From NCBI RefSeq assembly GCF_036885605.1, contig NZ_CP142523.1, positions 496,001 to 560,000 on the forward strand: a stretch of DNA of 64,000 nucleotides, in the 5' to 3' direction. A program made the position numbers and the translations under genes. A model generated the notes under the pieces. The model saw nothing but the letters and a program-made list of their open reading frames with translations. It did no database searches and was not told where the DNA came from. Origin of the DNA: Janthinobacterium sp. TB1-E2 (GTDB lineage Bacteria > Pseudomonadota > Gammaproteobacteria > Burkholderiales > Burkholderiaceae_D). Below, in pieces: positions 1 to 64,000 of the stretch (within the stretch, counting starts at the first letter, position 1; the number at the start of each line of letters is the position of its first letter).

Positions 1-188
1 GCCGGCCGTAGAAAAAGCGTGCCTGGGTCCAGTCTACGCGCGAAAACGGGGCTGCCAGCTTGCCATATGTTGCGGTTTTGTATGCGATGTATAGGGAGTC
101 TTGAGGGGAGTAAGCATTTGTAAGAGTCGAAAAAAAGCGTGTGCGGCGGCCCTATAGTGGACTCGCATTCTCGACCCGAAGTGGTTTT
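1..188. other. Left-edge non-coding stretch
   Basis: I see no convincing reading frame here. It holds a TATAGT box at 153-158, about 50 bases before a strong terminator, so a very short transcript could arise, but there is no good -35 element. It may simply be the trailer of a gene that lies off the left edge. Confidence 0.4.
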
Positions 189-218
189 GCCTGCGTCCGC
201 GGACGCAGGCTTTTTTTT
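189..218 (+). terminator. Rho-independent terminator
   Basis: A perfect 22-base self-complementary stem (189-210, arms of 11 bases reading GCCTGCGTCCG) is followed directly by eight T residues on the + strand. No gene end is visible just upstream inside the window, so it ends either a gene off the left edge or a short RNA. Confidence 0.8.
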
Positions 219-274
219 ATCCGCGGGCTCCGGCTCATTTAGACTGGAGCTTCTTTCTTCCCAGCAGATAAAAA

Positions 275-496
275 ATGTTAACTGATTTGCAGGCACGTGT
301 CTCGCTCGAAGCGCTGATTGAAAAGTATCTGAGGGGGCGGGATCCTGATGCCGGCCTGCTGATCGACATCGTTCAGGATCCGTCACGGCAAGTGCCGATT
401 AGAGGTGTGCTCGAAGCTATCGGTCAGTTCAACAACACGCAGTTCACGCAACAGGAACTGACGCTGATCGACGACCTGCTTTATCTGTATGGATAA
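275..496 (+). CDS. Small hypothetical protein (73 aa)
   Basis: A short acidic protein of 73 residues that I do not recognise. It is mostly predicted helix, with no cysteine pairs, signal peptide or membrane segment. It starts with ATG just after a terminator and stands alone, 174 bases before the first M13 peptidase. The leader (AGATAAAAA before the ATG) lacks a good Shine-Dalgarno. Codon use is ordinary for the region and no other frame there is better, so it is probably real, but its function is unknown. Confidence 0.5.
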   Translation: MLTDLQARVSLEALIEKYLRGRDPDAGLLIDIVQDPSRQVPIRGVLEAIGQFNNTQFTQQELTLIDDLLYLYG

Positions 497-670
497 ACGC
501 TGCATGCGCTGTTCCAGCCCACGCCATGCTCGCCGGACTGGACAATGAAAGCCCCTTGAGCTTGGCCGAACTGAGCGGCGCGTGCTACATTCCTGCAGCG
601 CCTGGCGCGGCGGGCTATCCGCCCGCAGCTATCTGCCCGGTCTTTTTGACATGCCCCATAAGGACAATTC

Positions 671-2746
671 GTGAATCGCTATCTCTTGAGCAGTCTGACC
701 CTGACCCTGTTGGCTGCGTTTGCCCATGCCGCCGAACCCGTATCCGCCGCTGCCGCTCCGACCGTGGCCTCAGGCGCCGCGCCTGCCGCCGCTGGCGTCG
801 TTTCCGGCATCGATGTGCAGTACATCGACCCCGCCGTGCGCGTGCAGGACGATTTCTTCACCCATTTGAACGGCAAGTGGCTGGCGACGGCCGAGATCCC
901 TGCCGACAAGTCGAGCTGGGGTTCGTTCGCCAAGCTGCGCGATGACACGACGCCGCAATTGCGCGGCATCATCGAATCGACGCAACAGGACAAAAACAAG
1001 AAGGCCGGTTCCGAAGCGCAGAAAATCAGCGACCTGTACGCCAGCTACATGGATGAAGCCAAGCTCGATGCGCTGGGCACGAAGCCGCTGGCCGGCGAAC
1101 TGAACCGCATCCGCTCGCTGCGCGACAAGAAAGGCGTGCCGGCCCTGATCGCCCACCTGAGCCAGACGGGCGTGTCGACTCCCTATGCCGTCTACGTGGG
1201 CCAGGATGCGCGTGCCTCGACGAAATATGCGGCATATGTCAGCCAAAGCGGCCTGGGTATGCCAGACCGCGATTACTACCTGGAAGCCAAGCAGGCTGGC
1301 GTCAAGGAAAAATACCAGGCGCACGTGGAAAAAATGCTGGCCATGGCCGGCGACAAGAACGCCGCGGCGCGCGCCAAGGCGGTTGTTGCGCTGGAAACGG
1401 CCCTGGCCGAAGTGCAATGGACCAAGGTCGAGAACCGCGACCCCGTCAAACGCTACAACAAGACCGACATCAATAAGCTGAACGACCTGACCCCGGGCTA
1501 CGACCTGAAGTCGGGCCTGGCCGCGCTCGGTATCGCCAACAAGGTCGATTACGTCATCGTCAACCAGCCAAGCTACCTGGCCGGCTACAACAAGGTGCTT
1601 GCGTCCGCCGACCTGGACACCGTGAAAGCGTATTTCGAATGGCAGTTGCTGCGCAGCTATGCCAGCTACCTGTCGAAAAACTTCGTCGATGAAAGCTTTG
1701 CCTTTTACGGCACGGTACTCAGCGGCGTGACGGAAAACCAGCCGCGCTGGAAGCGTGGCGTGGGCGCCGTCGAAGGCGTGCTGGGCGAAGCCGTCGGCAA
1801 ACTGTATGTCGCGCAATATTTCCCGGCAGAGCGCAAGGCGCACATGCAGGAACTGGTGAAAAACGTGCTGGCCGCCTACAAGGACAGCATCGATACCCTG
1901 GACTGGATGAGCCCGGAGACCAAGAAGGAAGCGCAAGCCAAGCTGGCCAAGTTCACGCCGAAGATCGCGTATCCGAACAAATGGCGCGATTATTCGAAGC
2001 TGCAAATCGTCCCGGGCGACCTGGTGGGCAACATGATGCGTGCCGCCAACTTCGGCTCCGCGCGCCAGGTGGCCAAGCTGGGCAAACCGATCGACCGCGA
2101 AGAGTGGGGCATGACGCCGCAAACGGTGAACGCCTATTACAGCTCGACGATGAATGAAATCGTCTTCCCCGCCTCCATCCTGCAGCCGCCGTTCTTTGAC
2201 GCCAACGCGGATGACGCCGTCAACTATGGCGCCATCGGCGCCGTCATCGGCCATGAAATCAGCCATGGCTTCGACGACAAGGGCAGCCAGTCCGATGGCG
2301 ACGGCAACCTGCGCGACTGGTGGACCCCGGCCGACCGCAAGAATTTTGCGGCCAAGGCCGACGCGCTGACCAAGCAGTACGACGGCTACAGCCCATTGCC
2401 TGGCTACCACGTCAACGGTGCGCTGACACTGGGCGAAAACATTGCCGACAACTCGGGCGTGGCGATCGCCTATAAAGCCTATAAAATCTCGCTGGGTGGC
2501 AAGCCGGCGCCCGTGCTGGACGGTTTGACGGGCGACCAGCGCTTCTACATGGGCTTTGGCCAAGTGTGGCGCAGCAAGATGCGCGAAGCGCAGCAGATCG
2601 TGCAGATCAAGACCGATCCCCATTCGCCGGGCCAGTACCGCGCCAATGGCACCATGGTCAACCAGCCAGGTTTTTATGAAGCGTTTGGCGTGAAACCGGG
2701 CGACAAGATGTATGTCGCGCCGGAAAACCGTGTGATCATCTGGTAA
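671..2746 (+). CDS. M13 family zinc metallopeptidase (neprilysin/PepO-like), copy 1
   Basis: A 691-residue neprilysin-type endopeptidase, expected to cleave short peptides in the periplasm. The N-terminus carries a Sec signal peptide of about 20 residues. The zinc site is complete: H528-E-I-S-H532 and the downstream E589-N-I-A-D593 that supplies the third ligand. The length is normal for bacterial M13 proteins. Translation begins at GTG 671 behind AAGGACA. A second copy of identical length, with the zinc residues at the same positions, follows at 3048, so this is a tandem duplication. A repeat and a bidirectional terminator separate the two, so each is probably transcribed on its own. Confidence 0.93.
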   Translation: MNRYLLSSLTLTLLAAFAHAAEPVSAAAAPTVASGAAPAAAGVVSGIDVQYIDPAVRVQDDFFTHLNGKWLATAEIPADKSSWGSFAKLRDDTTPQLRGIIESTQQDKNKKAGSEAQKISDLYASYMDEAKLDALGTKPLAGELNRIRSLRDKKGVPALIAHLSQTGVSTPYAVYVGQDARASTKYAAYVSQSGLGMPDRDYYLEAKQAGVKEKYQAHVEKMLAMAGDKNAAARAKAVVALETALAEVQWTKVENRDPVKRYNKTDINKLNDLTPGYDLKSGLAALGIANKVDYVIVNQPSYLAGYNKVLASADLDTVKAYFEWQLLRSYASYLSKNFVDESFAFYGTVLSGVTENQPRWKRGVGAVEGVLGEAVGKLYVAQYFPAERKAHMQELVKNVLAAYKDSIDTLDWMSPETKKEAQAKLAKFTPKIAYPNKWRDYSKLQIVPGDLVGNMMRAANFGSARQVAKLGKPIDREEWGMTPQTVNAYYSSTMNEIVFPASILQPPFFDANADDAVNYGAIGAVIGHEISHGFDDKGSQSDGDGNLRDWWTPADRKNFAAKADALTKQYDGYSPLPGYHVNGALTLGENIADNSGVAIAYKAYKISLGGKPAPVLDGLTGDQRFYMGFGQVWRSKMREAQQIVQIKTDPHSPGQYRANGTMVNQPGFYEAFGVKPGDKMYVAPENRVIIW

Positions 2747-2767
2747 GTGCCATTGAGATTTAGCTAA

Positions 2768-2874
2768 GTAGGTCGGATTAGCGGGGCCGCCGAGGCGCGC
2801 AAGCGCGTAATCCGACGATACCGCCGGTGCAAACAATGTTGTCGGCTTACGCCCTCTGGGCTAAGCCGACCTAC
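2768..2874. repeat. REP-like inverted repeat pair
   Basis: Two units of the GTAGGTCGGATTAGC / GCGTAATCCGAC type lie back to back (2768-2819 and 2839-2874); the second unit has the variant TCGGCTTACGC / GCTAAGCCGACCTAC. Each unit can fold on itself. The same family recurs at 31174-31257. Such repeats are typically dispersed, non-coding and found after stop codons. Confidence 0.75.
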
Positions 2875-2901
2875 GCCATGTAAACGTTATCTTGTCACAA
2901 C

Positions 2902-2929
2902 AAAAAAGACCACTTGCGTGGTCTTTTTT
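2902..2929. terminator. Bidirectional Rho-independent terminator
   Basis: A GACCAC / GTGGTC stem with a TTGC loop, preceded by six A and followed by six T, so it can act on both strands. It ends the first M13 peptidase transcript and insulates the second copy. Confidence 0.85.
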
Positions 2930-3047
2930 GCATTCTGGCCAAAGTTCTTTCTGTCATTTCGGCCGGTATGCTACAGTCAAAAACCGGGCCAGAAGCCCTG
3001 GGCCTTCTGACCCTTATATTCCACACAATACAATATAGAGGACAACC

Positions 3048-5123
3048 GTGAATCGTTATTTGTTAAGTGCATTGACCCTGAGTTTGCTGGCCGGCGTGTC
3101 CGGCATGGCTGGCGCCGCTGATAGTGCCAAGAAAGCCGCCGCCGCTCCCGCCACGGCCGTCGCCGCTGCGGCGCTGACGTCGGGCATCGCCGTCGAATAC
3201 GTCGACCCTGCCGTGCGCGCGCAGGACGACCTGTTCCAGCACCTGAACGGCAAATGGCTGGCGGAAACTGTCATTCCTGCCGACAAGTCGAGCTGGGGCA
3301 GCTTTGCCAAGCTGGCCGACGATACGCAAACGCAGCTGCGCGGCATCGTCGAAGGCGCTGCCGCCGACAAGGCACGCGCGGCCGGTTCGAATGCCCAGAA
3401 AATCGGTGATTTCTATAACAGCTTCATGGATGAAGCCAAGCTGGAAAGCCTGGGCCTGACGCCCTTGAACGCGGAGCTGGCGAAGATCGCCGCGCTGCAG
3501 GATAAGGCGGAATTGCCGGCCGTGATCGCCCATTTCAGCAAGCTGGGCGTGACCTCGCCTTACGACTTCGGCATCCACCAGGACGCCAAGGATTCCACCA
3601 AATACGTGGCCGACATCGTGCAAAGCGGCCTGGGCTTGCCTGACCGCGATTACTACCTGGAAGAAGGCAAGGCCGATACGCGCGCCAAATACCTGGCCCA
3701 CGTGGAGAAAATGCTGAGCTTGGCTGGCGACGCGAACGCGGCCGCCAATGCCAAGGCTATCCTGGCGCTGGAAACGGAACTGGCCAAGGCGCAATGGAGC
3801 AATGTGCAGAACCGCGACCCCGTCAAAACCTACAACAAGGTGGAACTGGCGAAACTGGCCAGCGTGGCGCCAGGCTACGACTGGGCCCGCTACCTGAAGG
3901 ACACGGGTATCGCCGGCAAGGTCAATTATGTGATCGTCAGCCAGCCCAGCTACCTGAAGGGCTTTGCCGAGATCGCCAACAAGACGCCGCTGGAAACGTG
4001 GAAAGCATACTTCCAGTGGCATTTGCTGCACGCGAACGCCGGCTACCTGCCGAAAGCGTATGTCGACGAAAACTTCGCGTTTTATGGCACTACCCTGACG
4101 GGCGTGACGGAAATGCGTCCGCGCTGGAAACGCGGCGTGGGCGCCGTCGAAGGCGCGCTGGGTGAAGCCGTGGGCCAGCTGTACGTGGAGCAGTATTTCC
4201 CGGCCGAGCGCAAGGTGCGCATGGAAGCGCTGGTGAAAAACCTGATGACGGCCTACAAGCAAAGCATCGACAAGCTCGACTGGATGAGCCCCGTCACCAA
4301 GAAACAGGCGCAAATCAAGCTGGCCAAGTTCACCACCAAGATCGGCTATCCGAACAAATGGCGCGATTACTCGGGCCTGACGGTGGCGCCCGACGACTTG
4401 ATCGGCAACATCCAGCGTTCGCACCTGCTCAACTACAACCGCGAGCTGAACAAGCTGGGCCAGCCGATCGACCGCGACGAGTGGGGCATGACGCCGCAGA
4501 CCGTGAACGCTTATTACAATCCTGAGCTGAACGAAATCGTCTTCCCGGCCGCCATCCTGCAAGCACCGTTCTTCGACGCCAACGCGGACGATGCCGTCAA
4601 TTATGGCGCCATCGGCGGCGTGATCGGCCATGAAATCAGCCACGGCTTCGACGACCAGGGCGCCCAGTACGACGGCGACGGTAATTTGCGCGACTGGTGG
4701 ACCAAGGCTGACCATAAAAACTTCGCCAAGAAAACCAAGCAGCTGGTGGCGCAGTACAACGGCTTCAGCCCGGTGAAAGGCCACTTCGTCAACGGCGAAC
4801 TGACCCTGGGCGAGAACATCGCCGACAATTCCGGCGTGGCAATCGCGTACAAAGCATACAAATTGTCGCTGAACGGCAAGAAAGCCCCCGTCATCGACGG
4901 TTTCACGGGTGAACAGCGCTTCTACGCGGGCTTTGCTCAAGTCTGGCGCATGAAGATGCGTGAAGCGCAGCAACTGGTCTTGCTGAAAACGGACCCGCAC
5001 TCGCCAGGCCAGTTCCGTGCCAACGGCACCATGCGCAACCAGCCCGGCTTCTATCAAGCCTTCGACGTGAAACCGGGCGACAAGATGTATCTGCCGCCGA
5101 AAGACCGCGTCATCATGTGGTAA
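3048..5123 (+). CDS. M13 family zinc metallopeptidase (neprilysin/PepO-like), copy 2
   Basis: A 691-residue paralogue of the preceding gene, with a signal peptide of about 23 residues and the same zinc-site coordinates (H528, H532, E589). The two proteins share long identical stretches in the C-terminal catalytic half and differ mainly in the signal/linker region and scattered helices of the N-terminal lobe. That pattern fits an old tandem duplication kept by selection, not a recent copy. The start is GTG 3048 behind AGAGGACA. It has its own upstream spacer and downstream terminator. Substrate differences between the copies cannot be read from sequence. Confidence 0.93.
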   Translation: MNRYLLSALTLSLLAGVSGMAGAADSAKKAAAAPATAVAAAALTSGIAVEYVDPAVRAQDDLFQHLNGKWLAETVIPADKSSWGSFAKLADDTQTQLRGIVEGAAADKARAAGSNAQKIGDFYNSFMDEAKLESLGLTPLNAELAKIAALQDKAELPAVIAHFSKLGVTSPYDFGIHQDAKDSTKYVADIVQSGLGLPDRDYYLEEGKADTRAKYLAHVEKMLSLAGDANAAANAKAILALETELAKAQWSNVQNRDPVKTYNKVELAKLASVAPGYDWARYLKDTGIAGKVNYVIVSQPSYLKGFAEIANKTPLETWKAYFQWHLLHANAGYLPKAYVDENFAFYGTTLTGVTEMRPRWKRGVGAVEGALGEAVGQLYVEQYFPAERKVRMEALVKNLMTAYKQSIDKLDWMSPVTKKQAQIKLAKFTTKIGYPNKWRDYSGLTVAPDDLIGNIQRSHLLNYNRELNKLGQPIDRDEWGMTPQTVNAYYNPELNEIVFPAAILQAPFFDANADDAVNYGAIGGVIGHEISHGFDDQGAQYDGDGNLRDWWTKADHKNFAKKTKQLVAQYNGFSPVKGHFVNGELTLGENIADNSGVAIAYKAYKLSLNGKKAPVIDGFTGEQRFYAGFAQVWRMKMREAQQLVLLKTDPHSPGQFRANGTMRNQPGFYQAFDVKPGDKMYLPPKDRVIMW

Positions 5124-5148
5124 CAGCAGTGCTGACGCACTAGCACCG

Positions 5149-5181
5149 AGCCGCCCCGCTATCAAGCCGGGCGGCTTTTTT
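5149..5181 (+). terminator. Rho-independent terminator after M13 copy 2
   Basis: The stem AGCCGCCC (5149-5156) pairs with GGGCGGCT (5169-5176) and is followed by a T run to 5181. It lies 25 bases after the stop codon. Confidence 0.8.
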
Positions 5182-5212
5182 ACGCCGTGTAATCTGGCAC
5201 AAACTGCGGACG

Positions 5213-5238
5213 AAAAAAAACCGCCCATCCGGGCGGTT
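5213..5238 (-). terminator. Rho-independent terminator of the cytochrome c gene
   Basis: On the minus strand AACCGCCC-GGAT-GGGCGGTT is followed by a run of eight T. It lies just downstream of the leftward cytochrome gene and faces the terminator of the M13 gene. Confidence 0.85.
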
Positions 5239-5261
5239 CCTGGTTCAGCGCGCTGGCTGAA

Positions 5262-5822
5262 TTATTTGGCAGGCTCGGCTGCAGGAGCAGCGCCATCAGC
5301 GGCCGCGGCCGGTGCCGGCACTTCCGGTTCCTTGAACTTGCCGCCCGACGCGTTGGCGATGTAGACGACGGCGCGCGCCACTTCCACATCGTCGAGGTCC
5401 GGATTGCCGCCCTTGGCCGGCATCGCGCGCAAGCCTTCGATGGCGTGTTTCAGGACTGTATCGTAGCCCTGGGCCAGACGGGCAGACCAGCCGCCCGCGT
5501 CGCCAAATTTCGGTGCACCGGCCACGCCGGCGCCATGGCAAGCCACGCAGGTGGCCGTGTAGACGGCTTCGCCGCTTTGTAGCACTTTCGGACCGCTGGC
5601 ATCCTTGAAGGTAAAGCCAGCATTGGCAACCGGACTCAAGCGCTCGGCAATGGCTTCCGGCGACTGGCTGTCCGTACCGGCGCCCGTCAGTTTTTGCGCC
5701 GTGACGAACTGCACCAGCAGGATGATGCCGATGACGGTGACGAGGAAGAAGCCAGCTACGGCGGCAAGCAATTGTTTAGGCGTTTTGATCGCTGATTGTT
5801 GTTCGTTATGTGCGTCGCTCAT
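5262..5822 (-). CDS. Membrane-anchored class I cytochrome c (cytochrome c5-like)
   Basis: A 186-residue electron carrier. Residues 18-42 form one membrane anchor; the haem domain follows with C92-V-A-C95-H96 as the covalent haem site and a likely axial methionine at M134 (RAMPAKGG). The C-terminal 25 residues are a low-complexity Ala/Pro/Glu tail. The frame stays open 32 codons further upstream, but I chose the ATG at 5822 because AAGGACATC precedes it and the extension looks non-coding. It is monocistronic with its own terminator. The partner oxidase or reductase is not in the window. The class is secure; the exact electron partner is not known. Confidence 0.88.
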   Translation of the reverse strand: MSDAHNEQQSAIKTPKQLLAAVAGFFLVTVIGIILLVQFVTAQKLTGAGTDSQSPEAIAERLSPVANAGFTFKDASGPKVLQSGEAVYTATCVACHGAGVAGAPKFGDAGGWSARLAQGYDTVLKHAIEGLRAMPAKGGNPDLDDVEVARAVVYIANASGGKFKEPEVPAPAAAADGAAPAAEPAK

Positions 5823-6021
5823 GATGTCCTTAGTCCAGATTTGAAACTGATGGCCGTGTAAGGTAGCATTTTTACATGCTTGGATGTAAACCTTTATGAA
5901 ACCCACAATTATAGGCACAAAAATTGAGCAGTGACATGCAATTGCCAGCGATACGACAGTTTCCGTAGACGTAGGTAAAGAAAAACGGTATCCTTCGCAT
6001 CACTTCAGAAATTCCCCCTAC

Positions 6022-6097
6022 GCGGCTGTAGCTCAGTGGATAGAGTATTGGCCTCCGAAGCCAAGGGTCGTGGGTTCGATCCCCGCCAGCCGCACCA
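6022..6097 (+). tRNA. tRNA-Arg (anticodon CCG)
   Basis: A 76-base cloverleaf with acceptor stem GCGGCTG/CAGCCGC, anticodon stem TTGGC/GCCAA around loop CTCCGAA (anticodon CCG, reads CGG), T-arm GGGTTCGATCCCC and an encoded CCA end. It marks the left border of an AT-rich island; tRNA 3' ends are common integration sites. I found no second copy of its 3' end at the far side of the island. Confidence 0.96.
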
Positions 6098-6554
6098 GTT
6101 TTCCCCTAAAAAAATCAACTACTTAGCTGTTGCATTGGTTTGCAATTTAATGCGTTATTTTGCGCATTTTGGCACACTCACTGTGCACAAAATTGTGCCA
6201 CCACATAGGCACAGAAATTCAAGTACTTGGCACAATGTGGTGACCTAGGTCGGCTTTAATGAGTGTTCACGAGTGTAGTCCACGTGGCGCTGCAGTCTCT
6301 TAAGTTCATCATCTAGGGTCTAGTGACCTCGATTAGTTCGCGGCATTAGCATCTACGCGCACTGTGCGGTGGGAGTATGGCAAGTGATGGACAAGTCATG
6401 CGACTATCTGAACACCTCGTTTTATTTGGTGTTATTTGTAATTAATTAGACTTTCCGCTGGGACATATTTGTGAGAAGATATTGAATTGTTTAGTTGGCA
6501 ATGAGATGTTGTTATCGCAATATCGTGTGCGCTTGAGGTCTCGCAAGTGTCACA
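6098..6554. other. AT-rich leader of the tRNA-Arg island
   Basis: 457 bases without a supported gene. It contains repeated GTGCC/GGCAC words between 6168 and 6240 (for example TTGGCACACT, TTGTGCCACC, TTGGCACAATG), an inverted pair CACCACAT (6199-6206) / ATGTGGTG (6235-6242), and the palindrome GACCTAGGTC (6242-6251). Next to a tRNA attachment site these could be recombinase arm-type binding sites. The promoter of the following operon must also lie here, but I see no clear -35/-10 pair. Confidence 0.4.
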
Positions 6555-7685
6555 ATGCAGAGGACAGTAAAAATTATGGCAACATACATGGTTTCGCAGG
6601 TACCTGTGGAGGTTCCGGTAGCTGGTTATCCAACTGTTGAGTTGGTGGCTGCCTTAGAGTCTAAAGTCAACTGGACACTTTTACGTACGGCGCTCAAGCA
6701 AGCGAAGCTGCCGGTTGGTTTAGGCTGGAAAGCTCTCGCGTCGAATGCGGAGGAGGCAACGCCTGAAGGGAGTCGTCTTCGCAAGTTCTTGAGTGATTTC
6801 TTTGATGAAACCATCATAGCTGGAGAGCGTTATGTCCAGATCTATAGTGTTGAGAAGTCATTTATCGATTCGCTTTTAAAGGCTATAGAAAAATCTACGC
6901 CTCTAAAATCAGAATTTAGTGAAAAATATCCATTACCACTTGATCTAAAATCTATACGTGCTGCGCCTAGTTCGCCAACATTATGCGAAATTAGAAATTT
7001 TCCAAATGGCGATGTGTCTTTAGTTTTCTGTGCTGCCGGATATTTTGATGATCGGAATGTTTATGAGAGTAATCAATTATCTGATTTGGTGAAAAAAGCT
7101 TATGACGGAATTGATAGACTTATTACGGTAAGAAAGACGTATTATCAGTCGTATGATGTAATTACAGTACGTCGTCAGTTGGAAAGAATTGAAATATCTG
7201 TTGATCAGCCTTCTAAATTGGTTGGGGCACGCTTCGAAGATCGTCCTATGGAGATTTTGACTTCCGGAGCATTACATTTTTCTGATTTTGTGGGATTTGG
7301 TGCAAAAGCTCCTGATAATCTTTTTCCTGCGATGTCAGCGATTTATACGGAGCCAAAGGAGGGGCGGGTTGTATTTTTAGCTTTCCGTACTCTAACTGGG
7401 TCAATTAAGCGAGAAAGAATGACCCGCGATGATGATGATCTCCGAGATGAAATTTTTCACCAGGCGGGTATGGAAGCTGTAGGGCAGGACATCAAGCCTT
7501 ATGAATTAGAAGCCGAGTGGAACTTTAAAGCGCCTGACGGTGTTGGTACCGTAAAACTACATGGACTCATCAGTCAGTTGGCATCCCAAGATCCGACTTT
7601 GCACGGCTGCTATGTTAAAGCGCATCAAATATCATCTTTTGAACGGACTCTTAATAGACTCATGACATTTACTAGCAAACCGTGA
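6555..7685 (+). CDS. Unknown protein, first gene of island operon (376 aa)
   Basis: A cytoplasmic protein without signal peptide, membrane segment or a motif I recognise. It looks mixed alpha/beta, with a charged patch MTRDDDDLRDE near residue 290. Two starts are possible: ATG 6555, or ATG 6576 (residue 8), which has AGAGGA somewhat far upstream. It overlaps the next gene by 4 bases, and that gene overlaps the nuclease gene by 4, so the three are translationally coupled. Base composition is much lower in GC than the flanks: one 60-base line I counted (7081-7140) is 35% GC. By position it could be the sensor or regulator of the nuclease module, but that is inference. Confidence 0.72.
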   Translation: MQRTVKIMATYMVSQVPVEVPVAGYPTVELVAALESKVNWTLLRTALKQAKLPVGLGWKALASNAEEATPEGSRLRKFLSDFFDETIIAGERYVQIYSVEKSFIDSLLKAIEKSTPLKSEFSEKYPLPLDLKSIRAAPSSPTLCEIRNFPNGDVSLVFCAAGYFDDRNVYESNQLSDLVKKAYDGIDRLITVRKTYYQSYDVITVRRQLERIEISVDQPSKLVGARFEDRPMEILTSGALHFSDFVGFGAKAPDNLFPAMSAIYTEPKEGRVVFLAFRTLTGSIKRERMTRDDDDLRDEIFHQAGMEAVGQDIKPYELEAEWNFKAPDGVGTVKLHGLISQLASQDPTLHGCYVKAHQISSFERTLNRLMTFTSKP

Positions 7686-8098
7686 AATTCAACAACAAAA
7701 CCGAAGTAAGAGAAGCACTAGAGAGCATCTGGCGTGGTCGCCAAGAGGCTGACTTCGGGCGTGTTGTTGTCGAATATTTATCTTTGCATTTGGATGCAAA
7801 GCATATCCCAGTTTCAGAATTCTTTAAGATTGCACACAACGTAAATATTTCTGCTCCAGATGTGATTTTGAATATTGTTAATTTTTTCAGTGGTGCACAT
7901 ATAAATTTGTTAGATGCTGGCTTTGAGTATATAGAAAAAGATGACATTGAAGATTTGGATTCTGATCAAGTACGTGCTGCATATGATGGAAAAATAAATC
8001 CTTTAACTGGCCAGCATGACGAGGATGTCGCTAAAAAGATTTTTATGTATTTCTTGCCATCGGATGTCGCTAAGATTGCACTTCGGAGTTCCGAATGA
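7682..8098 (+). CDS. Unknown small protein, second gene of island operon (138 aa)
   Basis: An acidic, probably all-helical 138-residue protein. I do not recognise the family. It starts at GTG 7682, overlapping the stop of the first gene by 4 bases, and its own stop overlaps the start of the nuclease gene by 4 bases. Small helical proteins between a large protein and a nuclease often act as adaptors or inhibitors in defence and conflict modules, but nothing in this sequence proves that role. Confidence 0.72.
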   Translation: MKFNNKTEVREALESIWRGRQEADFGRVVVEYLSLHLDAKHIPVSEFFKIAHNVNISAPDVILNIVNFFSGAHINLLDAGFEYIEKDDIEDLDSDQVRAAYDGKINPLTGQHDEDVAKKIFMYFLPSDVAKIALRSSE

Positions 8099-8808
8099 TG
8101 GAGTTCCATGGACGAGAAATCTCTTTAGCTGAGCTTGGCGCTATGGCTGCGACTAGTGAATTTGCTATAAATATTATAAAAAAAGAATGGGTTTCCTCTT
8201 ACGAAGAATTCGTTGAGTCAGTTTACGATAGTATTGATAAAGCTTTTGCGTTGTTAGAAAAAAGTCCCCAATCATACTTTGATGACGCAATCGGTGAAGA
8301 TAAGATCACCGAAGAGCTTGCCAATATGTTAGTTATGGCGGGGTTTGATGCACGCCAAGGTCAGACTCAGGGCGGGAATGTGGATTTGACGGTGATGGGT
8401 AAAAAAACGACTTGGTCGTGGATTGGTGAAGCCAAAATATTCTCAACTAATACTTCGCTTAAAGAAGGGTTGTTGCAGTTGACTACACGTTATCGAAATG
8501 CTAGTCCGCTACATGCTCAGGCCGGGATTTTGGCATATGTAAAACGTGCCAATGCAGTAGGTTGTTTGCAAGAATGGCGAACGGAAGTCGAGGGTATGGT
8601 TTTGCCTGATCTTTCTTTGAGTGAGTGTAATCGCCGTGGACCGCTTGCTTTCTTTACCACGCATAAGCATGAGGCGACGGGCCTGCCTATAAAAATCCGT
8701 CACACTGCCATTTCTCTGTACCATCTTCCAAAGGATAAAAGTGGGCGGGGGGCAAAGAAATTCGCTGCCGCTCACTCAATGGAAGCTGCAGAGAAACCAG
8801 CCAAATAG
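8095..8808 (+). CDS. PD-(D/E)XK superfamily nuclease-like protein
   Basis: 237 residues. Residues 70-135 read as a restriction-endonuclease fold: ITEELANML (E73/E74 in the first helix), GGNVDLTV (D97), WIGEAKI (E112-x-K114) and GLLQLTTRY (Q128, in the helix after the ExK strand). This order E...D...ExK...Q is the classic metal-dependent nuclease core also found in Mrr-like enzymes. The N-terminal 65 residues are helical and the C-terminal 100 residues are unassigned. It is the last gene of the coupled island operon, with ATG 8095. Its 3' end is overlapped by the convergent integrase remnant. DNA cleavage is predicted from motif order only. Confidence 0.7.
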   Translation: MMEFHGREISLAELGAMAATSEFAINIIKKEWVSSYEEFVESVYDSIDKAFALLEKSPQSYFDDAIGEDKITEELANMLVMAGFDARQGQTQGGNVDLTVMGKKTTWSWIGEAKIFSTNTSLKEGLLQLTTRYRNASPLHAQAGILAYVKRANAVGCLQEWRTEVEGMVLPDLSLSECNRRGPLAFFTTHKHEATGLPIKIRHTAISLYHLPKDKSGRGAKKFAAAHSMEAAEKPAK

Positions 8809-9244
8809 ATGATGATATTAAAAATTCAATCAAGTTTTTTGCTAAATCTTCTGCTCTTAGATGAGTGTAACGTTTAAGCATGTCTAACGTTTTATGACCG
8901 GTAATAGCTGCAACCTCCATAACGTTTAAACCCTTTTCGAAGAGCCGACTTGTCGCCTCGTGTCGTAGGTCTTGAAAGCGAACTCCTTTAATGTTGCCCC
9001 GATGAGATTCGCAGGCACTTTCAAAGGCTTGGCTCATCGACTCTGCGACTAGTGCAAACAACCTACCTTCTTTTTCTATGCCGAAGGCGCGCAAGGATTT
9101 TATTGCAGCTTTTGACAAAGGGATTGTGCGGGGAACATTTGTTTTTGCCGTTGGCAAGTGAGCTGTTTGTTTGTTTAAATCAATTTCTTCCCAAGTTAGA
9201 GACGCTAGCTCACTTCGCCGCATTCCTGTTTCTACAGCTACCCT
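8687..9244 (-). pseudogene. Truncated tyrosine recombinase (phage/ICE-type integrase), C-terminal half
   Basis: The frame encodes the catalytic half of a tyrosine integrase: GMRRSEL (first Arg), QDLRHEAT, ITGHK and the nucleophile in KRYTHL. The N-terminal arm- and core-binding domains are missing. Homology stops at VAVETGMRR, near 9244, where the sequence switches to the reverse complement of another gene. The frame runs on open to about 9307, but that part is not integrase-like. The C-terminus has an unusual tail of about 50 residues that overlaps the convergent nuclease gene by 122 bases. It is probably inactive, left behind by a deletion that fixed the island in place. Confidence 0.8.
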
Positions 9245-9578
9245 CGAGGCACTCGTTGAGGTTGGATTGGCGCAGGCACATGGTACGGCCCGTGGCCGGA
9301 CGTACACCTTGGCCGCTGGTTTGTACCGTGCTGACGGTGATAAAGCCGCCTATACACGGCAAATGGGATTCAGCGGTCTTCAGCAGGAACAAATGGTTTT
9401 GAGCTATGTACAGCAACATGGTTCGGTGCGGCGTGCCGAGGTGGCTGAGCTATGCCGCTTGACTTCGCTGCAGGCGAAAAATTTGCTGAAACGTTTGCGA
9501 GAGTCTGGCCAACTTCTGCAGCGAGGTGAGCGCCGCACTGCATATTATGTGCCAAATGATGGCACGACATCGCTTTAA
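9245..9578 (+). pseudogene. 3' remnant of an ATP-binding/RecG-like winged-helix protein gene
   Basis: About 110 codons that resemble the C-terminal end of AlbA_2-type ATP-binding proteins often annotated as RecG-like helicases or transcriptional regulators: an ARGRTYTLAAGLY segment followed by a winged helix (SVRRAEVAELCRLTSLQAKN). No ATP-binding domain lies upstream; instead the sequence joins head-on to the integrase remnant near 9241-9245. The gene has therefore lost most of its 5' part. Composition is GC-rich, unlike the island genes. An open frame continues upstream through the junction from 9171, but that start is spurious. Confidence 0.6.
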
Positions 9579-9580
9579 TG

Positions 9581-9631
9581 GTTTGGCTATTTTTGGATTA
9601 TTTTTGGACTTCTTTGGACATCTTTGGATAT
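9581..9631. repeat. Short phased tandem repeat, TTTTTGGAYWT type
   Basis: Four consecutive units of 10-11 bases: TTTTTGGATTA (9590), TTTTTGGACTT (9601), CTTTGGACAT (9612) and CTTTGGATAT (9622), with a partial GTTTGGCTA before them. The spacing is one helical turn. Position at the outer end of the island fits integrase arm-type sites or another protein-binding array. Confidence 0.55.
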
Positions 9632-9665
9632 CCGTATGTGATTCCCGTCGATTGAACTGTATCGT

Positions 9666-9697
9666 AGCCCAAACGGCCCATCCTGGCCGTTTGGGCT
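9666..9697. other. Perfect 13-bp hairpin
   Basis: AGCCCAAACGGCC (9666-9678) and GGCCGTTTGGGCT (9685-9697) form a perfect stem with loop CATCCT. There is no T run on either side, so it is not a standard terminator; it may be a weak transcript end or a structural RNA element. Apart from this hairpin, the short tandem repeat and the operator near 9972, I see nothing else in the 525-base gap 9579-10103. Confidence 0.55.
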
Positions 9698-9971
9698 GAG
9701 GGTTACTGCAGCAATGTCAACAATGTCTGCGTCGTCGCCTTCGACGAGGCAGGATGTCAGCCTGTGATAAGGCACTATCTGTCAGCATATACAAGCCCCA
9801 CTCGGCGACTATCGGGTAATTACTACCGTTTTCCCTGAGCATGTCTTCCACCAAGTCGGGTACGACTTTGTCAGACCCACAGCGTTACTTCCGTATGCAT
9901 CAATCCCGTCATTTTTGCCCCTGACGCCCCTGCCGTTGCCTGTTTACAACCTCCAAAGTCCTCCAGCCGCT

Positions 9972-10038
9972 GATATCAATATTGATATCGAAACAGTGGA
10001 AAAATTGATTGGAGAGATTATCGCCCAGCCCCTAAGAT
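9972..10038 (+). promoter_or_regulatory. Operator and promoter of arabinose unit 1 (TonB receptor operon)
   Basis: GATATC-AATATT-GATATC (9972-9989) is a perfect 18-base palindrome. Nineteen bases later comes TTGGAG (10009-10014, within AAAATTGATTGGA), then an 18-base spacer and TAAGAT (10033-10038). The same three elements with the same spacing recur at 16357 and 24447, so I read them as operator, -35 and -10 of one regulon. The operator centre lies about 65 bases before the predicted transcript start, the usual position of a LysR-type activator site. Confidence 0.8.
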
Positions 10039-10103
10039 AAACGCCGAGCATGCGAACGACATGCAAGCGATACAAAAAATATCAATACAATATCTGGAGA
10101 TTC

Positions 10104-12761
10104 ATGATGCGCAATGCCACCGGTCCGCTCGCGGCCACTTCCCCTCGTCCATTCACCTTGAAGGCAGCCGTTGCGGCACTGGCCGGTATTGGCTTGCTGA
10201 GCACGGCTTCGGTGTGGGCGCAGGATGCGGTGGCGGCCGATGCCAGTGCCGAGCCGGCGGCGGAAGTGTCGGTCGTGACCGTCAGCGGCGTGCGCCGCTC
10301 GGCGCAGAATTCCCAGCAGATCAAGATGCGCTCGGACCAGGTCATCGATTCCATCGTGGCTGACGACATCGGCAAATTCCCCGATAACAACGTGGCTGAA
10401 ACCCTGGCGCGCATTTCCGGTATCCAGATCCGCCGCGATTCGGGCGAGGCGAGCGCCGTCATGATCCGCGGCTTGCGCGATGTCACGACCCTCCTCAACG
10501 GCCGCGAACTGTTCACCACCACGGGCCGCTATGTCAACCTGGCCGACATTCCCGCCACGATGCTGCAGCGCGTTGACGTGTACAAATCGCAGGGCGCGGA
10601 CCAGGTCGAAGGCGGCGTGGCCGGCATCATCGACGTGCGCACCAACCGCCCGTTCGATTTCAAGGACTTCACGGCCAGCGTGAATACGCGCGCCGTCTAC
10701 AGCGACAAATCCAAGGCCACCGACCCGAACATCAGCGGCATGCTGTCGAACCGCTGGAAGACGGGCATCGGCGAAGTGGGCGCGCTGCTGGGCTTGTCGC
10801 AGCAGCAGCACCGCTACCATGAAGAGCGCGCGTTCAATACGGCGCCTGTGGATAAAAGTTTCCTGTCACCGGGTTTGACGGGGCCGGACCAGGTGGGCTT
10901 GCTGCCGATCAAGGGCGACCGTCGTCGCACGACCGCCAATGCCGTGCTGCAATGGCGGCCGAACGCCGACGTCGAGCTGTACGCGGAAGGCATGGCCACG
11001 CGCTTCCTGCTCGATGCCGAGTCCGATTACTTTGTCGGCTTGCCGTGGTGGGGCACGCCCGTGTCGGCTACAAAAATTCCTGGCACCAACCAGCTGCAAA
11101 CGCTCACGTCCACCAACGTCAACACCATCATGTCGACGCAGGCGAACAAGAACGAGACGAAGACGCATCAATTTGCCGTGGGCGGCTTGTGGGATATCAA
11201 CCCGGAATGGCGTTTCACGTCGGAAGTGGCCAGCACCAAAAGCACCTATGCCTGGCGCAACCCGATTCTCGACGCGATTACCGTCGTGCCGAATGCCCGC
11301 ATCAATACCAACCAGAACGGCACCTTGCACGTGGACTACACGGGCAGCGATTTGCAAGACCCGTCGAACTACTATCTGAAGGGTTTCTTCGACCGCTACG
11401 GCAAGGACCAGGGCAGCTCGAACGACGTGCGCGCCGACCTGGCGTACACGCCGAGCGCGGGCGGCATCTTCAAGGAAATCAGCGTCGGCCTGCGCGGCGT
11501 GAAGCGCGAAGCCGAATCGATCAAGAGTTTCGAGGGCAATGCGGAAGCACCGGACGTGTCCGGCGCCGCGTTTCCGTTCGGCCGCCAGAGTGTGACGTCG
11601 ATTCCGGGCCTCAATTGTCTGTCGGAACCGATGTCCAGCGGCGGCCCCGACTATGGCTTGAAGCAGTGGTACACGCCGTGCGCCAGCTTCCTGCTCAATA
11701 ACACGGGCACCATCCGCGAAGCCGTCACGGGCAGCAGCGCGGCGCGCGCCATGGACCCGGGTTCGTTCTTCAAGGATACGGAAAAGACGTACTCGATCTA
11801 TACCAAGGCCAAGGTTGCCTTCAAGCTGGGCGCCTATCCCGTCGATGGCACCCTGGGCGTGCGCGTCGTGCGCACCGAACAAAGCCTGCAAGGCAACAGT
11901 TCGCAAGATGGCGTCTACACGCCTGTCATCAGCGATACGGCCAGCACCGACGTGCTGCCGAGCGTGGCCCTGAAAATCAAGCTGCGCTCGGATCTGGTCG
12001 GCCGCTTCGCTGCCGGCCGCACCATCAGCCGTCCCGGTTTTTCCCAGTTGAACCCGGGCGTGGCCCTGGTCAACTCGACGGAAACGGTGAAGGCGACGGG
12101 CGCGGGCGGCAATCCGAATCTGAAACCAGTCACGGGCGACAATGTTGACGCGGCACTGGAATGGTATTTCGCGCCCGCCGGTTCCGTCACGGCTACCGTG
12201 TTCCACCACAAGTTCGACGGTTATATCCAGCAACGCATTTCCAGCGAAACCATCGCCGGCAAGACCTATGACGTGGACCGCCCGTACAACACGGCCGCCG
12301 GCAAGCTGCAAGGCCTGGAAATTGGCTACCAGCAGTTTTATGACGGCTTGCCTGGCCTGTTGAGCGGCCTGGGCTTGCAAGCGAACGGTACCTACATGAG
12401 CGGCACTACCGATGACGAGACGGGCAGCCATGCCATCACGGGCGTGTCGCGCTATGCCTACAACCTGGTGCTGCTGTACGAAAAAGACGCGTGGTCGGGC
12501 CGCCTGGCTTACAACTGGCGCTCGAAATTCATCGACAGCTACAACCAGGGCGGCCCCGGCCTGGACTTGAAAGTGGCGCCGACGGCCCAGCTTGACGGTT
12601 CGCTGTCGTACAAGATCAACGACCAGTTCACCGTGACCCTCGATGGGAATAACTTGCTCGACACCAAGTTCAAGGATTACTGGAACACTGCGGGCGTGTA
12701 TCCGCGCGACACGCGCCGCTATGACCGCACAGTGGGTCTTTCTTTACGCTGGAAAATGTAA
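10104..12761 (+). CDS. TonB-dependent outer-membrane receptor (oligosaccharide uptake type)
   Basis: An 885-residue outer-membrane transporter. It has a signal peptide ending near residue 40 (SVWAQ), a plug domain (DSIVADDIGKFPDNNVAETL, then GIQIRRD...VMIRGLRD) and a long beta-barrel ending in an aromatic/hydrophobic strand (SLRWKM). This subtype is common in sugar-scavenging Proteobacteria. The start is ATG 10104 (or 10107) behind GGAGATTC; the frame is open further upstream but would run back into the promoter. As first gene of the arabinose locus it probably brings arabino-oligosaccharides into the periplasm. The energy-coupling TonB-ExbBD system is not in the window. Confidence 0.92.
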   Translation: MMRNATGPLAATSPRPFTLKAAVAALAGIGLLSTASVWAQDAVAADASAEPAAEVSVVTVSGVRRSAQNSQQIKMRSDQVIDSIVADDIGKFPDNNVAETLARISGIQIRRDSGEASAVMIRGLRDVTTLLNGRELFTTTGRYVNLADIPATMLQRVDVYKSQGADQVEGGVAGIIDVRTNRPFDFKDFTASVNTRAVYSDKSKATDPNISGMLSNRWKTGIGEVGALLGLSQQQHRYHEERAFNTAPVDKSFLSPGLTGPDQVGLLPIKGDRRRTTANAVLQWRPNADVELYAEGMATRFLLDAESDYFVGLPWWGTPVSATKIPGTNQLQTLTSTNVNTIMSTQANKNETKTHQFAVGGLWDINPEWRFTSEVASTKSTYAWRNPILDAITVVPNARINTNQNGTLHVDYTGSDLQDPSNYYLKGFFDRYGKDQGSSNDVRADLAYTPSAGGIFKEISVGLRGVKREAESIKSFEGNAEAPDVSGAAFPFGRQSVTSIPGLNCLSEPMSSGGPDYGLKQWYTPCASFLLNNTGTIREAVTGSSAARAMDPGSFFKDTEKTYSIYTKAKVAFKLGAYPVDGTLGVRVVRTEQSLQGNSSQDGVYTPVISDTASTDVLPSVALKIKLRSDLVGRFAAGRTISRPGFSQLNPGVALVNSTETVKATGAGGNPNLKPVTGDNVDAALEWYFAPAGSVTATVFHHKFDGYIQQRISSETIAGKTYDVDRPYNTAAGKLQGLEIGYQQFYDGLPGLLSGLGLQANGTYMSGTTDDETGSHAITGVSRYAYNLVLLYEKDAWSGRLAYNWRSKFIDSYNQGGPGLDLKVAPTAQLDGSLSYKINDQFTVTLDGNNLLDTKFKDYWNTAGVYPRDTRRYDRTVGLSLRWKM

Positions 12762-12785
12762 CTTGGTCGCACAGTAAAAAATCAA

Positions 12786-12817
12786 GGGCGTTGCCATGGT
12801 TTCGGCCGGCAACGCCC
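12786..12817 (+). other. Intercistronic hairpin
   Basis: GGGCGTTGCC (12786-12795) pairs with GGCAACGCCC (12808-12817) across a 12-base loop, with no T run. It sits between the receptor and symporter genes, where such hairpins often protect upstream mRNA or lower expression of the next gene. Confidence 0.6.
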
Positions 12818-12870
12818 CTGTCAGTTGGGCAGTCACGCACGATTCATCATAAAAAGAATGGACGGAAAGC

Positions 12871-14223
12871 ATGGAGACGCAAAAATTATCTACCGTTGAA
12901 AAGGTCGGCTTCGGCGCCGGCGACATGGCGCTCAATGTCGTCATTTCGTCGATGATGTTGATCATTACCTTTTTCTATACCGATATCTATGGCTTGAAAA
13001 CCACCGACCTGGCCCTGCTGTTCGTGGCCGTGAAAGTCATCGGCGCCATTGCCGACCTGGTCATGGGCCAGATCACCGACCGCTACAGCTTTGCATCGGG
13101 CCGCTACCGTCCATACCTGCTGTGGCTGGCCGTGCCGTATGGCGTCAGCGTCTTCTTTGTCTTCAGCACGCCCGAGTGGCACTATGACGCCAAGCTGATC
13201 TGGGCATACTCGACGTATATCCTGATGACCATCATGACGGCCGGCGTGGGAATTCCGTATATCTCCCTGATCAGCGGACTGACGAGCGATCCGCAGGACC
13301 GCCTGTCGGCCAACGGCTACCGCCTGTTCTTCGCCAAGATCGGCGCCTTCATGGTGACCATCGTCGTGCCAATCCTGTCGCAGCGCTGGGGCGGCGGCAA
13401 CCCGGCCGTCGGCTACCAGGCGGCCATGGCCGTGATGGCCGTCATGGGCGTGGCCCTGTTCCTGTTCTGCTATTTCTCCACCACCGAGCGCGTCGTGCAC
13501 GTGGTGGAAAAGCAATCGCTGCTCGACCAATTGAAAGTGCTGCTGCAGAACGACCAGTGGCTGGTGCTGTGCGGCGTGTGCGTCACGGGCACCATCGGCT
13601 ACGTGGTGCGCGGTTCCGTCGCCATTTATTACGCGAAATACTATCTGGGTGGCAGCACGGAAACGGTGGCCGCCTTCCTCACGACGGGCGTAGTGGCCGC
13701 CATCCTGGCCATGATCGCCTCGACCTGGATCACCAAGTTTTATTGCAAGGTAAAACTGTTCCGCTACACACAGATCGGCGTCGCCCTGATCAGCCTGGCG
13801 ATCTATTTCTTTGTGAAACCGAGCGACACCGTGCTGGCCTTCGCCCTGTATTTCCTGCTGTCCTTTGTCGTGGATTTGCATGCGCCCGTATTCTGGTCGG
13901 CCATTGCGGAAACCATCGATTATGGTCAAGTCAAGACGGGCAAGCGCGTCTCGGGCTTCGCCTTTGGCGGCATTTCCGTGTGCCAGAAGGCGGGCATGGC
14001 GGTGGCGGGCGGCCTGGTAGGCGTTTTGCTCGCGTATTTCGACTACCAGCCCAACCATGAGCAAACGCAATTCGCCCTGAACGGTATCGCCCTGATGCTG
14101 TCGATCATCCCCGGTTTCTTCCACTTGCTGATGGGCTTGCTGATGTTCAAGTACCGCATTAGCGACGAGTACTACAGCGGTGTCAAATCGGAAATGCACA
14201 AGCGCGGTTTTGTGGCCGCCTAA
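12871..14223 (+). CDS. MFS sugar:cation symporter (GPH family, MelB/XynB-like)
   Basis: A 450-residue inner-membrane transporter with about twelve hydrophobic segments. Residues 1-80 carry the GPH hallmarks: KVGFGAGDMALN at the N-terminus and GAIADLVMGQITDRY between helices 2 and 3. It would import arabinose or small arabino-oligosaccharides with H+ or Na+. It starts at ATG 12871 after GGACGGAAAGC, 109 bases after the receptor gene and with no operator of its own, so it probably shares the receptor transcript. The next gene is an intracellular GH43, which suggests that intact oligosaccharides are the cargo. Confidence 0.9.
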   Translation: METQKLSTVEKVGFGAGDMALNVVISSMMLIITFFYTDIYGLKTTDLALLFVAVKVIGAIADLVMGQITDRYSFASGRYRPYLLWLAVPYGVSVFFVFSTPEWHYDAKLIWAYSTYILMTIMTAGVGIPYISLISGLTSDPQDRLSANGYRLFFAKIGAFMVTIVVPILSQRWGGGNPAVGYQAAMAVMAVMGVALFLFCYFSTTERVVHVVEKQSLLDQLKVLLQNDQWLVLCGVCVTGTIGYVVRGSVAIYYAKYYLGGSTETVAAFLTTGVVAAILAMIASTWITKFYCKVKLFRYTQIGVALISLAIYFFVKPSDTVLAFALYFLLSFVVDLHAPVFWSAIAETIDYGQVKTGKRVSGFAFGGISVCQKAGMAVAGGLVGVLLAYFDYQPNHEQTQFALNGIALMLSIIPGFFHLLMGLLMFKYRISDEYYSGVKSEMHKRGFVAA

Positions 14224-14248
14224 GCAATAACTGAACGGAGTAAATAAC

Positions 14249-15196
14249 ATGACAGAAATATTGACCCCGCTGATCGAACAGCGCGCCGACCCGCATATCT
14301 ACCGTCACAGCGACGGCTATTATTACTTTACGGCGTCCGTGCCGCAGTACGACCGCATTGAACTGCGCCGCGCCGACAGCATCGCCGGCCTGGCCGACGC
14401 GCAAACGGTCGACGTGTGGCACAAGCCGGAAACGGGGCCGTACAGCGAACTGGTGTGGGCGCCGGAATTGCACTTCAACCAGGGCGCCTGGTATGTGTAC
14501 TTCGCCGCCGCGCCGAGCCGCGAGATCAAACATAAGTTGTTCCAGCACCGCATGTATGCGATCCGCAATACGAACGCCAATCCTTTGATTGGCGAATGGG
14601 AATTCATGGGCCAGATCGACACGGGCATCGACACCTTCTGCCTGGACGCCACCACGTTCGAGCACGACGGCGTGCTGTACTACCTGTGGGCGCAGAAAGA
14701 TGTGGCCATCGAGGGCAATTCGAACCTGTACATCGCGCCGATGGCCACGCCGTGGCAGCTGGCCGGCCCGCCCGTGATGTTGAGCAAGCCGGAATTCGAC
14801 TGGGAAATCCGCGGCTTCTGGGTCAACGAAGGGCCGTCCGTGCTGAAGCGCAACGGCAAGATCTTCATCAGCTATTCGGCCAGCGCCACCGATGAAAACT
14901 ATGCGATGGGCTTGCTGTGGGCCGACGACTCCGCCGACCTGCTCGATCCAGCGGCGTGGACCAAGTCGCCCGAGCCCGTGTTTGCCACCTGCTACGAGCA
15001 CGGCATTTACGGTCCCGGCCACAACAGCTTCACCACGGCCGGCGATGGCGATGGCGTATTGCTGGTGTACCATGCCCGCACCTACACGGAAATCGTTGGC
15101 GACCCTTTGTGGAACCCGGACCGCCACACGTTTGTCAAACCGTTGCGCTGGGACGCGCAAGGCATGCCCGTGTTTGGCCGCTCATCGACCCTGTAA
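14249..15196 (+). CDS. GH43 family glycoside hydrolase, cytoplasmic (exo-arabinofuranosidase/xylosidase type)
   Basis: 315 residues forming a five-bladed GH43 propeller, with no signal peptide, so it acts in the cytoplasm. The three catalytic acids can be placed: D14 in RADPHIYRH (base), D133 in FCLDATTF (pKa modulator) and E194 in VNEGPSVL (acid). By context it releases L-arabinose from oligosaccharides brought in by the symporter 25 bases upstream. A xylosidase role cannot be excluded from sequence. The start at ATG 14249 has AACGGAG upstream. Confidence 0.88.
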   Translation: MTEILTPLIEQRADPHIYRHSDGYYYFTASVPQYDRIELRRADSIAGLADAQTVDVWHKPETGPYSELVWAPELHFNQGAWYVYFAAAPSREIKHKLFQHRMYAIRNTNANPLIGEWEFMGQIDTGIDTFCLDATTFEHDGVLYYLWAQKDVAIEGNSNLYIAPMATPWQLAGPPVMLSKPEFDWEIRGFWVNEGPSVLKRNGKIFISYSASATDENYAMGLLWADDSADLLDPAAWTKSPEPVFATCYEHGIYGPGHNSFTTAGDGDGVLLVYHARTYTEIVGDPLWNPDRHTFVKPLRWDAQGMPVFGRSSTL

Positions 15197-15213
15197 AACC
15201 TGGACCCGACGCC

Positions 15214-16284
15214 ATGACCCCAGTTGATTCTGTTTCAGTGACGCAATTGCCGTTCGGCATCCTGCCCGATGGCCAGCACGTCAGCGTATTTACCCTGACG
15301 AACCGCCAGGGCATGCAAGTCAAGGTGCTCGACTTTGGCGCCATCATCAGCGAAATCCACGTGCCGGACCGCGACGGCAGCTTTGCCGACGTGGTGCTGG
15401 GTTTCGATCGCATCGAGCCGTATCTGCACAACAGCGCTTTCCTGGGTGCCGTCATCGGCCGTTTCGGCAACCGCATCGCCGAGGGACGTTTCAGTCTGGA
15501 CGGCAAGGATTACCAGCTGGCCGTCAACAACCCGCCCAATCACTTGCATGGCGGAAACCAGGGTTTTCACCAGGTCATGTGGCAAGCCGCGCCGTTCACC
15601 AGGGACGACGCCGTCGGTATCACGTTCACGCGCAGCAGCCCGCACGGCGAAGACGGCTACCCGGGCAAGCTGGATGTCACCGTCGTGTACGAACTGGACA
15701 ACGATAACGCGCTGAGCCTGCGCTATCACGCCGTGACGGACCAGGCCACGCCGGTCAACTTGACCAACCACAGCTATTTCAATCTGGCGGGGCAGGGCGA
15801 TATCCTCGGCCACGCGTTGTCCATCAACGCGGACCGCTACCTGCCCGTGGACGCGGGGTCTATCCCCACGGGCGAACTGGCGGACGTGTCCGGCACGCCG
15901 TTCGACTTGCGCCAGAGCACCGTCATCGGCAGCAGCATCGATGTGCCGCATGAGCAGCTGCGCATCGGCCGCGGCTACGACCATAACTTTGTGCTGAATC
16001 AAAAGCCGGGGGACAGACTGAACCTGGCCGCCACCGTGCGCGAGCCGCAATCGGGCAGGGCGATGCAGGTATACACGCAGGAGCCGGGCATCCAGTTTTA
16101 TTCGGGCAATTTCCTCGACGGCAGCCAGCAGGGCAAGCAGGGCGCCATCCGCTACCGCGGCGCGCTATGCCTGGAAACCCAGCATTTTCCGGATTCGCCG
16201 AACCAGCCGCACTTCCCGAATACCATTTTGCGCCCGGGCGAGGTGTATCAGACGGAAACGGTCTATCGGTTTTCCGCAGAATAA
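15214..16284 (+). CDS. galM: Aldose 1-epimerase (mutarotase)
   Basis: 356 residues of the GalM family, which interconverts alpha and beta anomers of aldoses; in this locus it would feed the anomer used by the sugar dehydrogenase. Recognisable motifs are NHLHGGNQGFH (first histidine), LTNHSYFNLAG (second histidine) and LETQHFPDSPNQ (catalytic Glu). I chose ATG 15214, 17 bases after the GH43 stop; the frame is open upstream, but that part overlaps the GH43 gene. It is the last gene of unit 1 and is followed by a terminator. Confidence 0.92.
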   Translation: MTPVDSVSVTQLPFGILPDGQHVSVFTLTNRQGMQVKVLDFGAIISEIHVPDRDGSFADVVLGFDRIEPYLHNSAFLGAVIGRFGNRIAEGRFSLDGKDYQLAVNNPPNHLHGGNQGFHQVMWQAAPFTRDDAVGITFTRSSPHGEDGYPGKLDVTVVYELDNDNALSLRYHAVTDQATPVNLTNHSYFNLAGQGDILGHALSINADRYLPVDAGSIPTGELADVSGTPFDLRQSTVIGSSIDVPHEQLRIGRGYDHNFVLNQKPGDRLNLAATVREPQSGRAMQVYTQEPGIQFYSGNFLDGSQQGKQGAIRYRGALCLETQHFPDSPNQPHFPNTILRPGEVYQTETVYRFSAE

Positions 16285-16309
16285 TCGTTGCAGACCCCAA
16301 AAACCTTTC

Positions 16310-16342
16310 ACGCCCTGCCGCCACGCGCGCGCAGGGCGTTTT
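16310..16342 (+). terminator. Terminator of arabinose unit 1
   Basis: ACGCCCTGC (16310-16318) pairs with GCAGGGCGT (16331-16339), followed by TTTT. It ends the receptor-to-mutarotase operon just before the promoter of unit 2. Confidence 0.7.
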
Positions 16343-16356
16343 CATTGGTGCTGATG

Positions 16357-16423
16357 GATATCGTTTTCGATATCGGAACGCATTAAAAATTGATTGGAAA
16401 GGCATGGCAGGATTCTTTAGTAT
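16357..16423 (+). promoter_or_regulatory. Operator and promoter of arabinose unit 2 (catabolic operon)
   Basis: GATATC-GTTTTC-GATATC (16357-16374), then 19 bases, TTGGAA (16394-16399, within AAAATTGATTGGA), an 18-base spacer, and TAGTAT (16418-16423). Element order and spacing are identical to those at 9972 and 24447. Confidence 0.82.
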
Positions 16424-16484
16424 TCCAACATCGCTGCCCGGGCCGACGACATTAGATCCGGCATGGCACAACCAGGAGAATGGC

Positions 16485-18227
16485 ATGTCTGAGACAAAAA
16501 AGAAGGTTGCCCTGCGCTCTGCCGAGTGGTTCGGCTCGCAGGACAAGAACGGCTTCATGTACCGCAGCTGGATGAAAAACCAGGGCATACCTGACCACGA
16601 GTTTCACGGCAAGCCCATCATCGGCATCTGCAATACCTGGTCCGAACTGACCCCTTGCAACGCGCATTTCCGCCAATTGGCCGAGCACGTCAAGCGCGGC
16701 ATCCTGGAAGCGGGCGGTTTCCCAGTGGAATTCCCTGTCTTCTCGAATGGCGAATCGAATTTGCGCCCGACGGCCATGCTGACGCGCAACCTGGCGTCGA
16801 TGGACGTGGAAGAATCGATCCGCGGCAATCCGATGGACGCCGTCGTGCTGCTGGTCGGCTGCGACAAGACGACGCCGGCGCTGCTGATGGGTGCGGCCAG
16901 CGTCGACATTCCGACCATCGTCGTCAGCGGCGGCCCCATGCTGAACGGCAAACTCAATGGCAAGGACATCGGTTCCGGCACGGCCGTATGGCAGTTGCAC
17001 GAGCAGATGAAGGCGGGATCGATCACCTTGCACCAGTTCATGTCGGCCGAATCGGGCATGTCGCGCTCGGCCGGTACCTGCAACACCATGGGCACGGCTT
17101 CGACGATGGCCAGCATGGCGGAAGCGCTGGGCACGTCCCTGCCGCACAACGCCGCAATCCCCGCCGTCGATTCGCGCCGCTACGTGCTGGCCCACATGTC
17201 GGGCATCCGCATCGTCGAAATGGTGCACGAAGACCTGCGCCTGTCGAAAGTGCTGACGCGCGAAGCGTTTGAAAACGCCATCAAGGTCAACGCCGCCATC
17301 GGTGGCTCGACCAATGCCGTGATCCACCTGAAAGCGATTGCCGGCCGCATCGGCGTGCCTTTGGAGCTGGAAGACTGGACCAAGGTAGGCCGCGGCACGC
17401 CGACCATCGTCGACTTGCTGCCGTCGGGTCGTTTCCTGATGGAAGAGTTTTATTATGCGGGCGGCTTGCCGGCCGTCATCCGCCGCCTGGGCGAGGGCGA
17501 TCTGCTGCCGCACAAGAATGCGCTGACCGTCAACGGCAAGTCGCTGTGGGACAACTGCGTTGAAGCGCCGATCTACAACGATGAAGTGGTGCGCACCTTG
17601 GACAACCCATTGCTGGCCGATGGCGGCATTTGCGTGTTGCGCGGCAATCTGGCGCCACGCGGCGCCGTGTTGAAACCGTCGGCCGCTTCGCCACACCTGA
17701 TGCAGCACCGCGGCAAGGCCGTCGTGTTCGAGGACTTTGAACATTACAAGGCCCGCATCGTTGATCCGGATCTGGATGTGGACGCGAACTCCGTGCTGGT
17801 CATGAAGAACTGCGGCCCGAAAGGCTATCCTGGCATGGCGGAAGTGGGCAACATGGGCTTGCCGCCGAAACTGCTGGCGCAAGGCATCACCGACATGGTG
17901 CGTATCTCGGATGCGCGCATGAGCGGCACAGCCTACGGTACCGTCGTCCTGCACGTGGCGCCGGAAGCGATGGCCGGCGGCCCGCTGGGCATCGTGCGCG
18001 ACGGCGACATGATCGCCCTCGACTGCCACAACGGCAGCCTGAACATCGACATCAGCGATGCGGAAATCGCCGAGCGCCTGGCGGCCCGCGAACTGGGCAG
18101 CGCTCCCGGACCGAAGAGCGGCTACCAGCAGCTGTACATCGAACACGTGTTGCAGGCCGATGAAGGCTGCGATTTCGACTTCCTGGTCGGCAATCGCGGT
18201 TCCGCCGTGCCACGTCACTCACACTAA
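16485..18227 (+). CDS. L-arabinonate dehydratase (IlvD/Edd family)
   Basis: 580 residues. It should dehydrate L-arabinonate to 2-keto-3-deoxy-L-arabinonate in the oxidative arabinose pathway. The three cysteines expected to hold the [2Fe-2S] cluster are C58 (TPCNA), C126 (VGCDKTT) and C199 (AGTCNTM); as I recall, this is one residue off the numbering of the Rhizobium enzyme. The family signature GCDKTTPALLMG is intact. The start at ATG 16485 follows AGGAGAATGGC. D-xylonate dehydratases are close relatives, so the substrate is assigned from the arabinan context. In Azospirillum this step is called AraC, a name I avoid because of the regulator. Confidence 0.87.
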   Translation: MSETKKKVALRSAEWFGSQDKNGFMYRSWMKNQGIPDHEFHGKPIIGICNTWSELTPCNAHFRQLAEHVKRGILEAGGFPVEFPVFSNGESNLRPTAMLTRNLASMDVEESIRGNPMDAVVLLVGCDKTTPALLMGAASVDIPTIVVSGGPMLNGKLNGKDIGSGTAVWQLHEQMKAGSITLHQFMSAESGMSRSAGTCNTMGTASTMASMAEALGTSLPHNAAIPAVDSRRYVLAHMSGIRIVEMVHEDLRLSKVLTREAFENAIKVNAAIGGSTNAVIHLKAIAGRIGVPLELEDWTKVGRGTPTIVDLLPSGRFLMEEFYYAGGLPAVIRRLGEGDLLPHKNALTVNGKSLWDNCVEAPIYNDEVVRTLDNPLLADGGICVLRGNLAPRGAVLKPSAASPHLMQHRGKAVVFEDFEHYKARIVDPDLDVDANSVLVMKNCGPKGYPGMAEVGNMGLPPKLLAQGITDMVRISDARMSGTAYGTVVLHVAPEAMAGGPLGIVRDGDMIALDCHNGSLNIDISDAEIAERLAARELGSAPGPKSGYQQLYIEHVLQADEGCDFDFLVGNRGSAVPRHSH

Positions 18228-18239
18228 GCGGAGAATCCC

Positions 18240-19232
18240 ATGCTGTTGCTGCAATTTACGAATGAACACGGCGGGCGCCTCGTCGGCCTGCTGCAAGACG
18301 ACGCCATCCGCGTCATCGAAGGCTACAACACGACGTATGCGCTGGCGCAAGACGCCATCCGCAAAAAGGTGAGCCTGGCGGATCTGGTCAACGCCACGGT
18401 CGGCAACACCACGCATTCCTATGCGGACGTGGCCGCTGCCGGACGTGTGCTGGCGCCGCTCGACCACGCCGATGAAGCGCACTGCTACGTGACGGGCACG
18501 GGTCTGACCCACCTGGGCAGCGCCGGCGCGCGCGACGCCATGCACAAGAAGATCGGCGGCGACGCGGAATCCTTGAGCGACTCGATGAAAATGTTCCGCC
18601 TGGGCGTGGAAGGCGGCAAGCCGGCTGACGGCACGGCCGGCGCCCAGCCCGAATGGTTCTATAAAGGCGACGGCTCCATCGTGCGCGCCGGCGGCCAGCC
18701 GCTGCGCATGCCGGACTTTGCCCTCGATGGCGGCGAAGAGCCGGAAATCGCCGGCCTGTACGTGATCGGCGACGACGGCCAGCCCTACCGGGTCGGCTAC
18801 GCCATCGGCAATGAATTCTCGGACCACGTGACGGAGCGCCAGAACTATCTGTACCTGGCCCACTCGAAGTTGCGAGCCTGCAGCGTGGGCCCGGCCCTGC
18901 TGGTGGGCGAATTGCCCGCGCATATCGCCGGTACTTCGCGTGTGCTTGATGCGGCTGGCAATGTACGCTGGGAAAAAGCGTTCGTCAGCGGCGAAGAGAA
19001 TATGTCGCACACGATCGCCAACCTGGAACACCATCACTTCAAGTACCCGCTGTTCAAGCGCCCTGGCGACGTGCACGTACACTTCTTTGGCACGGCAACG
19101 TTAAGCTTTGCCGATGGCGTGAGCGTGGCGCCTGGCGAAACCTTTGAAATCGAAGCGCCGGCCTTTGGCCCTGCCTTGCGCAACCGCCTCGATGTCTTCC
19201 CAACCGAATTTGCGAAAGTGAGCACATTATGA
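18240..19232 (+). CDS. araD1: 2-keto-3-deoxy-L-arabinonate dehydratase, FAH family (AraD1/GguC-like)
   Basis: 330 residues of the fumarylacetoacetate-hydrolase fold, of the GguC branch. Genetic work on this branch (Price and colleagues) tied it to dehydration of 2-keto-3-deoxy-L-arabinonate to 2-oxoglutarate semialdehyde. Segments typical of the branch are [14 protein letters not shown] near residue 82 and [21 protein letters not shown] near residue 200. It replaces the DHDPS-type AraD used by other species. It lies 12 bases after the dehydratase and overlaps the next gene by 4 bases (ATGA), so the three consecutive pathway enzymes are coupled. Confidence 0.88.
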
Positions 19233-20806
19233 GTTTCAATATCACCGGTGATGCATTGATTGGCGGCGTCGCCGTCAAGGGTAACGGCGGCTCTTTCGAA
19301 GCGTGGGACCCGGCCGCGCGCGCGCACATCGCGCCTGCTTTCCACATGGTCGACGCCGCGCAAATCGACGCGGCGTGCCGTCTGGCCCAAGCCGCGTTCG
19401 ATCCGTTCCGCGCCACCAGCGATGCGGAACGCGCCGATTTTCTCGACACCATCGCCGCGCAAATCCTCGAGCTGGGCGACGACCTGATCGTGCGCGCCAT
19501 GACGGAAAGCGGCTTGCCGCGCGCGCGCCTGGAAGGCGAACGTGGCCGCACGGTGGGTCAGCTGAAATTGTTCGCCGGCTTGCTGCGCGAGGGTTCATGG
19601 ACCGATGCACGCATCGACAGCCCGCTGCCTGACCGCGTGCCGCCGCGTCCTGACTTGCGTTTGCGCATGATCGGCCTGGGCCCCGTCGCCGTGTTCGCGG
19701 CCAGTAACTTCCCGCTGGCCTTCTCGGTGGCTGGCGGCGATACGGCCTCGGCCCTGGCTGCCGGCTGCCCCGTCGTCCTGAAAGCCCACTCGGCCCATCC
19801 GGGCACGTCGGAGCTGGTGGCGCGCGCGATCGTGAACGCGATTGCCATCTGCAAGCTGCCAGCCGGCGTGTTCGCCTTGCTGACGGGCACGGGCAATGGC
19901 ATCGGCCAGACCCTGGTGGCCCATCCTGCCATCCAGGCTGTCGGCTTTACGGGTTCGCGTTCGGGCGGCATCGCCCTGATGAAGGTGGCGGCCGAACGTG
20001 CGCAACCGATACCCGTATATGCTGAAATGAGCAGCATCAACCCTGTCTTCGTGTTGCCGCAAGCGCTGGCAGCCCGTGGCGCGGCGATCGCCAGCGGCTT
20101 TGCTGCCTCGCTGACCATGGGCGTGGGCCAGTTCTGCACCAATCCCGGCCTCGTGCTGGGCCTGGAAGGCCCTGACTTTACGGCGTTTGCCGCCGCTGCC
20201 GCCGAAGCGCTGGCGCCGGCGCCTGCCGCCACCATGTTGACGGCTGGCATCGCCAGCAGCTATGCCAAGGGCGTCGCCGCCCTGGCGCAGCATGCCGACG
20301 TGACGCCGCTGGTGCAAAACACGGGCGACGAAGGCAAGGGCGCCGCCGCCCTGTTCGTCACTTCGGGCGAAGCGTTTTTGGCCAAGCATGACTTGCGCGA
20401 CGAAGTCTTCGGTCCCGCTTCCCTGCTGGTCGCTTGCCGCGACATCGAGCAATTGCTGGCGATTACGGAAAGCCTGGAAGGCCAGCTGACGGCCACCCTG
20501 CAAATCGATGCCGGCGACGTGGACGATGCGCGCCGTCTGCTGCCCGTGCTGGAACGCCGCGTGGGCCGCATCCTGGCCAACGGTTTCCCGACGGGCGTGG
20601 AAGTGTCGACGGCCATGGTGCACGGCGGCCCGTTCCCGGCCACGTCGGATGGCCGCAGCACCTCGGTCGGTACGGCAGCCATCAACCGCTTCCTGCGTCC
20701 CGTGTCCTACCAGAACCTGCCGCAAGACTTGCTGCCGGAGTCGCTGCGCGACGATAATCCGCTGGGGATCTGGCGTCGTCACGATGGCGTGCTGGGCAAA
20801 CTTTAA
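19229..20806 (+). CDS. 2-oxoglutarate semialdehyde dehydrogenase (aldehyde dehydrogenase, NADP+)
   Basis: 525 residues. It oxidises 2-oxoglutarate semialdehyde to 2-oxoglutarate, the last step that sends arabinose carbon into the TCA cycle. Catalytic residues are visible as C303 (GQFCTNPG) and E266 (AEMSSINP). The subfamily is the KGSA type used in pentose and hexarate pathways. It starts in the ATGA overlap with araD1 at 19229. No transit or signal sequence is seen, so it is cytoplasmic. Confidence 0.92.
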
Positions 20807-20840
20807 TCACAAAAAATAAAAATACACAGGCGGAGACAAG

Positions 20841-21608
20841 ATGAAGCAATTGGCGAAATATGGCAGCTTGCAGGGCAAGCGCGTGTTCATCACGGGTGGC
20901 GGCAGCGGCATCGGCGAATCCTTGGTGGCGGAATTTGCCGCCCAGGGCGCGCTGGTGGCGTTTGTCGATATCGCCGTGGAAGCGAGCGAGGCCCTGTGCC
21001 GCCGCCTGGCCGAAGCGGGCCTGACGGCGCCCATTTTTCGCCATTGCGACATCACGGATATTCCATCACTGCAAGCCATCATGGCCGAACTGGCCGACAA
21101 GCTGGGCGACTTCGATATCCTCGTCAACAATGCCGCCAACGACCAGCGCCACCAGGCGCAGGACGTCACCCTGGAATACTGGAACGAGCGCATTGCGATC
21201 AATCAACGTCCCATGTTCTTCACGTGCCAGGCCGTCTTCGAGGGCATGAAGCGCAAGGGCGGCGGTTCCATCATCAATGTCAGCTCGATTTCCTGGCACA
21301 TGAAGTCGGGCGGCTACCCTGTGTATGCCACCACCAAGGCCGCCGTCGTGGGCCTCACGCGGGGCCTGGCGCGCGACTTTGGCGCCCACAATATCCGCGT
21401 CAATACCGTCACACCGGGCTGGGTCATGACGCAGCGCCAGATCGACCTGTGGGTCGACGACGCGGCCGAAGTGGAAATCAAGAAAAGCCAATGCTTGCCC
21501 AGCAAGTTGATGCCACAGGACATCGCCGCCATGGTGCTGTTCCTCGCTTCCGATGACGGCGCGATGTGCTCCAGTCAGGAATTCATTGTGGATGCTGGCT
21601 GGGTCTAA
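20841..21608 (+). CDS. SDR-family sugar 1-dehydrogenase (L-arabinose/D-xylose type)
   Basis: 255 residues with the short-chain dehydrogenase pattern: TGGGSGIG nucleotide loop (18-25), NNA (96-98), S149 and Y162-x-x-x-K166. It resembles bacterial pentose 1-dehydrogenases of the SDR class and would form the arabinono-lactone that opens the pathway. The start at ATG 20841 follows AGGCGGAGACAAG. The lactonase that should follow is not encoded in the window, so lactone opening must be spontaneous or encoded elsewhere. Whether arabinose or xylose is preferred cannot be read from sequence. Confidence 0.85.
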   Translation: MKQLAKYGSLQGKRVFITGGGSGIGESLVAEFAAQGALVAFVDIAVEASEALCRRLAEAGLTAPIFRHCDITDIPSLQAIMAELADKLGDFDILVNNAANDQRHQAQDVTLEYWNERIAINQRPMFFTCQAVFEGMKRKGGGSIINVSSISWHMKSGGYPVYATTKAAVVGLTRGLARDFGAHNIRVNTVTPGWVMTQRQIDLWVDDAAEVEIKKSQCLPSKLMPQDIAAMVLFLASDDGAMCSSQEFIVDAGWV

Positions 21609-21766
21609 GCCTTAGCGCATCGTTTAATCCGCGCCGGTACTGACCGGCCCTCCAATCTTGAAACACCGCTCTTGCCGCCCCAACCCCGCGGCAGGAGAGG
21701 CATCGCCATATCCATATTGCCGCGTTGATCCCGGCCCTTGCTTTTCACTAAAAAACAGGAGACAGC

Positions 21767-23317
21767 ATGAAACTCATCCATACCAGCATCGTGGCCCTCA
21801 GCTTGGCCATGGCCGCCGGCAGCACCTTTGCCGCGCCCGTCAAGGTCACCATCGACGTGGCCAAGCCCGGTGCCGTGATCAACAAGAACGTGTACGGCCA
21901 GTTCGCCGAGCACCTGGGCACGGGCATCTATGAAGGCATGTGGGTGGGACCGGAGTCTTCCATTCCGAATACCAAGGGCTGGCGCAACGACGTGCTGGGC
22001 GCGCTGAAACAGTTGCACGTGCCGCTGGTCCGCTGGCCAGGCGGTTGTTTTGCCGATGAATACCACTGGAAGGACGGCATCGGCGCGCGCGACAAGCGCC
22101 CGACCAAGGTCAACACCAACTGGGGCGGCGTGGAAGAATCGAACGCCGTCGGCACGCATGAATTCTTCGACCTGGCCGAGCTCCTGGGCGCGCAGACCTA
22201 TATCAACGGCAACCTCGGTTCCGGCACGCCGCAGGAAATGTCCGAATGGCTCGAATACATGACCTCGGACAGCAAGTCGACCCTGGCCGAGCTGCGCCGC
22301 AAGAATGGCCGTGCCCAGCCGTATAAAGTCGATTACTTTGGCATCGGCAATGAAGCCTGGGGTTGCGGCGGCAATATGCGCCCGCAGTACTATGCCGACC
22401 TGTACAAGCACTATCACACCTTCATGAAGACGCCGGAAAGCGCGCGCCCGAAATTCATCGCCAGCGGCGGCAATGACGACGACATCAGCTGGTCCAGCAC
22501 CCTGAGCCGCGAAATCAAGCCGAACATGATGGACGCCATCAGTTTCCATTACTACACGGTGCCGACCGGCGTATGGGAAAAGAAGGGCGCGGCCACGGGC
22601 TTTGGCGAAGATCAATGGATCTCGACCCTGAGCCGCACCTTGCGCATCGATAGCTTGATCAAGAACAATATCGCCGCCATCGACAAGAACGATCCCTCGA
22701 AAAAGACGGGCTTGTACGTCGATGAATGGGGCACCTGGTACGACGTGGAGCCTGGCACCAACACCGGTTTCCTGTTCCAGCAAAACAGCTTGCGCGACGC
22801 CCTCGTCGCGGCCTTGAACTTCAATATTTTCCACGCCCACGCGGACCGTGTGCGCATGACGAATATCGCGCAAATGGTCAACGTGCTGCAGGCGATGATC
22901 ATCACCGACAAGGACAAATATTTCCTCACGCCTACGTATCATGCGTTTGAAATGTACGTGCCGTTCCAGGATGCCACGTCCCTGCCGGTCGCCATCCAGG
23001 GCAATGGCAAGTACAGCTTGGGCAAGGTCAGCATTCCCGAAGTGAGCGCCTCGGCCGCGCGCGGCAAGGATGGCAAGGTGTATCTGTCGCTGGTCAACAC
23101 GAACCCACACAAGGCGGTCGACGTGAGCGTGGCATTGGCCGGCAAGCAAGTGGCCAGCGTGACGGGCCGCGTGCTGACCGCAGGCAAGATGGATGCCGTC
23201 AACAGCTTTGCGCAACCGCAAGCCGTGCAGCCGGTGGCGTTCAATGCCCAGGCGCAAGGCGGTAAGCTGACCGTGTCGGTGCCCGCCAAGGCCGTCGTGG
23301 TGGTGGCCGTCGACTAA
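21767..23317 (+). CDS. Secreted GH51 alpha-L-arabinofuranosidase
   Basis: 516 residues with a signal peptide of about 22 residues (ending GSTFAAP). GH51 acid/base E196 lies in GIGNEAWG and nucleophile E320 in YVDEWGTWY; the C-terminal part is the usual beta-sandwich. It removes terminal arabinofuranosyl units from arabinan or arabinoxylan outside the cytoplasm. Many GH51 enzymes are cytoplasmic, so the clear export signal is worth noting. The start at ATG 21767 follows AGGAGACAGC. The 158-base gap upstream has no copy of the operator, so it is probably read from unit 2. Confidence 0.92.
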   Translation: MKLIHTSIVALSLAMAAGSTFAAPVKVTIDVAKPGAVINKNVYGQFAEHLGTGIYEGMWVGPESSIPNTKGWRNDVLGALKQLHVPLVRWPGGCFADEYHWKDGIGARDKRPTKVNTNWGGVEESNAVGTHEFFDLAELLGAQTYINGNLGSGTPQEMSEWLEYMTSDSKSTLAELRRKNGRAQPYKVDYFGIGNEAWGCGGNMRPQYYADLYKHYHTFMKTPESARPKFIASGGNDDDISWSSTLSREIKPNMMDAISFHYYTVPTGVWEKKGAATGFGEDQWISTLSRTLRIDSLIKNNIAAIDKNDPSKKTGLYVDEWGTWYDVEPGTNTGFLFQQNSLRDALVAALNFNIFHAHADRVRMTNIAQMVNVLQAMIITDKDKYFLTPTYHAFEMYVPFQDATSLPVAIQGNGKYSLGKVSIPEVSASAARGKDGKVYLSLVNTNPHKAVDVSVALAGKQVASVTGRVLTAGKMDAVNSFAQPQAVQPVAFNAQAQGGKLTVSVPAKAVVVVAVD

Positions 23318-23343
23318 GCTGTCGCTCACCTGTCACTCATCAG

Positions 23344-23366
23344 GCCGGCCCGCATGACGGGCCGGC
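23344..23366 (+). other. Intercistronic hairpin between GH51 and GH43
   Basis: GCCGGCCCG (23344-23352) and CGGGCCGGC (23358-23366) make a perfect 9-bp GC stem with loop CATGA. Only a short imperfect T-containing stretch follows, so it may attenuate or stabilise the message, not end it fully. Confidence 0.6.
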
Positions 23367-23386
23367 TGACCATTTTGGAGAAGACG

Positions 23387-24421
23387 ATGCACACATTGAC
23401 ACGCGGCATGGCCGCCATCCTGAGCACCCTGGCGATCATGGCTGCCGCGCACGCGGCCCAGGTCAGCGTGCACGACCCCGTGATGGCCAAGGAAGGCGAC
23501 ACGTATTATTTGTACAGCACGGGTCCCGGCATTACCTTCTACAGTTCGAAAAACATGGTTGACTGGCAGCCGGAAGGGCGCGTCTTCGCGGGCCAGCCGA
23601 CCTGGGCAAAAACAGCTGCTCCCAGCTTTGACGACCATATCTGGGCGCCCGACGTGCAATTTCACGACGGGAAATATTACCTGTACTACTCGGTGTCCGG
23701 CTTCGGCAAGAACACGTCCGGCATCGGCGTGACCGTCAACACGACCTTGAATCCACGCTCGCCCGACTACCGCTGGGTCGACCAGGGCATGTTGCTGCAA
23801 TCGGTGCCCGAGCGCGACGAGTGGAATGCCATCGATTCGAACATCATTACCGATGCCAAGGGCACGCCGTGGATGTCGTTCGGCTCGTTCTGGAATGGCA
23901 TCAAGCTGGTGAAACTGACGCCTGACTGGACCCGTATTGCGGAACCGCAAGAGTGGCACTCGCTGGCCCGACGCGTACCCCTGCCGCCACGTGCAGGCGA
24001 ATTCAAGCCCGCGCCCGAGGAAATCGAGGCGCCGTTTTTCTTCCAGCGCGGCAACGATTACTTCCTCTTCGTTTCCTGGGGCCTGTGCTGCCAGAAGGAA
24101 AAAAGCACGTATAACCTGGCCGTGGGACGCTCAAAAAGCGTGACGGGGCCGTATCTGGACAAGGAGGGCCGCGACATGGCGCAGGGCGGCGGCACGGTGC
24201 TGCTGAAAGGCGACAAGGACTGGCAAGGCCTCGGCCACAACAGCGCCTATACGTTTGACGGCAAGGATTACCTGGTGCTGCACGCCTATGAAACGGCGGA
24301 CAATTATTTGCAGAAGCTCAAGATCCTGCCCATGACGTGGGACAAGGATGGCTGGCCGCAAGTCGACGCGCGCGACTTGAACCGCTATCAAAGCCGGCAA
24401 TTGCCGGCCGCCAAACGGTAA
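23387..24421 (+). CDS. Secreted GH43 endo-arabinanase-like hydrolase
   Basis: 344 residues with a signal peptide (cleavage near AHAAQ) and a GH43 propeller. The base is D30 in VHDPVM; SNIITDAKGTPWMSFGSFW and the acid motif EIEAPFFF match the arabinanase branch (arabinan endo-1,5-alpha-L-arabinosidase). It would shorten the arabinan backbone while the GH51 enzyme upstream removes side chains. The start at ATG 23387 has TTTTGGAGAAGACG upstream; the frame opens 11 codons earlier inside the hairpin. It is the last gene of unit 2. Confidence 0.87.
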   Translation: MHTLTRGMAAILSTLAIMAAAHAAQVSVHDPVMAKEGDTYYLYSTGPGITFYSSKNMVDWQPEGRVFAGQPTWAKTAAPSFDDHIWAPDVQFHDGKYYLYYSVSGFGKNTSGIGVTVNTTLNPRSPDYRWVDQGMLLQSVPERDEWNAIDSNIITDAKGTPWMSFGSFWNGIKLVKLTPDWTRIAEPQEWHSLARRVPLPPRAGEFKPAPEEIEAPFFFQRGNDYFLFVSWGLCCQKEKSTYNLAVGRSKSVTGPYLDKEGRDMAQGGGTVLLKGDKDWQGLGHNSAYTFDGKDYLVLHAYETADNYLQKLKILPMTWDKDGWPQVDARDLNRYQSRQLPAAKR

Positions 24422-24446
24422 GTGGACCAGGGGATGGGCGACAGGT

Positions 24447-24513
24447 GATACGCAAATCGATATCACAAGCGAAAAAGAATTGATTGGATGGCTATGTTGC
24501 TTTCTCCTACCAT
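24447..24513 (+). promoter_or_regulatory. Operator and promoter of arabinose unit 3 (ABC importer operon)
   Basis: GATACG-CAAATC-GATATC (24447-24464, one half-site imperfect), then 19 bases, TTGGAT (24484-24489, within AATTGATTGGA), an 18-base spacer and TACCAT (24508-24513). It has the same architecture as the sites at 9972 and 16357. Confidence 0.8.
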
Positions 24514-24581
24514 GGGTTCATAAAAAACCGCCCATCCGGCATCCGGCTGTGATGGTATTCCAAAAAAAACTGGAGACAAGA

Positions 24582-25544
24582 ATGAAATTGACACGCCGCA
24601 CACTCCTCGCCAGCGCCATGTTGTTGGCACTGTCCGCTACTTCTTCCGCCTTTGCCGCCAAGCCCCTCGTCATGGGCTTTTCGCAGGTGGGCGCCGAAAG
24701 CGAATGGCGCACCGCCAATACCGTCTCCATCAAGGATGCGGCCAAGAAAGATGGCGTCACGCTGAAATTTGCTGATGCGCAGCAAAAACAGGAAAACCAG
24801 GTCAAGGCCCTGCGCTCGTTCATCGCGCAAAAAGTCGACGTGATCGCCTTCTCGCCGGTCGTTGAGTCCGGCTGGGATACGGTCCTGCGCGAAGCCAAGG
24901 CTGCCAAGATTCCCGTCATCCTGACGGACCGCGCCGTCAACGTCACCGACAAATCGCTGTACGTGACCTTCATCGGTTCCGATTTCGTGGAAGAGGGCCG
25001 CCGCGCTGGCCAATGGCTGCTCGAGCACGCCAAGAAAACCCCGGACGCGCAATTGAACATCGTCGAGCTGCAAGGCACGGTCGGCTCCGCGCCGGCCATC
25101 GACCGCAAGGAAGGCTTCCAGGAAGTCATCGGCAAGAATCCAAAGCTGAAAATCATCCGTTCGCAAACGGGCGACTTTACGCGCGCCAAGGGCAAGGAAG
25201 TGATGGAAGCGTTCCTGAAGGCCGAAGGCAAGAAGATCAACGTGCTGTACGCGCACAATGACGACATGGCCATCGGCGCCATCCAGGCCATCGAAGAAGC
25301 GGGCATGAAACCGGGCAAGGACATCATCATCATCTCGATCGATGGCGTCAAAGGCGCGTTCGAAGCCATGATCGCCGGCAAGCTGAACGTCACCGTGGAA
25401 TGCAGCCCGCTGCTGGGCCCGCAATTGATGTCGATCGCCCGCGACGTGGTGGCCGGCAAGCCCGTGCCAGCGCGCATCACGACGGTGGAAGGCGTGTTCC
25501 CTGCCGAGGTGGCCGCCAAGGAATTCCCGAACCGTAAGTATTAA
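24582..25544 (+). CDS. ytfQ: Sugar ABC transporter substrate-binding protein (YtfQ-like)
   Basis: 320 residues; signal peptide of about 25 residues (TSSAFAA) and a periplasmic-binding type 1 fold. It closely follows E. coli YtfQ in segments such as GFSQVGAESEWR, FADAQQKQENQ, NIVELQGTVGSAPAIDR and YAHNDDMAIGAIQAIEEAG. YtfQ binds galactofuranose; the fold and this locus make L-arabinose (probably furanose form) the likely ligand here. ATG 24582 follows TGGAGACAAGA. It is the first gene of a four-part importer in the usual order. Confidence 0.9.
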   Translation: MKLTRRTLLASAMLLALSATSSAFAAKPLVMGFSQVGAESEWRTANTVSIKDAAKKDGVTLKFADAQQKQENQVKALRSFIAQKVDVIAFSPVVESGWDTVLREAKAAKIPVILTDRAVNVTDKSLYVTFIGSDFVEEGRRAGQWLLEHAKKTPDAQLNIVELQGTVGSAPAIDRKEGFQEVIGKNPKLKIIRSQTGDFTRAKGKEVMEAFLKAEGKKINVLYAHNDDMAIGAIQAIEEAGMKPGKDIIIISIDGVKGAFEAMIAGKLNVTVECSPLLGPQLMSIARDVVAGKPVPARITTVEGVFPAEVAAKEFPNRKY

Positions 25545-25553
25545 GCTTGCCGC

Positions 25554-27095
25554 ATGATGAATACGCAAGCGCAACACAACGCCGCGCCAGCTCCCTTGCT
25601 GGAGTTGCGCGGCATCAGCAAGTCTTTTCCTGGCGTCAAAGCCCTCAGCGACGTTGCCCTGCGCCTGTATCCGGGTGAAGTGCACACCTTGATGGGGCAG
25701 AACGGCGCCGGGAAATCGACGCTGATCAAGGTGCTGACGGGCGTCTACACGCCCGACAGCGGCCAGATTCTGTTTGACGGCAAGCCCATCGCGCCCGCGT
25801 CCACCTCGGATGCGCAGTTGCTCGGCATCAGCACCGTGTACCAGGAAGTCAATCTGTGCCCGAACCTGTCGGTGGCGGAAAACATCTTTATTGGCCGCTA
25901 CCCGCGCCGCTTCGGCGCCATCGACTGGCGTTCCATGCAGCAGCAGGCGCGTGCCTTGCTGCAGCAGTTGCAGATCGATATCGATGTCACGGCGCAACTG
26001 TCCAGCTTTCCGCTGGCGATCCAGCAAATGGTGGCCATTTCGCGCGCACTGAACATTTCGGCTCGCGTGCTGATCCTCGATGAACCCACGTCCAGCCTCG
26101 ACGAGGCTGAAGTCAATCTGCTGTTTTCCGTGCTGCGCCGCCTGCGCGAGCAAGGCATGGCGATTCTGTTTGTGACCCACTTCCTCGACCAGACCTACGC
26201 CATTTCCGACCGCATCACCGTCATGCGCAATGGCGAGCGCGAGGGCGAATATGCATGCAGCGAACTGTCGCGCCTGGCGCTGGTCAATAAAATGATCGGT
26301 GTGGCTGCCGACACGCAGGAGCAAACGCCGGACCTGGCGCAAGAAGCGGGCGCCGCCAGCTTCGGTCCGACTGTGCTCGAAGCGCAGGGACTCGGCCGCA
26401 AGGGTGCCCTGCTGCCCATGGATTTCCACATCCGCCAGGGCGAATTGCTGGGCCTGGCCGGCTTGCTCGGTTCGGGCCGCACGGAACTGGCGCGTTTGCT
26501 GTTCGGCGCCGACAAGGCCGATTCCGGCAGCATCGTCATGCAGGGCAAGATACGCCAGTTCAACGTGCCGCGCGACGCGATCGCCCAGGACATCGGTTTC
26601 TGCTCGGAAGACCGCAAGCACGAGGGCGCGATTTTGTCGCTGTCCGTGCGCGAAAACATCATATTGGCCTTGCAGGCCCGCACGGGCTTGCTGCGCGCCA
26701 TCCCGTTCAAACGCCAGCAGGCGCTGGCCGACGAGTACGTGAAGGCACTGGGCATCAAGACGGCCAGCATCGAAACGCCGATTGGCAGCCTGTCGGGCGG
26801 CAATCAGCAGAAAGCCTTGCTGGCGCGCTGGCTGGTGACGTCGCCGGCCATGCTGATTCTCGATGAACCGACGCGCGGCATCGACGTGCGCGCCAAGCAG
26901 GAAATCATGAGTTATGTGAGCAAGCTGTGCCGCAAGGGCATGGCCATCCTGTTCATCTCGTCGGAGCTGCCGGAAGTGCTGCGCTGCAGCGACCGTATTC
27001 TCGTCATGCGCGACCGCAAGGCCTGCGGCGACTATGCGCGCGGCGAGCTCGACGACAGCTCCGTGCTGCAAGTGATCGCCGGAGACGCCACATGA
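25554..27095 (+). CDS. ytfR: Sugar ABC transporter ATP-binding protein (YtfR-like, two cassettes)
   Basis: 513 residues with two ABC domains. The first has Walker A GQNGAGKST and a degenerate signature (FPLAIQQMVA); the second has signature LSGGNQQK and Walker B LILDEPTRGID. This asymmetry is normal for the carbohydrate-uptake class 2 family. It powers import of the sugar delivered by the YtfQ-like protein 9 bases upstream. Two ATGs lie in a row at 25554 and 25557 without a strong ribosome site. It overlaps the permease gene by 4 bases. Confidence 0.93.
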   Translation: MMNTQAQHNAAPAPLLELRGISKSFPGVKALSDVALRLYPGEVHTLMGQNGAGKSTLIKVLTGVYTPDSGQILFDGKPIAPASTSDAQLLGISTVYQEVNLCPNLSVAENIFIGRYPRRFGAIDWRSMQQQARALLQQLQIDIDVTAQLSSFPLAIQQMVAISRALNISARVLILDEPTSSLDEAEVNLLFSVLRRLREQGMAILFVTHFLDQTYAISDRITVMRNGEREGEYACSELSRLALVNKMIGVAADTQEQTPDLAQEAGAASFGPTVLEAQGLGRKGALLPMDFHIRQGELLGLAGLLGSGRTELARLLFGADKADSGSIVMQGKIRQFNVPRDAIAQDIGFCSEDRKHEGAILSLSVRENIILALQARTGLLRAIPFKRQQALADEYVKALGIKTASIETPIGSLSGGNQQKALLARWLVTSPAMLILDEPTRGIDVRAKQEIMSYVSKLCRKGMAILFISSELPEVLRCSDRILVMRDRKACGDYARGELDDSSVLQVIAGDAT

Positions 27096-28174
27096 GTTTA
27101 TCCACGCCATCGAACGCGCCCCTGGCGCGTCCGGCTTCCACTACGGGTACGTCCGCCTTGCATACCGTTCTGCACCACCCCTTGAGCCGGCCCCTGGCCG
27201 CGCTGTTGCTGCTGTTGCTGGTGGCCTTCTTTGCCATCCCCGGCTTTTTCCACCTGGAAGTGCGCGACGGCCACTTGTACGGCAGCGTGATCGACATCGT
27301 CAACCGTGCCGCCCCGCTGATGCTGGCGGCCCTGGGCATGACCCTGGTCATCGCCACGCGCGGCATCGATATTTCCGTGGGCGCCGTCGTGGCCCTGTCC
27401 GGTACCGTGGCCGCCATGCTGATCGGCGGCACCATGGTGATGGACAACGGCGTGCCGACCTACGTGAGCAACATCCCCATGGGCTGGGCCCTGGCGGCCG
27501 CCTTGGGCGCGGCCCTGCTGTGCGGCGCCTGGAATGGCGTGCTGGTGGCGGGACTCGGCTTGCAACCCATCGTCGCGACATTGATACTGATGGTGGCGGG
27601 GCGTGGCCTGGCGCAATTGCTGACGGATGGGCAGATCGTCACCGTCTATTATCAACCGTTCTTTTTCATCGGCAGCGGCTACCTGTTTGGCTTGCCGTTT
27701 TCCCTGTTCCTCGTCGCTGCCGTGTTCATTATTACGGCCGTGCTGATGCGCAAGACGGCCCTGGGCCTGTTTATCCAGGCCGTCGGCATCAACCCCGTCG
27801 CCGCGCGCCTGGCCGGCATCAAGACGGCGACGCTGATCTTTTTCGTCTACGTGTTTTGCGCCGCCTGCGCGGGCCTGTCGGGTCTGATGATCAGCTCTAA
27901 CATCAAGAGCGCCGATGCGAACAATGCGGGCCTGATGCTGGAACTCGACGCCATCCTGGCCGTGACCTTGGGCGGTACGTCCTTGGCTGGCGGCAAGTTC
28001 AGTCTCGTGGGCAGCATGATAGGCGCCCTCATCATCCAGACCCTGACCTACACGATCTATTCGCTGGGCGTGCCGCCGGAAGTGAACATGGTCGTCAAGT
28101 CGGTCGTCGTCTTCCTCGTCTGCCTGTCGCAATCGTCGGAATTCAAGCAATTGCTGCATCGGAGAAAAGCATGA
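27092..28174 (+). CDS. ytfT: Sugar ABC transporter permease (YtfT-like)
   Basis: 360 residues, about ten hydrophobic segments, of the RbsC/BPD_transp_2 family. The conserved stretch GMTLVIATRGIDISVGAVVAL lies in the first third. It starts in the ATGA overlap with the ATPase gene at 27092 after GGAGACGCC and ends in another ATGA overlap with the second permease. The frame is open 55 codons upstream, but that overlaps the ATPase. With its partner it forms the heterodimeric membrane channel of the arabinose importer. Confidence 0.91.
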   Translation: MSLSTPSNAPLARPASTTGTSALHTVLHHPLSRPLAALLLLLLVAFFAIPGFFHLEVRDGHLYGSVIDIVNRAAPLMLAALGMTLVIATRGIDISVGAVVALSGTVAAMLIGGTMVMDNGVPTYVSNIPMGWALAAALGAALLCGAWNGVLVAGLGLQPIVATLILMVAGRGLAQLLTDGQIVTVYYQPFFFIGSGYLFGLPFSLFLVAAVFIITAVLMRKTALGLFIQAVGINPVAARLAGIKTATLIFFVYVFCAACAGLSGLMISSNIKSADANNAGLMLELDAILAVTLGGTSLAGGKFSLVGSMIGALIIQTLTYTIYSLGVPPEVNMVVKSVVVFLVCLSQSSEFKQLLHRRKA

Positions 28175-29145
28175 AGGGCTTGCTGCATACCCCGTATTTC
28201 ACCTCGCTCGTCACGGTCCTGCTGCTGGTGGTGATGCTGGGCCTCGGCGGCGCCGCCTATCCGGGCCTGCTGTCGACGCAAGTGATCTTTAACCTGTTGA
28301 TCGATAACGCCTTTTTGCTGGTGATCGCCGTCGGCATGACCTTCGTCATCGTTTCCGGCGGCATCGATCTGTCCGTCGGTTCCGTGCTGGCCCTGTCGAC
28401 CATGATCGCCGCCTGGCTGCTCAACGTGGCGCACTGGCCGCCGCTCTTGGTGATCGTCACGGTGCTGGCACTGGGCACCGTGTTTGGCGCCAGCATGGGC
28501 GCGCTGATTCATTACTTCAAATTGCAGCCCTTCATCGTCACCCTGGCCGGCATGTTTCTGGCGCGCGGGCTGTGCTACTTGATCAGCATCAATTCCATCA
28601 CCATCGACGACCCGTTGTTCGTGGCCATGTCGCAGACGCAATTGCAATTTCTCGGCGGTTTTGTCTCACCCGGCGTCGTGATCGCCGTGATCACGTTGCT
28701 CTTGGCCATCTGGCTGGCGCACGCCACGCCGTTCGGCCGCGCCGTGTATGCGATCGGCGGCAATGAACAGTCGGCCCTGATGATGGGGCTGCCCGTGGGC
28801 CGCACCAAGGTCTTTATCTATGCCTTCAGCGGCTTTTGCGCTGCGCTCGGCGGCGTGCTGTTTTCGTTCTACATGCTGTCCGGCTATGGCTTGCATGCGC
28901 AAGGCACGGAACTGGACGCGATTGCCGCCGTCGTCATCGGCGGCACCCTGCTCAGCGGCGGCTATGGCTATGTGGCGGGCGCGCTGTCGGGCGTGCTGGT
29001 GCTGGGCACCATCCAGACCCTGATCGCCTTCGACGGCACGCTCAGCTCATGGTGGACCAAGATCGTCATCGGTGGCTTGCTATTCGTCTTTTGCGTCGTG
29101 CAAAGACTGATGGCCATGGGCCAGAAGAATACCTATCGGAGTTAA
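28171..29145 (+). CDS. yjfF: Sugar ABC transporter permease (YjfF-like)
   Basis: 324 residues, the second RbsC-type permease, with [19 protein letters not shown] in the first third and GGTLLSGGYGYVAGAL near the end. Start ATG 28171 overlaps the first permease stop by 4 bases. Having two unequal permease genes is the hallmark of the YtfRT-YjfF subgroup, unlike the homodimeric ribose system seen at 44253. Confidence 0.91.
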   Translation: MKGLLHTPYFTSLVTVLLLVVMLGLGGAAYPGLLSTQVIFNLLIDNAFLLVIAVGMTFVIVSGGIDLSVGSVLALSTMIAAWLLNVAHWPPLLVIVTVLALGTVFGASMGALIHYFKLQPFIVTLAGMFLARGLCYLISINSITIDDPLFVAMSQTQLQFLGGFVSPGVVIAVITLLLAIWLAHATPFGRAVYAIGGNEQSALMMGLPVGRTKVFIYAFSGFCAALGGVLFSFYMLSGYGLHAQGTELDAIAAVVIGGTLLSGGYGYVAGALSGVLVLGTIQTLIAFDGTLSSWWTKIVIGGLLFVFCVVQRLMAMGQKNTYRS

Positions 29146-29149
29146 TACC

Positions 29150-30124
29150 ATGTTTCACAAGATAAAACTTGCCGCAGCCATCGGCATGGCGGCGGCGCTC
29201 GCCTGCGCCCCATTCGTCGCACAGGCAGCCAACCCCATCGTCAAGGATATCTACACGGGCGACCCGGCCGCGCTGGTCGACAATGGCAGGGTCTACCTGT
29301 ACGTGGGCCACGATGAAGCGAGCGCCACGGATACGGATTACCGCATGAACGAGTGGCGCGTGTATTCCTCGTGCGACATGGCGAACTGGACGGATCACGG
29401 CTCGCCCGTGCGCTTTTCCACCTTCGCGTGGGCCGGCAAGGATGCCTGGGCCGGTGACATCGTCAAGCGCGGCAATAAATATTATTTCTATTCGACCGTC
29501 GACCATAAAACCATTCCCGGCAAAGCCATCGGTGTGGCCGTCTCCGACAGCCCGACCGGGCCGTTCGTCGATGCGCGCGGCAGCGCCCTGATCACCAACG
29601 ACATGACGAAGCAGACGGCCATTCCCTGGGACGATATCGACCCGGCCGTCTTTATCGACACGGATGGGCAGGCCTACATTTACTGGGGTAACACGGTCTT
29701 GAAATACGCCAAGCTGAAAGCCAATATGACGGAGCTGGACGGCCCGATTCTGACCTTCGGCATGGATGCGTTCACGGAAGCGGCCTATATGCACAAGCAT
29801 GCCGGTACGTATTACTTGTCGTACTCGCGCAATTTCCCGGAAGAGACGGCGTATTCGACGGGCCCGACGCCGACGGGGCCCTGGCATTTCCGCGGCACCA
29901 TCATGGACAAGAATGCCGTCGTGAAAACCATTCACCAGGCCATCATCGAGTTCAATGGCAAGTCCTACATCTTCTATCACAACGACAAGTTGCCCGGCGG
30001 CGGAGAATACCGGCGTTCCGTGGCCGTGGAAGAGCTGAAATACAAGCCGGACGGCACCATCGAATTCATCCAGCAAACGGCTGGCCCGGCCGCCAACCCG
30101 AGCGCCGCCTGCAAGGCATTGTGA
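29150..30124 (+). CDS. Secreted GH43 family glycoside hydrolase
   Basis: 324 residues with a signal peptide of about 26 residues (FVAQAANPI). The GH43 base is D38 in IYTGDPAAL; WDDIDPAVF and FTEAAYMHKH supply the other two acids. The branch is closer to exo-acting arabinofuranosidase/beta-xylosidase enzymes than to the endo-arabinanase at 23387. It starts 4 bases after the permease stop, behind CGGAGTTAATACC, so it belongs to the importer operon. Together with the GH51 and the first secreted GH43 it gives the locus three exported arabinan-active enzymes. Confidence 0.85.
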   Translation: MFHKIKLAAAIGMAAALACAPFVAQAANPIVKDIYTGDPAALVDNGRVYLYVGHDEASATDTDYRMNEWRVYSSCDMANWTDHGSPVRFSTFAWAGKDAWAGDIVKRGNKYYFYSTVDHKTIPGKAIGVAVSDSPTGPFVDARGSALITNDMTKQTAIPWDDIDPAVFIDTDGQAYIYWGNTVLKYAKLKANMTELDGPILTFGMDAFTEAAYMHKHAGTYYLSYSRNFPEETAYSTGPTPTGPWHFRGTIMDKNAVVKTIHQAIIEFNGKSYIFYHNDKLPGGGEYRRSVAVEELKYKPDGTIEFIQQTAGPAANPSAACKAL

Positions 30125-30159
30125 ACGCTTGTTGACCAAGTATAAAAAGGAGACATACC

Positions 30160-30211
30160 GATATCTATAACATCGATATTGAATTAAAACTGATATCGAT
30201 CATGATATGAT
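30160..30211 (+). promoter_or_regulatory. Operator cluster and -10 box at the LysR gene start
   Basis: Two operator-like pairs lie just before the LysR start codon: GATATC-N9-GATATT (30160-30180) and GATATC-GATCAT-GATATG (30192-30209). A TATGAT box at 30206-30211 overlaps the second pair and stands only 6 bases before the ATG at 30218, which would give an almost leaderless message. A regulator bound here would block its own promoter. Confidence 0.68.
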
Positions 30212-30217
30212 TTATTC

Positions 30218-31159
30218 ATGGATACCCTCAACCCCAACTGGTTCTTGCGAGCCCGCCTGAAGACGCGGCAATTGCTGCTGTTGATCGCCCTTGATGAGCA
30301 GCGCAACATCCACCGCGCGGCGGAAGAATTGCACATGACGCAGCCGGCCGCGTCCAAGCAAATCAAGGACCTGGAAGAGATGCTGGACGTGCGCCTGTTC
30401 GACAGGTTGCCGCGCGGCATGGAGCCGACCATCTACGGCGAGACGATGATACGCCACGCGCGCATGGCCCTGACGAGCCTGTCCTTGGCGCATGACGACA
30501 TCGTCGCCCTGAAGTCGGGCCTGACGGGCCAGGTGGAGGTGGGCGTGATCATGACGCCGGCCATGGCCTTGCTGCCGCGCGCGATTGCCCGCATCAAGCA
30601 GCAGGCACCGTTGATGCGCATCGGCGTGCACCTGGAGCACAGCAATACGCTGATGGACATGCTGCAGCACGGCACCCTCGACTTCATGATCGGGCGCATC
30701 CTGGAAAAGGAAAGCAGCGCGGGACTCATCTACGAGGAATTGACGGAAGAGCCGGCCAGCGCCGTGGCGCGCAATGGCCATCCGCTGCTGTCGCGCAAGA
30801 ATCTGCAATTGAAGGATTTGGCGGGCCAGCCGTGGATTCTACCGCCGCAAGGCAGTATCCTGCGCCACCGCTTCGACATGATGTTCCGCCGCGCGGGCCA
30901 GGAGCCGCCTGTCGACGTGGTCGACACCACCGCCTTGCTCCTGATCACGTCGCTACTACAGCAGACGGACTCGCTGCACGTGATGCCGACGGAAGTGGCC
31001 CATTACTACGAATCGTTGAACGTGCTGAGCATCTTGCCCATCGAGCTGCCGTGCAAGATGGATGCGTTCGGCATTATTCGCCAGCAGGATCATTTGCTGT
31101 CGCCGGGGGCGGATATGCTGCTCAAGGCCGTGCGGGCCACGGCGGCGGATATGTATTGA
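30218..31159 (+). CDS. LysR-type regulator, probable arabinose-locus regulator (GbpR-like)
   Basis: 313 residues: an N-terminal winged helix (residues about 15-75, NIHRAAEELHMTQPAASKQI) and a LysR effector-binding domain. The N-terminus (LKTRQLLLLIALDEQRN) is like the GbpR branch, which controls sugar-binding protein genes in Azospirillum and relatives. There is no Shine-Dalgarno before ATG 30218 and the -10 box is 6 bases away. It follows the importer operon in the same direction and carries copies of the operator found at the three arabinose promoters, so it is the best candidate for the regulon's activator and its own repressor. Confidence 0.86.
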   Translation: MDTLNPNWFLRARLKTRQLLLLIALDEQRNIHRAAEELHMTQPAASKQIKDLEEMLDVRLFDRLPRGMEPTIYGETMIRHARMALTSLSLAHDDIVALKSGLTGQVEVGVIMTPAMALLPRAIARIKQQAPLMRIGVHLEHSNTLMDMLQHGTLDFMIGRILEKESSAGLIYEELTEEPASAVARNGHPLLSRKNLQLKDLAGQPWILPPQGSILRHRFDMMFRRAGQEPPVDVVDTTALLLITSLLQQTDSLHVMPTEVAHYYESLNVLSILPIELPCKMDAFGIIRQQDHLLSPGADMLLKAVRATAADMY

Positions 31160-31173
31160 GTGCTGTGCTGGTG

Positions 31174-31257
31174 TTGTCGGATTACGCGTTCCGCTAATCC
31201 GACCTACCGTTCACATGCATGGTAGGTCGGATTAGCCCGCAGGGCGTAATCCGACAA
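31174..31257. repeat. REP-like inverted repeat pair
   Basis: TTGTCGGATTACGC...GCTAATCCGACCTACC (31174-31208) and its inverse GGTAGGTCGGATTAGC...GCGTAATCCGACAA form a near-perfect long hairpin with loop GTTCACATGCAT. It is the same family as 2768-2874. It lies between the convergent LysR and TPR/oxygenase genes. Confidence 0.8.
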
Positions 31258-31270
31258 TTGCCCCTTACAC

Positions 31271-32536
31271 TCAATCCGGTACTTCAAAGAAAAACAGCTG
31301 CACCAATCGCCCATTCTCCGGCGTGTCGCCAAACACATTGCTGATCGAGTGGAAATAGTGTCCCTTGTACACGATCAGGCGGTTGTGGCGCATCGGCACT
31401 TCCAGCAGCGCTTGCCAACTGTCGCGCTGTTCCTGCAAGTCGTTGAATTTCTGCACTTTACTGTTCGGCAGCCAGCGTTTCTGGAAATCCTTGAAGCTGG
31501 CGTAGCCGCCCGCTTTCACGTCCGTTTCGGGTAATCGCCGGTACCAGCCGCTGGGCTGGTGGCGCCAGAAGGTGGTGCCGCCCTGGCACTGCTCGGGCGG
31601 GTTCAGATACAGCACGCCCGCATAGAAATTGAAATTGTTCCCCGTCTCGTTGTCCACGTGGATATCGGTGCGCGCCATGGCGTCCGCATAGCTGAGGCGG
31701 TAGGAACCGTTGTCGGGCGAGATAAAACGGATGGGGCGGCCCAGCGCCGTGGCGATGCGCTCCATGATGGCCTGGCTGGGCTGGCCCGCCGTCTGGCTGC
31801 CTGGATAGTTTTGCCCCGCATAGCGCTGCTGCTCGAACGGCAACGCCAGCGCTTGCGCGCGCCAGGCGGCGGGATCGGGCAGGAAATCGTCGAGGATGTG
31901 CAAATCCGTTTCGCGCAGGAAATCGTGCAAGCTTGCCGGCACGTCGGGCGCCGTCAGCCGTTCCGTGTTTTCCGTGCCGGGGCTGGCAAAGCCGATGCGG
32001 CACGTTTGCGCCAGTGGCGCATGCAGCGCCAGGCCTTGCGCGTAGCGTTCCAACGCCAGCTCTTGCTGTCCCGTGCGGTAGTACAGCTCGGCCAGTCCCT
32101 GCAGGGTTTGCCAGCGCTGCGGACGTAGGGCGTGGGCCCGTTCCAGTTCGGCGATGGTCTCCATCAGCCGCTGTTTTCCCATCAGCAATTCCGCATGGCT
32201 GATGGCGAAATCATGTTCGTGCGGCGCCAGCCGCGCCGCCGTGGCGTAGCTGGCCAGCGCCGCCTCGCTGTCCGTGCCGCGCAGCACGTTGCCGAGGTTG
32301 TAGTGGAACAGGGCGTTGTCCGGTTGCTGCTTGAGCGACAGTTTCAGCAAGCCCAGGCCGATGGCGCCCTGGCCCAGCTCCAGCATCGCCAGTCCCTGGA
32401 AATGCTGGGCTTCGGCCAGGGCCGGGTTCAGCTTATACGCGGCCTGGTAGGCGTTGATCGCCTCGATCAGCTTGCCCGCCTGCTGCAGCCCTTGCCCGTT
32501 TGCCAGATGTTGTTCCGCCAGTGTCTGTTCGCCCAT
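31271..32536 (-). CDS. TPR protein with DUF6445-type 2OG-Fe(II) oxygenase-like domain
   Basis: 421 residues. Residues 1-175 are about four to five TPR helical pairs; residues 205-420 look like a double-stranded beta-helix oxygenase of the DUF6445 type. The iron triad is visible as H293-x-D295 (TDIHVDN) and distal H396 (YFHSI); a C-terminal Arg (ENGRLVQ) could hold 2-oxoglutarate. It has no signal peptide. The substrate is unknown; TPRs suggest a protein or peptide partner. Last of four leftward genes, it starts 54 bases after the lipoprotein stop. Confidence 0.8.
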   Translation of the reverse strand: MGEQTLAEQHLANGQGLQQAGKLIEAINAYQAAYKLNPALAEAQHFQGLAMLELGQGAIGLGLLKLSLKQQPDNALFHYNLGNVLRGTDSEAALASYATAARLAPHEHDFAISHAELLMGKQRLMETIAELERAHALRPQRWQTLQGLAELYYRTGQQELALERYAQGLALHAPLAQTCRIGFASPGTENTERLTAPDVPASLHDFLRETDLHILDDFLPDPAAWRAQALALPFEQQRYAGQNYPGSQTAGQPSQAIMERIATALGRPIRFISPDNGSYRLSYADAMARTDIHVDNETGNNFNFYAGVLYLNPPEQCQGGTTFWRHQPSGWYRRLPETDVKAGGYASFKDFQKRWLPNSKVQKFNDLQEQRDSWQALLEVPMRHNRLIVYKGHYFHSISNVFGDTPENGRLVQLFFFEVPD

Positions 32537-32590
32537 ATGTCCCGATCCCGATCCCGATGCAATGTGGCGAACAGTGTAACCGAGCCCGTT

Positions 32591-33322
32591 CTACCGTGCC
32601 TGGCTGACGGGAATTTCTTCCCCGTTCAGCTTGATCGCCACCTTGACGATCTGCGCCTTGACCTGGTTGCTGGCCATGTCCGCTTCCTGGGCGTAGGCAT
32701 ACACGACGATGGCGAAATCCTTGTATCCGCTGCGCGCCGCTTCGATCTTGCGCGCCGCCTCCTGGTCCACTTTCAGCAGCGAATAACCGTCGCCATTCGT
32801 GAACGCCAGCTTGTAGTCGCCGTTGTCGTACATGTAGTAATACGTGCCCGCGTCGGCGAACTTGGCGGGGAAGGCGGCCTTGTCCATGGCGTACGGCGAC
32901 AGCGCGCCTTGGCCATTGATCTGGTAGCGCAGGTAGCGCTTCGCCTTGGCCTCATTGACCTTGGCGTCGATCTGCGGTTTCAGGGCGTCGAGCACTTCCT
33001 GCTTGCGGAAGGCGTCGTTGCTGCCCGCATATTCGCGCGAGATGCGCTGTGCCACGGCCGCATAGTCGGGCGGCACGCCGGACAGGGCGAGGTAGCTGTA
33101 CATCAGCTGGTGGCCGCTGGTGATGTCGACATAGCTGGACGTTGGCGTGGCAGCGTCCGCTTGCGGCAGGCTGGCGGCGGCGGCCTTCACTTGCGCCTTG
33201 GCGGCCATGTCGGCGACATTCGCGGCGACGGGAGCGGAGGCGGCCGGTGTGACGGTCTCTGTTTTACCGCAGGCGGACAGCAGGACGGCGATGGCGAGCA
33301 GGGCTGGGAGGCTACGTTGCAT
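32591..33322 (-). CDS. Lipoprotein, DUF4852-like
   Basis: 243 residues. A lipobox LSAC puts the lipidated cysteine at C18. An Ala-rich linker to about residue 60 is followed by a domain resembling DUF4852 (YLRYQINGQGALSPYAMDK...FAIVVYAYAQ). It is expected at the inner face of the outer membrane or the outer face of the inner membrane. It follows the membrane protein gene by 33 bases and probably shares its transcript. No function is established for the family. Confidence 0.7.
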   Translation of the reverse strand: MQRSLPALLAIAVLLSACGKTETVTPAASAPVAANVADMAAKAQVKAAAASLPQADAATPTSSYVDITSGHQLMYSYLALSGVPPDYAAVAQRISREYAGSNDAFRKQEVLDALKPQIDAKVNEAKAKRYLRYQINGQGALSPYAMDKAAFPAKFADAGTYYYMYDNGDYKLAFTNGDGYSLLKVDQEAARKIEAARSGYKDFAIVVYAYAQEADMASNQVKAQIVKVAIKLNGEEIPVSQAR

Positions 33323-33355
33323 GATATTTCCTTCAATGAATGTGTAAGAGGTGGC

Positions 33356-34180
33356 TTAGCCGATGGTTTTACGTTTGTATTCGCCGACGCCGTAAGCGGC
33401 CAGGACGATGGAAGACGCCAGCACCAGGTAAAAGCCGATGCCGAACGAGAGGCCTTGCCACACTTGCCCCAGCATTTCGCTGGCCATCTGCTCGGCCATG
33501 CGGGCCGCGCGGGTGCCCATGATGCCGCCCATGGCGCTGCCCGCGTCGCTGACGGCGCCCTTGATCTTGATGAACAGCACGCTGCTGTGGATGACGATGA
33601 ACAGCAGCGGGGCGCACTTGCCCAGCGCCGCTTTCGGGTGGCGGCTAACCATGGTGGCGCAGCATCCGGCAATGGCCAGCAGGAAGAAAAATTGTGCCGA
33701 CGTAAAACCGCCGCCGCCATCGCGGGCAAAGCTTTCCAGGCTGTCGGCGGACAAGCCCAGCAACTGCCAGTAGGTGCGCGAGACGGAGGCGAACAAACGG
33801 ATGCCGATGGTGTTGAAGATAAAGGCGCCGGCGATCAGGACGCCCAGGCTGGCCAGCACCTTGATGCCCAGGGCGGACACGGCCTGGCCCCACAGCTGCT
33901 GGCTTTTGTCGCGCGCCAGTTTCGCCGCGCCGGCCATTTCTTCCTGCGCCAGTTGCTGCGTTGCCACGGCGCTGACGGTGGCGAGGCTGCCGGCCTCATC
34001 GAAGCGCACGTCGACGACGGCGTTGATGGCGGGCGCCACGTCCGAGCGCCAGTGCGTGGCCACGTCGAACGCATGTTGAATGCCGGCCACGCTGACGGAA
34101 CCCTGTCCGCTCGATTGGTAGGCGAGGATGCGGCCACGCTGGCCGGTGGTAATGGTTGCTGCCGTGCTGGATGGTTGCAT
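33356..34180 (-). CDS. Unknown integral membrane protein (275 aa)
   Basis: 274 residues. The first 65 residues form a small beta-rich cytoplasmic domain (GRILAYQSSGQGSVSVAG, DVRFDEAGS), somewhat like an OB/cold-shock fold. Residues about 100-270 hold roughly four membrane helices. I do not recognise a named family. It lies between the metacaspase and the DUF4852-like lipoprotein, all leftward. Its ribosome site lies within one arm of an inverted repeat (see 34182-34251), so its translation may be structure-controlled. Confidence 0.7.
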   Translation of the reverse strand: MQPSSTAATITTGQRGRILAYQSSGQGSVSVAGIQHAFDVATHWRSDVAPAINAVVDVRFDEAGSLATVSAVATQQLAQEEMAGAAKLARDKSQQLWGQAVSALGIKVLASLGVLIAGAFIFNTIGIRLFASVSRTYWQLLGLSADSLESFARDGGGGFTSAQFFFLLAIAGCCATMVSRHPKAALGKCAPLLFIVIHSSVLFIKIKGAVSDAGSAMGGIMGTRAARMAEQMASEMLGQVWQGLSFGIGFYLVLASSIVLAAYGVGEYKRKTIG

Positions 34181-34181
34181 G

Positions 34182-34251
34182 AGATTTCCCTGGTCACTGT
34201 CATGCTCTATTGCATGTACCCACGGATAACGGGGGCAGTTCAGGGAAATCT
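34182..34251 (-). promoter_or_regulatory. Inverted repeat covering the ribosome site of the membrane protein gene
   Basis: On the minus strand AGATTTCCCTG lies just after the metacaspase stop and CAGGGAAATCT lies immediately before the next ATG. The 11-bp arms are perfect, 48 bases apart, and the downstream arm contains the AGGGA Shine-Dalgarno. Pairing would hide the ribosome site until ribosomes or a factor open it. Confidence 0.5.
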
Positions 34252-34255
34252 AAAA

Positions 34256-35650
34256 TTATTTAGAATTATTTTTTGGCGGCTGCATCATGTCCTTGGCGGC
34301 GCCCTGGTAATCCTTCATCAAGCCCATGAAAGCATCCTGCAAATGCCGGGCCGCATCCTGCGGCGGTGCGCCCGTGCGCCGCGCCAGGTCGAATTTATAC
34401 GCATGGGCGGGGCTGTAGCCGGCTTGCGATGCCGCGTCCAGCAGCACGCCCGCCCGCTTCAGCGAAGCGGGGTCGCCCTTGACCATCAGCAATTCCGCCA
34501 AATAGGTCTGGGCAATCGGAAATTCTTTCGCAGCCGCCTTTTCCAGCCACTGCATGCCCGCCTTCGGCTGTTTTATTCCAGCGTCGCCGCCGCCGATGCC
34601 ATAGCCGAGGGCAGTCAGCGCCACCAGGTCGCCGCCCCGTGCGCGCTTTTCCAGTTGCTGGCGGGGAAATGGACGGGCCGCGATCTGCATGCGGATTTCA
34701 TAGTTGATGTCTTGCAGTACATTGCCTGGCCATACCTTGGCGCCCGGTAAGGACGGCTTTTCCACCGTTGGGGCAGGCGCGCGCACGCCGCCCTGGCCTT
34801 GCGCCCCGGCCAGCACGCCCGGCGTTGCCTGGCTGACGCCCTTGCCGCTGCCCATGTTCAGCACCAGGCGCGCCGACGTTTCGCCAAACGACACGCGGGG
34901 CTTTTGCACGTCGTGCGTCATGGCGGCAACCTTGGCCGCCACTTGCGAAAACACATCGCTCATCGGCAAGCCCGGCGCATCGAGCGCGTCGAGCAGGGCG
35001 CTCGTGTAGGGGCTGTTGCGCGAATCGGGCGACCAGAAGTCGCGCGCCAGGGCGCCGGGACCTGCCGAATAGGCGATCACCACGCCGCGTGGCGCGGCCG
35101 TATCGGCAAAGCCGTGGCTGGCCGCATTGCCGCCGCCGGGAATCGCCACGGCGCCGCCCCGAGTATATTCCTGGCGGCAAGCGTCAAGGATCAGCACAGC
35201 GCCGCGCGCGCCCGTGCGCTGCAAGTCGCCGGCCAGGCTGGAAACGGACACGCCCTGCGCGGCGATGGCGGCCGCGCTCAATGCATTCATGTTGGCGCCC
35301 AGCGGCAACACATAATTGGCTTCGCCCGCCTGGGCGCCGTGGCCCGCGTAAAACACGAGGGCGATATCGGCGCCGCGTGCCTGTGTGGAAAACTCGGCCG
35401 ACGCCTTTTGCAGCTGTTGCGCATTGATGTCCGTGCGCAACAGCACGTCAAAGCCCAGGCGGCGCAGGCGCTCGGCCATGGCACGCGCATCGTTCACGGG
35501 ATTTAACAGGGGTTGCGGATAGGCCGCATTGCCGATCACGAGGGCGATGCGCTTGCCGGGACCGCTGGCGGCGTTGCCCACGGCCGCCTGCGCGACGTTA
35601 CCGCAGAGTAAAAAGAGGAGGCTCAAAAGCAGGGGAATCAGGCGATGCAT
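34256..35650 (-). CDS. Secreted metacaspase (peptidase C14, caspase family) with C-terminal Sel1-like repeats
   Basis: 464 residues. A signal peptide (about 1-22, NVAQA) exports the protein. Residues 33-270 are a caspase p20-like domain (RIALVIGNAAY) with H104 in FYAGHGAQ and C158 in LILDACRQ, so the cysteine-protease dyad is intact. After a linker (275-320), residues about 340-440 carry Sel1/TPR-like helical repeats that usually bind proteins. It points away from a sigma-factor-like operon starting about 100 bases upstream, with a shared promoter region. A role in proteolytic signalling is likely but unproven; the substrate may be a neighbour. Confidence 0.88.
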   Translation of the reverse strand: MHRLIPLLLSLLFLLCGNVAQAAVGNAASGPGKRIALVIGNAAYPQPLLNPVNDARAMAERLRRLGFDVLLRTDINAQQLQKASAEFSTQARGADIALVFYAGHGAQAGEANYVLPLGANMNALSAAAIAAQGVSVSSLAGDLQRTGARGAVLILDACRQEYTRGGAVAIPGGGNAASHGFADTAAPRGVVIAYSAGPGALARDFWSPDSRNSPYTSALLDALDAPGLPMSDVFSQVAAKVAAMTHDVQKPRVSFGETSARLVLNMGSGKGVSQATPGVLAGAQGQGGVRAPAPTVEKPSLPGAKVWPGNVLQDINYEIRMQIAARPFPRQQLEKRARGGDLVALTALGYGIGGGDAGIKQPKAGMQWLEKAAAKEFPIAQTYLAELLMVKGDPASLKRAGVLLDAASQAGYSPAHAYKFDLARRTGAPPQDAARHLQDAFMGLMKDYQGAAKDMMQPPKNNSK

Positions 35651-35751
35651 CGGCGTCTCGGGAATTGTCGTGAAAGTAACAAAAGTTAGCGATTTTTACT
35701 GTGATATGAGAAAATTGCTTAAATGCATTTTACCTTACTGACAAGTTTCTC

Positions 35752-36588
35752 TTGTCTGGCCAGCGCACGGTACGTCGCCGCCGGCCAGTGGCGCGTGCCG
35801 CCCAACACACGATCGGACCGGCTTTGCAATCGGAACAATTTGAACGGATTCATGCTTTCTGGACCCGCCGCCAGCAGCTGACACAAGGCGAACTCGGCGA
35901 GTTTTACCAGCGCGTCATCGCCGCGCTGACGCCGTGCCGTCCGCGCGAGGCGGCGTCGCTGGGCGACTCGCTGGCCGACTTGCGCCACCAGTTCTTCATT
36001 GAAAAAGTCCTGCACGGCGACAGCGAGGCCGCGCCCCACCACGTCGGTGCCCTGTTTTTGTACTTCAAGCGCTTCATCATCGACCAGCTGCGCAAGCAGC
36101 GTGATGACGAAGATGCCGATGCGCAAGAGGGCTGCGAGCTGCGGGCACCCGATGCGTATGCGGAACCGCTGCGCGATTACCAGCTCACGCCGCAGCAAGT
36201 GCGCGACGCGGCCGACGTTTTCATCACCACCTTGCCCGATGATTTGATCTTGCTGCTGCGCCATTGCGGCTGCGGCGGCATGCCCGTCAAGGAATTGGCC
36301 GAGCAGATCGCTTCCGCGCATTACCACGGCGGAAAATTAGGCCTGGTGCACAGGCAGAAGGGCGAGGCCAATAGCGCGGGGCGCCAGATCGTCGAGCCGG
36401 CCCACCGCGCCACCTTACTGGGCAGCTGGGTCTTGAACCTGCTCAAGCTGCGCGTGGGCGATGCCCTGGCCGCACGCGACCTGCAGGCGGCGCAAATAGT
36501 TTTGGATATCTTGTGCGTGGCCGCGTTATCCCTGCACATGGACCCCGTGTCCACCCACCCGAACCCTGATGAAAGGCCATCGGCATGA
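35752..36588 (+). CDS. Sigma-70-like factor (divergent) beside the metacaspase
   Basis: Up to 278 residues. LYFKRFIIDQLRKQRDD (103-118) resembles sigma region 2, and FITTLPDDLILLLRHC...MPVKELAEQI (about 173-205) resembles region 4 with its helix-turn-helix. Similarity is weak, so this is a divergent member. The start is unclear: no ATG is available in frame near the beginning; TTG 35752, GTG 35788 and TTG 35824 are candidates, and the last gives a more normal N-terminus (LQSEQFERIHAFW). It overlaps the anti-sigma-like gene by 4 bases, as sigma/anti-sigma pairs usually do. Confidence 0.62.
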   Translation: MSGQRTVRRRRPVARAAQHTIGPALQSEQFERIHAFWTRRQQLTQGELGEFYQRVIAALTPCRPREAASLGDSLADLRHQFFIEKVLHGDSEAAPHHVGALFLYFKRFIIDQLRKQRDDEDADAQEGCELRAPDAYAEPLRDYQLTPQQVRDAADVFITTLPDDLILLLRHCGCGGMPVKELAEQIASAHYHGGKLGLVHRQKGEANSAGRQIVEPAHRATLLGSWVLNLLKLRVGDALAARDLQAAQIVLDILCVAALSLHMDPVSTHPNPDERPSA

Positions 36589-37610
36589 ATGCATTGACGC
36601 CCTCGCTGGCCATCGTTGCCGCGCGCCTGCCGTCGCCTCCATCTTCCGCCGAACTGCTGGAGGGCGAAGTGGCCGGGACTACCCCCGACTGGCGCGGCAT
36701 TGCCGTGCCGGAACACCTGATGGAACGTTTCGAGCGCCGCAGCGATGCCGCGCCGTTGGCCGCGCGGCCCATCGCCGGCGGACAGATCCACCTGCTGGCG
36801 CGCCTTCCCGGCTTTGGCGCCGTGCTGCTCGACGCCTGGGACAGCACGCGGCAGCGCTGGCGCGGCTGGCTCGTCACGCCGGACGCATCGTATGCGGACG
36901 CCTGCGGCCTCGTGGTCGAGGAGCGCGATGCGCCCGCCGACCCGCGCGCCGGCCTGGTGCTGTGCGACATGCCCGTGACCCTGGCCGTGACGGACCTGGG
37001 CGCCTGCCTGGGCGTGTTCAGCCAGGAGCGCCTGCAGGCGGCGCGCTGGCTGGAGCGGCATGGCCGCGCGAATGGAGCGGCTTCGGCGCCCGGCGTGATC
37101 GCCCGCGTGGCTTTGCCCGGCGATGATTACGCCTTGACCGGCACACCGCTGTCGAGCGAGCTGGGCAAGGACGGCCGCGTGGCGTACCGGCAACTGCTGC
37201 GCCAGGGGCTGCAGCAGTTACAGATCGCTTCGGCTGATGCCGCCGCGCCCCAGGTGAAGACGCCGGTGACGGCGGCCAATGCCAACCGCTGGCTGAAGAT
37301 CGTTACGGCCGTGGCCGCCAGCGTGATGGTGGTGCAATCGGCGTGGCTGTTCCTGCCGAAAGAAGGCGCCGTCGTCGGCAATGCGGAATTCCGCAGCGGC
37401 GGCAGCGGCGTTGAGACGGGCGTGCGCACGCGCGTGCTGTTCCGTGCCGAGGCTACGGAGGCGGAAATCCGCACGTGGCTGCAGCGCGAGCAGCTGGAAA
37501 TCGTCGCCGGACCGGACACCCTGGGCGCCTTCACCGTGCTGTCGCGCAACCGCCAGAAAGTCTTGCCGCCGCCAGGCCCGGGCAATCCGCTGGCCGTCAT
37601 CAATCCCTGA
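36585..37610 (+). CDS. Anti-sigma-factor-like single-pass membrane protein
   Basis: 341 residues: a cytoplasmic N-terminal part of about 235 residues, one membrane helix (about 238-258, IVTAVAASVMVVQSAWLFL) and a periplasmic C-terminal part. The periplasmic segment (RAEATEAEIRTWLQREQLEI VAGPDTLGAF, around 290-320) matches the small domain at the end of many anti-sigma factors. No zinc-finger motif is present. Its ATG overlaps the sigma-like gene stop by 4 bases. By order and topology it should hold the sigma-like protein at the membrane; this is inference. Confidence 0.65.
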   Translation: MNALTPSLAIVAARLPSPPSSAELLEGEVAGTTPDWRGIAVPEHLMERFERRSDAAPLAARPIAGGQIHLLARLPGFGAVLLDAWDSTRQRWRGWLVTPDASYADACGLVVEERDAPADPRAGLVLCDMPVTLAVTDLGACLGVFSQERLQAARWLERHGRANGAASAPGVIARVALPGDDYALTGTPLSSELGKDGRVAYRQLLRQGLQQLQIASADAAAPQVKTPVTAANANRWLKIVTAVAASVMVVQSAWLFLPKEGAVVGNAEFRSGGSGVETGVRTRVLFRAEATEAEIRTWLQREQLEIVAGPDTLGAFTVLSRNRQKVLPPPGPGNPLAVINP

Positions 37611-37637
37611 CCCAGAAATAAGAGAAAGTTATCAAGC

Positions 37638-38495
37638 ATGACAACGTATAAGAACTTTGCATCCGCGCACTGGCGCAAATTGATCGTCGGCGTGGCTGCC
37701 GGCGTCCTGTTGACGGGCTGCGCCATGACGCCGAACGGCCGTGGCGGCGTGTTGATGGGCCTCGATACGGCTGAGCTGTTCGGCACGCCGATTTCCACCT
37801 TCCGCCTGCGCGACGGCACGGAAGGGACCTTGCGCAAGGATCCGCAAGGCAAGTATTCGATCAAGTTGTCGCAGGCGTTTCGCGTCGTGCCGCTGGCCAA
37901 CGCCATCACGGCCCGCGTGGCGCGCGTGGAAAACGTGGGCGAGCGCACCGTGGTGATCGTGGAAACCCAGGAGCGCGGCTGCGCCTACCGCTATGAAGTG
38001 CTGGCTTTCCAGGGCACGGACGTGCTGCAGTGGACGGTCGGCAATTGCAAGGATCGCCCCCGCGTGGACGTGGCGTCCGATGGCAAATCGCTGAATATCG
38101 ATTTCCCCAACTACAACCGCCTGTCGCGCATGATCTACACGGACAACCGCCTGCTCAACGCCAGCGTGGCCGTGCCGCCCGGCGTCGATACGCGCGCCCA
38201 GCCGTTTGCCGACGACGCCTTGCGCGGCACGGGCCCGGCCATCGCCACCACGCCCGGCAGCGACAGCGGGCGCGTGATCCCGGCGCCGCCGGCGGCCGCT
38301 CCGGCTCCCGTTGCCACGCCGAAAACGGGCAGCCGCGCCAGCGCCAAGCCGCGTCGCCAGGAAACCGCAGCCAAGGTGGCAACGCCCGCCGCCATCAGCC
38401 TGCCCGCGCCGCGTGCCGCAGCGGCTGCCCCGGCGGCGCCGATGATCTTCCAGGCAGAAGAGATCAAGCCCGTCGTCATCGATCTGAGGAAATAA
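37638..38495 (+). CDS. Lipoprotein of unknown function in the sigma/anti-sigma operon
   Basis: 285 residues; lipobox LTGC with lipidated C28. Residues 35-180 form a compact domain with one possible disulphide (ERGCAYRY and VGNCKDRP); residues 185-270 are a Pro/Ala-rich, disordered linker and the end is a short amphipathic stretch. It starts 27 bases after the anti-sigma-like gene (ATG 37638) and 1 base before the next gene. I do not recognise a family. Confidence 0.7.
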   Translation: MTTYKNFASAHWRKLIVGVAAGVLLTGCAMTPNGRGGVLMGLDTAELFGTPISTFRLRDGTEGTLRKDPQGKYSIKLSQAFRVVPLANAITARVARVENVGERTVVIVETQERGCAYRYEVLAFQGTDVLQWTVGNCKDRPRVDVASDGKSLNIDFPNYNRLSRMIYTDNRLLNASVAVPPGVDTRAQPFADDALRGTGPAIATTPGSDSGRVIPAPPAAAPAPVATPKTGSRASAKPRRQETAAKVATPAAISLPAPRAAAAAPAAPMIFQAEEIKPVVIDLRK

Positions 38496-38496
38496 G

Positions 38497-40137
38497 ATGG
38501 CCGCGAGCTTGCGCAGTCTGCAGATCCGGCAGACCCTGATCCTGATCGTCCTGACGATCATGTATTTGTGCTTCGAGCTGGGCTTCAATGCCCGTTTGCT
38601 CGACGTGGTGGGCGGCGACGTCAAGCCGCAGGACGTGGAAGGCGTGGAATTCTACGGCCGCAGCCTGTCGGGCATCGCCGCCGCGCTGGTGGTGCTGCAA
38701 CTGATGTGGCGCCGCCGCCTGAAGAACAATGGCAGCGGCCCCAGCTGGAAAAAGATCGTCTTTTGCTGTGTTGCCACGGCGGCGGTCGTGTTCGGCATTC
38801 TGAAAACGACGGTCACCGTGCTGGTCGAAACGCGCGACGCGCAATTTCGCCGCCTGGCTTTCAACACCACCCTGATGCAGCGCTCGCTGGTGGGCGGCAG
38901 CCTGCAATTGCAGGGCCTGGTCGATGATGCCACCCTGTTTGCCAAGCCCGAGGGCAAGGCCTTCCTCGCGCTGTTCCCCTTCCTGGCCGTCTCGGTGGGC
39001 CACCTCGATGAGCGCATGGAGCCGGCCAAGGAACAGTTGATCAATTTTAATGTCCGCAAGATCGCCGGCGGCGCGGCCGGTTACTATGACAAGTATCAGA
39101 AGGCGATTGGCGAAGTGCACGACAAGTGGAAATTGTATTCAGGCATGATTCCCGACGACGATGCAGGCTTGCGCCAGCAGCAGGAAACGGCGTGGAACGA
39201 TTACCGGCAAAGCCTGTCGCGCCACGGCTGGCAGCCGCATTCCGTGCCGGCGCGGCGCAAGGCGGCCGTTGTCAACAATGTGCGCAAAAAGGTGCCCGTG
39301 TCGGCCAACTGGCACCCTGCCGACCAATTGAGCTTCCGTGCCGCCGTCAAGCGCCGCTATGCGTCGGAAGCGGCCAGCAAGGGCTTGCATATCAAGGGCG
39401 ACCGCATTCCACCGGGCTTGTCCTTCGCCGCCTTCGTCGCGCGCCCCGGCATCCAGGCCGTGCTGCGCGACGGGCCGGATGGCGGCGATGGCAGCGAAGC
39501 GAGCAAGGGCTTGCGTTTGCCCAAAGGCGCCGTGGTGCAGGATGCGTATGCGAGTCCTGCCGAATTCAGCCGTCTGTTCGACCAGTTCGCCGCGCGCCAG
39601 ACGGCGGAAAAGCTCGTGGAATACCGCGCCAGCCGCAACGATTTCGAAGTGGGCGGCAAGTACTTTGAAGAGGGTAAGGAAGCGGCGCGCGCGGCCATCG
39701 TGCCGCCCGTCGCCCTGTTCTTCTCCTTGCTGGGCGCCATCGGTCACTTCTCGAAATTGCTGTACCTGATCGCCACGGTGGGCTTGCTGGTGCTGGCGGC
39801 GCGCCGCGGCGAGCAGGCGGGCGCCGATGGCCAGCTGAGCCGCCGTTCCGCCTGGATCGCCACGGGCGTGCTAGCTGGCGCCTTCCTGGGAACCTGGGGT
39901 ATCTTTACCCTCTCGGACAATAATGTCACGAAGAGCGAGCTGTTCCGCCAGATGCTGGACTGGAACCGCCAAGCCGCCGATGACAGTACGCGCTGGCAAA
40001 TCGCCGGCAAGGGCTTGCTGGCCAATATCACGCACGTCGTGGCGGTGGGGCAGGGCTACAGCTACCCCGTCAACGAAGCGATCCGCATCCACGTTTTGCA
40101 GGGAATTCACTATGGCTATCATCCGGGACAAAAATAA
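38497..40137 (+). CDS. Polytopic membrane protein of unknown function (546 aa)
   Basis: 546 residues. Three membrane helices lie in the first 115 residues, a long hydrophilic region follows (about 120-400), and about three helices lie near the C-terminus (400-480) before a soluble tail. No catalytic motif is evident. It starts 1 base after the lipoprotein stop (ATG 38497) and overlaps the diesterase gene by 26 bases, so it is tightly coupled to both. It may be the membrane platform or sensor of this locus. Confidence 0.7.
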   Translation: MAASLRSLQIRQTLILIVLTIMYLCFELGFNARLLDVVGGDVKPQDVEGVEFYGRSLSGIAAALVVLQLMWRRRLKNNGSGPSWKKIVFCCVATAAVVFGILKTTVTVLVETRDAQFRRLAFNTTLMQRSLVGGSLQLQGLVDDATLFAKPEGKAFLALFPFLAVSVGHLDERMEPAKEQLINFNVRKIAGGAAGYYDKYQKAIGEVHDKWKLYSGMIPDDDAGLRQQQETAWNDYRQSLSRHGWQPHSVPARRKAAVVNNVRKKVPVSANWHPADQLSFRAAVKRRYASEAASKGLHIKGDRIPPGLSFAAFVARPGIQAVLRDGPDGGDGSEASKGLRLPKGAVVQDAYASPAEFSRLFDQFAARQTAEKLVEYRASRNDFEVGGKYFEEGKEAARAAIVPPVALFFSLLGAIGHFSKLLYLIATVGLLVLAARRGEQAGADGQLSRRSAWIATGVLAGAFLGTWGIFTLSDNNVTKSELFRQMLDWNRQAADDSTRWQIAGKGLLANITHVVAVGQGYSYPVNEAIRIHVLQGIHYGYHPGQK

Positions 40138-41023
40138 GGCGGCCGCGCTGGCCTTGCTGCTTTCCATGGCCAGCACGACTGTCCAGGCCGACTGCCTGGG
40201 CATGAAGGTGCACGCCCACCGTGGCGCCGGAAACGCGCCGGAAAACTCGCTGAGCGCGCTGCGCAACACGTATTTCGGCACCTGGGACGGCGTCGAGACG
40301 GATTTGCAGCTGCTCGGCGATGGCAACTGGGTGGTGCACCACGACCTGTTGACGGGCAGAGTCGTCGACACGGGTTCGCCCCGCACCGTGAAACAATTGA
40401 CGGCCGACGACTGGCGCGCCGCCAGCATGAAGAACCGTGGCGTGGCCACGCCGGAAACACCGCCGTTCGTCAGCGATGTCGCCGATCTGGCCACGGCGTT
40501 CCCAAGTAAAACCCTGAACGCGGAAATCAAGGATGTCGTGTCGTCGTGCGCACCGATCGCCACCCTGGTGGGGCAGTTGCGTGCGAACATCAAGCATGGC
40601 AACTGGTTCTTGACGTCGGGCGTGCCGAACAACCTCGCGTGCGCGCGCCGCGCCGATCCGCAAGGCTACCTGGGCTTGCTCGTGTTTGACGCGCGCAATG
40701 CGCAGGCGGCCGGTACGAACCGGGTCAGCCGCTATATCGCGAAAAATGCCCGCCCGCCCAAGCTCGACAAGCCGTGGCTGCAGCGCGTGCAGCAGCAGAT
40801 CGGCATGCCCACGGGCGTGCACGTGGACGCGCGCAGCCTGGACGCCAATCCGAATTTGCTCAGCGATGCCGCCAGCTTGAATATGCCCGTCTTCGTCTAC
40901 GCGGTCGATGGTGACTCGGCCCTGGCCGCCTCGCTGTTGCGCGCGCAGCAGCGCAGCCACCGCTGGCCCAGCGGCGTCATCCTTGACGGCAATCCCGAGA
41001 CGTTTTGCGCGATGATGCAGTAA
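40112..41023 (+). CDS. Secreted glycerophosphodiester phosphodiesterase family protein
   Basis: 303 residues with a signal peptide (about 1-26, TTVQAD). The GDPD site is present: H36-R37-G38 in HAHRGAG, PENS just after, E62-x-D64 in VETDLQ and the H76-H77 pair in VVHHD. It hydrolyses glycerophosphodiesters in other organisms; here it would act in the periplasm. I chose ATG 40112 because it gives a clean signal peptide; the frame is open 63 codons further upstream inside the previous gene. As the last gene of the sigma/anti-sigma operon it may be an effector acting on lipid head groups. Confidence 0.87.
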   Translation: MAIIRDKNKAAALALLLSMASTTVQADCLGMKVHAHRGAGNAPENSLSALRNTYFGTWDGVETDLQLLGDGNWVVHHDLLTGRVVDTGSPRTVKQLTADDWRAASMKNRGVATPETPPFVSDVADLATAFPSKTLNAEIKDVVSSCAPIATLVGQLRANIKHGNWFLTSGVPNNLACARRADPQGYLGLLVFDARNAQAAGTNRVSRYIAKNARPPKLDKPWLQRVQQQIGMPTGVHVDARSLDANPNLLSDAASLNMPVFVYAVDGDSALAASLLRAQQRSHRWPSGVILDGNPETFCAMMQ

Positions 41024-41048
41024 GTTTTTTCACTCACCCAGTGCTGCC

Positions 41049-41633
41049 ATGACCATGCCACCATCAACCCCCGCCAACCTTACCGGCAGCGCCATCGGCG
41101 CCATGTTCTTTTCCCTGTTCGGCGGCCTGTGGGTGGCCGGCTGGTGCGTGCAGACGTATGGCGCGCATCCCTTAAGGCTGCTGCCGGTGGCCGCAATCAC
41201 CGTCTTGCTGCTCATGCTGGCGTGGCGCCAGTTCCGGCGCCACCGCGCCGCGCATGCGGCGGCGGAACAATCGCCGCAGGCCAAGCGCGTGGGCCGGCTG
41301 TTCAATGTCGTCAATGCCGGGCAGTGGATCGCCATCTTCATCGTCGGCAACGTCCTGAAAAACATGGGCTTGCAGGCGTGGTTCATCCCTGCCGTCATTT
41401 TGATCGTGGGCCTGCATTTCTTTCCGCTGGCCTGGCTGTTCAAGGCGCGCCGCCACCTGGCCATCGGCATGGCCCTGTGCGTGTGGGCTGTCGGTTATCC
41501 GCTGACTCTGCGCCATGGCCCCCTCGATCCCGCCGGCTGTCTCGGTGCCGGGCTGATCTTGTGGGTGGCGGCCCTCTCCGCCGTGCGCGCCGGTTTTGCC
41601 GTGCAGCAGAATGCCTTGCAGCCCCAGAAATAG
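41049..41633 (+). CDS. Small integral membrane protein (194 aa)
   Basis: 194 residues with about six hydrophobic helices (first at 12-35, last near 160-180) and short polar loops. I do not recognise a characterised family. It lies 25 bases after the diesterase and is followed by a terminator, so it may be the last gene of that operon or a separate single gene. The start at ATG 41049 has only a weak ribosome site. Confidence 0.65.
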   Translation: MTMPPSTPANLTGSAIGAMFFSLFGGLWVAGWCVQTYGAHPLRLLPVAAITVLLLMLAWRQFRRHRAAHAAAEQSPQAKRVGRLFNVVNAGQWIAIFIVGNVLKNMGLQAWFIPAVILIVGLHFFPLAWLFKARRHLAIGMALCVWAVGYPLTLRHGPLDPAGCLGAGLILWVAALSAVRAGFAVQQNALQPQK

Positions 41634-41642
41634 CTTTTCCAA

Positions 41643-41665
41643 CGGCCCGTACAGGGCCGCTTTTT
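41643..41665 (+). terminator. Rho-independent terminator
   Basis: CGGCCC (41643-41648) pairs with GGGCCG (41654-41659), followed by C and five T; another T run follows 10 bases later. It separates the metacaspase-side operon from the LacI sugar locus. Confidence 0.75.
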
Positions 41666-41725
41666 GCTCATTTTTTGCGCACCGCAGCATCGATAATGTT
41701 TGCATCGCGCGCGCGACTGGCTTAT

Positions 41726-41745
41726 AAATGTAATCGATTACATTT
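41726..41745. promoter_or_regulatory. LacI-type operator (perfect 20-bp palindrome)
   Basis: AAATGTAATCGATTACATTT is perfectly self-complementary with the central CG step typical of LacI/GalR operators. It ends 14 bases before the start codon of the LacI-family gene that heads the operon, so the regulator probably represses its own operon here. Confidence 0.8.
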
Positions 41746-41759
41746 TGTTGAAAAGCGCC

Positions 41760-42785
41760 ATGCCTGCAGCCGTTCCATCTCCTTTGCCGACAGAAACCGT
41801 CTCCATCAGCGCCGTCGCCGCGCATGCGGGCGTGTCGGTGGCCACCGTCTCGCGCGTGATGAACGAGCAGGCGGGAGTGCGGGCGCCCACGCGCGACAAG
41901 GTGCTCGCTTCCGTGGCCGCGCTCGGCTACCGCATGAACCACCTGGCGCGCAGCCTGCGCACGGCCGAGAGCCGCATGCTGCTCACCATGGTGCCTGACG
42001 TGGGTAATCCGTTCTATGCGCAGATCGTGCGCGGCATCGATACGGTGGCGCGCGAACACGGCTACTTCGTGCTGCTGTGCGACACGGGCGCCGACGCGGG
42101 CCGCGAGCGCTCGTATTTCGACTTGCTGCGCATGCACCGTGCCGATGGCGCCATCTGCCTCGATCCGGACACGGTGCAGCATGCCCTGTCGCATGAATCC
42201 GTCACCCTGCCGTGGGTGGCGTGCTGCGAGTTCGACCCCGCCGTGGCCGTGCCCTATGTCGGTATCGACAACCACCGGGCCGCGTCCGACGCTGTCGCGC
42301 ATCTGCTGTCGCGCGGCCATACGCGCATCGGCCTGATCAATTCCGATGAGCGCTATCTGTACGCGCGGCAACGCCAGCAGGGCTACCTGGACGCCCTGGC
42401 GGCGGCCGGCTTGCCCGTGCAGCCGCAGTGGGTGCACACGGTGCAAAGCCTCGATTACGAAGCGGGCACGGCCGCCACGTTGCGGATGATGGCGCAGCCC
42501 GACGCACCGACGGCCATCTTTGCCGTGTCCGACACCCTGGCCATTGGCGTGCTGAGCGCACTGCGGCAGCTGGGCAAGCGCGTGCCGCAAGACGTGGCCG
42601 TCATCGGCTTCGACGATATCGCCATCGCCGCGCAGATCGATCCCGGCCTCACCACGATTGCCCAGCCGATGCGCGAACTGGGCGAGACGGCGGCCCGCTT
42701 GCTGCTACAACGTTTGGCGGACCCGGCGGCCAGTGTGCCTGGCGTGCTGCTGCAACACCAATTAATTCTGCGAGGGAGTGCATAG
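41760..42785 (+). CDS. LacI-family transcriptional regulator of a sugar operon
   Basis: 341 residues: LacI helix-turn-helix at about 16-36 (ISAVAAHAGVSVATVSRVMN), hinge helix near 58-66 and a periplasmic-binding-like sugar domain. I chose ATG 41760, just after the palindrome; the open frame extends 20 codons upstream across the operator. Its stop overlaps the GTG of the ABC ATPase gene by one base, so regulator and importer are co-expressed. The sugar inducer is unknown. Confidence 0.9.
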   Translation: MPAAVPSPLPTETVSISAVAAHAGVSVATVSRVMNEQAGVRAPTRDKVLASVAALGYRMNHLARSLRTAESRMLLTMVPDVGNPFYAQIVRGIDTVAREHGYFVLLCDTGADAGRERSYFDLLRMHRADGAICLDPDTVQHALSHESVTLPWVACCEFDPAVAVPYVGIDNHRAASDAVAHLLSRGHTRIGLINSDERYLYARQRQQGYLDALAAAGLPVQPQWVHTVQSLDYEAGTAATLRMMAQPDAPTAIFAVSDTLAIGVLSALRQLGKRVPQDVAVIGFDDIAIAAQIDPGLTTIAQPMRELGETAARLLLQRLADPAASVPGVLLQHQLILRGSA

Positions 42786-44252
42786 TGAGCGTTGCCGTCG
42801 GTTTCGAGGGGGTCTGCAAGGATTTCGGCCCCGTGCGCGTCTTGCATGGCGTCAGTTTCAGCCTGTCGCCCGGGCGCGTGTATGGCTTGCTCGGTGAAAA
42901 TGGCGCCGGCAAGTCGACCCTGATGAAAATCCTCGCCGGCTATGAAGCCGTCAGCGAAGGGCAGCTGCTGATCGATGGCCAGCCCCAGCGCTTTGGCAGT
43001 TCGCGCGCGGCGGAGAGTGCCGGCATCGTGCTGATCCACCAGGAATTCAACCTGGCCGAACACCTGACGGTGGCGCAAAACATGTTTCTGGGCCACGAAA
43101 AAACGCGCGGCTGGCTGCTTGACGAGGCCGCCATGCGCGAAGAAGCGTCGCGCTATTTGAAACAGGTGGGCCTGGACGTGTCGCCCGACACGAAAATCCG
43201 CGACCTGATCGTCGCCGAGAAGCAGCTGGTGGAAATCGCCAAGGCCCTGTCGCGCCGCGCCCGCTTTCTGATCATGGATGAACCGACGGCCACCCTGACG
43301 TCGTCGGAGACGCAGCGCCTGTTCGCCGTGATGGCCCAGCTGAAAGCGGACGGCGTGACGATTTTGTATATCTCGCATAAGCTCGATGAAGTCGAGCGCA
43401 ACACGGACGAGGTCATCGTCATGCGCGACGGACGTTTCGTCACGCGCGAACCGACGGCCAGCCTCACGCGCCAGCAGATGGCGAACCTGATGGTGGGGCG
43501 CGAATTGTCGGACATGTTCCCGGTCAAGGTGGCGTTGGCGAAAGACGCTCCTGTGTTGCTGAAAGTGGAGGGCTTGTGCGTGCCCGGCTGGTCCAGGGAC
43601 CTGTCGTTCGAGGTGCGCGCCGGTGAAGTGCTGGGCTTTGCGGGCCTGGTGGGCGCGGGGCGCACGGAATCGTTCGAGGCCTTGTTGGGCTTGCGTCCGC
43701 GCAGCGCGGGCACGATCGAACTCAATGGCCGGCCCGTGGACATCCGCACCCCCAAGCAAGCCATGCAGAACGGCATGACCTACCTGAGCGAAGACCGCAA
43801 GGGAAAAGGTCTGCATGTGAACCTGGGCTTGCGCGAAAACCTCACGATGATGACGATGGAGCGCTATGCACGGCCGTGGCTCGATGTGGCCGGTGAAAAA
43901 GCGGCGCTGGCCAAGGCCGTCGGGGATTTCAATATCCGCACGGGCGACCTCGACAGCCGCGCGCGCATGCTGTCCGGCGGTAACCAGCAAAAGCTGGCGC
44001 TGGCGAAATACCTGCATTCGGACCCGCGTGTCGTCGTGCTCGATGAACCGAGCCGCGGCGTGGACGTGGGCGCCAAGCGCGACATTTACTTTTTGATCCA
44101 CCGCCTGGCCGCCGAAGGGCGCGCCGTGATCGTGATTTCATCCGAACTGATCGAATTGATTGGCCTGTGCCACCGGGTCGCCGTGATGCGCTCCGGCACC
44201 TTGCAAGCCACCCTGTCTGCTGACCACCTGACTGAAGAGGAGTTGATTGCCC

Positions 44253-44272
<20 letters not shown>
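42785..44272 (+). CDS. Sugar ABC transporter ATP-binding protein (RbsA-like)
   Basis: 495 residues, two ABC cassettes: first Walker [10 protein letters not shown], first Walker [12 protein letters not shown], second signature LSGGNQQK and Walker [13 protein letters not shown]. It starts at GTG 42785 behind GAGGGAG, overlapping the LacI stop. The frame is open for 119 codons upstream, but that is the regulator gene in another frame. With the single permease and binding protein downstream it forms a ribose/xylose-type importer. It is distinct from the YtfR-like ATPase at 25554. Confidence 0.92.
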
Positions 44273-45260
<988 letters not shown>

Positions 45261-45321
45261 AAACACAGCGGCGTTCTGAAAGGGCAGCCAACGGGCGCCC
45301 ACAACCTTGGAGGAGAGCAGC

Positions 45322-46284
45322 ATGAAGAGCTTTATACGGGTAGCAGGGATGGCAGTGCTGGTGATGCAGGCATGGGCCTTGCCGAGCGCGCAGGCGGCGG
45401 AAAAACTGGTGGTCGGCGTGGCCATCCCCACGGCCACGCACAGCTTTACGTCGGGCATCGTCTGGTGGGCGAACCAGGCCAAGGCGGAACTGGAAAAAGC
45501 CCATCCGGGGCTGAAAATCATCGTCAAGACGGCCGCCACGGCGCCCGAGCAGGCGAACCAGTTGCAGGACATGTTGACGGTGAACAAGATCAACACCCTG
45601 GTGATCTTCCCCATCGAATCGGCCTCGCTGACGCAGCCTGTCGCGCAAGTGAAAAACAAGGGCGTCTACGTCACCGTGGTCGACCGTGGCTTGACGAACA
45701 CGCAGTCGCAGGATGCGTATATCGCCGGCGACAACACGGCCTTCGGCAAGCTGCCGGCCGAGTACCTGGCGAAAAGCCTGAATGGCAAGGGTAATATCGT
45801 CGTGCTGCGCGGCATGCCGACCACCCTGGACAACGAGCGCTATGACGCGTTTTCCGCCGTGATGAAGGGCCATCCCGAGATCAAGGTCCTGGACGCCAAG
45901 TATGGCAACTGGAACCGCGACGATGCCTTCAAGGTCATGCAGGATTATTTGACGCGTTTCAAGCAGATCGACGCCGTCTGGGCCGCCGATGACGACATGG
46001 CCATCGGCGTGCAAAAAGCCATCGCGCAAGCGAAGCGGACGGACATCAAGCAAGTGTTCGGCGGCGCGGGTGCGAAGGGCGCCGTGAAAAAGATCATGGA
46101 CGGTTCCGACCCGCTGATCGTGGCCGACGTGTCCTACTCGCCCAAGTTCATGTACGACGCCATCAAGCTGACGACGGAAGCGCGCCTGAAAGGTGATAAA
46201 TTGCCGGCCAACACGATCATCCCATCGGTGCTGATCACGCGCGAGAACGCCAAGCAATTCTACTTTCCGAACTCGCCTTTTTAA
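45322..46284 (+). CDS. Sugar ABC transporter substrate-binding protein (RbsB-like)
   Basis: 320 residues; signal peptide ending near SAQAAEK (about residue 25), then a type 1 periplasmic-binding fold with VWAADDDMAIGVQKAIAQA in the second lobe. The start at ATG 45322 has GGAGGAGAG upstream. It is the third part of the importer. Ligand cannot be named; the downstream isomerase and oxidoreductase suggest a modified or cyclic polyol-type sugar. Confidence 0.9.
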   Translation: MKSFIRVAGMAVLVMQAWALPSAQAAEKLVVGVAIPTATHSFTSGIVWWANQAKAELEKAHPGLKIIVKTAATAPEQANQLQDMLTVNKINTLVIFPIESASLTQPVAQVKNKGVYVTVVDRGLTNTQSQDAYIAGDNTAFGKLPAEYLAKSLNGKGNIVVLRGMPTTLDNERYDAFSAVMKGHPEIKVLDAKYGNWNRDDAFKVMQDYLTRFKQIDAVWAADDDMAIGVQKAIAQAKRTDIKQVFGGAGAKGAVKKIMDGSDPLIVADVSYSPKFMYDAIKLTTEARLKGDKLPANTIIPSVLITRENAKQFYFPNSPF

Positions 46285-46289
46285 ATTCT

Positions 46290-46353
46290 GGGGTCAGACC
46301 CCCTCGCCCGCTAGCAATGACCTGTGCGTTAGCGGCATTGAGGGTCTGACCCC
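46290..46353. repeat. GGGGTCAGACCC-type inverted repeat
   Basis: GGGGTCAGACCCC (46290-46302) and GGGTCTGACCCC (46342-46353) flank 39 bases and can form a hairpin. The unit is itself almost palindromic and looks like a dispersed repeat inserted between the binding-protein gene and the isomerase gene. Confidence 0.6.
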
Positions 46354-46377
46354 GGCTTTATCCAACAGGACATTGAC

Positions 46378-47430
46378 ATGAAAACCATCCAGGGCCCGGC
46401 CATTTTCCTGGCCCAGTTTCTCGGCGATGAAGCGCCGTTCGACTCGCTCGAGCACCTGGCGCAATGGGCGGCCGGCCTCGGTTACAAGGGCTTGCAGCTG
46501 CCGACGGCGCCGCGTCTGTTCGACCTGGAGCAGGCGGCGGCCAGCCAGCAGTACTGCGACGACGTGGTCGCCCTGCTGGCGCGCCACGGCTTGCAGGTGA
46601 CGGAATTGTCGACGCATCTGCAGGGCCAGCTGATCGCCGTGCATCCCGCCTACGATGCGCTGTTCGACGGCTTTGCGCCCGAGCATGTGCGTGGCGACTC
46701 GGCTGCGCGCACGGCCTGGGCCACGCAGCAACTGCTGTGGGCGGCCACCGCTTCGCAGCGCCTTGGCCTCAAGGCGCACGTGACGTTTTCCGGCGCGCTG
46801 GCCTGGCCGTATCTGTACCCGTGGCCGCAGCGGCCCGCCGGCCTGGTGGAGACGGCGTTCGCGGAACTGGCGAAACGCTGGCTGCCCATCCTGGACGCCT
46901 TCGACGCCGCCGGCGTCGACCTTTGCTATGAGCTGCATCCGGGCGAGGACTTGCATGACGGCGTGACCTTCGAGCGCTTTCTGGCCGCCGTCAACGACCA
47001 CCCGCGCGCGTCGATTCTGTATGACCCTAGCCACTTCGTGCTGCAGCAGCTCGATTACCTGGCATTCATCGACATCTATCACGCGCGCATCAAGGCCTTC
47101 CATGTAAAAGATGCGGAATTCAGGCCGAACGGGCGCCAGGGCGTGTATGGCGGCTATGCCGAATGGCAAGACCGGGCCGGGCGCTTCCGCTCGCTGGGCG
47201 ACGGGCAGATCGACTTCAAGGCGATCTTTTCCAAGATGGCGCAGTACGATTTCCCGGGCTGGGCCGTGCTGGAGTGGGAATGCTGCCTGAAGCATCCCGA
47301 GGACGGGGCGGCCGAAGGGGCGCGTTTCATCCGCGAGCACATCATCCACGTGGCTGAACGCGCGTTCGACGATTTCGCGGGCAGCGCGGTGGATCAACAT
47401 CAAATCAATCATTTGCTTGGCTTGAAATAA
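46378..47430 (+). CDS. Sugar phosphate isomerase/epimerase family protein (TIM barrel)
   Basis: 350 residues of the xylose-isomerase-like TIM-barrel family. Metal-binding residues are suggested by CYELHPGEDLHDG (Glu near 183), YDPSHF (Asp/His near 219), KAFHVKDAEF and the late Glu in AVLEWECC. Such proteins are frequently encoded with Gfo/Idh/MocA oxidoreductases in pathways for inositol, uncommon hexoses or anhydrosugars. It starts at ATG 46378 in the LacI operon and ends 9 bases before the oxidoreductase. The substrate is unknown. Confidence 0.86.
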   Translation: MKTIQGPAIFLAQFLGDEAPFDSLEHLAQWAAGLGYKGLQLPTAPRLFDLEQAAASQQYCDDVVALLARHGLQVTELSTHLQGQLIAVHPAYDALFDGFAPEHVRGDSAARTAWATQQLLWAATASQRLGLKAHVTFSGALAWPYLYPWPQRPAGLVETAFAELAKRWLPILDAFDAAGVDLCYELHPGEDLHDGVTFERFLAAVNDHPRASILYDPSHFVLQQLDYLAFIDIYHARIKAFHVKDAEFRPNGRQGVYGGYAEWQDRAGRFRSLGDGQIDFKAIFSKMAQYDFPGWAVLEWECCLKHPEDGAAEGARFIREHIIHVAERAFDDFAGSAVDQHQINHLLGLK

Positions 47431-47439
47431 GGAAACGAC

Positions 47440-48591
47440 ATGCAGCGACGCTTACGGCTGGGCATGGTAGGGGGCGGGCAGGGCGCTTTCATCGGCGCCG
47501 TGCACCGTATCGCGGCGCGCATCGACGACCAGTATGAACTGGTGGCGGGCGCCCTGTCGTCCGACCCGGACCGCGCGCGCGACAGCGGCGCCGCGCTGCA
47601 TTTGGCGCCCGAACGCTGCTACAGCGATTACCGCGCCATGGCGCAGGCGGAGGCCGCCAGGGCGGACGGCATCGAAGCCGTGGCCATTGTCACGCCCAAC
47701 CATTTGCATGCACCGGTCGCCATGGCGTTCATGGAAGCGGGCATCCATGTGATCTGCGACAAGCCGCTGGGCATTTCTCTGGCGGAAGGGCAAAAGCTGG
47801 CGGCGCTGGCCGAGCAGAAAAATCTGCTGTTTGCGCTTACGCATACCTACAGCGGCTACCCGCTGCTGCGTCATGCGAAAGCGATGGTCGAGGCGGGCGA
47901 GATCGGCGAACTGCGCCTCGTGCAAGTCGAGTATTCGCAGGATTGGCTGGCCGATGCGATTGCGGCGGGCGGCATGAACGAAGGCAACTGGCATAACGAC
48001 CCGCAGAAAGCCGGGCCCGGCGGCACCCTGCTCGACGTAGGGCTGCACGCCTACCACCTGGCGCAGTTCGTCAGCGGATTGACGCCGCAGGCCGTGCTGG
48101 CGGAACTATCGACGTTTGTTCCGAACCGTACCCTGGACGACCACGTGCAGGTGATGCTGCGCTATGCGAATGGGGCCAAGGGTACCTTGTGGGCCAGCCA
48201 GGTAGCGACCGGTTGCGAAAACACGGTGCGTCTGCGCCTGTTCGGCAGCAAGGCGCAGCTCGATTTCGACCAGGAACAACCGAACGAATTGTGGTGTACG
48301 CCGCAGGGCGGCAACCGCCAGCTGTTGCGTCCGGGGCGGGTCGACAGCGCCGCCGCGCGCCACGCCACGCGCGTGCCGGCCGGCCATCCGGAAGGGTATC
48401 TGGAAGCGTTTGCCCAGCTGTACCTGGATGCTGCCCTGGCCATCCGCGCCCTGCAGGCGGGCGCGCCCGTGCCCAGGGAAGCGAGCTGGCTGCCGACGGT
48501 GGCCGATGGCGTGGCGGGCCTGGCCTTTGCGGAAGCCGTGCTGCGCAGCCATGCGGCGGGCGCCAGCTGGACCGCGCTGGCGGACTGTTAA
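47440..48591 (+). CDS. Gfo/Idh/MocA family oxidoreductase
   Basis: 383 residues. An N-terminal Rossmann fold (LGMVGGGQGAFIG, 6-18), the family motif CDKPLG near 107 and a C-terminal alpha/beta domain with the catalytic H-x-x-x-H type helix (GTLLDVGLHAYHLAQF). NAD(P)-dependent oxidation or reduction of a sugar or polyol is expected. It follows the isomerase gene by 9 bases with GGAAACGAC before ATG 47440 and precedes a small ferredoxin gene by 9 bases, an unusual neighbour for this family. Confidence 0.9.
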   Translation: MQRRLRLGMVGGGQGAFIGAVHRIAARIDDQYELVAGALSSDPDRARDSGAALHLAPERCYSDYRAMAQAEAARADGIEAVAIVTPNHLHAPVAMAFMEAGIHVICDKPLGISLAEGQKLAALAEQKNLLFALTHTYSGYPLLRHAKAMVEAGEIGELRLVQVEYSQDWLADAIAAGGMNEGNWHNDPQKAGPGGTLLDVGLHAYHLAQFVSGLTPQAVLAELSTFVPNRTLDDHVQVMLRYANGAKGTLWASQVATGCENTVRLRLFGSKAQLDFDQEQPNELWCTPQGGNRQLLRPGRVDSAAARHATRVPAGHPEGYLEAFAQLYLDAALAIRALQAGAPVPREASWLPTVADGVAGLAFAEAVLRSHAAGASWTALADC

Positions 48592-48600
48592 ACTGGAGGC

Positions 48601-48891
48601 ATGAGCGCGCCTCCCTTTACCATCACCATCGTCCCGCAAGGCTGGCAATTCCCGGCCGAAGCGGGCACGACCATCCTGGCTGCCGCCGAGCTGGCCGGCA
48701 TCCGCCTGCTCAGTTCCTGCCGCAATGGTACGTGCCGCACCTGCCTCTGCCACATGCCGGCGGGCCAGGTGCGTTACACGGTGGACTGGCCCGGCATCAG
48801 CCCCGATGAACGGCTCGACGGCTACATCCTGCCCTGCGTGGCCGTGGCGGAAAGCGATCTCACGGTGCAGGCGCGGGCCGTGCGCAAGTAA
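48601..48891 (+). CDS. 2Fe-2S ferredoxin (plant-type)
   Basis: 96 residues. The cluster ligands are C40, C45, C48 (SCRNGTCRTC, spacing x4, x2) and C79 (LPCVAVAES), the plant-type ferredoxin pattern; an extra C50 lies right beside the cluster. The start at ATG 48601 has ACTGGAGGC directly upstream. It is 9 bases after the Gfo/Idh/MocA gene and so is probably the last gene of the LacI operon. It may also be an unrelated single gene that happens to follow. Confidence 0.9.
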   Translation: MSAPPFTITIVPQGWQFPAEAGTTILAAAELAGIRLLSSCRNGTCRTCLCHMPAGQVRYTVDWPGISPDERLDGYILPCVAVAESDLTVQARAVRK

Positions 48892-48983
48892 GGCGTCGCC
48901 GTGAGTATCTGTTAGATTTTAACAATGTTTCTCATGCTATAACATTCAGTCCAGGTTTCCAGCACACCTCCATTGGGGAGGAA

Positions 48984-50687
48984 ATGAAACCTCAACATGG
49001 ACATTGCATGCGTACATTACTCCCTTCGCTGTGGCAGGCCGCCGCATTGCCGCTGGCTATCATGACTACCTTGTCCGCCTGTGGCGGCGGTTCCGGCAGT
49101 AGCGTTGGCGTGCCGCCTGGCTTGCAGGAAAAACCCGGCATGACCCTGTCGGCAGTGAGCGGCAGCTGCACCGCCCAGCCCGGCGCCACCTGCGACGATA
49201 TCCGCGTGACAGTGCGTCTGGCCGATGGCGTGACCGATGCGCGTCCCCAGCCGCATGAACAACCGGCCAGCGGCACGGCTAGCGTGCTGCAGATGGCCGA
49301 CCGCCAGAAGCAGGCCGATGGAAGCTGGCTGCTGACGTTCAAGACGCTGCCGAGCCTGGCGCCGGGCGTGTACACGGGCAGGATCGAGCTGTCCCTGCCC
49401 GCCACAGTGGGCCTCTACAAGACGGAAAGCATCGATTACAAGGTCACTGTCGCGCCGCTCGCCGGCAGCATGGGCGCGCTGCAGGCCTTGCCCGGCGTGG
49501 GCGACTGGGAAGGCGTGAATGGCAATGCCGCGCATACGGGCCTGGTGCCGGTCACCCTCGACAGCCGCCGCTTCACGCGGCGCTGGACCTGGCTGGGCCC
49601 CACTTCCCCGCGCGGCTTCGTCGGCAGTCCCGTGGTGGCTGCCAACGGCCTCGTGTATGTCAGCCAGCAGTCCGCCGCGCCGGTGGAAGGCAGCAGCACC
49701 AAATATGTGACCACCTCGACCGTGACGGCGCTCAGCGAGAGCGACAGCCAGGCGCGCTGGACCCAGTCGCTCACGTCGGATGGCTATCTGGGCGCGCCAG
49801 CCGTTGCGGGCGGCAAGCTGGCCATGGCCGGCAGCGATACCGTGTATGTCTTCGATGCGCTCGCTGGCGGCGCGCCGCTCGGCGTGCGTCCGCCGAATAC
49901 GAATGGCGCGCTGCTGGGCGTTTCCCTGGCGACGGCCCCCACCTTTTCTGGCGGCAATGTCTACGTGGGCGGCAATAACGATATCAGCGGCATCGATGCG
50001 GCGGCGGGCCAGACCCGCTGGTCTGCCAGCCTCGGCTTGCCCAAGCTGGGCAACGTCAACGACTGGACGCCCGCCGTCAGTGGGGGCACGGTGTACAGCC
50101 ATGCGGCAGGGACATTGACGGCGTTCAATATCGCCGATGGCACGGCCCGCTTCAGCGTGGCGGTGCCGGGTCAGGTGCTGGGCGGCTTGAACAAGAGCAG
50201 CTTGCGCCAGGCGCCCGTGCTGGCCGATGCGGGCAGTGTGCTGGTGCTCAATCAGCGACCGCCGGCCGGCGAGGTGGCGGATAATAGCCTGAGCCTGGTT
50301 GACGTGGATAGCCGCGCCGTGCGCTGGACGGTGCAGGGACAGTTCAGCACGCAGCCGGTGGTGGCGCAGGGCGTCGTGTACGTGGGCAACCAGGCCAGCC
50401 GGTCGCTCGAGGCGCGCCAGCTCGGCGATGGTGCGCTCCTGTGGCGCTGGCCCCTCGATACGGCCCTCGATGAGTACTTTGGCGGCGATCTGATCGTCAC
50501 CGGCAATCTGCTGTTTGTTGGCGGGCGCAACAATACCTATGCGATCGACCTGGCCAGCCGCAAGGCCGTCTGGACCTACCGCATGGGCGGCAGCCTGGCA
50601 CTGTCGCGCCATGGCGTGCTGTACATCCGCCAAGGTACGGATTTGCCCGGCAGCAGCATGGTCTTGACCGCCATCAACCTGCAGTAG
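48984..50687 (+). CDS. PQQ-type beta-propeller lipoprotein
   Basis: 567 residues. Lipobox LSAC with lipidated C33 followed by GGGSGSS; residues 40-150 are a beta-sandwich-like domain, then from about 170 a series of PQQ/WD-like blades (GLVYVSQQ, KLAMAGSDTVYVFDA, NVYVGGNNDISGIDA, GVVYVGNQ, LLFVGGRNNTYAIDL). No PQQ-binding Trp-dock of dehydrogenases is evident, so it is more like a BamB-style scaffold. ATG 48984 has GGGGAGG very close; ATG 49008 would give a shorter lipoprotein signal. It is monocistronic. Confidence 0.8.
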   Translation: MKPQHGHCMRTLLPSLWQAAALPLAIMTTLSACGGGSGSSVGVPPGLQEKPGMTLSAVSGSCTAQPGATCDDIRVTVRLADGVTDARPQPHEQPASGTASVLQMADRQKQADGSWLLTFKTLPSLAPGVYTGRIELSLPATVGLYKTESIDYKVTVAPLAGSMGALQALPGVGDWEGVNGNAAHTGLVPVTLDSRRFTRRWTWLGPTSPRGFVGSPVVAANGLVYVSQQSAAPVEGSSTKYVTTSTVTALSESDSQARWTQSLTSDGYLGAPAVAGGKLAMAGSDTVYVFDALAGGAPLGVRPPNTNGALLGVSLATAPTFSGGNVYVGGNNDISGIDAAAGQTRWSASLGLPKLGNVNDWTPAVSGGTVYSHAAGTLTAFNIADGTARFSVAVPGQVLGGLNKSSLRQAPVLADAGSVLVLNQRPPAGEVADNSLSLVDVDSRAVRWTVQGQFSTQPVVAQGVVYVGNQASRSLEARQLGDGALLWRWPLDTALDEYFGGDLIVTGNLLFVGGRNNTYAIDLASRKAVWTYRMGGSLALSRHGVLYIRQGTDLPGSSMVLTAINLQ

Positions 50688-50705
50688 CGGCTTGCCGCGC
50701 GGCGG

Positions 50706-51017
50706 CTAGGGCTTGCCCGGGCTTTTGAGCCGCTGCAGCAGCGCATCCACGCTGTCGCTGACGGGCAAGCCGTGGCGGCGCAGCAGCTGCACGTGCAAGA
50801 CGAGGTTTTCCAGCACCAGCTTGGCCGCCACGGCCAGCAGGGCCAGGTTGCGGTCTTCCGGGCTGAAACTTTCCATGGCGTCGGCCATCTCGCACAGGTG
50901 GTTGGCGATCAGTCCGCGCAATTCCTGCTCGTTGAAGGGCAGGTCGGCAAAATCGATGGGATCGGCCACCTCCACTTCCTGCATCAGCACCGCTAGTTCT
51001 TCCGGGGTAATCGTCAT
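50706..51017 (-). CDS. Small hypothetical protein (103 aa)
   Basis: 103 mostly helical residues, acidic at the N-terminus, with no motif I recognise. It has an excellent ribosome site on the minus strand (AAGGAGG, 6 bases before ATG 51017) and clean coding bias, so it is surely expressed. It is convergent with the propeller lipoprotein (18-base gap) and divergent from the MoaD-like gene. The helical pattern would fit a small adaptor. Confidence 0.65.
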   Translation of the reverse strand: MTITPEELAVLMQEVEVADPIDFADLPFNEQELRGLIANHLCEMADAMESFSPEDRNLALLAVAAKLVLENLVLHVQLLRRHGLPVSDSVDALLQRLKSPGKP

Positions 51018-51109
51018 GCCTGGCCTCCTTGTGTGCTTGCCGCTATTTTAATTGTATTGGCCGCAAAGCGGACTAGAATGAGTCGAGGCCGACGACGTCG
51101 AAGGGCAGC

Positions 51110-51379
51110 ATGGCGCATCTGCATTTTACGCAACAACTGGCACGCTACCTCGACGTCCCCACGGTGGACGTCGATGCACCACGCCTGCGCGCCGCCCTCG
51201 ATGCCGCGTTTGCGCAGCAGCCGCGCCTGCGCGGTTATGTGCTCGACGAGCAGGGCGCCTTGCGCCCGAACGTGGTGATCTTCATCGACGGCGCCCGTTG
51301 CCGCGAGCGGCGCGTGCTCGACGATGCCTTGCTGCCCGACAGTCAGGTCTATATCTTGCAGGCACTTTCCGGAGGTTAA
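51110..51379 (+). CDS. MoaD/ThiS-like ubiquitin-fold sulfur-carrier protein
   Basis: 89 residues with a beta-grasp pattern (LARYLDVPTVDV, NVVIFIDGARC, DSQVYILQALSGG). It ends in Gly-Gly, the end that MoaD and ThiS need for adenylation and thiocarboxylate formation. No molybdopterin or thiamine genes surround it. Its stop codon lies 2 bases before the ATG of the propeller gene, and the GGAGG that encodes its last glycines is also the ribosome site of that gene. The two are thus strictly co-expressed; what the carrier donates to, or joins to, is unknown. Confidence 0.85.
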   Translation: MAHLHFTQQLARYLDVPTVDVDAPRLRAALDAAFAQQPRLRGYVLDEQGALRPNVVIFIDGARCRERRVLDDALLPDSQVYILQALSGG

Positions 51380-51381
51380 GT

Positions 51382-52491
51382 ATGGGACAAGGCATGGTTC
51401 AACGCGCGTATCTCGGCACTCGCAAGGGGCTGTTCCAGTTCGATGTCGATGCGGCCGGCGCCTGGCAGCTGGCGCTGGTGCAGTTTGCCGGCGATCCCGT
51501 CTCCATGCTGCTGCACGATGGCCGCGACGGTGCCGTGTACGCGGCCCTGAACCTGGGCCACTTCGGCGCCAAGCTGCACCGCCTCGACGCGGGCGCCAGC
51601 GCGTGGCAGGAAGTCGCCGTGCCCGCCTATCCCGCCAAGCCCGAGGACAGCACCGATACCGTGGACTGGACCTTGCGGCAAATCTGGTCGTTGGCGGCCG
51701 GCGGCGCGGATCAGCCCGGCGTGCTGTGGGCGGGCACCTTGCCTGGCGGCCTGTTCCGCTCCAACGACCGCGGTGAGAGCTGGCAGTTGGTGGAGTCCTT
51801 GTGGAACGTGCCGCAGCGGGCGCAGTGGTTTGGCGGCGGCTACGACGTGCCCGGCATCCACAGCATTTGCGTCGACCCGCGCGACAGCAACAAAGTGCTG
51901 GTCGGCGTGTCCTGCGGCGGCGTGTGGCAAACGCTCGATGGCGGCGCCAGCTGGGCCTTGAGCGCGACGGGCATGCGCGCCGACTACATGCCGCCCGAGC
52001 TCGATGAAAACGAAGCCGTGCAAGACCCGCACCGCATCGTGCGCAGCGCCGGTACGCCGGACGCGCTGTGGTGCCAGCACCATAACGGCATCTGGCGCTC
52101 GGACGATGCCGGCTGGCACTGGCAGGAAGTGACGACGGCGCCGCTGTCGCATTTCGGCTTTGCCGTGGCCGTGCATCCGCGCGATGGCGGTACGGCCTGG
52201 TTCGTGCCGGCGCAGGCGGACGTGCTGCGCATTCCCATCGACGGCGCGCTGGCCGTCACGCGCACGCGCGATGGCGGAAAAACTTTCGAAGTGTTGCGCG
52301 ATGGACTGCCGCAGCAGCATTGCTACGACCTCATCTACCGCCACGGGCTGGCGCTGGCCGACGACGGGCGCAGTTTATTGATGGCGTCGACGACGGGCGG
52401 CGCCTGGTATTCGGGCGATGAGGGCGAACACTGGCAGACGCTGTCTGCCCACTTGCCGCCCGTTTATGCCGTCTGTTTTGCCACGCCGTAA
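51382..52491 (+). CDS. Asp-box (BNR) beta-propeller protein, sialidase/Ycf48-like fold
   Basis: 369 residues without signal peptide. At least five Asp-box repeats are visible (RSNDRGESWQL, QTLDGGASWAL, RSDDAGWHWQE, RTRDGGKTFEV, YSGDEGEHWQT), giving a six- or seven-bladed propeller. The Arg triad and Tyr/Glu pair of true sialidases are not obvious, so an enzymatic role is doubtful. I chose ATG 51382, 2 bases after the MoaD-like stop and behind GGAGG; the open frame upstream overlaps that gene. Its 3' end overlaps the convergent TetR gene by 28 bases. Confidence 0.85.
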   Translation: MGQGMVQRAYLGTRKGLFQFDVDAAGAWQLALVQFAGDPVSMLLHDGRDGAVYAALNLGHFGAKLHRLDAGASAWQEVAVPAYPAKPEDSTDTVDWTLRQIWSLAAGGADQPGVLWAGTLPGGLFRSNDRGESWQLVESLWNVPQRAQWFGGGYDVPGIHSICVDPRDSNKVLVGVSCGGVWQTLDGGASWALSATGMRADYMPPELDENEAVQDPHRIVRSAGTPDALWCQHHNGIWRSDDAGWHWQEVTTAPLSHFGFAVAVHPRDGGTAWFVPAQADVLRIPIDGALAVTRTRDGGKTFEVLRDGLPQQHCYDLIYRHGLALADDGRSLLMASTTGGAWYSGDEGEHWQTLSAHLPPVYAVCFATP

Positions 52492-53087
52492 TAGCACAGG
52501 AAGATATCGACGGCCAGTTCCGCTACTTCGCGCTGGCGTGCCGGGCCCAGCAGGGGCTCACCCATGGTGATCTGCGGCCAAAAGGCAAAGGTTTTTAAAG
52601 GCGACATCAGCAGATGCGCCACTTCCAGGGTCTCGCCCGCCTTGATGCGCCCGTCTTGCTGCGCCGCGCGGATCCAGATATTCAGTCCCGTTTCCTTCTC
52701 ATTCAGGCGCGCCACCATGGCTTGCGCCCGCTCGGGCGAGTGGATGGTTTCGCCAAAGATCACACGCGCCAGGTCGATGAAGGTGGGATCGCACAGCAAT
52801 TCCATTTTCTGCTCGACCAGCGCCAGCACCTGCGGCCGTAGCGGCTGGTCGGCCACATAGGGCACGGCTGGTTGGGACACGCTGCTTTCCCACATGCGCT
52901 GCAGGATTTCCGCGAACAACTCGTCCTTGCTGGGGAAATGGTTGTACACGGTGCGCTTGGAAACGGCGGCGGAGGCAGCGATCCTGTCCATGCTGGTCGC
53001 ATCAAAGCCGTGGTCGCGGAACTCGGCGATGGCGGCATCGACGATGGCGACGCGCTTGCGGTCGGTGAGGCGTTGCGGTGCGGCCAT
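52464..53087 (-). CDS. TetR-family transcriptional regulator
   Basis: 207 residues. N-terminal helix-turn-helix (about 30-52, MDRIAASAAVSKRTVYNHFP), followed by the DELFAEIL segment typical of TetR proteins, then a helical ligand domain (AefR-like C-terminal region). It is divergent from the metallo-hydrolase gene, with a palindrome in the gap, so local control of both genes is likely. The start ATG 53087 has AAAGGAGATTTTC upstream on the minus strand. Confidence 0.92.
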   Translation of the reverse strand: MAAPQRLTDRKRVAIVDAAIAEFRDHGFDATSMDRIAASAAVSKRTVYNHFPSKDELFAEILQRMWESSVSQPAVPYVADQPLRPQVLALVEQKMELLCDPTFIDLARVIFGETIHSPERAQAMVARLNEKETGLNIWIRAAQQDGRIKAGETLEVAHLLMSPLKTFAFWPQITMGEPLLGPARQREVAELAVDIFLCYYGVAKQTA

Positions 53088-53150
53088 GGCTGAAAATCTC
53101 CTTTGAAAACAATATTTTACACCTCTTGGTTTACTTTGCCAGAAATAGGA

Positions 53151-53168
53151 ACTACACTGTGTAGTGTA
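53151..53168. promoter_or_regulatory. Probable TetR operator
   Basis: Two overlapping dyads: ACTACAC-T-GTGTAGT (53151-53165) and TACACT-GTGT-AGTGTA (53153-53168), both with perfect arms. They lie in the 115-base gap between the divergent TetR and metallo-hydrolase genes. Confidence 0.7.
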
Positions 53169-53202
53169 ATTTAATCCTTGTTAATTCCTTGCCGGGCCAT
53201 AT

Positions 53203-54300
53203 ATGCACTTGCACCGAGCCGCACGTCGTCTCTTCTTTCTGGGAGTCCTGATCATCATGAGTTCTTGCACCTTGCGCGCCGCGCCTGCCGCGCCCGCTGA
53301 ATCCCCACAACGCCACGAAGGCAAGTTCCGCAATCCCGTGGAAATGTACAAGCTGGGCACGACAGCAACGCTCAAGCTGCTGTGGACATTTGTCTTTGAT
53401 AAACCGGATAGCACGGTGCCGGCCGCGGCCGTTCCCGTGCAAGCCTTGACCCGGGCGCAGCTGCTGGCCGCGCCCGACAACAGCCTGTTTCGCCTCGGCC
53501 ATTCGACCCTGCTGCTGAAACTTAACGGCGAATTCTTCCTCACCGACCCCGTGTTTTCCGAGCGCGCCTCGCCGGTGCAGTGGGCGGGACCGAAACGTTT
53601 CCACCAGCCGCCCATCAGCATCGCTGACTTGCCGCCGATCAAGGCCATCATCCTGTCGCACAACCATTACGACCACCTCGACTATGCCGCCGTGCTGCAA
53701 CTGGCCGCCAAGACCGAACACTTCGTTGCGCCGCTGGGCGTGGGCGATACCCTCGTCGAATGGGGCGTACCGAAGGAAAAGGTGCAGCAGTTCGACTGGT
53801 GGCAAGGCACGACGATTGCCGGCGTGAAACTCGTCGCCACGCCATCGCAGCATTTCTCGGGGCGCGGCCTGTTTGACAGCAATCAAACCCTGTGGGCGTC
53901 GTGGGTCATCGACGCTCCGGACGTGCGCGTGTTTTTCAGTGGCGACTCCGGCTATTTCGACGGTTTCAAGCAGATCGGCGACAAGTACGGCCCGTTCGAC
54001 ATGACCATGATCGAGACGGGCGCTTACGACAAACTGTGGCCGGACGTGCACATGCAGCCGGAACAGACCTTGCAAGCGCACCAGGACTTGCGCGGCAAGT
54101 GGCTCATGCCCGTACACAACGGCACGTTTGACCTGGGGCTGCATGCCTGGCACGAACCGTTCGACCGCATCACGGGGCTGGCGGCCAAGCAGGGCGTGAA
54201 CCTGGCCACGCCGCAGATGGGCGAGGCGGTCGACCTGGCGCAGCCGAAAAAAGGCGAAAAATGGTGGCTGGCAATGCTGGAAGAAGAGATGGCGCGGTAA
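53203..54300 (+). CDS. Metallo-beta-lactamase-fold lipoprotein (NAPE-PLD/UlaG-like hydrolase)
   Basis: 365 residues. A lipoprotein signal (MSSC) puts the lipidated cysteine at C22. The metal motif is SHNHYDHLDY (H153-x-H155-x-D157-H158); further ligands are in TPSQHFSGRG and SGDSGYFDGF, and DVHMQPEQTLQAH near the C-terminus. The arrangement fits the N-acyl-phosphatidylethanolamine phospholipase-D-like branch. It is probably anchored facing the periplasm and repressed by the divergent TetR protein. The substrate is unknown. Confidence 0.88.
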   Translation: MHLHRAARRLFFLGVLIIMSSCTLRAAPAAPAESPQRHEGKFRNPVEMYKLGTTATLKLLWTFVFDKPDSTVPAAAVPVQALTRAQLLAAPDNSLFRLGHSTLLLKLNGEFFLTDPVFSERASPVQWAGPKRFHQPPISIADLPPIKAIILSHNHYDHLDYAAVLQLAAKTEHFVAPLGVGDTLVEWGVPKEKVQQFDWWQGTTIAGVKLVATPSQHFSGRGLFDSNQTLWASWVIDAPDVRVFFSGDSGYFDGFKQIGDKYGPFDMTMIETGAYDKLWPDVHMQPEQTLQAHQDLRGKWLMPVHNGTFDLGLHAWHEPFDRITGLAAKQGVNLATPQMGEAVDLAQPKKGEKWWLAMLEEEMAR

Positions 54301-54307
54301 CGCTGGC

Positions 54308-54640
54308 TCAGGCCGTCACGTCGATCAGGCGTCCCAGGGTCTGGCCATAGCCGTTCAGCTGGGGCGTGCTTTTCGGTGCGGCCGGGGCCGCTTGTTGCGG
54401 CACGGCCACCTTGATCGCCTGGTCCAGCTGCGGTGCCTTGACGGCAGCCGGGGCATCGGCCTGCGCTTGCTGGCTGCTGCGTTGCGTTTGGCTCAGCGAT
54501 TCCTGTTCCCGCGCCAGCAACTGGCGGCTTTGCGCCAGCTGTTCGCTGTCGCGCTGCACCTGGTTCTGGCCTTGTTCGACCCTGCGCTGCGCCGTGGCCA
54601 GCGAGGCTTGCAAGTTGTTGACGGACGTTAGCGATACCAC
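54308..54640 (-). CDS. Hypothetical coiled-coil protein (110 aa)
   Basis: 110 residues. Residues 8-60 are a Gln/Arg/Glu-rich heptad-like helix (QASLATAQRRVEQ, QLAQSRQLLAREQ), then an Ala/Pro linker and a short C-terminal motif (LNGYGQTLGRLIDVTA). I chose GTG 54640 because AAGGTGA lies upstream; the frame remains open to 54928, but that part is Cys/Pro-rich and looks non-coding. It ends 8 bases from the convergent metallo-hydrolase stop. It may be a small structural or flagellar-type accessory protein, which is a guess. Confidence 0.6.
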   Translation of the reverse strand: MVSLTSVNNLQASLATAQRRVEQGQNQVQRDSEQLAQSRQLLAREQESLSQTQRSSQQAQADAPAAVKAPQLDQAIKVAVPQQAAPAAPKSTPQLNGYGQTLGRLIDVTA

Positions 54641-55082
54641 ATTGTTCACCTTTGAAAGTATGTCCAGGCGTACAGGGAAGGGAGGGGGCCCGGGCCATGT
54701 GCTGCACCAGACGCAACATGCCTGGCAGTAACCTTTACCTGAATCAAGAGTAGGACAAATTCTCGCACAGTTCCAGTCAATATGTTTTCTTGATAATGCT
54801 ATCGCGCGCGCCCTGTGTTGCCGAAGCGGCATGCCAAAGGTGAGGCAATGATTGTCGAAGTGAGTACATGCTGTCGCTTGCGAGCATTGTTTCTCTGCCA
54901 TCGGTGACGCCGTGCCGTAGAGTGGCACAAGTGCTCACATTTAAAACGTTGCTTTTTAGATAGTCAATGTATTGTTGTTTTTATACCATGTCTGCGCCCG
55001 CTAATGCGCGGCCTGTTTGGCGCTCTGGGCTATAATGGACGGTCAGAGTTGGTTTCTTTTGCCATACAGACAGGTAGTTAAC
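54641..55082. other. Intergenic region between coiled-coil gene and LacI regulator
   Basis: 442 bases with no gene I can support. It holds a TATAAT box at 55031-55036, about 47 bases before the LacI start, without a clear -35 partner, and lower GC than the coding flanks. Promoters for both divergent genes must lie here. I found no long palindrome. Confidence 0.45.
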
Positions 55083-56093
55083 ATGAATCTCAAGAGCCTC
55101 GCAATTGCCCTCGGCATGTCGAAAACGACAGTCAGCAGGGCGTTGAACGGCTATCCGGAAGTCAATTCCCGCACCCGTGAAATCGTCCTGGCCGCCGCCA
55201 AGAAAGTCGGCTACCGGCCCAATCCGCTTGCGCGCAGCCTGGCCGTCGGCCGCACGAATGTGCTCGGCATGATCTACCCCTTGCTGCCCAGCGACCTGGG
55301 CGACAGCGTCTTTCTTTCCGTGGTCAATGGCATGTCCGACGCCGTCGAAGCGTCGAAGATGAGTTTGATCATCGCGCCCGTGTCGCCGCAGAACGAACAG
55401 CCCTCGTATGAAAACATGGTGCGCGGGCGCCAGGTCGATGGCCTGGTGGTGGGCCGCACCAAGGTGGTCGACGAACGCATCGCCTACCTGACGAAAGTCG
55501 GCTTTCCCTTTGTCGCGAATGGCCGCACGCGCATCGATGCGCCGTACGCCTATTTTGACTACGACAACGACACGGGCATCGACCTGGCCGTGTCTTTCCT
55601 GGCGGCGCATGGCCACCAGCGCATCGCCCTGCTGAGCGCGCCGCTGGATCTGCATTTTGCGTATGAGCGCAAGGAAAGCTTTATCCGCTGCATGGCGCAA
55701 GCGGGCTTGCCGGTCGATCCCGCCTATCTGCTCGACAATACTTTTGATCGCCGCAGCGGCTACCAGGCCATGCAGCAATTGCTGGCCTGCTCGCCGCGTC
55801 CCACGGCCGTCATCGTCGACAACCATTTGTCCGGCGTGGGCGTGGTGCGCGCGCTGATGGATGCGGGCATCGAGATCGGCAAGGAGATTTCCGTCATCGT
55901 ATGGGGCAATGTGGAAGACACATTGATCGGCATCAACGTCACCACCATCGACCAGCCCGACCTGCGCCGCGCCGGCGCAAAGATGGTCGAAATGCTGGAA
56001 TCGCTGCTGGCCGGCACGCCGCCGGAACGGCTGCAGGAAATCTGGCAGCCGGTGCTGTTGCCGGGAGCGACGGTGGGGCGCTGCCCCGAATAA
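55083..56093 (+). CDS. LacI-family transcriptional regulator (orphan)
   Basis: 336 residues. The helix-turn-helix starts at once (MNLKSLAIALGMSKTTVSRALNGYPEVN reduced to residues 3-28), with hinge PNPLARSL near 56 and a sugar-binding-like C-terminal domain. ATG 55083 is chosen because the domain begins there; the open frame upstream crosses the TATAAT box. No sugar genes lie beside it: its neighbours are a coiled-coil protein and the convergent ferredoxin oxidoreductase. Its target is probably elsewhere in the genome. Confidence 0.9.
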   Translation: MNLKSLAIALGMSKTTVSRALNGYPEVNSRTREIVLAAAKKVGYRPNPLARSLAVGRTNVLGMIYPLLPSDLGDSVFLSVVNGMSDAVEASKMSLIIAPVSPQNEQPSYENMVRGRQVDGLVVGRTKVVDERIAYLTKVGFPFVANGRTRIDAPYAYFDYDNDTGIDLAVSFLAAHGHQRIALLSAPLDLHFAYERKESFIRCMAQAGLPVDPAYLLDNTFDRRSGYQAMQQLLACSPRPTAVIVDNHLSGVGVVRALMDAGIEIGKEISVIVWGNVEDTLIGINVTTIDQPDLRRAGAKMVEMLESLLAGTPPERLQEIWQPVLLPGATVGRCPE

Positions 56094-56127
56094 AAAAAAC
56101 GCAGAGCCGAGGCTCTGCGTTGTCTTT
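56092..56127. terminator. Terminator between convergent LacI and IOR genes
   Basis: ACGCAGAGCC (56099-56108) pairs with GGCTCTGCGT (56111-56120) in a tight hairpin. An A run precedes it (a strong T run for the leftward gene) and TGTCTTTT follows it, so it is strong leftward and weaker rightward. Confidence 0.85.
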
Positions 56128-59100
56128 TATGCCGCGTGCTTGCTTCCATCCGCCAGCACGGCCAATAGTCTCGCCTTATCCTTGCGGTAAGTATCGACTG
56201 CCGCTTCCTTGACGTGGCCGAAGCCGCGGATTTTCTCGGGCAGCGATGCCAGTTCCACGCAGGTGGCCAGGTTGTCCGCCGTCAGGTTGACCAGCAGGCC
56301 GGCCAGCAGTTCGCGGTATTCGACGATCAGCGCGCGTTCCATCTTGCGCTCGGCCGTATAACCGAAGAGGTCGAAAGTGCCGCCGCGCAAGCCCTTGGCT
56401 TTGGCCAGCAGCTTGAAGGCGCGCCACATCCACGAACCGAACTCCGCTTTCACCAGATGCCCTTTCGCATCTTTCTTGGCGAACAGTGGCGGCGCCAGGT
56501 TGAATTTGACGGAGAAATTCCCTTCGAACTGCTGCTGCAATTGCTCGACGAAACGGCCATCCGTGTACAGGCGCGCCACTTCGTATTCATCCTTGTAGGC
56601 CAGCAATTTGAAATAGCTCTTGGCGACAGCCATCGACAGTTTCTGGCCCAGTCCCAGGGTGTTTTCGCGGTCGCGCACCTGTTTTACCAAGGTCGCATAA
56701 CCATCCGCATACGCGGCGTTTTGGTAGGCCGTGAGGAATTCCACGCGCTTCTTGATGACGCTGTCGAGGCTTTGCGGCATTTGCACGATGATCGCTTGCG
56801 CTGGCGTGGCGATTTGCGTCACCTTGCGCACGTCGACGGCGGCGCGGCGGCCCCACAGGAAACTCTTCTTGTTCGATTCGATGCCCACGCCATTCAATTC
56901 GATGGCGCGCAGCAAGGCCGCTTCCGTCAACGGAATACGGCCCTTTTGCCAGGCGTAGCCGAGCATGAACAAGTTGGCGGCAATCGAGTCGCCCATCAGC
57001 GCGGTGGCCAGTTTGGTGGCGTCGATGAAGTCGGCCGCATCGGCGCCGCCGACGGATTCCTCGATCAGCTGGCGCACTTCCGCCGTCGGATATTGCCAGT
57101 CCGCATTCTGCGCAAACGTGCCCGGCGGCTGCTCGTGCAGATTGACGACGGCCAGGCTGCGGCCCGGACGCATTTTCGACACGGCATCCTGCGCGCCAGC
57201 CGTCAGCATGTCGCAGCCCAGGATCAGATCCGCTTCGCCCGTGGCGATGCGCTGGGCGCGGATGTGCGCGGGGGATTTGGCGATTTTCACGTGCGAGGTG
57301 ACGGAACCGTTCTTTTGCGACATGCCCGTCATGTCCAGCACGGACGCGCCCTTGCCTTCCAGGTGCGCCGCCATGCCCATCAGGGCGCCGACGGTGATGA
57401 CACCGGTGCCGCCGATGCCGTTGATCAGGATGTTGTACGGCGCGTCGCAAGCGGGCAGGACGGGTTCCGGCAGCGGGCCGAAGTTGTCCGTCTCGCCTGC
57501 TTTGTTCGCGCCCGTCTTGGTCTTCTTCAGGCTGCCGCCCTCGACGGTGACGAAGCTGGGGCAGAAACCCTTGGCGCACGAGTAATCCTTGTTGCACGAG
57601 GATTGGTCGATGGTGCGCTTGCGGCCAAATTCCGTCTCTTTCGGCAAGATCGACACGCAGTTCGACTGCACGCCGCAGTCGCCGCAGCCTTCGCAGACGG
57701 CGTCGTTGATGACCATGCGCTTGGCTATGTCCGGATACTCGCCTTTTTTCCTGCGCCGGCGTTTCTCGGCCGCGCATGTCTGGTCGTAGATCAGCACGGA
57801 TACACCTTGCACTTCGCGCAATTCGCGCTGCACGGCATCCATGTCCTTGCGGTCGTGCAAGGTCAGGTGGGCGGGCAGGTTGCTGCGGTCGCTGTAGCGG
57901 CTCAGGTCTTCCGTGACCAGCGCGATGCGGGCGATGCCTTCGGCCGCCACCTGCTGCGCCATCATGGGCACGGTGATGAGGCCGTCCACGGGCTGGCCGC
58001 CCGTCATGGCGACGGCGTCGTTGTAGAGGATTTTGTAGGTAATGTTGACCTTGGCCGCCTGCGCGGCGCGGATGGCCAGATAGCCGGAATGAAAATATGT
58101 ACCGTCACCCAAGTTCTGGAACACGTGCGGCAGTTCCGAGAACGCGGCTTGCCCGATCCATGGCGCGCCTTCGCCGCCCATGTGCGTGGTCAGCTTGTTC
58201 ATTTCCGGGTAGATCGACGTGGCCATCACGTGGCAGCCGATGCCGGCCAGCGCCAGGCTGCCGTCGGGGACTTTGGTCGAGGTGTTGTGCGGGCAGCCGG
58301 AGCAGTAGAACGCGGGGCGGAACGGCGTGTTCACGGCTTTCTTTAATACCGCATCCTTTGCGTCGAGAAAGCTCAAGCGCGCCTTGATCAGGTCGCACGT
58401 GACGGGATCGGAAATCAGGCGCGCGATGCGGCTGGCGATGACCCGCGCCACTTGCGAGACGGAAAAATCCGCCTTCGAGGTCAGCAGCCATTCGCCGCGC
58501 GGCGCCACCCATTCGCCTTTTTCGTCGAATTTGCCGATCACGCGTGGGCGCACGTCGTCGCGCCAGTTGTACAACTGCTCTTTTAATTGGTATTCGACGA
58601 TCTGGCGTTTTTCTTCGACGACGAGGATTTCATCGAGGCCTTGCGCGAATTCGCGCACGCTGTCCGGTTCCAGCGGCCACGGCATGGCCACCTTGAACAG
58701 CCGCATGCCGACGTCGGCCGCCATCTGCTCGTCGATGCCCAGCTCTTCCAGCGCTTCGAGTACGTCCAGGTAGGACTTGCCGGAAGCGATGATGCCCAGC
58801 TTGGCGTTCGGGCTGTCGATGGTGGTGTGGTTGAGCTTGTTTTCGCGCGCGTAAGCGAGGGCCGCATAGATCTTGTAATCCTGCATCAGCGCTTCCTGAT
58901 TGCGCGCCTGCTGGCCCAGCGGGATGCTCGACAGGCGCGCGTTCAGGCCGCCTTCGGGCATCTGGAAATCTTGCGGAATTTTCACTTCCACGCGGAACGG
59001 GTCGGCATCGATGGAGGCCGACGATTCGACCGTGTCGGCCAGGGCCTTGAAGGCCACCGTGCAGCCGGAAAAGCGCGACATGGCCCAGCCGTGGATGCCC

Positions 59101-59723
59101 AGGTCCAGGTATTCCTGCACATTGCATGGATACAGGACGGGGATCATCGAGGCGGAAAACAGGTGGTCGGACTGGTGCGGCAGGGTCGACGAATAGGCGC
59201 CATGGTCGTCGCCAGCCACCAGCAGCACGCCGCCTAGCTTGGCTGTGCCCGCATGGTTCATGTGCTTGAAGACATCGCCGCAGCGGTCCACACCAGGGCC
59301 CTTGCCGTACCACATGGCGAACACGCCGTCGTACTTGGCCGGGCCGATCAGGTCGACCTGCTGCGAACCCCAGACGGCGGTCGCGGCCAGGTCCTCGTTG
59401 ACGCCGGGCACGAACTGCACGTGGTGCGCTTCCAGCTGTTTCTTGGCTTTCCAGAGGTTTTCATCGAGGCCGCCCAGGGGCGAACCGCGGTAGCCGGAGA
59501 TGAAACCGGCCGTGTTGAGGCCAGCAGCCTGGTCGCGCAGGCGCTGCATCATGGGCAGACGTACGAGGGCCTGGATGCCGGACAGGAAGATGGCGCCGGA
59601 AGTGGCTGTGTATTTGTCGTCGAGGCTGACGGTGGTCAAACGGGAAGTGTCGGGGGGTGTAGATGGCGCGGCACCGGCGTTTCTAGCGAACGCTGCGGAG
59701 CCGTTTTCCGTGGTTACGGACAT
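56127..59723 (-). CDS. Indolepyruvate ferredoxin oxidoreductase family protein (fused alpha/beta subunits)
   Basis: 1198 residues. The N-terminal half is the thiamine-diphosphate 2-oxoacid:ferredoxin oxidoreductase part (ISGYRGSPLGG, CGGCPHNT-like SGCPHNTST region). Cysteine-rich 4Fe-4S motifs follow from about residue 677 (CEGCGDCGVQSNC, then CNKDYSCAKGFC). The C-terminal part is the gamma-type domain (GIGGTGVITVG) plus a DUF6537-like end. It would convert aryl or branched-chain 2-oxoacids to acyl-CoA with ferredoxin. I chose ATG 59723 with GGAGACAGCC upstream; a TTG four codons earlier is less likely. Fused versions like this are usual in aerobic Betaproteobacteria. Confidence 0.93.
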   Translation of the reverse strand: MSVTTENGSAAFARNAGAAPSTPPDTSRLTTVSLDDKYTATSGAIFLSGIQALVRLPMMQRLRDQAAGLNTAGFISGYRGSPLGGLDENLWKAKKQLEAHHVQFVPGVNEDLAATAVWGSQQVDLIGPAKYDGVFAMWYGKGPGVDRCGDVFKHMNHAGTAKLGGVLLVAGDDHGAYSSTLPHQSDHLFSASMIPVLYPCNVQEYLDLGIHGWAMSRFSGCTVAFKALADTVESSASIDADPFRVEVKIPQDFQMPEGGLNARLSSIPLGQQARNQEALMQDYKIYAALAYARENKLNHTTIDSPNAKLGIIASGKSYLDVLEALEELGIDEQMAADVGMRLFKVAMPWPLEPDSVREFAQGLDEILVVEEKRQIVEYQLKEQLYNWRDDVRPRVIGKFDEKGEWVAPRGEWLLTSKADFSVSQVARVIASRIARLISDPVTCDLIKARLSFLDAKDAVLKKAVNTPFRPAFYCSGCPHNTSTKVPDGSLALAGIGCHVMATSIYPEMNKLTTHMGGEGAPWIGQAAFSELPHVFQNLGDGTYFHSGYLAIRAAQAAKVNITYKILYNDAVAMTGGQPVDGLITVPMMAQQVAAEGIARIALVTEDLSRYSDRSNLPAHLTLHDRKDMDAVQRELREVQGVSVLIYDQTCAAEKRRRRKKGEYPDIAKRMVINDAVCEGCGDCGVQSNCVSILPKETEFGRKRTIDQSSCNKDYSCAKGFCPSFVTVEGGSLKKTKTGANKAGETDNFGPLPEPVLPACDAPYNILINGIGGTGVITVGALMGMAAHLEGKGASVLDMTGMSQKNGSVTSHVKIAKSPAHIRAQRIATGEADLILGCDMLTAGAQDAVSKMRPGRSLAVVNLHEQPPGTFAQNADWQYPTAEVRQLIEESVGGADAADFIDATKLATALMGDSIAANLFMLGYAWQKGRIPLTEAALLRAIELNGVGIESNKKSFLWGRRAAVDVRKVTQIATPAQAIIVQMPQSLDSVIKKRVEFLTAYQNAAYADGYATLVKQVRDRENTLGLGQKLSMAVAKSYFKLLAYKDEYEVARLYTDGRFVEQLQQQFEGNFSVKFNLAPPLFAKKDAKGHLVKAEFGSWMWRAFKLLAKAKGLRGGTFDLFGYTAERKMERALIVEYRELLAGLLVNLTADNLATCVELASLPEKIRGFGHVKEAAVDTYRKDKARLLAVLADGSKHAA

Positions 59724-59822
59724 GGCTGTCTCCAAAAGGGTGTTTCAGATGACGGCTGTACAAGGGACGCGCCCGGTAAGGCGCGCGCTGTGCAGACGGG
59801 ATGGCCGCGTGTGGGCGGCACA

Positions 59823-59848
59823 TAACTATTTTAAATTTAAAATAGTTA
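59823..59848. promoter_or_regulatory. 26-bp AT-rich perfect palindrome upstream of IOR
   Basis: TAACTATTTTAAA followed by its exact reverse complement TTTAAAATAGTTA. It lies 100 bases upstream of the IOR start in a 243-base gap, in sharp contrast to the GC-rich surroundings. A regulator-binding site for IOR is the simplest reading. Confidence 0.68.
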
Positions 59849-59966
59849 ATGTGGTCAGTGTAGAACGAGCGGGGGAGAGGGGCAAATATGGTTTGCCGAT
59901 GGGGGTATAAGAAAAATTGATGGCCTATCTTGCGCCGCAAGACAGGCCATGTTGGCCGTGCACGCT

Positions 59967-61109
59967 TTAGGGCTGCGTCCATTGCAGCTTGCGCGCGCGC
60001 AAGGGATAGGCCACTGGCGTCAATTCGGGCAGCAAGCCATTGAGCGAGTCTTGCGTCAGTTCCAGGGCTTTTTGGGGACTAAGCTCATTGACGCTGAGAC
60101 TACTCATGAAACCTGTATCAAAGCTCAGATATATGGGAGGACCATTTTCCTTGATATTGACGGTCGTGCGCTTTTTGTAGAATGCGAGCTCGTATGTGCC
60201 CGGTGCCAGCTCCAGCGCCACATGTGTGCCGGAATCATGATAGTAGAGGTTTTTTTTCGCGCTGCCCTGTAGATGGCTGGCCTCGATAGTGTAGAAGGTG
60301 CTGCCATCTTCGAATTTCTCGCTATCTACCGTTTCTTGCGGCATGCGGTTAAAGAGGATCAGATTGGCTTTTCTGTTGAGTACCGTGCCTGCTTGCCCAG
60401 GCGCACTTGACGGCTCCAGGGCGGTCGTGCGGTGCAGGCCTTGTTCCTCTGCTTCGTGCTGGGCTTTGTGTCCCATGATCCCATTCAGCGCAATAGAGAC
60501 GTTAAGTGGTCCCATGGATCTGGCCTCTTTTGCATCGTAGTGAAGGTCCTTCATGGTGGCACGCGTCGTTTCTATGGAATGCCAGATGGTTTTACTCGCC
60601 ACTCGGTCATATACCACCGCTTCAATGAGCATGATGAAGGAAGAACGGCAGCCATAGCTATTGCATTTTCCTAGCGTGGTATCTGCATATTTCCAGTCCA
60701 CCAGAGCCACGTAGCGCCGCCCCGTCGTGCTGGCAGGCAGTCCCTGCACGGTGTCGAGGATGGATGGTTGCTTGAACGCGGGCGGCATGGGGACGAAGGC
60801 GAGTTCTTCTTTCGGATCCTTGGCAGCGTCGACATAGGCACGGCAAGCCCAGCTTTTGAACAGGGAGGTGTTGTCCGACGAGACGATGGTACCCCAGGTA
60901 CTTTCATGGGTCTTGGGCGTGCAACTGTCCGGCGCAATAAATACCACCACCTCGATTTCTTTTCTTTCAATGGGCTGCGCAACATCGCTGAGTAGCACTT
61001 CGCGCAAGGGAAATTCGGATTGCGGGCGGGCGGCTTGGGCGCCCTGCATTAGCAGCAGCAGGGCGGCGCTTGCCGCCAGACGGCGCAAGGAAGTGGTAAG
61101 CAAGAACAT
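59967..61109 (-). CDS. Secreted protein of unknown function (380 aa)
   Basis: 380 residues with a signal peptide of about 26 residues (LLLLMQGAQAARP). Two cysteine pairs (DSCTP/WACRAY and GKCNSYGCRS) could form disulphides. Near the C-terminus GTHVALELAPGTYELAFYKK resembles the beta-sandwich of DUF2846-like proteins. GC content is slightly lower than that of the neighbours. It ends 243 bases from the divergently placed IOR start and lies 74 bases downstream of the LysR gene on the same strand. No function can be assigned. Confidence 0.68.
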   Translation of the reverse strand: MFLLTTSLRRLAASAALLLLMQGAQAARPQSEFPLREVLLSDVAQPIERKEIEVVVFIAPDSCTPKTHESTWGTIVSSDNTSLFKSWACRAYVDAAKDPKEELAFVPMPPAFKQPSILDTVQGLPASTTGRRYVALVDWKYADTTLGKCNSYGCRSSFIMLIEAVVYDRVASKTIWHSIETTRATMKDLHYDAKEARSMGPLNVSIALNGIMGHKAQHEAEEQGLHRTTALEPSSAPGQAGTVLNRKANLILFNRMPQETVDSEKFEDGSTFYTIEASHLQGSAKKNLYYHDSGTHVALELAPGTYELAFYKKRTTVNIKENGPPIYLSFDTGFMSSLSVNELSPQKALELTQDSLNGLLPELTPVAYPLRARKLQWTQP

Positions 61110-61183
61110 GATGACGATGGTGAAATGAATAAGACCATCATTTTATTTCTTTTGAGAAATTATTGCTGGAAAAATAATGCTCG

Positions 61184-62113
61184 CTACAGCACATGCGCCC
61201 CCACCCAGCGCCCGCTGCCGCACAGTTCGGCGGCCACTTGCAGCACGAGGTTCTTCACGGCATTGCCTGCGTTCGTCAGGGGAATGTTTTTCGAGGCGCA
61301 CAGGGCGACCGTGCGCGACAGGACGGGGCTGTGGATGGCGTAGCTGCGCATGGCGCCGCTGTCGAGTTCGGCCAGCAGGGGCGCGGCTGGCAGGATGGTG
61401 GCGCCCATGCCGGCCAGGATGGCTGATTTCAGGATGGCGATCGAGTTGATCTCGATCACGTTCGCCGTCTCCAGGCCCAGTTCGCGGGCGCGGCTGTCGA
61501 TGCGCGGGCGCACGCCATGCTGCAGGCCCGGCAGGATCAGGGTGGCGCTCAACGCCTGCGGGAACGACAGCGCCGAGCCCGCGGGCGCGAACGGTGAATC
61601 GCTGCGGCAGATGAAACGCATCTCTTCTTCCACCAGGGGACTGCAGGCAAACGGGGTCAGCTGGCCATCGTCGAACAGCACGGCCAGGTTGATGCGTCCC
61701 GATTTGAGCTGTTCATTGAGGTTGCCCGTGATTTCTTCCGTCAGTTGCAGGGTGATTTCAGGGTAGCGTTCGCGCGCGGCCAGCAGCAGGGGCAGGGCCA
61801 GCGCGCCCGATATGCTGTGCGGCAAACCCAGGGTGACGTTGCCGGACGGCCGCGTGGCGCTTTGCGTGACGGCCGAGCGGGCGTCGGCCACCTGTTTCAG
61901 GATCGCTTGCGCATGTTCGTAAAACACCTTGCCCGCGTCCGTGCTGAGCACGCCCTGGGCCGAGCGGTGCAGCAGCTGCACGCCCAGTTCCTCTTCCAGC
62001 TGGCGCAGCTGCTGCGTCAGAGCCGGCTGCGCCACGTGCAGGATCAGGGCCGCGCGCGACAGCGAGCCGTGGTCGACGATGGCAACAAAGTAGCGTAATT
62101 GGCGCAGTTCCAT
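61184..62113 (-). CDS. LysR-family transcriptional regulator (Nac/CynR-like)
   Basis: 309 residues. N-terminal winged helix (MELRQLRYFVAIVDHGSLSR, residues 1-60) and a LysR effector domain of the type seen in nitrogen-assimilation-control-like proteins. I chose ATG 62113; a TTG three codons upstream is possible. It is divergent from the HD-GYP gene with a 137-base gap containing AACAATTTTGTTA (62187-62199), a dyad that may be its own site. Its targets are not evident here. Confidence 0.9.
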   Translation of the reverse strand: MELRQLRYFVAIVDHGSLSRAALILHVAQPALTQQLRQLEEELGVQLLHRSAQGVLSTDAGKVFYEHAQAILKQVADARSAVTQSATRPSGNVTLGLPHSISGALALPLLLAARERYPEITLQLTEEITGNLNEQLKSGRINLAVLFDDGQLTPFACSPLVEEEMRFICRSDSPFAPAGSALSFPQALSATLILPGLQHGVRPRIDSRARELGLETANVIEINSIAILKSAILAGMGATILPAAPLLAELDSGAMRSYAIHSPVLSRTVALCASKNIPLTNAGNAVKNLVLQVAAELCGSGRWVGAHVL

Positions 62114-62250
62114 GGGTCCCAAAAGCGGTGCGTTGAGCGGAAAAGCAGCATATTGCGCCGCAGCGCCGAACGCGGCCAGCAGAATAACAATTTTGTTATA
62201 CTCATTCTAACGCCTTCGGTGTTCCAGCCGCGTATTTGTGGGATGACAGC

Positions 62251-63477
62251 ATGCTCAAGAAAGTTGATTCGTCTCAATTAAAAGTGGGCATGTACATTCA
62301 TGACCTCAGCTGCGACTGGATGACGCATCCATTCGTGCGCAACCGTTTCCTGTTGCGCAGCGACGATGAAATCCGCAAGATCGTGCAGGCCGGCATCCAC
62401 GACGTGGTGATCGACAGCGGCAAGGGCCTCGACGTGCAGGACGCGCCCACGGTGGCGCAGGCGCAGGCTGACACGGAACGCGAACTGGTGCAGATCGCCA
62501 CGCCACCGCAAGTGGTCACGCGCGTGTCGCTGGGCATGGAACTGGCGCGCGCCACGCAGGTGCGGCGGCAGGCGGCCAGCCTGGTGCGCACGGTGATGGC
62601 TGATGTGCGCCTGGGCAAGGCGGTCGAGCTCGACCGCGTGCAGCACACGGTGCAGGATATTACCGAATCGATCCTGCGCAATCCCGGCGCCCTCGTCGGC
62701 TTGTTGCGCATCAAGAGCAAGGATGATTACACCTTCCTGCATTCCGTCAGCGTGTGCGCGCTGCTGGTGGCGTTTTGCCGCTCGCGCGGCATCGATGCGG
62801 CCACCACGCACCAGGCCGGTCTCGGCGGCTTGCTGCACGACACGGGCAAGGCGCTGGTACCCGATAGCGTGCTGAACAAGCCGGGTCCCCTGAGCTCGGA
62901 AGAGTTTATCCAGATCAAGCGCCATCCGCGCGACGGCTACGACATCCTGCGCCAGTCGCCCGAGGTGGGCGCCATTCCCCTCGACATTACCTTGCACCAT
63001 CACGAACGGCGCGACGGCAGCGGCTACCCGGACCAGCTGGCCGGCGACGCCATCAGCGAACTGGCGCAGATGGCCGCCATCGTCGACGTATATGACGCGC
63101 TGACGTCGGACCGCAGCTATCACAAGGGTATTCCCGCCGCCGAAGCCTTGCGCAAGATCTATGAGTGGAGCAAATTCCACTTCAATCCCGTGTTCGCGCA
63201 GGATTTCATGCGCTGCGTGGGAATTTATCCGGTGGGCACCATGGTGATGCTGGAATCGGGCCGTCTGGCCGTCGTCATCGAGGCGCACGAAAGCAATCTG
63301 CTGGCGCCGAAGGTCAATGTGTTTTTCAGTACGAAGAGCAAGACCTACATCAAGCCGGAAACGGTCGACCTGTCGCGCGGCTTCGGCTTCGGCGGCGCCG
63401 ACAAGATCGTCGGCCATGAGTCGGCCACCAAGTGGCAAGTCGATCCCATGCGTTTTCTTTCCCTTGCAGACGCTTAG
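62251..63477 (+). CDS. HD-GYP domain cyclic-di-GMP phosphodiesterase
   Basis: 408 residues. An N-terminal DUF3391-type region (about 1-130, VDSSQLKVGMYIHDLSCDW) precedes the HD-GYP domain. Key residues are present: H196-D197 in LLHDTGK, and HHERRDGSGYP with G258-Y259-P260. It should hydrolyse c-di-GMP to pGpG/GMP in the cytoplasm. ATG 62251 is chosen; a TTG five codons upstream is an alternative. Its stop overlaps that of the convergent GGDEF gene by 4 bases, placing opposite c-di-GMP activities end to end. Confidence 0.92.
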   Translation: MLKKVDSSQLKVGMYIHDLSCDWMTHPFVRNRFLLRSDDEIRKIVQAGIHDVVIDSGKGLDVQDAPTVAQAQADTERELVQIATPPQVVTRVSLGMELARATQVRRQAASLVRTVMADVRLGKAVELDRVQHTVQDITESILRNPGALVGLLRIKSKDDYTFLHSVSVCALLVAFCRSRGIDAATTHQAGLGGLLHDTGKALVPDSVLNKPGPLSSEEFIQIKRHPRDGYDILRQSPEVGAIPLDITLHHHERRDGSGYPDQLAGDAISELAQMAAIVDVYDALTSDRSYHKGIPAAEALRKIYEWSKFHFNPVFAQDFMRCVGIYPVGTMVMLESGRLAVVIEAHESNLLAPKVNVFFSTKSKTYIKPETVDLSRGFGFGGADKIVGHESATKWQVDPMRFLSLADA

Positions 63478-64000
63478 AAAAACTCTGCCGTATCGTTCGA
63501 GGTAATGGTTGTCAGCAAGCCTTTTGCCACCAGTTCGTCGTAGTGGCACGCCAGGTTGCGGCCATGGCTCTTGGCGTAATACAAGGCCTGGTCGGCGCGG
63601 CCGAGGATGATGACGGGCGCTTCGTAGGCGTTGATGCTGACGAAGCCCACGCTGACGGTCACTCTGCCCACTTGCGGGAAGTCGTGCGCTTCGACATTGG
63701 TGCGGAAGCGGTCGATGATTTTCTGCGCATTTTCCAGGGTGATCGAGCGCAGCAGCACGACGAATTCCTCGCCGCCGAAGCGGAAGATGCGGTCTTGCGA
63801 GCGGAACGACGATTGCAGCTGGTTGGCGATCAGGATCAGCACTTCATCGCCATACAGGTGGCCAAATTTATCGTTGACCAGCTTGAAATGATCGACGTCG
63901 ATCACGGCCAGCCATTGCCGTTCGGTGTCCGTATGGTGGCGCCGCTCTTCATCGACGGGACGCGGCTTTTCCGCTTCCGGTTCGCCGCGGCTGTGCAGGA
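63474..64000 (-). CDS. GGDEF-domain diguanylate cyclase (partial, runs off right edge)
   Basis: The frame is open to the window edge, so only the C-terminal 175 or so residues are seen. They are a GGDEF domain: VIDVDHFKLVNDKFGH (metal-binding Asp), the active-site loop RFGGEEFVVLL (GGEEF, an active variant) and GRADQALYYAKSHGRN. No RxxD inhibitory site is clear just before the signature (RSQDRIFRFGGEEF has R-S-Q-D, which could serve). N-terminal sensor domains lie outside the window. Confidence 0.92.
   Translation of the reverse strand, partial: LHSRGEPEAEKPRPVDEERRHHTDTERQWLAVIDVDHFKLVNDKFGHLYGDEVLILIANQLQSSFRSQDRIFRFGGEEFVVLLRSITLENAQKIIDRFRTNVEAHDFPQVGRVTVSVGFVSINAYEAPVIILGRADQALYYAKSHGRNLACHYDELVAKGLLTTITSNDTAEFF

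What the first reader, a model, noticed from the sequence alone, without database searches (positions are those of the whole stretch)
9972..30211. A shared operator-promoter module controls the whole arabinan/arabinose locus
Three promoters carry the same composite element: GATATC-N6-GATATC (one half-site GATACG at 24447), then exactly 19 bases, TTGGAN inside ATTGATTGGA, then exactly 18 bases, then TANNAT (9972-10038, 16357-16423, 24447-24513). The first two operators are exact in all twelve half-site bases. The operator centre is about 65 bases upstream of the predicted start, where LysR-type activators bind. Two related sites lie on the start of the LysR gene at 30218. The even-length dyad is unlike the textbook T-N11-A LysR box, so the binding mode could be unusual.
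Basis: partly seen in the sequence, partly recalled or inferred. Interest (0 to 1): 0.82.

Follow-up and report, generated by a model that had tools for sequence, protein, structure and literature searches.

The report
Shared switch for arabinose and galactose genes
Three operons for plant arabinose carry the same regulatory DNA element, which most likely is the docking and promoter site of the neighbouring LysR-type regulator; the kind of switch is known, but its DNA code and its reach (galactose genes too) are worked out here by comparing genomes.

Summary
The composite lies at 9972-10038, 16357-16423 and 24447-24513; a looser form occurs 3 times in the 6.31-Mb Janthinobacterium genome, all here. 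It is conserved with fixed spacing before the orthologous ABC operon (72 of 73 usable loci). A profile trained without Janthinobacterium finds in this genome the three sites plus a galactonate operon, chvE-gguAB, a GH43 gene and a second TonB receptor. In 145 genomes of the family the site tracks the LysR gene: 44 of 44 with it, 1 of 101 without. The geometry persists in Azospirillum beside chvE and a 40% identical LysR. Best reading: a GbpR-type LysR activator regulon for L-arabinose and D-galactose.

Two corrections. The even dyad is not odd: its core ATA-N10-TAT equals the mutation-tested PcaQ site (PMC5002191). ATTGATTGGA is probably part of a second LysR site over the -35, 32 bp from the first. 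The lysR gene carries the same array, reversed, over a promoter that looks leaderless. Binding, inducer and transcript starts are untested.

The parts
9972..9989 (+). Upstream LysR operator (recognition site) of the TonB-receptor operon, GATATCAATATTGATATC
   Evidence: R1 profile 38.5 bits, local match 9972-10018
10004..10014 (+). Conserved ATTGATTGGA box (10004-10013): likely part of a second LysR site overlapping the -35 (TTGGAG 10009-10014)
10033..10038 (+). Predicted -10 TAAGAT
   Evidence: inferred, start not mapped; the profile match ends before it
10104..12761 (+). TonB-dependent receptor
   Evidence: Pfam PF00593, PF07715
12871..14223 (+). MFS sugar transporter
   Evidence: PF13347
14249..15196 (+). 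GH43 glycosidase
   Evidence: PF04616
15286..16284 (+). Aldose 1-epimerase (from the domain start; ORF open from 14917)
   Evidence: PF01263
16357..16374 (+). Upstream LysR operator of the non-phosphorylative arabinose operon, GATATCGTTTTCGATATC
   Evidence: R1 profile 49.5 bits
16389..16399 (+). ATTGATTGGA box (16389-16398), likely part of a second LysR site over the -35 (TTGGAA 16394-16399)
16418..16423 (+). Predicted -10 TAGTAT
   Evidence: inferred
16485..18227 (+). L-arabinonate dehydratase-like IlvD/EDD protein
   Evidence: NF009559 838 bits, cut-off 882; NF004784 above cut-off
18240..19232 (+). AraD1/GguC family protein
   Evidence: NF040903 522 bits, cut-off 340
19229..20806 (+). Aldehyde dehydrogenase, probably the 2-oxoglutarate semialdehyde dehydrogenase
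   Evidence: PF00171; role inferred
20841..21608 (+). SDR dehydrogenase, probably L-arabinose 1-dehydrogenase
   Evidence: PF13561; role inferred
21767..23317 (+). Alpha-L-arabinofuranosidase
   Evidence: PF06964
23354..24421 (+). GH43 glycosidase
   Evidence: PF04616
24447..24464 (+). Upstream LysR operator of the sugar ABC operon, GATACGCAAATCGATATC
   Evidence: R1 profile 48.5 bits
24479..24489 (+). ATTGATTGGA box (24479-24488), likely part of a second LysR site over the -35 (TTGGAT 24484-24489)
24508..24513 (+). Predicted -10 TACCAT
   Evidence: inferred
24582..25544 (+). YtfQ-like sugar-binding protein of the ABC transporter
   Evidence: 395 bits, below cut-off 510
25554..29145 (+). ABC transporter ATPase and two permeases (YtfR/YtfT/YjfF-like)
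29150..30124 (+). GH43 glycosidase
   Evidence: PF04616
30160..30180 (-). Two half-sites upstream of lysR (30160-30165 GATATC, 30175-30180 GATATT); the first lies in the register of the second LysR site, reversed
30192..30209 (-). LysR operator at its own gene, reversed relative to the catabolic promoters
   Evidence: (9.5 bits, weak)
30206..30211 (+). Predicted -10 TATGAT of lysR, 6 nt before the ATG, overlapping the operator (leaderless transcript)
   Evidence: TATNAT at this place in 58 of 78 loci; inferred
30218..31159 (+). GbpR-type LysR regulator
   Evidence: PF00126, PF03466; 40% identical to the LysR beside chvE in Azospirillum

Best explanation
The composite is the two-site operator plus promoter of a GbpR-type LysR activator encoded at 30218. 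The regulator binds the upstream dyad (core ATA-N10-TAT, centre about -65 from the predicted start) tightly and an imperfect second site (T-N12-A with a right half-site GRTATC in relatives, 32 bp or about three helical turns downstream) that overlaps the weak -35. With sugar bound (L-arabinose or D-galactose, or a close derivative) the tetramer shifts and recruits RNA polymerase. This turns on arabinan-oligosaccharide uptake, the non-phosphorylative arabinose pathway, the ABC importer and, elsewhere, galactonate and chvE-gguAB operons. At lysR the same array lies reversed over the lysR promoter and represses it. Shown: sequence, spacing, conservation, genome-wide distribution, co-occurrence with the regulator. 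Inferred: binding, inducer, activation, autorepression, transcript starts.
For: Three exact composites, the only loose-form matches in the genome. Best composite before the orthologous ABC gene has at most 5 of 18 mismatches in 72 of 73 usable loci and at most 3 in 66; block shuffles give 0 of 1460 at 3 or fewer and 18 of 1460 at 5 or fewer. Present before the dehydratase in 24 of 30 fetched loci, 8 of the 30 from this genus. Profile R1, trained on 49 sites none labelled Janthinobacterium, finds seven places in this genome at E up to 0.06: three in the window, a galactonate operon, chvE-gguAB, a GH43 gene and a TonB receptor gene. Family survey: 44 of 44 genomes with the LysR have a site, 1 of 101 without. 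Same geometry before chvE, ytfQ and the lactonase gene in two Azospirillum loci whose LysR is 40% identical. lysR carries the reversed array. PcaQ, with the same core, activates its operon and represses its own gene (PMC5002191; PMC12285266 passage).
Against: No binding, expression or start-site data. In the window the third half-site is degenerate (GCTATG and GGCATG, 4 and 3 of 6 bases; one base off at site 1), so the second site rests on relatives. R1 was trained on the same family, partly on the surveyed genomes, so '44 of 44' is partly circular, and absence was scored with stricter filters on a limited number of candidates. Thirteen genomes have a dehydratase match but neither this LysR nor a site, but in 12 of them it is only 65-68% identical (one 83%), so this says little. 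Six of 30 dehydratase genes lack the composite directly upstream. The Halomonas locus (41% LysR) shows no composite and the Comamonadaceae one only a weak match. G022 has three sites but no LysR orthologue found. The lysR site scores only 9.5 bits. The second TonB receptor's substrate is unknown.
Confidence: 0.84

Rival explanations
1. The dyad belongs to another regulator (for example an AraC-, LacI- or GntR-type protein elsewhere in the genome) and the LysR is only a neighbour.
For: No binding data; a XylR/AraC-type regulator lies in the xylose cluster between the chvE and galactonate operons.
Against: The site tracks the LysR gene over 145 genomes (44 of 44 against 1 of 101). The array also sits on the lysR promoter and between divergent lysR and catabolic genes in G010, Paraburkholderia and Azospirillum.
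Confidence: 0.07
2. The LysR is mainly a repressor: it blocks the -35 until inducer frees the promoter.
For: The conserved box overlaps the -35; some LysR proteins repress (recalled).
Against: The -35 TTGGAN is poor (3 of 6 to the recalled consensus TTGACA) and the upstream dyad is conserved at fixed spacing far upstream of it, which fits activation; the PcaQ site with the same core serves activation (PMC5002191).
Confidence: 0.1
3. The composite is a promoter copied by recent duplication and has no shared regulator.
For: Related operons can share promoters.
Against: Columns between the conserved blocks (20-27) vary between operons and species while the blocks stay, across genera and to Azospirillum.
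Confidence: 0.03

Closest known systems
GbpR, the LysR-type regulator of chvE/sbpA in Agrobacterium and Azospirillum
   Same: LysR protein beside oxidative arabinose/galactose genes; this genome's chvE-gguAB operon carries the composite; two Azospirillum loci with a 40% identical LysR next to chvE carry it before chvE, ytfQ and the lactonase gene. A review says GbpR controls chvE in the presence of sugars (PMC4086400, passages).
   Different: Here the regulon also covers arabinan uptake by a TonB receptor, MFS transporter and GH43 enzymes. The inducer is untested. That the Azospirillum LysR is the published GbpR rests on its position beside chvE and on PMC4042000 passages naming GbpR with GguA and GguB; the records call it only a LysR family regulator.
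PcaQ (LysR-type activator of protocatechuate genes)
   Same: Operator core ATA-N10-TAT, mutation-tested for PcaQ, centred 65.5 bp upstream of its target gene (PMC5002191 passages). TIGR02424 PcaQ is the best NCBIfam match of this LysR and of three relatives.
   Different: Score 183.8 against a cut-off of 303.8, so it is not PcaQ; sugar operons, not aromatic ones.
LysR 'AraR' predicted for Halomonas ara genes
   Same: LysR beside the oxidative arabinose genes, predicted by comparative genomics (PMC5507952, passages).
   Different: Its motif is in a supplement I could not read; the Halomonas locus examined here (L222) shows no composite.

Membership tests
LysR-type transcriptional regulator with two-site activation promoter | HTH_1 and LysR_substrate domains | tested here: met
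LysR-type transcriptional regulator with two-site activation promoter | Recognition dyad near -65 | tested here: met
   By sequence only: dyad centre about 53 bp before the predicted -10 at all three promoters; transcript start not mapped
LysR-type transcriptional regulator with two-site activation promoter | Second site toward the -35 | tested here: inconclusive
   Clear in the consensus of 63 sites (T-N12-A 32 bp downstream), degenerate in the window
LysR-type transcriptional regulator with two-site activation promoter | Textbook T-N11-A box | tested here: not met
   Core is T-N12-A, ATA-N10-TAT; the same as the PcaQ site
LysR-type transcriptional regulator with two-site activation promoter | Inducer-dependent activation and autorepression | not testable with these tools
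   needs expression and binding assays
GbpR | Controls chvE/sbpA with its transporter genes | tested here: inconclusive
   Composite before chvE-gguAB in this genome and before chvE in two Azospirillum loci; control itself untested
GbpR | Sequence relationship to the Azospirillum LysR beside chvE | tested here: met
   40% identity over the protein, conserved HTH residues
GbpR | Responds to D-galactose, L-arabinose, D-fucose | not testable with these tools
   recalled property; the PMC4042000 passage ties these sugars to SbpA, not to the regulator
PcaQ | NCBIfam TIGR02424 above its cut-off | tested here: not met
   183.8 bits against 303.8
PcaQ | Operator ATA-N10-TAT | tested here: met

The most novel reading that the evidence does not exclude
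One promoter grammar (ATA-N10-TAT, then a second T-N12-A site fused with the -35 in a fixed 32-bp register) has been kept from Alphaproteobacteria to Betaproteobacteria by GbpR-type regulators only 40% identical. In this lineage the reversed array at lysR is a relic of an ancestral divergent promoter, reused to repress a leaderless lysR transcript whose -10 it covers.
Probability: 0.4. Interest if true: 0.5.

Novelty: new member of a known kind. Interest (0 to 1): 0.42.

Why it matters
It gives a concrete candidate operator for GbpR-type regulators and a predicted regulon that joins polymer uptake, arabinose oxidation and galactose use in Oxalobacteraceae. I found no description of that operator in the held library (paper searches; most subscription papers are not held, and the key PcaQ paper is not). 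It also shows that even-spaced LysR operators occur outside PcaQ, so motif searches limited to T-N11-A can miss them. The fixed spacing makes a compact, testable sugar-inducible promoter.

Tried and rejected
Rejected: 'unusual binding mode' (PcaQ precedent); 'GATATC dyad alone marks the regulon' (386 sites with up to 2 mismatches in the genome; the composite is needed); 'regulon limited to the window'; a member of PcaQ (below cut-off). The strict composite pattern missed the chvE and galactonate sites (TTGGT in place of TTGGA) and four genomes with a 73-75% LysR; the profile recovered them. The reversed-pattern control of the genome search is unfair for GATATC, since its reverse CTATAG has another composition, so I did not lean on it for the dyad alone.

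Led nowhere: closest solved sequences are a TsaR-type regulator (E 1.3e-20) and an OxyR (E 1.3e-16), not used. A phylum scan at E 1e-70 found relatives of this LysR in 3 of 200 genomes, this genome included, with at most 11 candidates scored per genome. Papers seen as passages only: PMC4495286, PMC12285266, PMC6336799, PMC10107873, PMC3141670, PMC4042000, PMC4086400, PMC5507952, PMC5002191; the other papers of the searches were seen as listings with the start of the abstract.

Rows dropped: of 74 loci with the SBP gene (of 80) L120 is not usable (gene cut by the contig end), leaving 73; the shuffle control still held L120 and left out L095 (short upstream). L106 and L122 were left out of the lysR start count (78 of 80). 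From 63 non-redundant composites, A1 used 49. The 14 left out were the three window sites, two Janthinobacterium sites (L075, L156), four with a shifted -10 (L084, L092, L094, L115) and five further rows (L127-L129, L131, L132) dropped by hand, without a fixed rule, to thin similar ones. The loci are the 30 that were fetched out of 55 genomes with a match.

Full report
What is there. The window lies at 496001-560000 of a 6.31-Mb chromosome. The loosened composite occurs three times in the genome, all here.

Gene content. The first site precedes a TonB receptor, MFS transporter, GH43 and aldose epimerase; the second a dehydratase, AraD1/GguC protein, aldehyde dehydrogenase, SDR, arabinofuranosidase and GH43; the third a YtfQRT/YjfF-like ABC transporter and another GH43, followed by lysR. 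This fits arabinan/arabino-oligosaccharide uptake plus the non-phosphorylative arabinose pathway; single enzyme roles are inferred from families.

Conservation. Of 80 named loci around LysR relatives, 74 have the SBP gene and 73 are usable. The best fixed-spacing composite in the 260 bases before it has at most 3 of 18 mismatches in 66 and at most 5 in 72; the miss is Roseateles L122. Block shuffles of these upstream regions give 0 of 1460 at 3 or fewer and 18 of 1460 at 5 or fewer. Before the best-matching dehydratase it is present in 24 of 30 fetched loci (this genome and seven others of the genus among them; L163 is weak). The six without are L165, L166, L168, L169, L171 and L172, whose genomes carry sites elsewhere.

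What the element is. Over 63 non-redundant sites the most conserved columns are not GATATC as such but ATA-N10-TAT (columns 2-4 and 15-17), an A-rich run (29-33), ATTGGA (37-42), T/C-A-T (47-49) and TA---T (62-67). Matching GATATC along the site gives a peak outside the first dyad at columns 45-50 (4.27 of 6; next 3.21 at column 41 and 3.06 at column 47), 32 bp from the right half of the first dyad. With T35 and A48 this is a second, imperfect site of the same T-N12-A type overlapping the -35. In the window that half-site is weak (GGCATG and GCTATG at promoters 2 and 3; at the first promoter GATTATC, one base off), so the second site is an inference from relatives.

The even dyad. [quoted passage not shown] That is the same core. 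PcaQ is also the best NCBIfam match of this LysR, though below its cut-off, and of three relatives. The even length therefore has a precedent in the nearest named family.

Regulon. A profile of 49 sites, none labelled Janthinobacterium, searched in this genome (150 of 771 first-look candidates scored) gives, in order: 512357 (2.1e-12), 520447 (4.7e-12), 505972 (5.9e-9), 411194 (1.2e-8), 401077 reverse (1.1e-5), 1566233 reverse (0.008), 5069088 (0.06), then 526140 reverse (6.9; lysR itself) and 6099737 (8.2, not examined). The fourth precedes a 2-keto-3-deoxygalactonokinase, an arabinonate-type dehydratase, an SMP-30 lactonase and a KDPG-type aldolase; the fifth precedes chvE-gguA-gguB. The sixth precedes a GH43 protein with ricin-type lectin domains, which I read as an endo-arabinanase; the seventh a TonB receptor of unknown substrate. 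E-values are rough by the tool's own note.

Regulator link. In the genus, 33 of 40 genomes have the LysR at 73% identity or more, and all 33 have three or more sites at E up to 0.1. Of the seven without it, five have none, G021 has one at 0.07 and G022 (83% complete) has three. In 145 genomes of the family 44 of 44 with the LysR (E up to 1e-100) have a site at E up to 0.001 and 1 of 101 without it does (G057). Thirteen genomes with a dehydratase match but no such LysR have none; in 12 of them the dehydratase is only 65-68% identical, in G132 83%, so this is weak support. The Fisher value 1e-36 ignores shared descent, some of these genomes supplied training sites, and one search used stricter filters.

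Further relatives. In two Paraburkholderia and two Azospirillum records the composite lies beside the related LysR. In both Azospirillum loci it lies before chvE, ytfQ and the lactonase gene with 0 or 1 of 15 mismatches to the core; shuffles of those loci give none at 2 or fewer. The Comamonadaceae locus scores weakly (0.009) and fails the fixed-core scan; the Halomonas locus shows none.

At lysR. On the reverse strand the operator at 30209-30192 is followed, at columns 45-50, by GATATC (30165-30160): the register of the catabolic promoters, but facing away from lysR. Of 78 loci 49 keep the dyad with at most 2 mismatches, 46 of them at the same distance from the ATG; in 35 non-redundant ones half-site peaks fall at columns 30 (3.74) and 45 (4.06). 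In G010, two Paraburkholderia and two Azospirillum loci lysR is divergent from a catabolic operon with the composite between them, so the reversed array here looks like what remains of such an arrangement. TATNAT lies exactly 6 nt before the ATG in 58 of 78 loci, and the ATG at 30218 is the first start codon of its frame. This predicts a leaderless transcript with the operator over its -10, hence autorepression; PcaQ is reported to repress its own gene (PMC12285266, passage). None of this is measured here.

Verdict. A real, conserved operator-promoter module, most likely of a GbpR-type LysR activator for arabinose and galactose genes. The mechanism is of a known kind; the operator grammar, the predicted regulon and the lysR arrangement are the new parts.

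Noticed in passing
window 770-5228: Two tandem related genes: direct repeats of 75-82% identity at a spacing of 2377 bases.
   Followed up: no
L201:1-20000 (G000:C1:396000-415999): A second sugar cluster about 95-105 kb upstream of the first window site: chvE-gguAB, D-xylose genes with a XylR/AraC-type regulator, and a galactonate operon, with two more composites.
   Followed up: partly
L210:1501-1541 and L211:1501-1541: Weak composites before a GH43-ricin-lectin gene and a TonB receptor gene outside the window.
   Followed up: partly
G022 (genus survey): Three composites but no LysR orthologue found in an 83% complete assembly; perhaps an assembly gap, perhaps loss of the regulator.
   Followed up: no
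G057:C168:4062-4104: The only genome of the family survey with a site but without the LysR at E up to 1e-100.
   Followed up: no
L218:17901-18335: The plasmid record lists a predicted VIM beta-lactamase over a gene annotated as a VOC family protein; I suspect a mislabel but did not test it.
   Followed up: no
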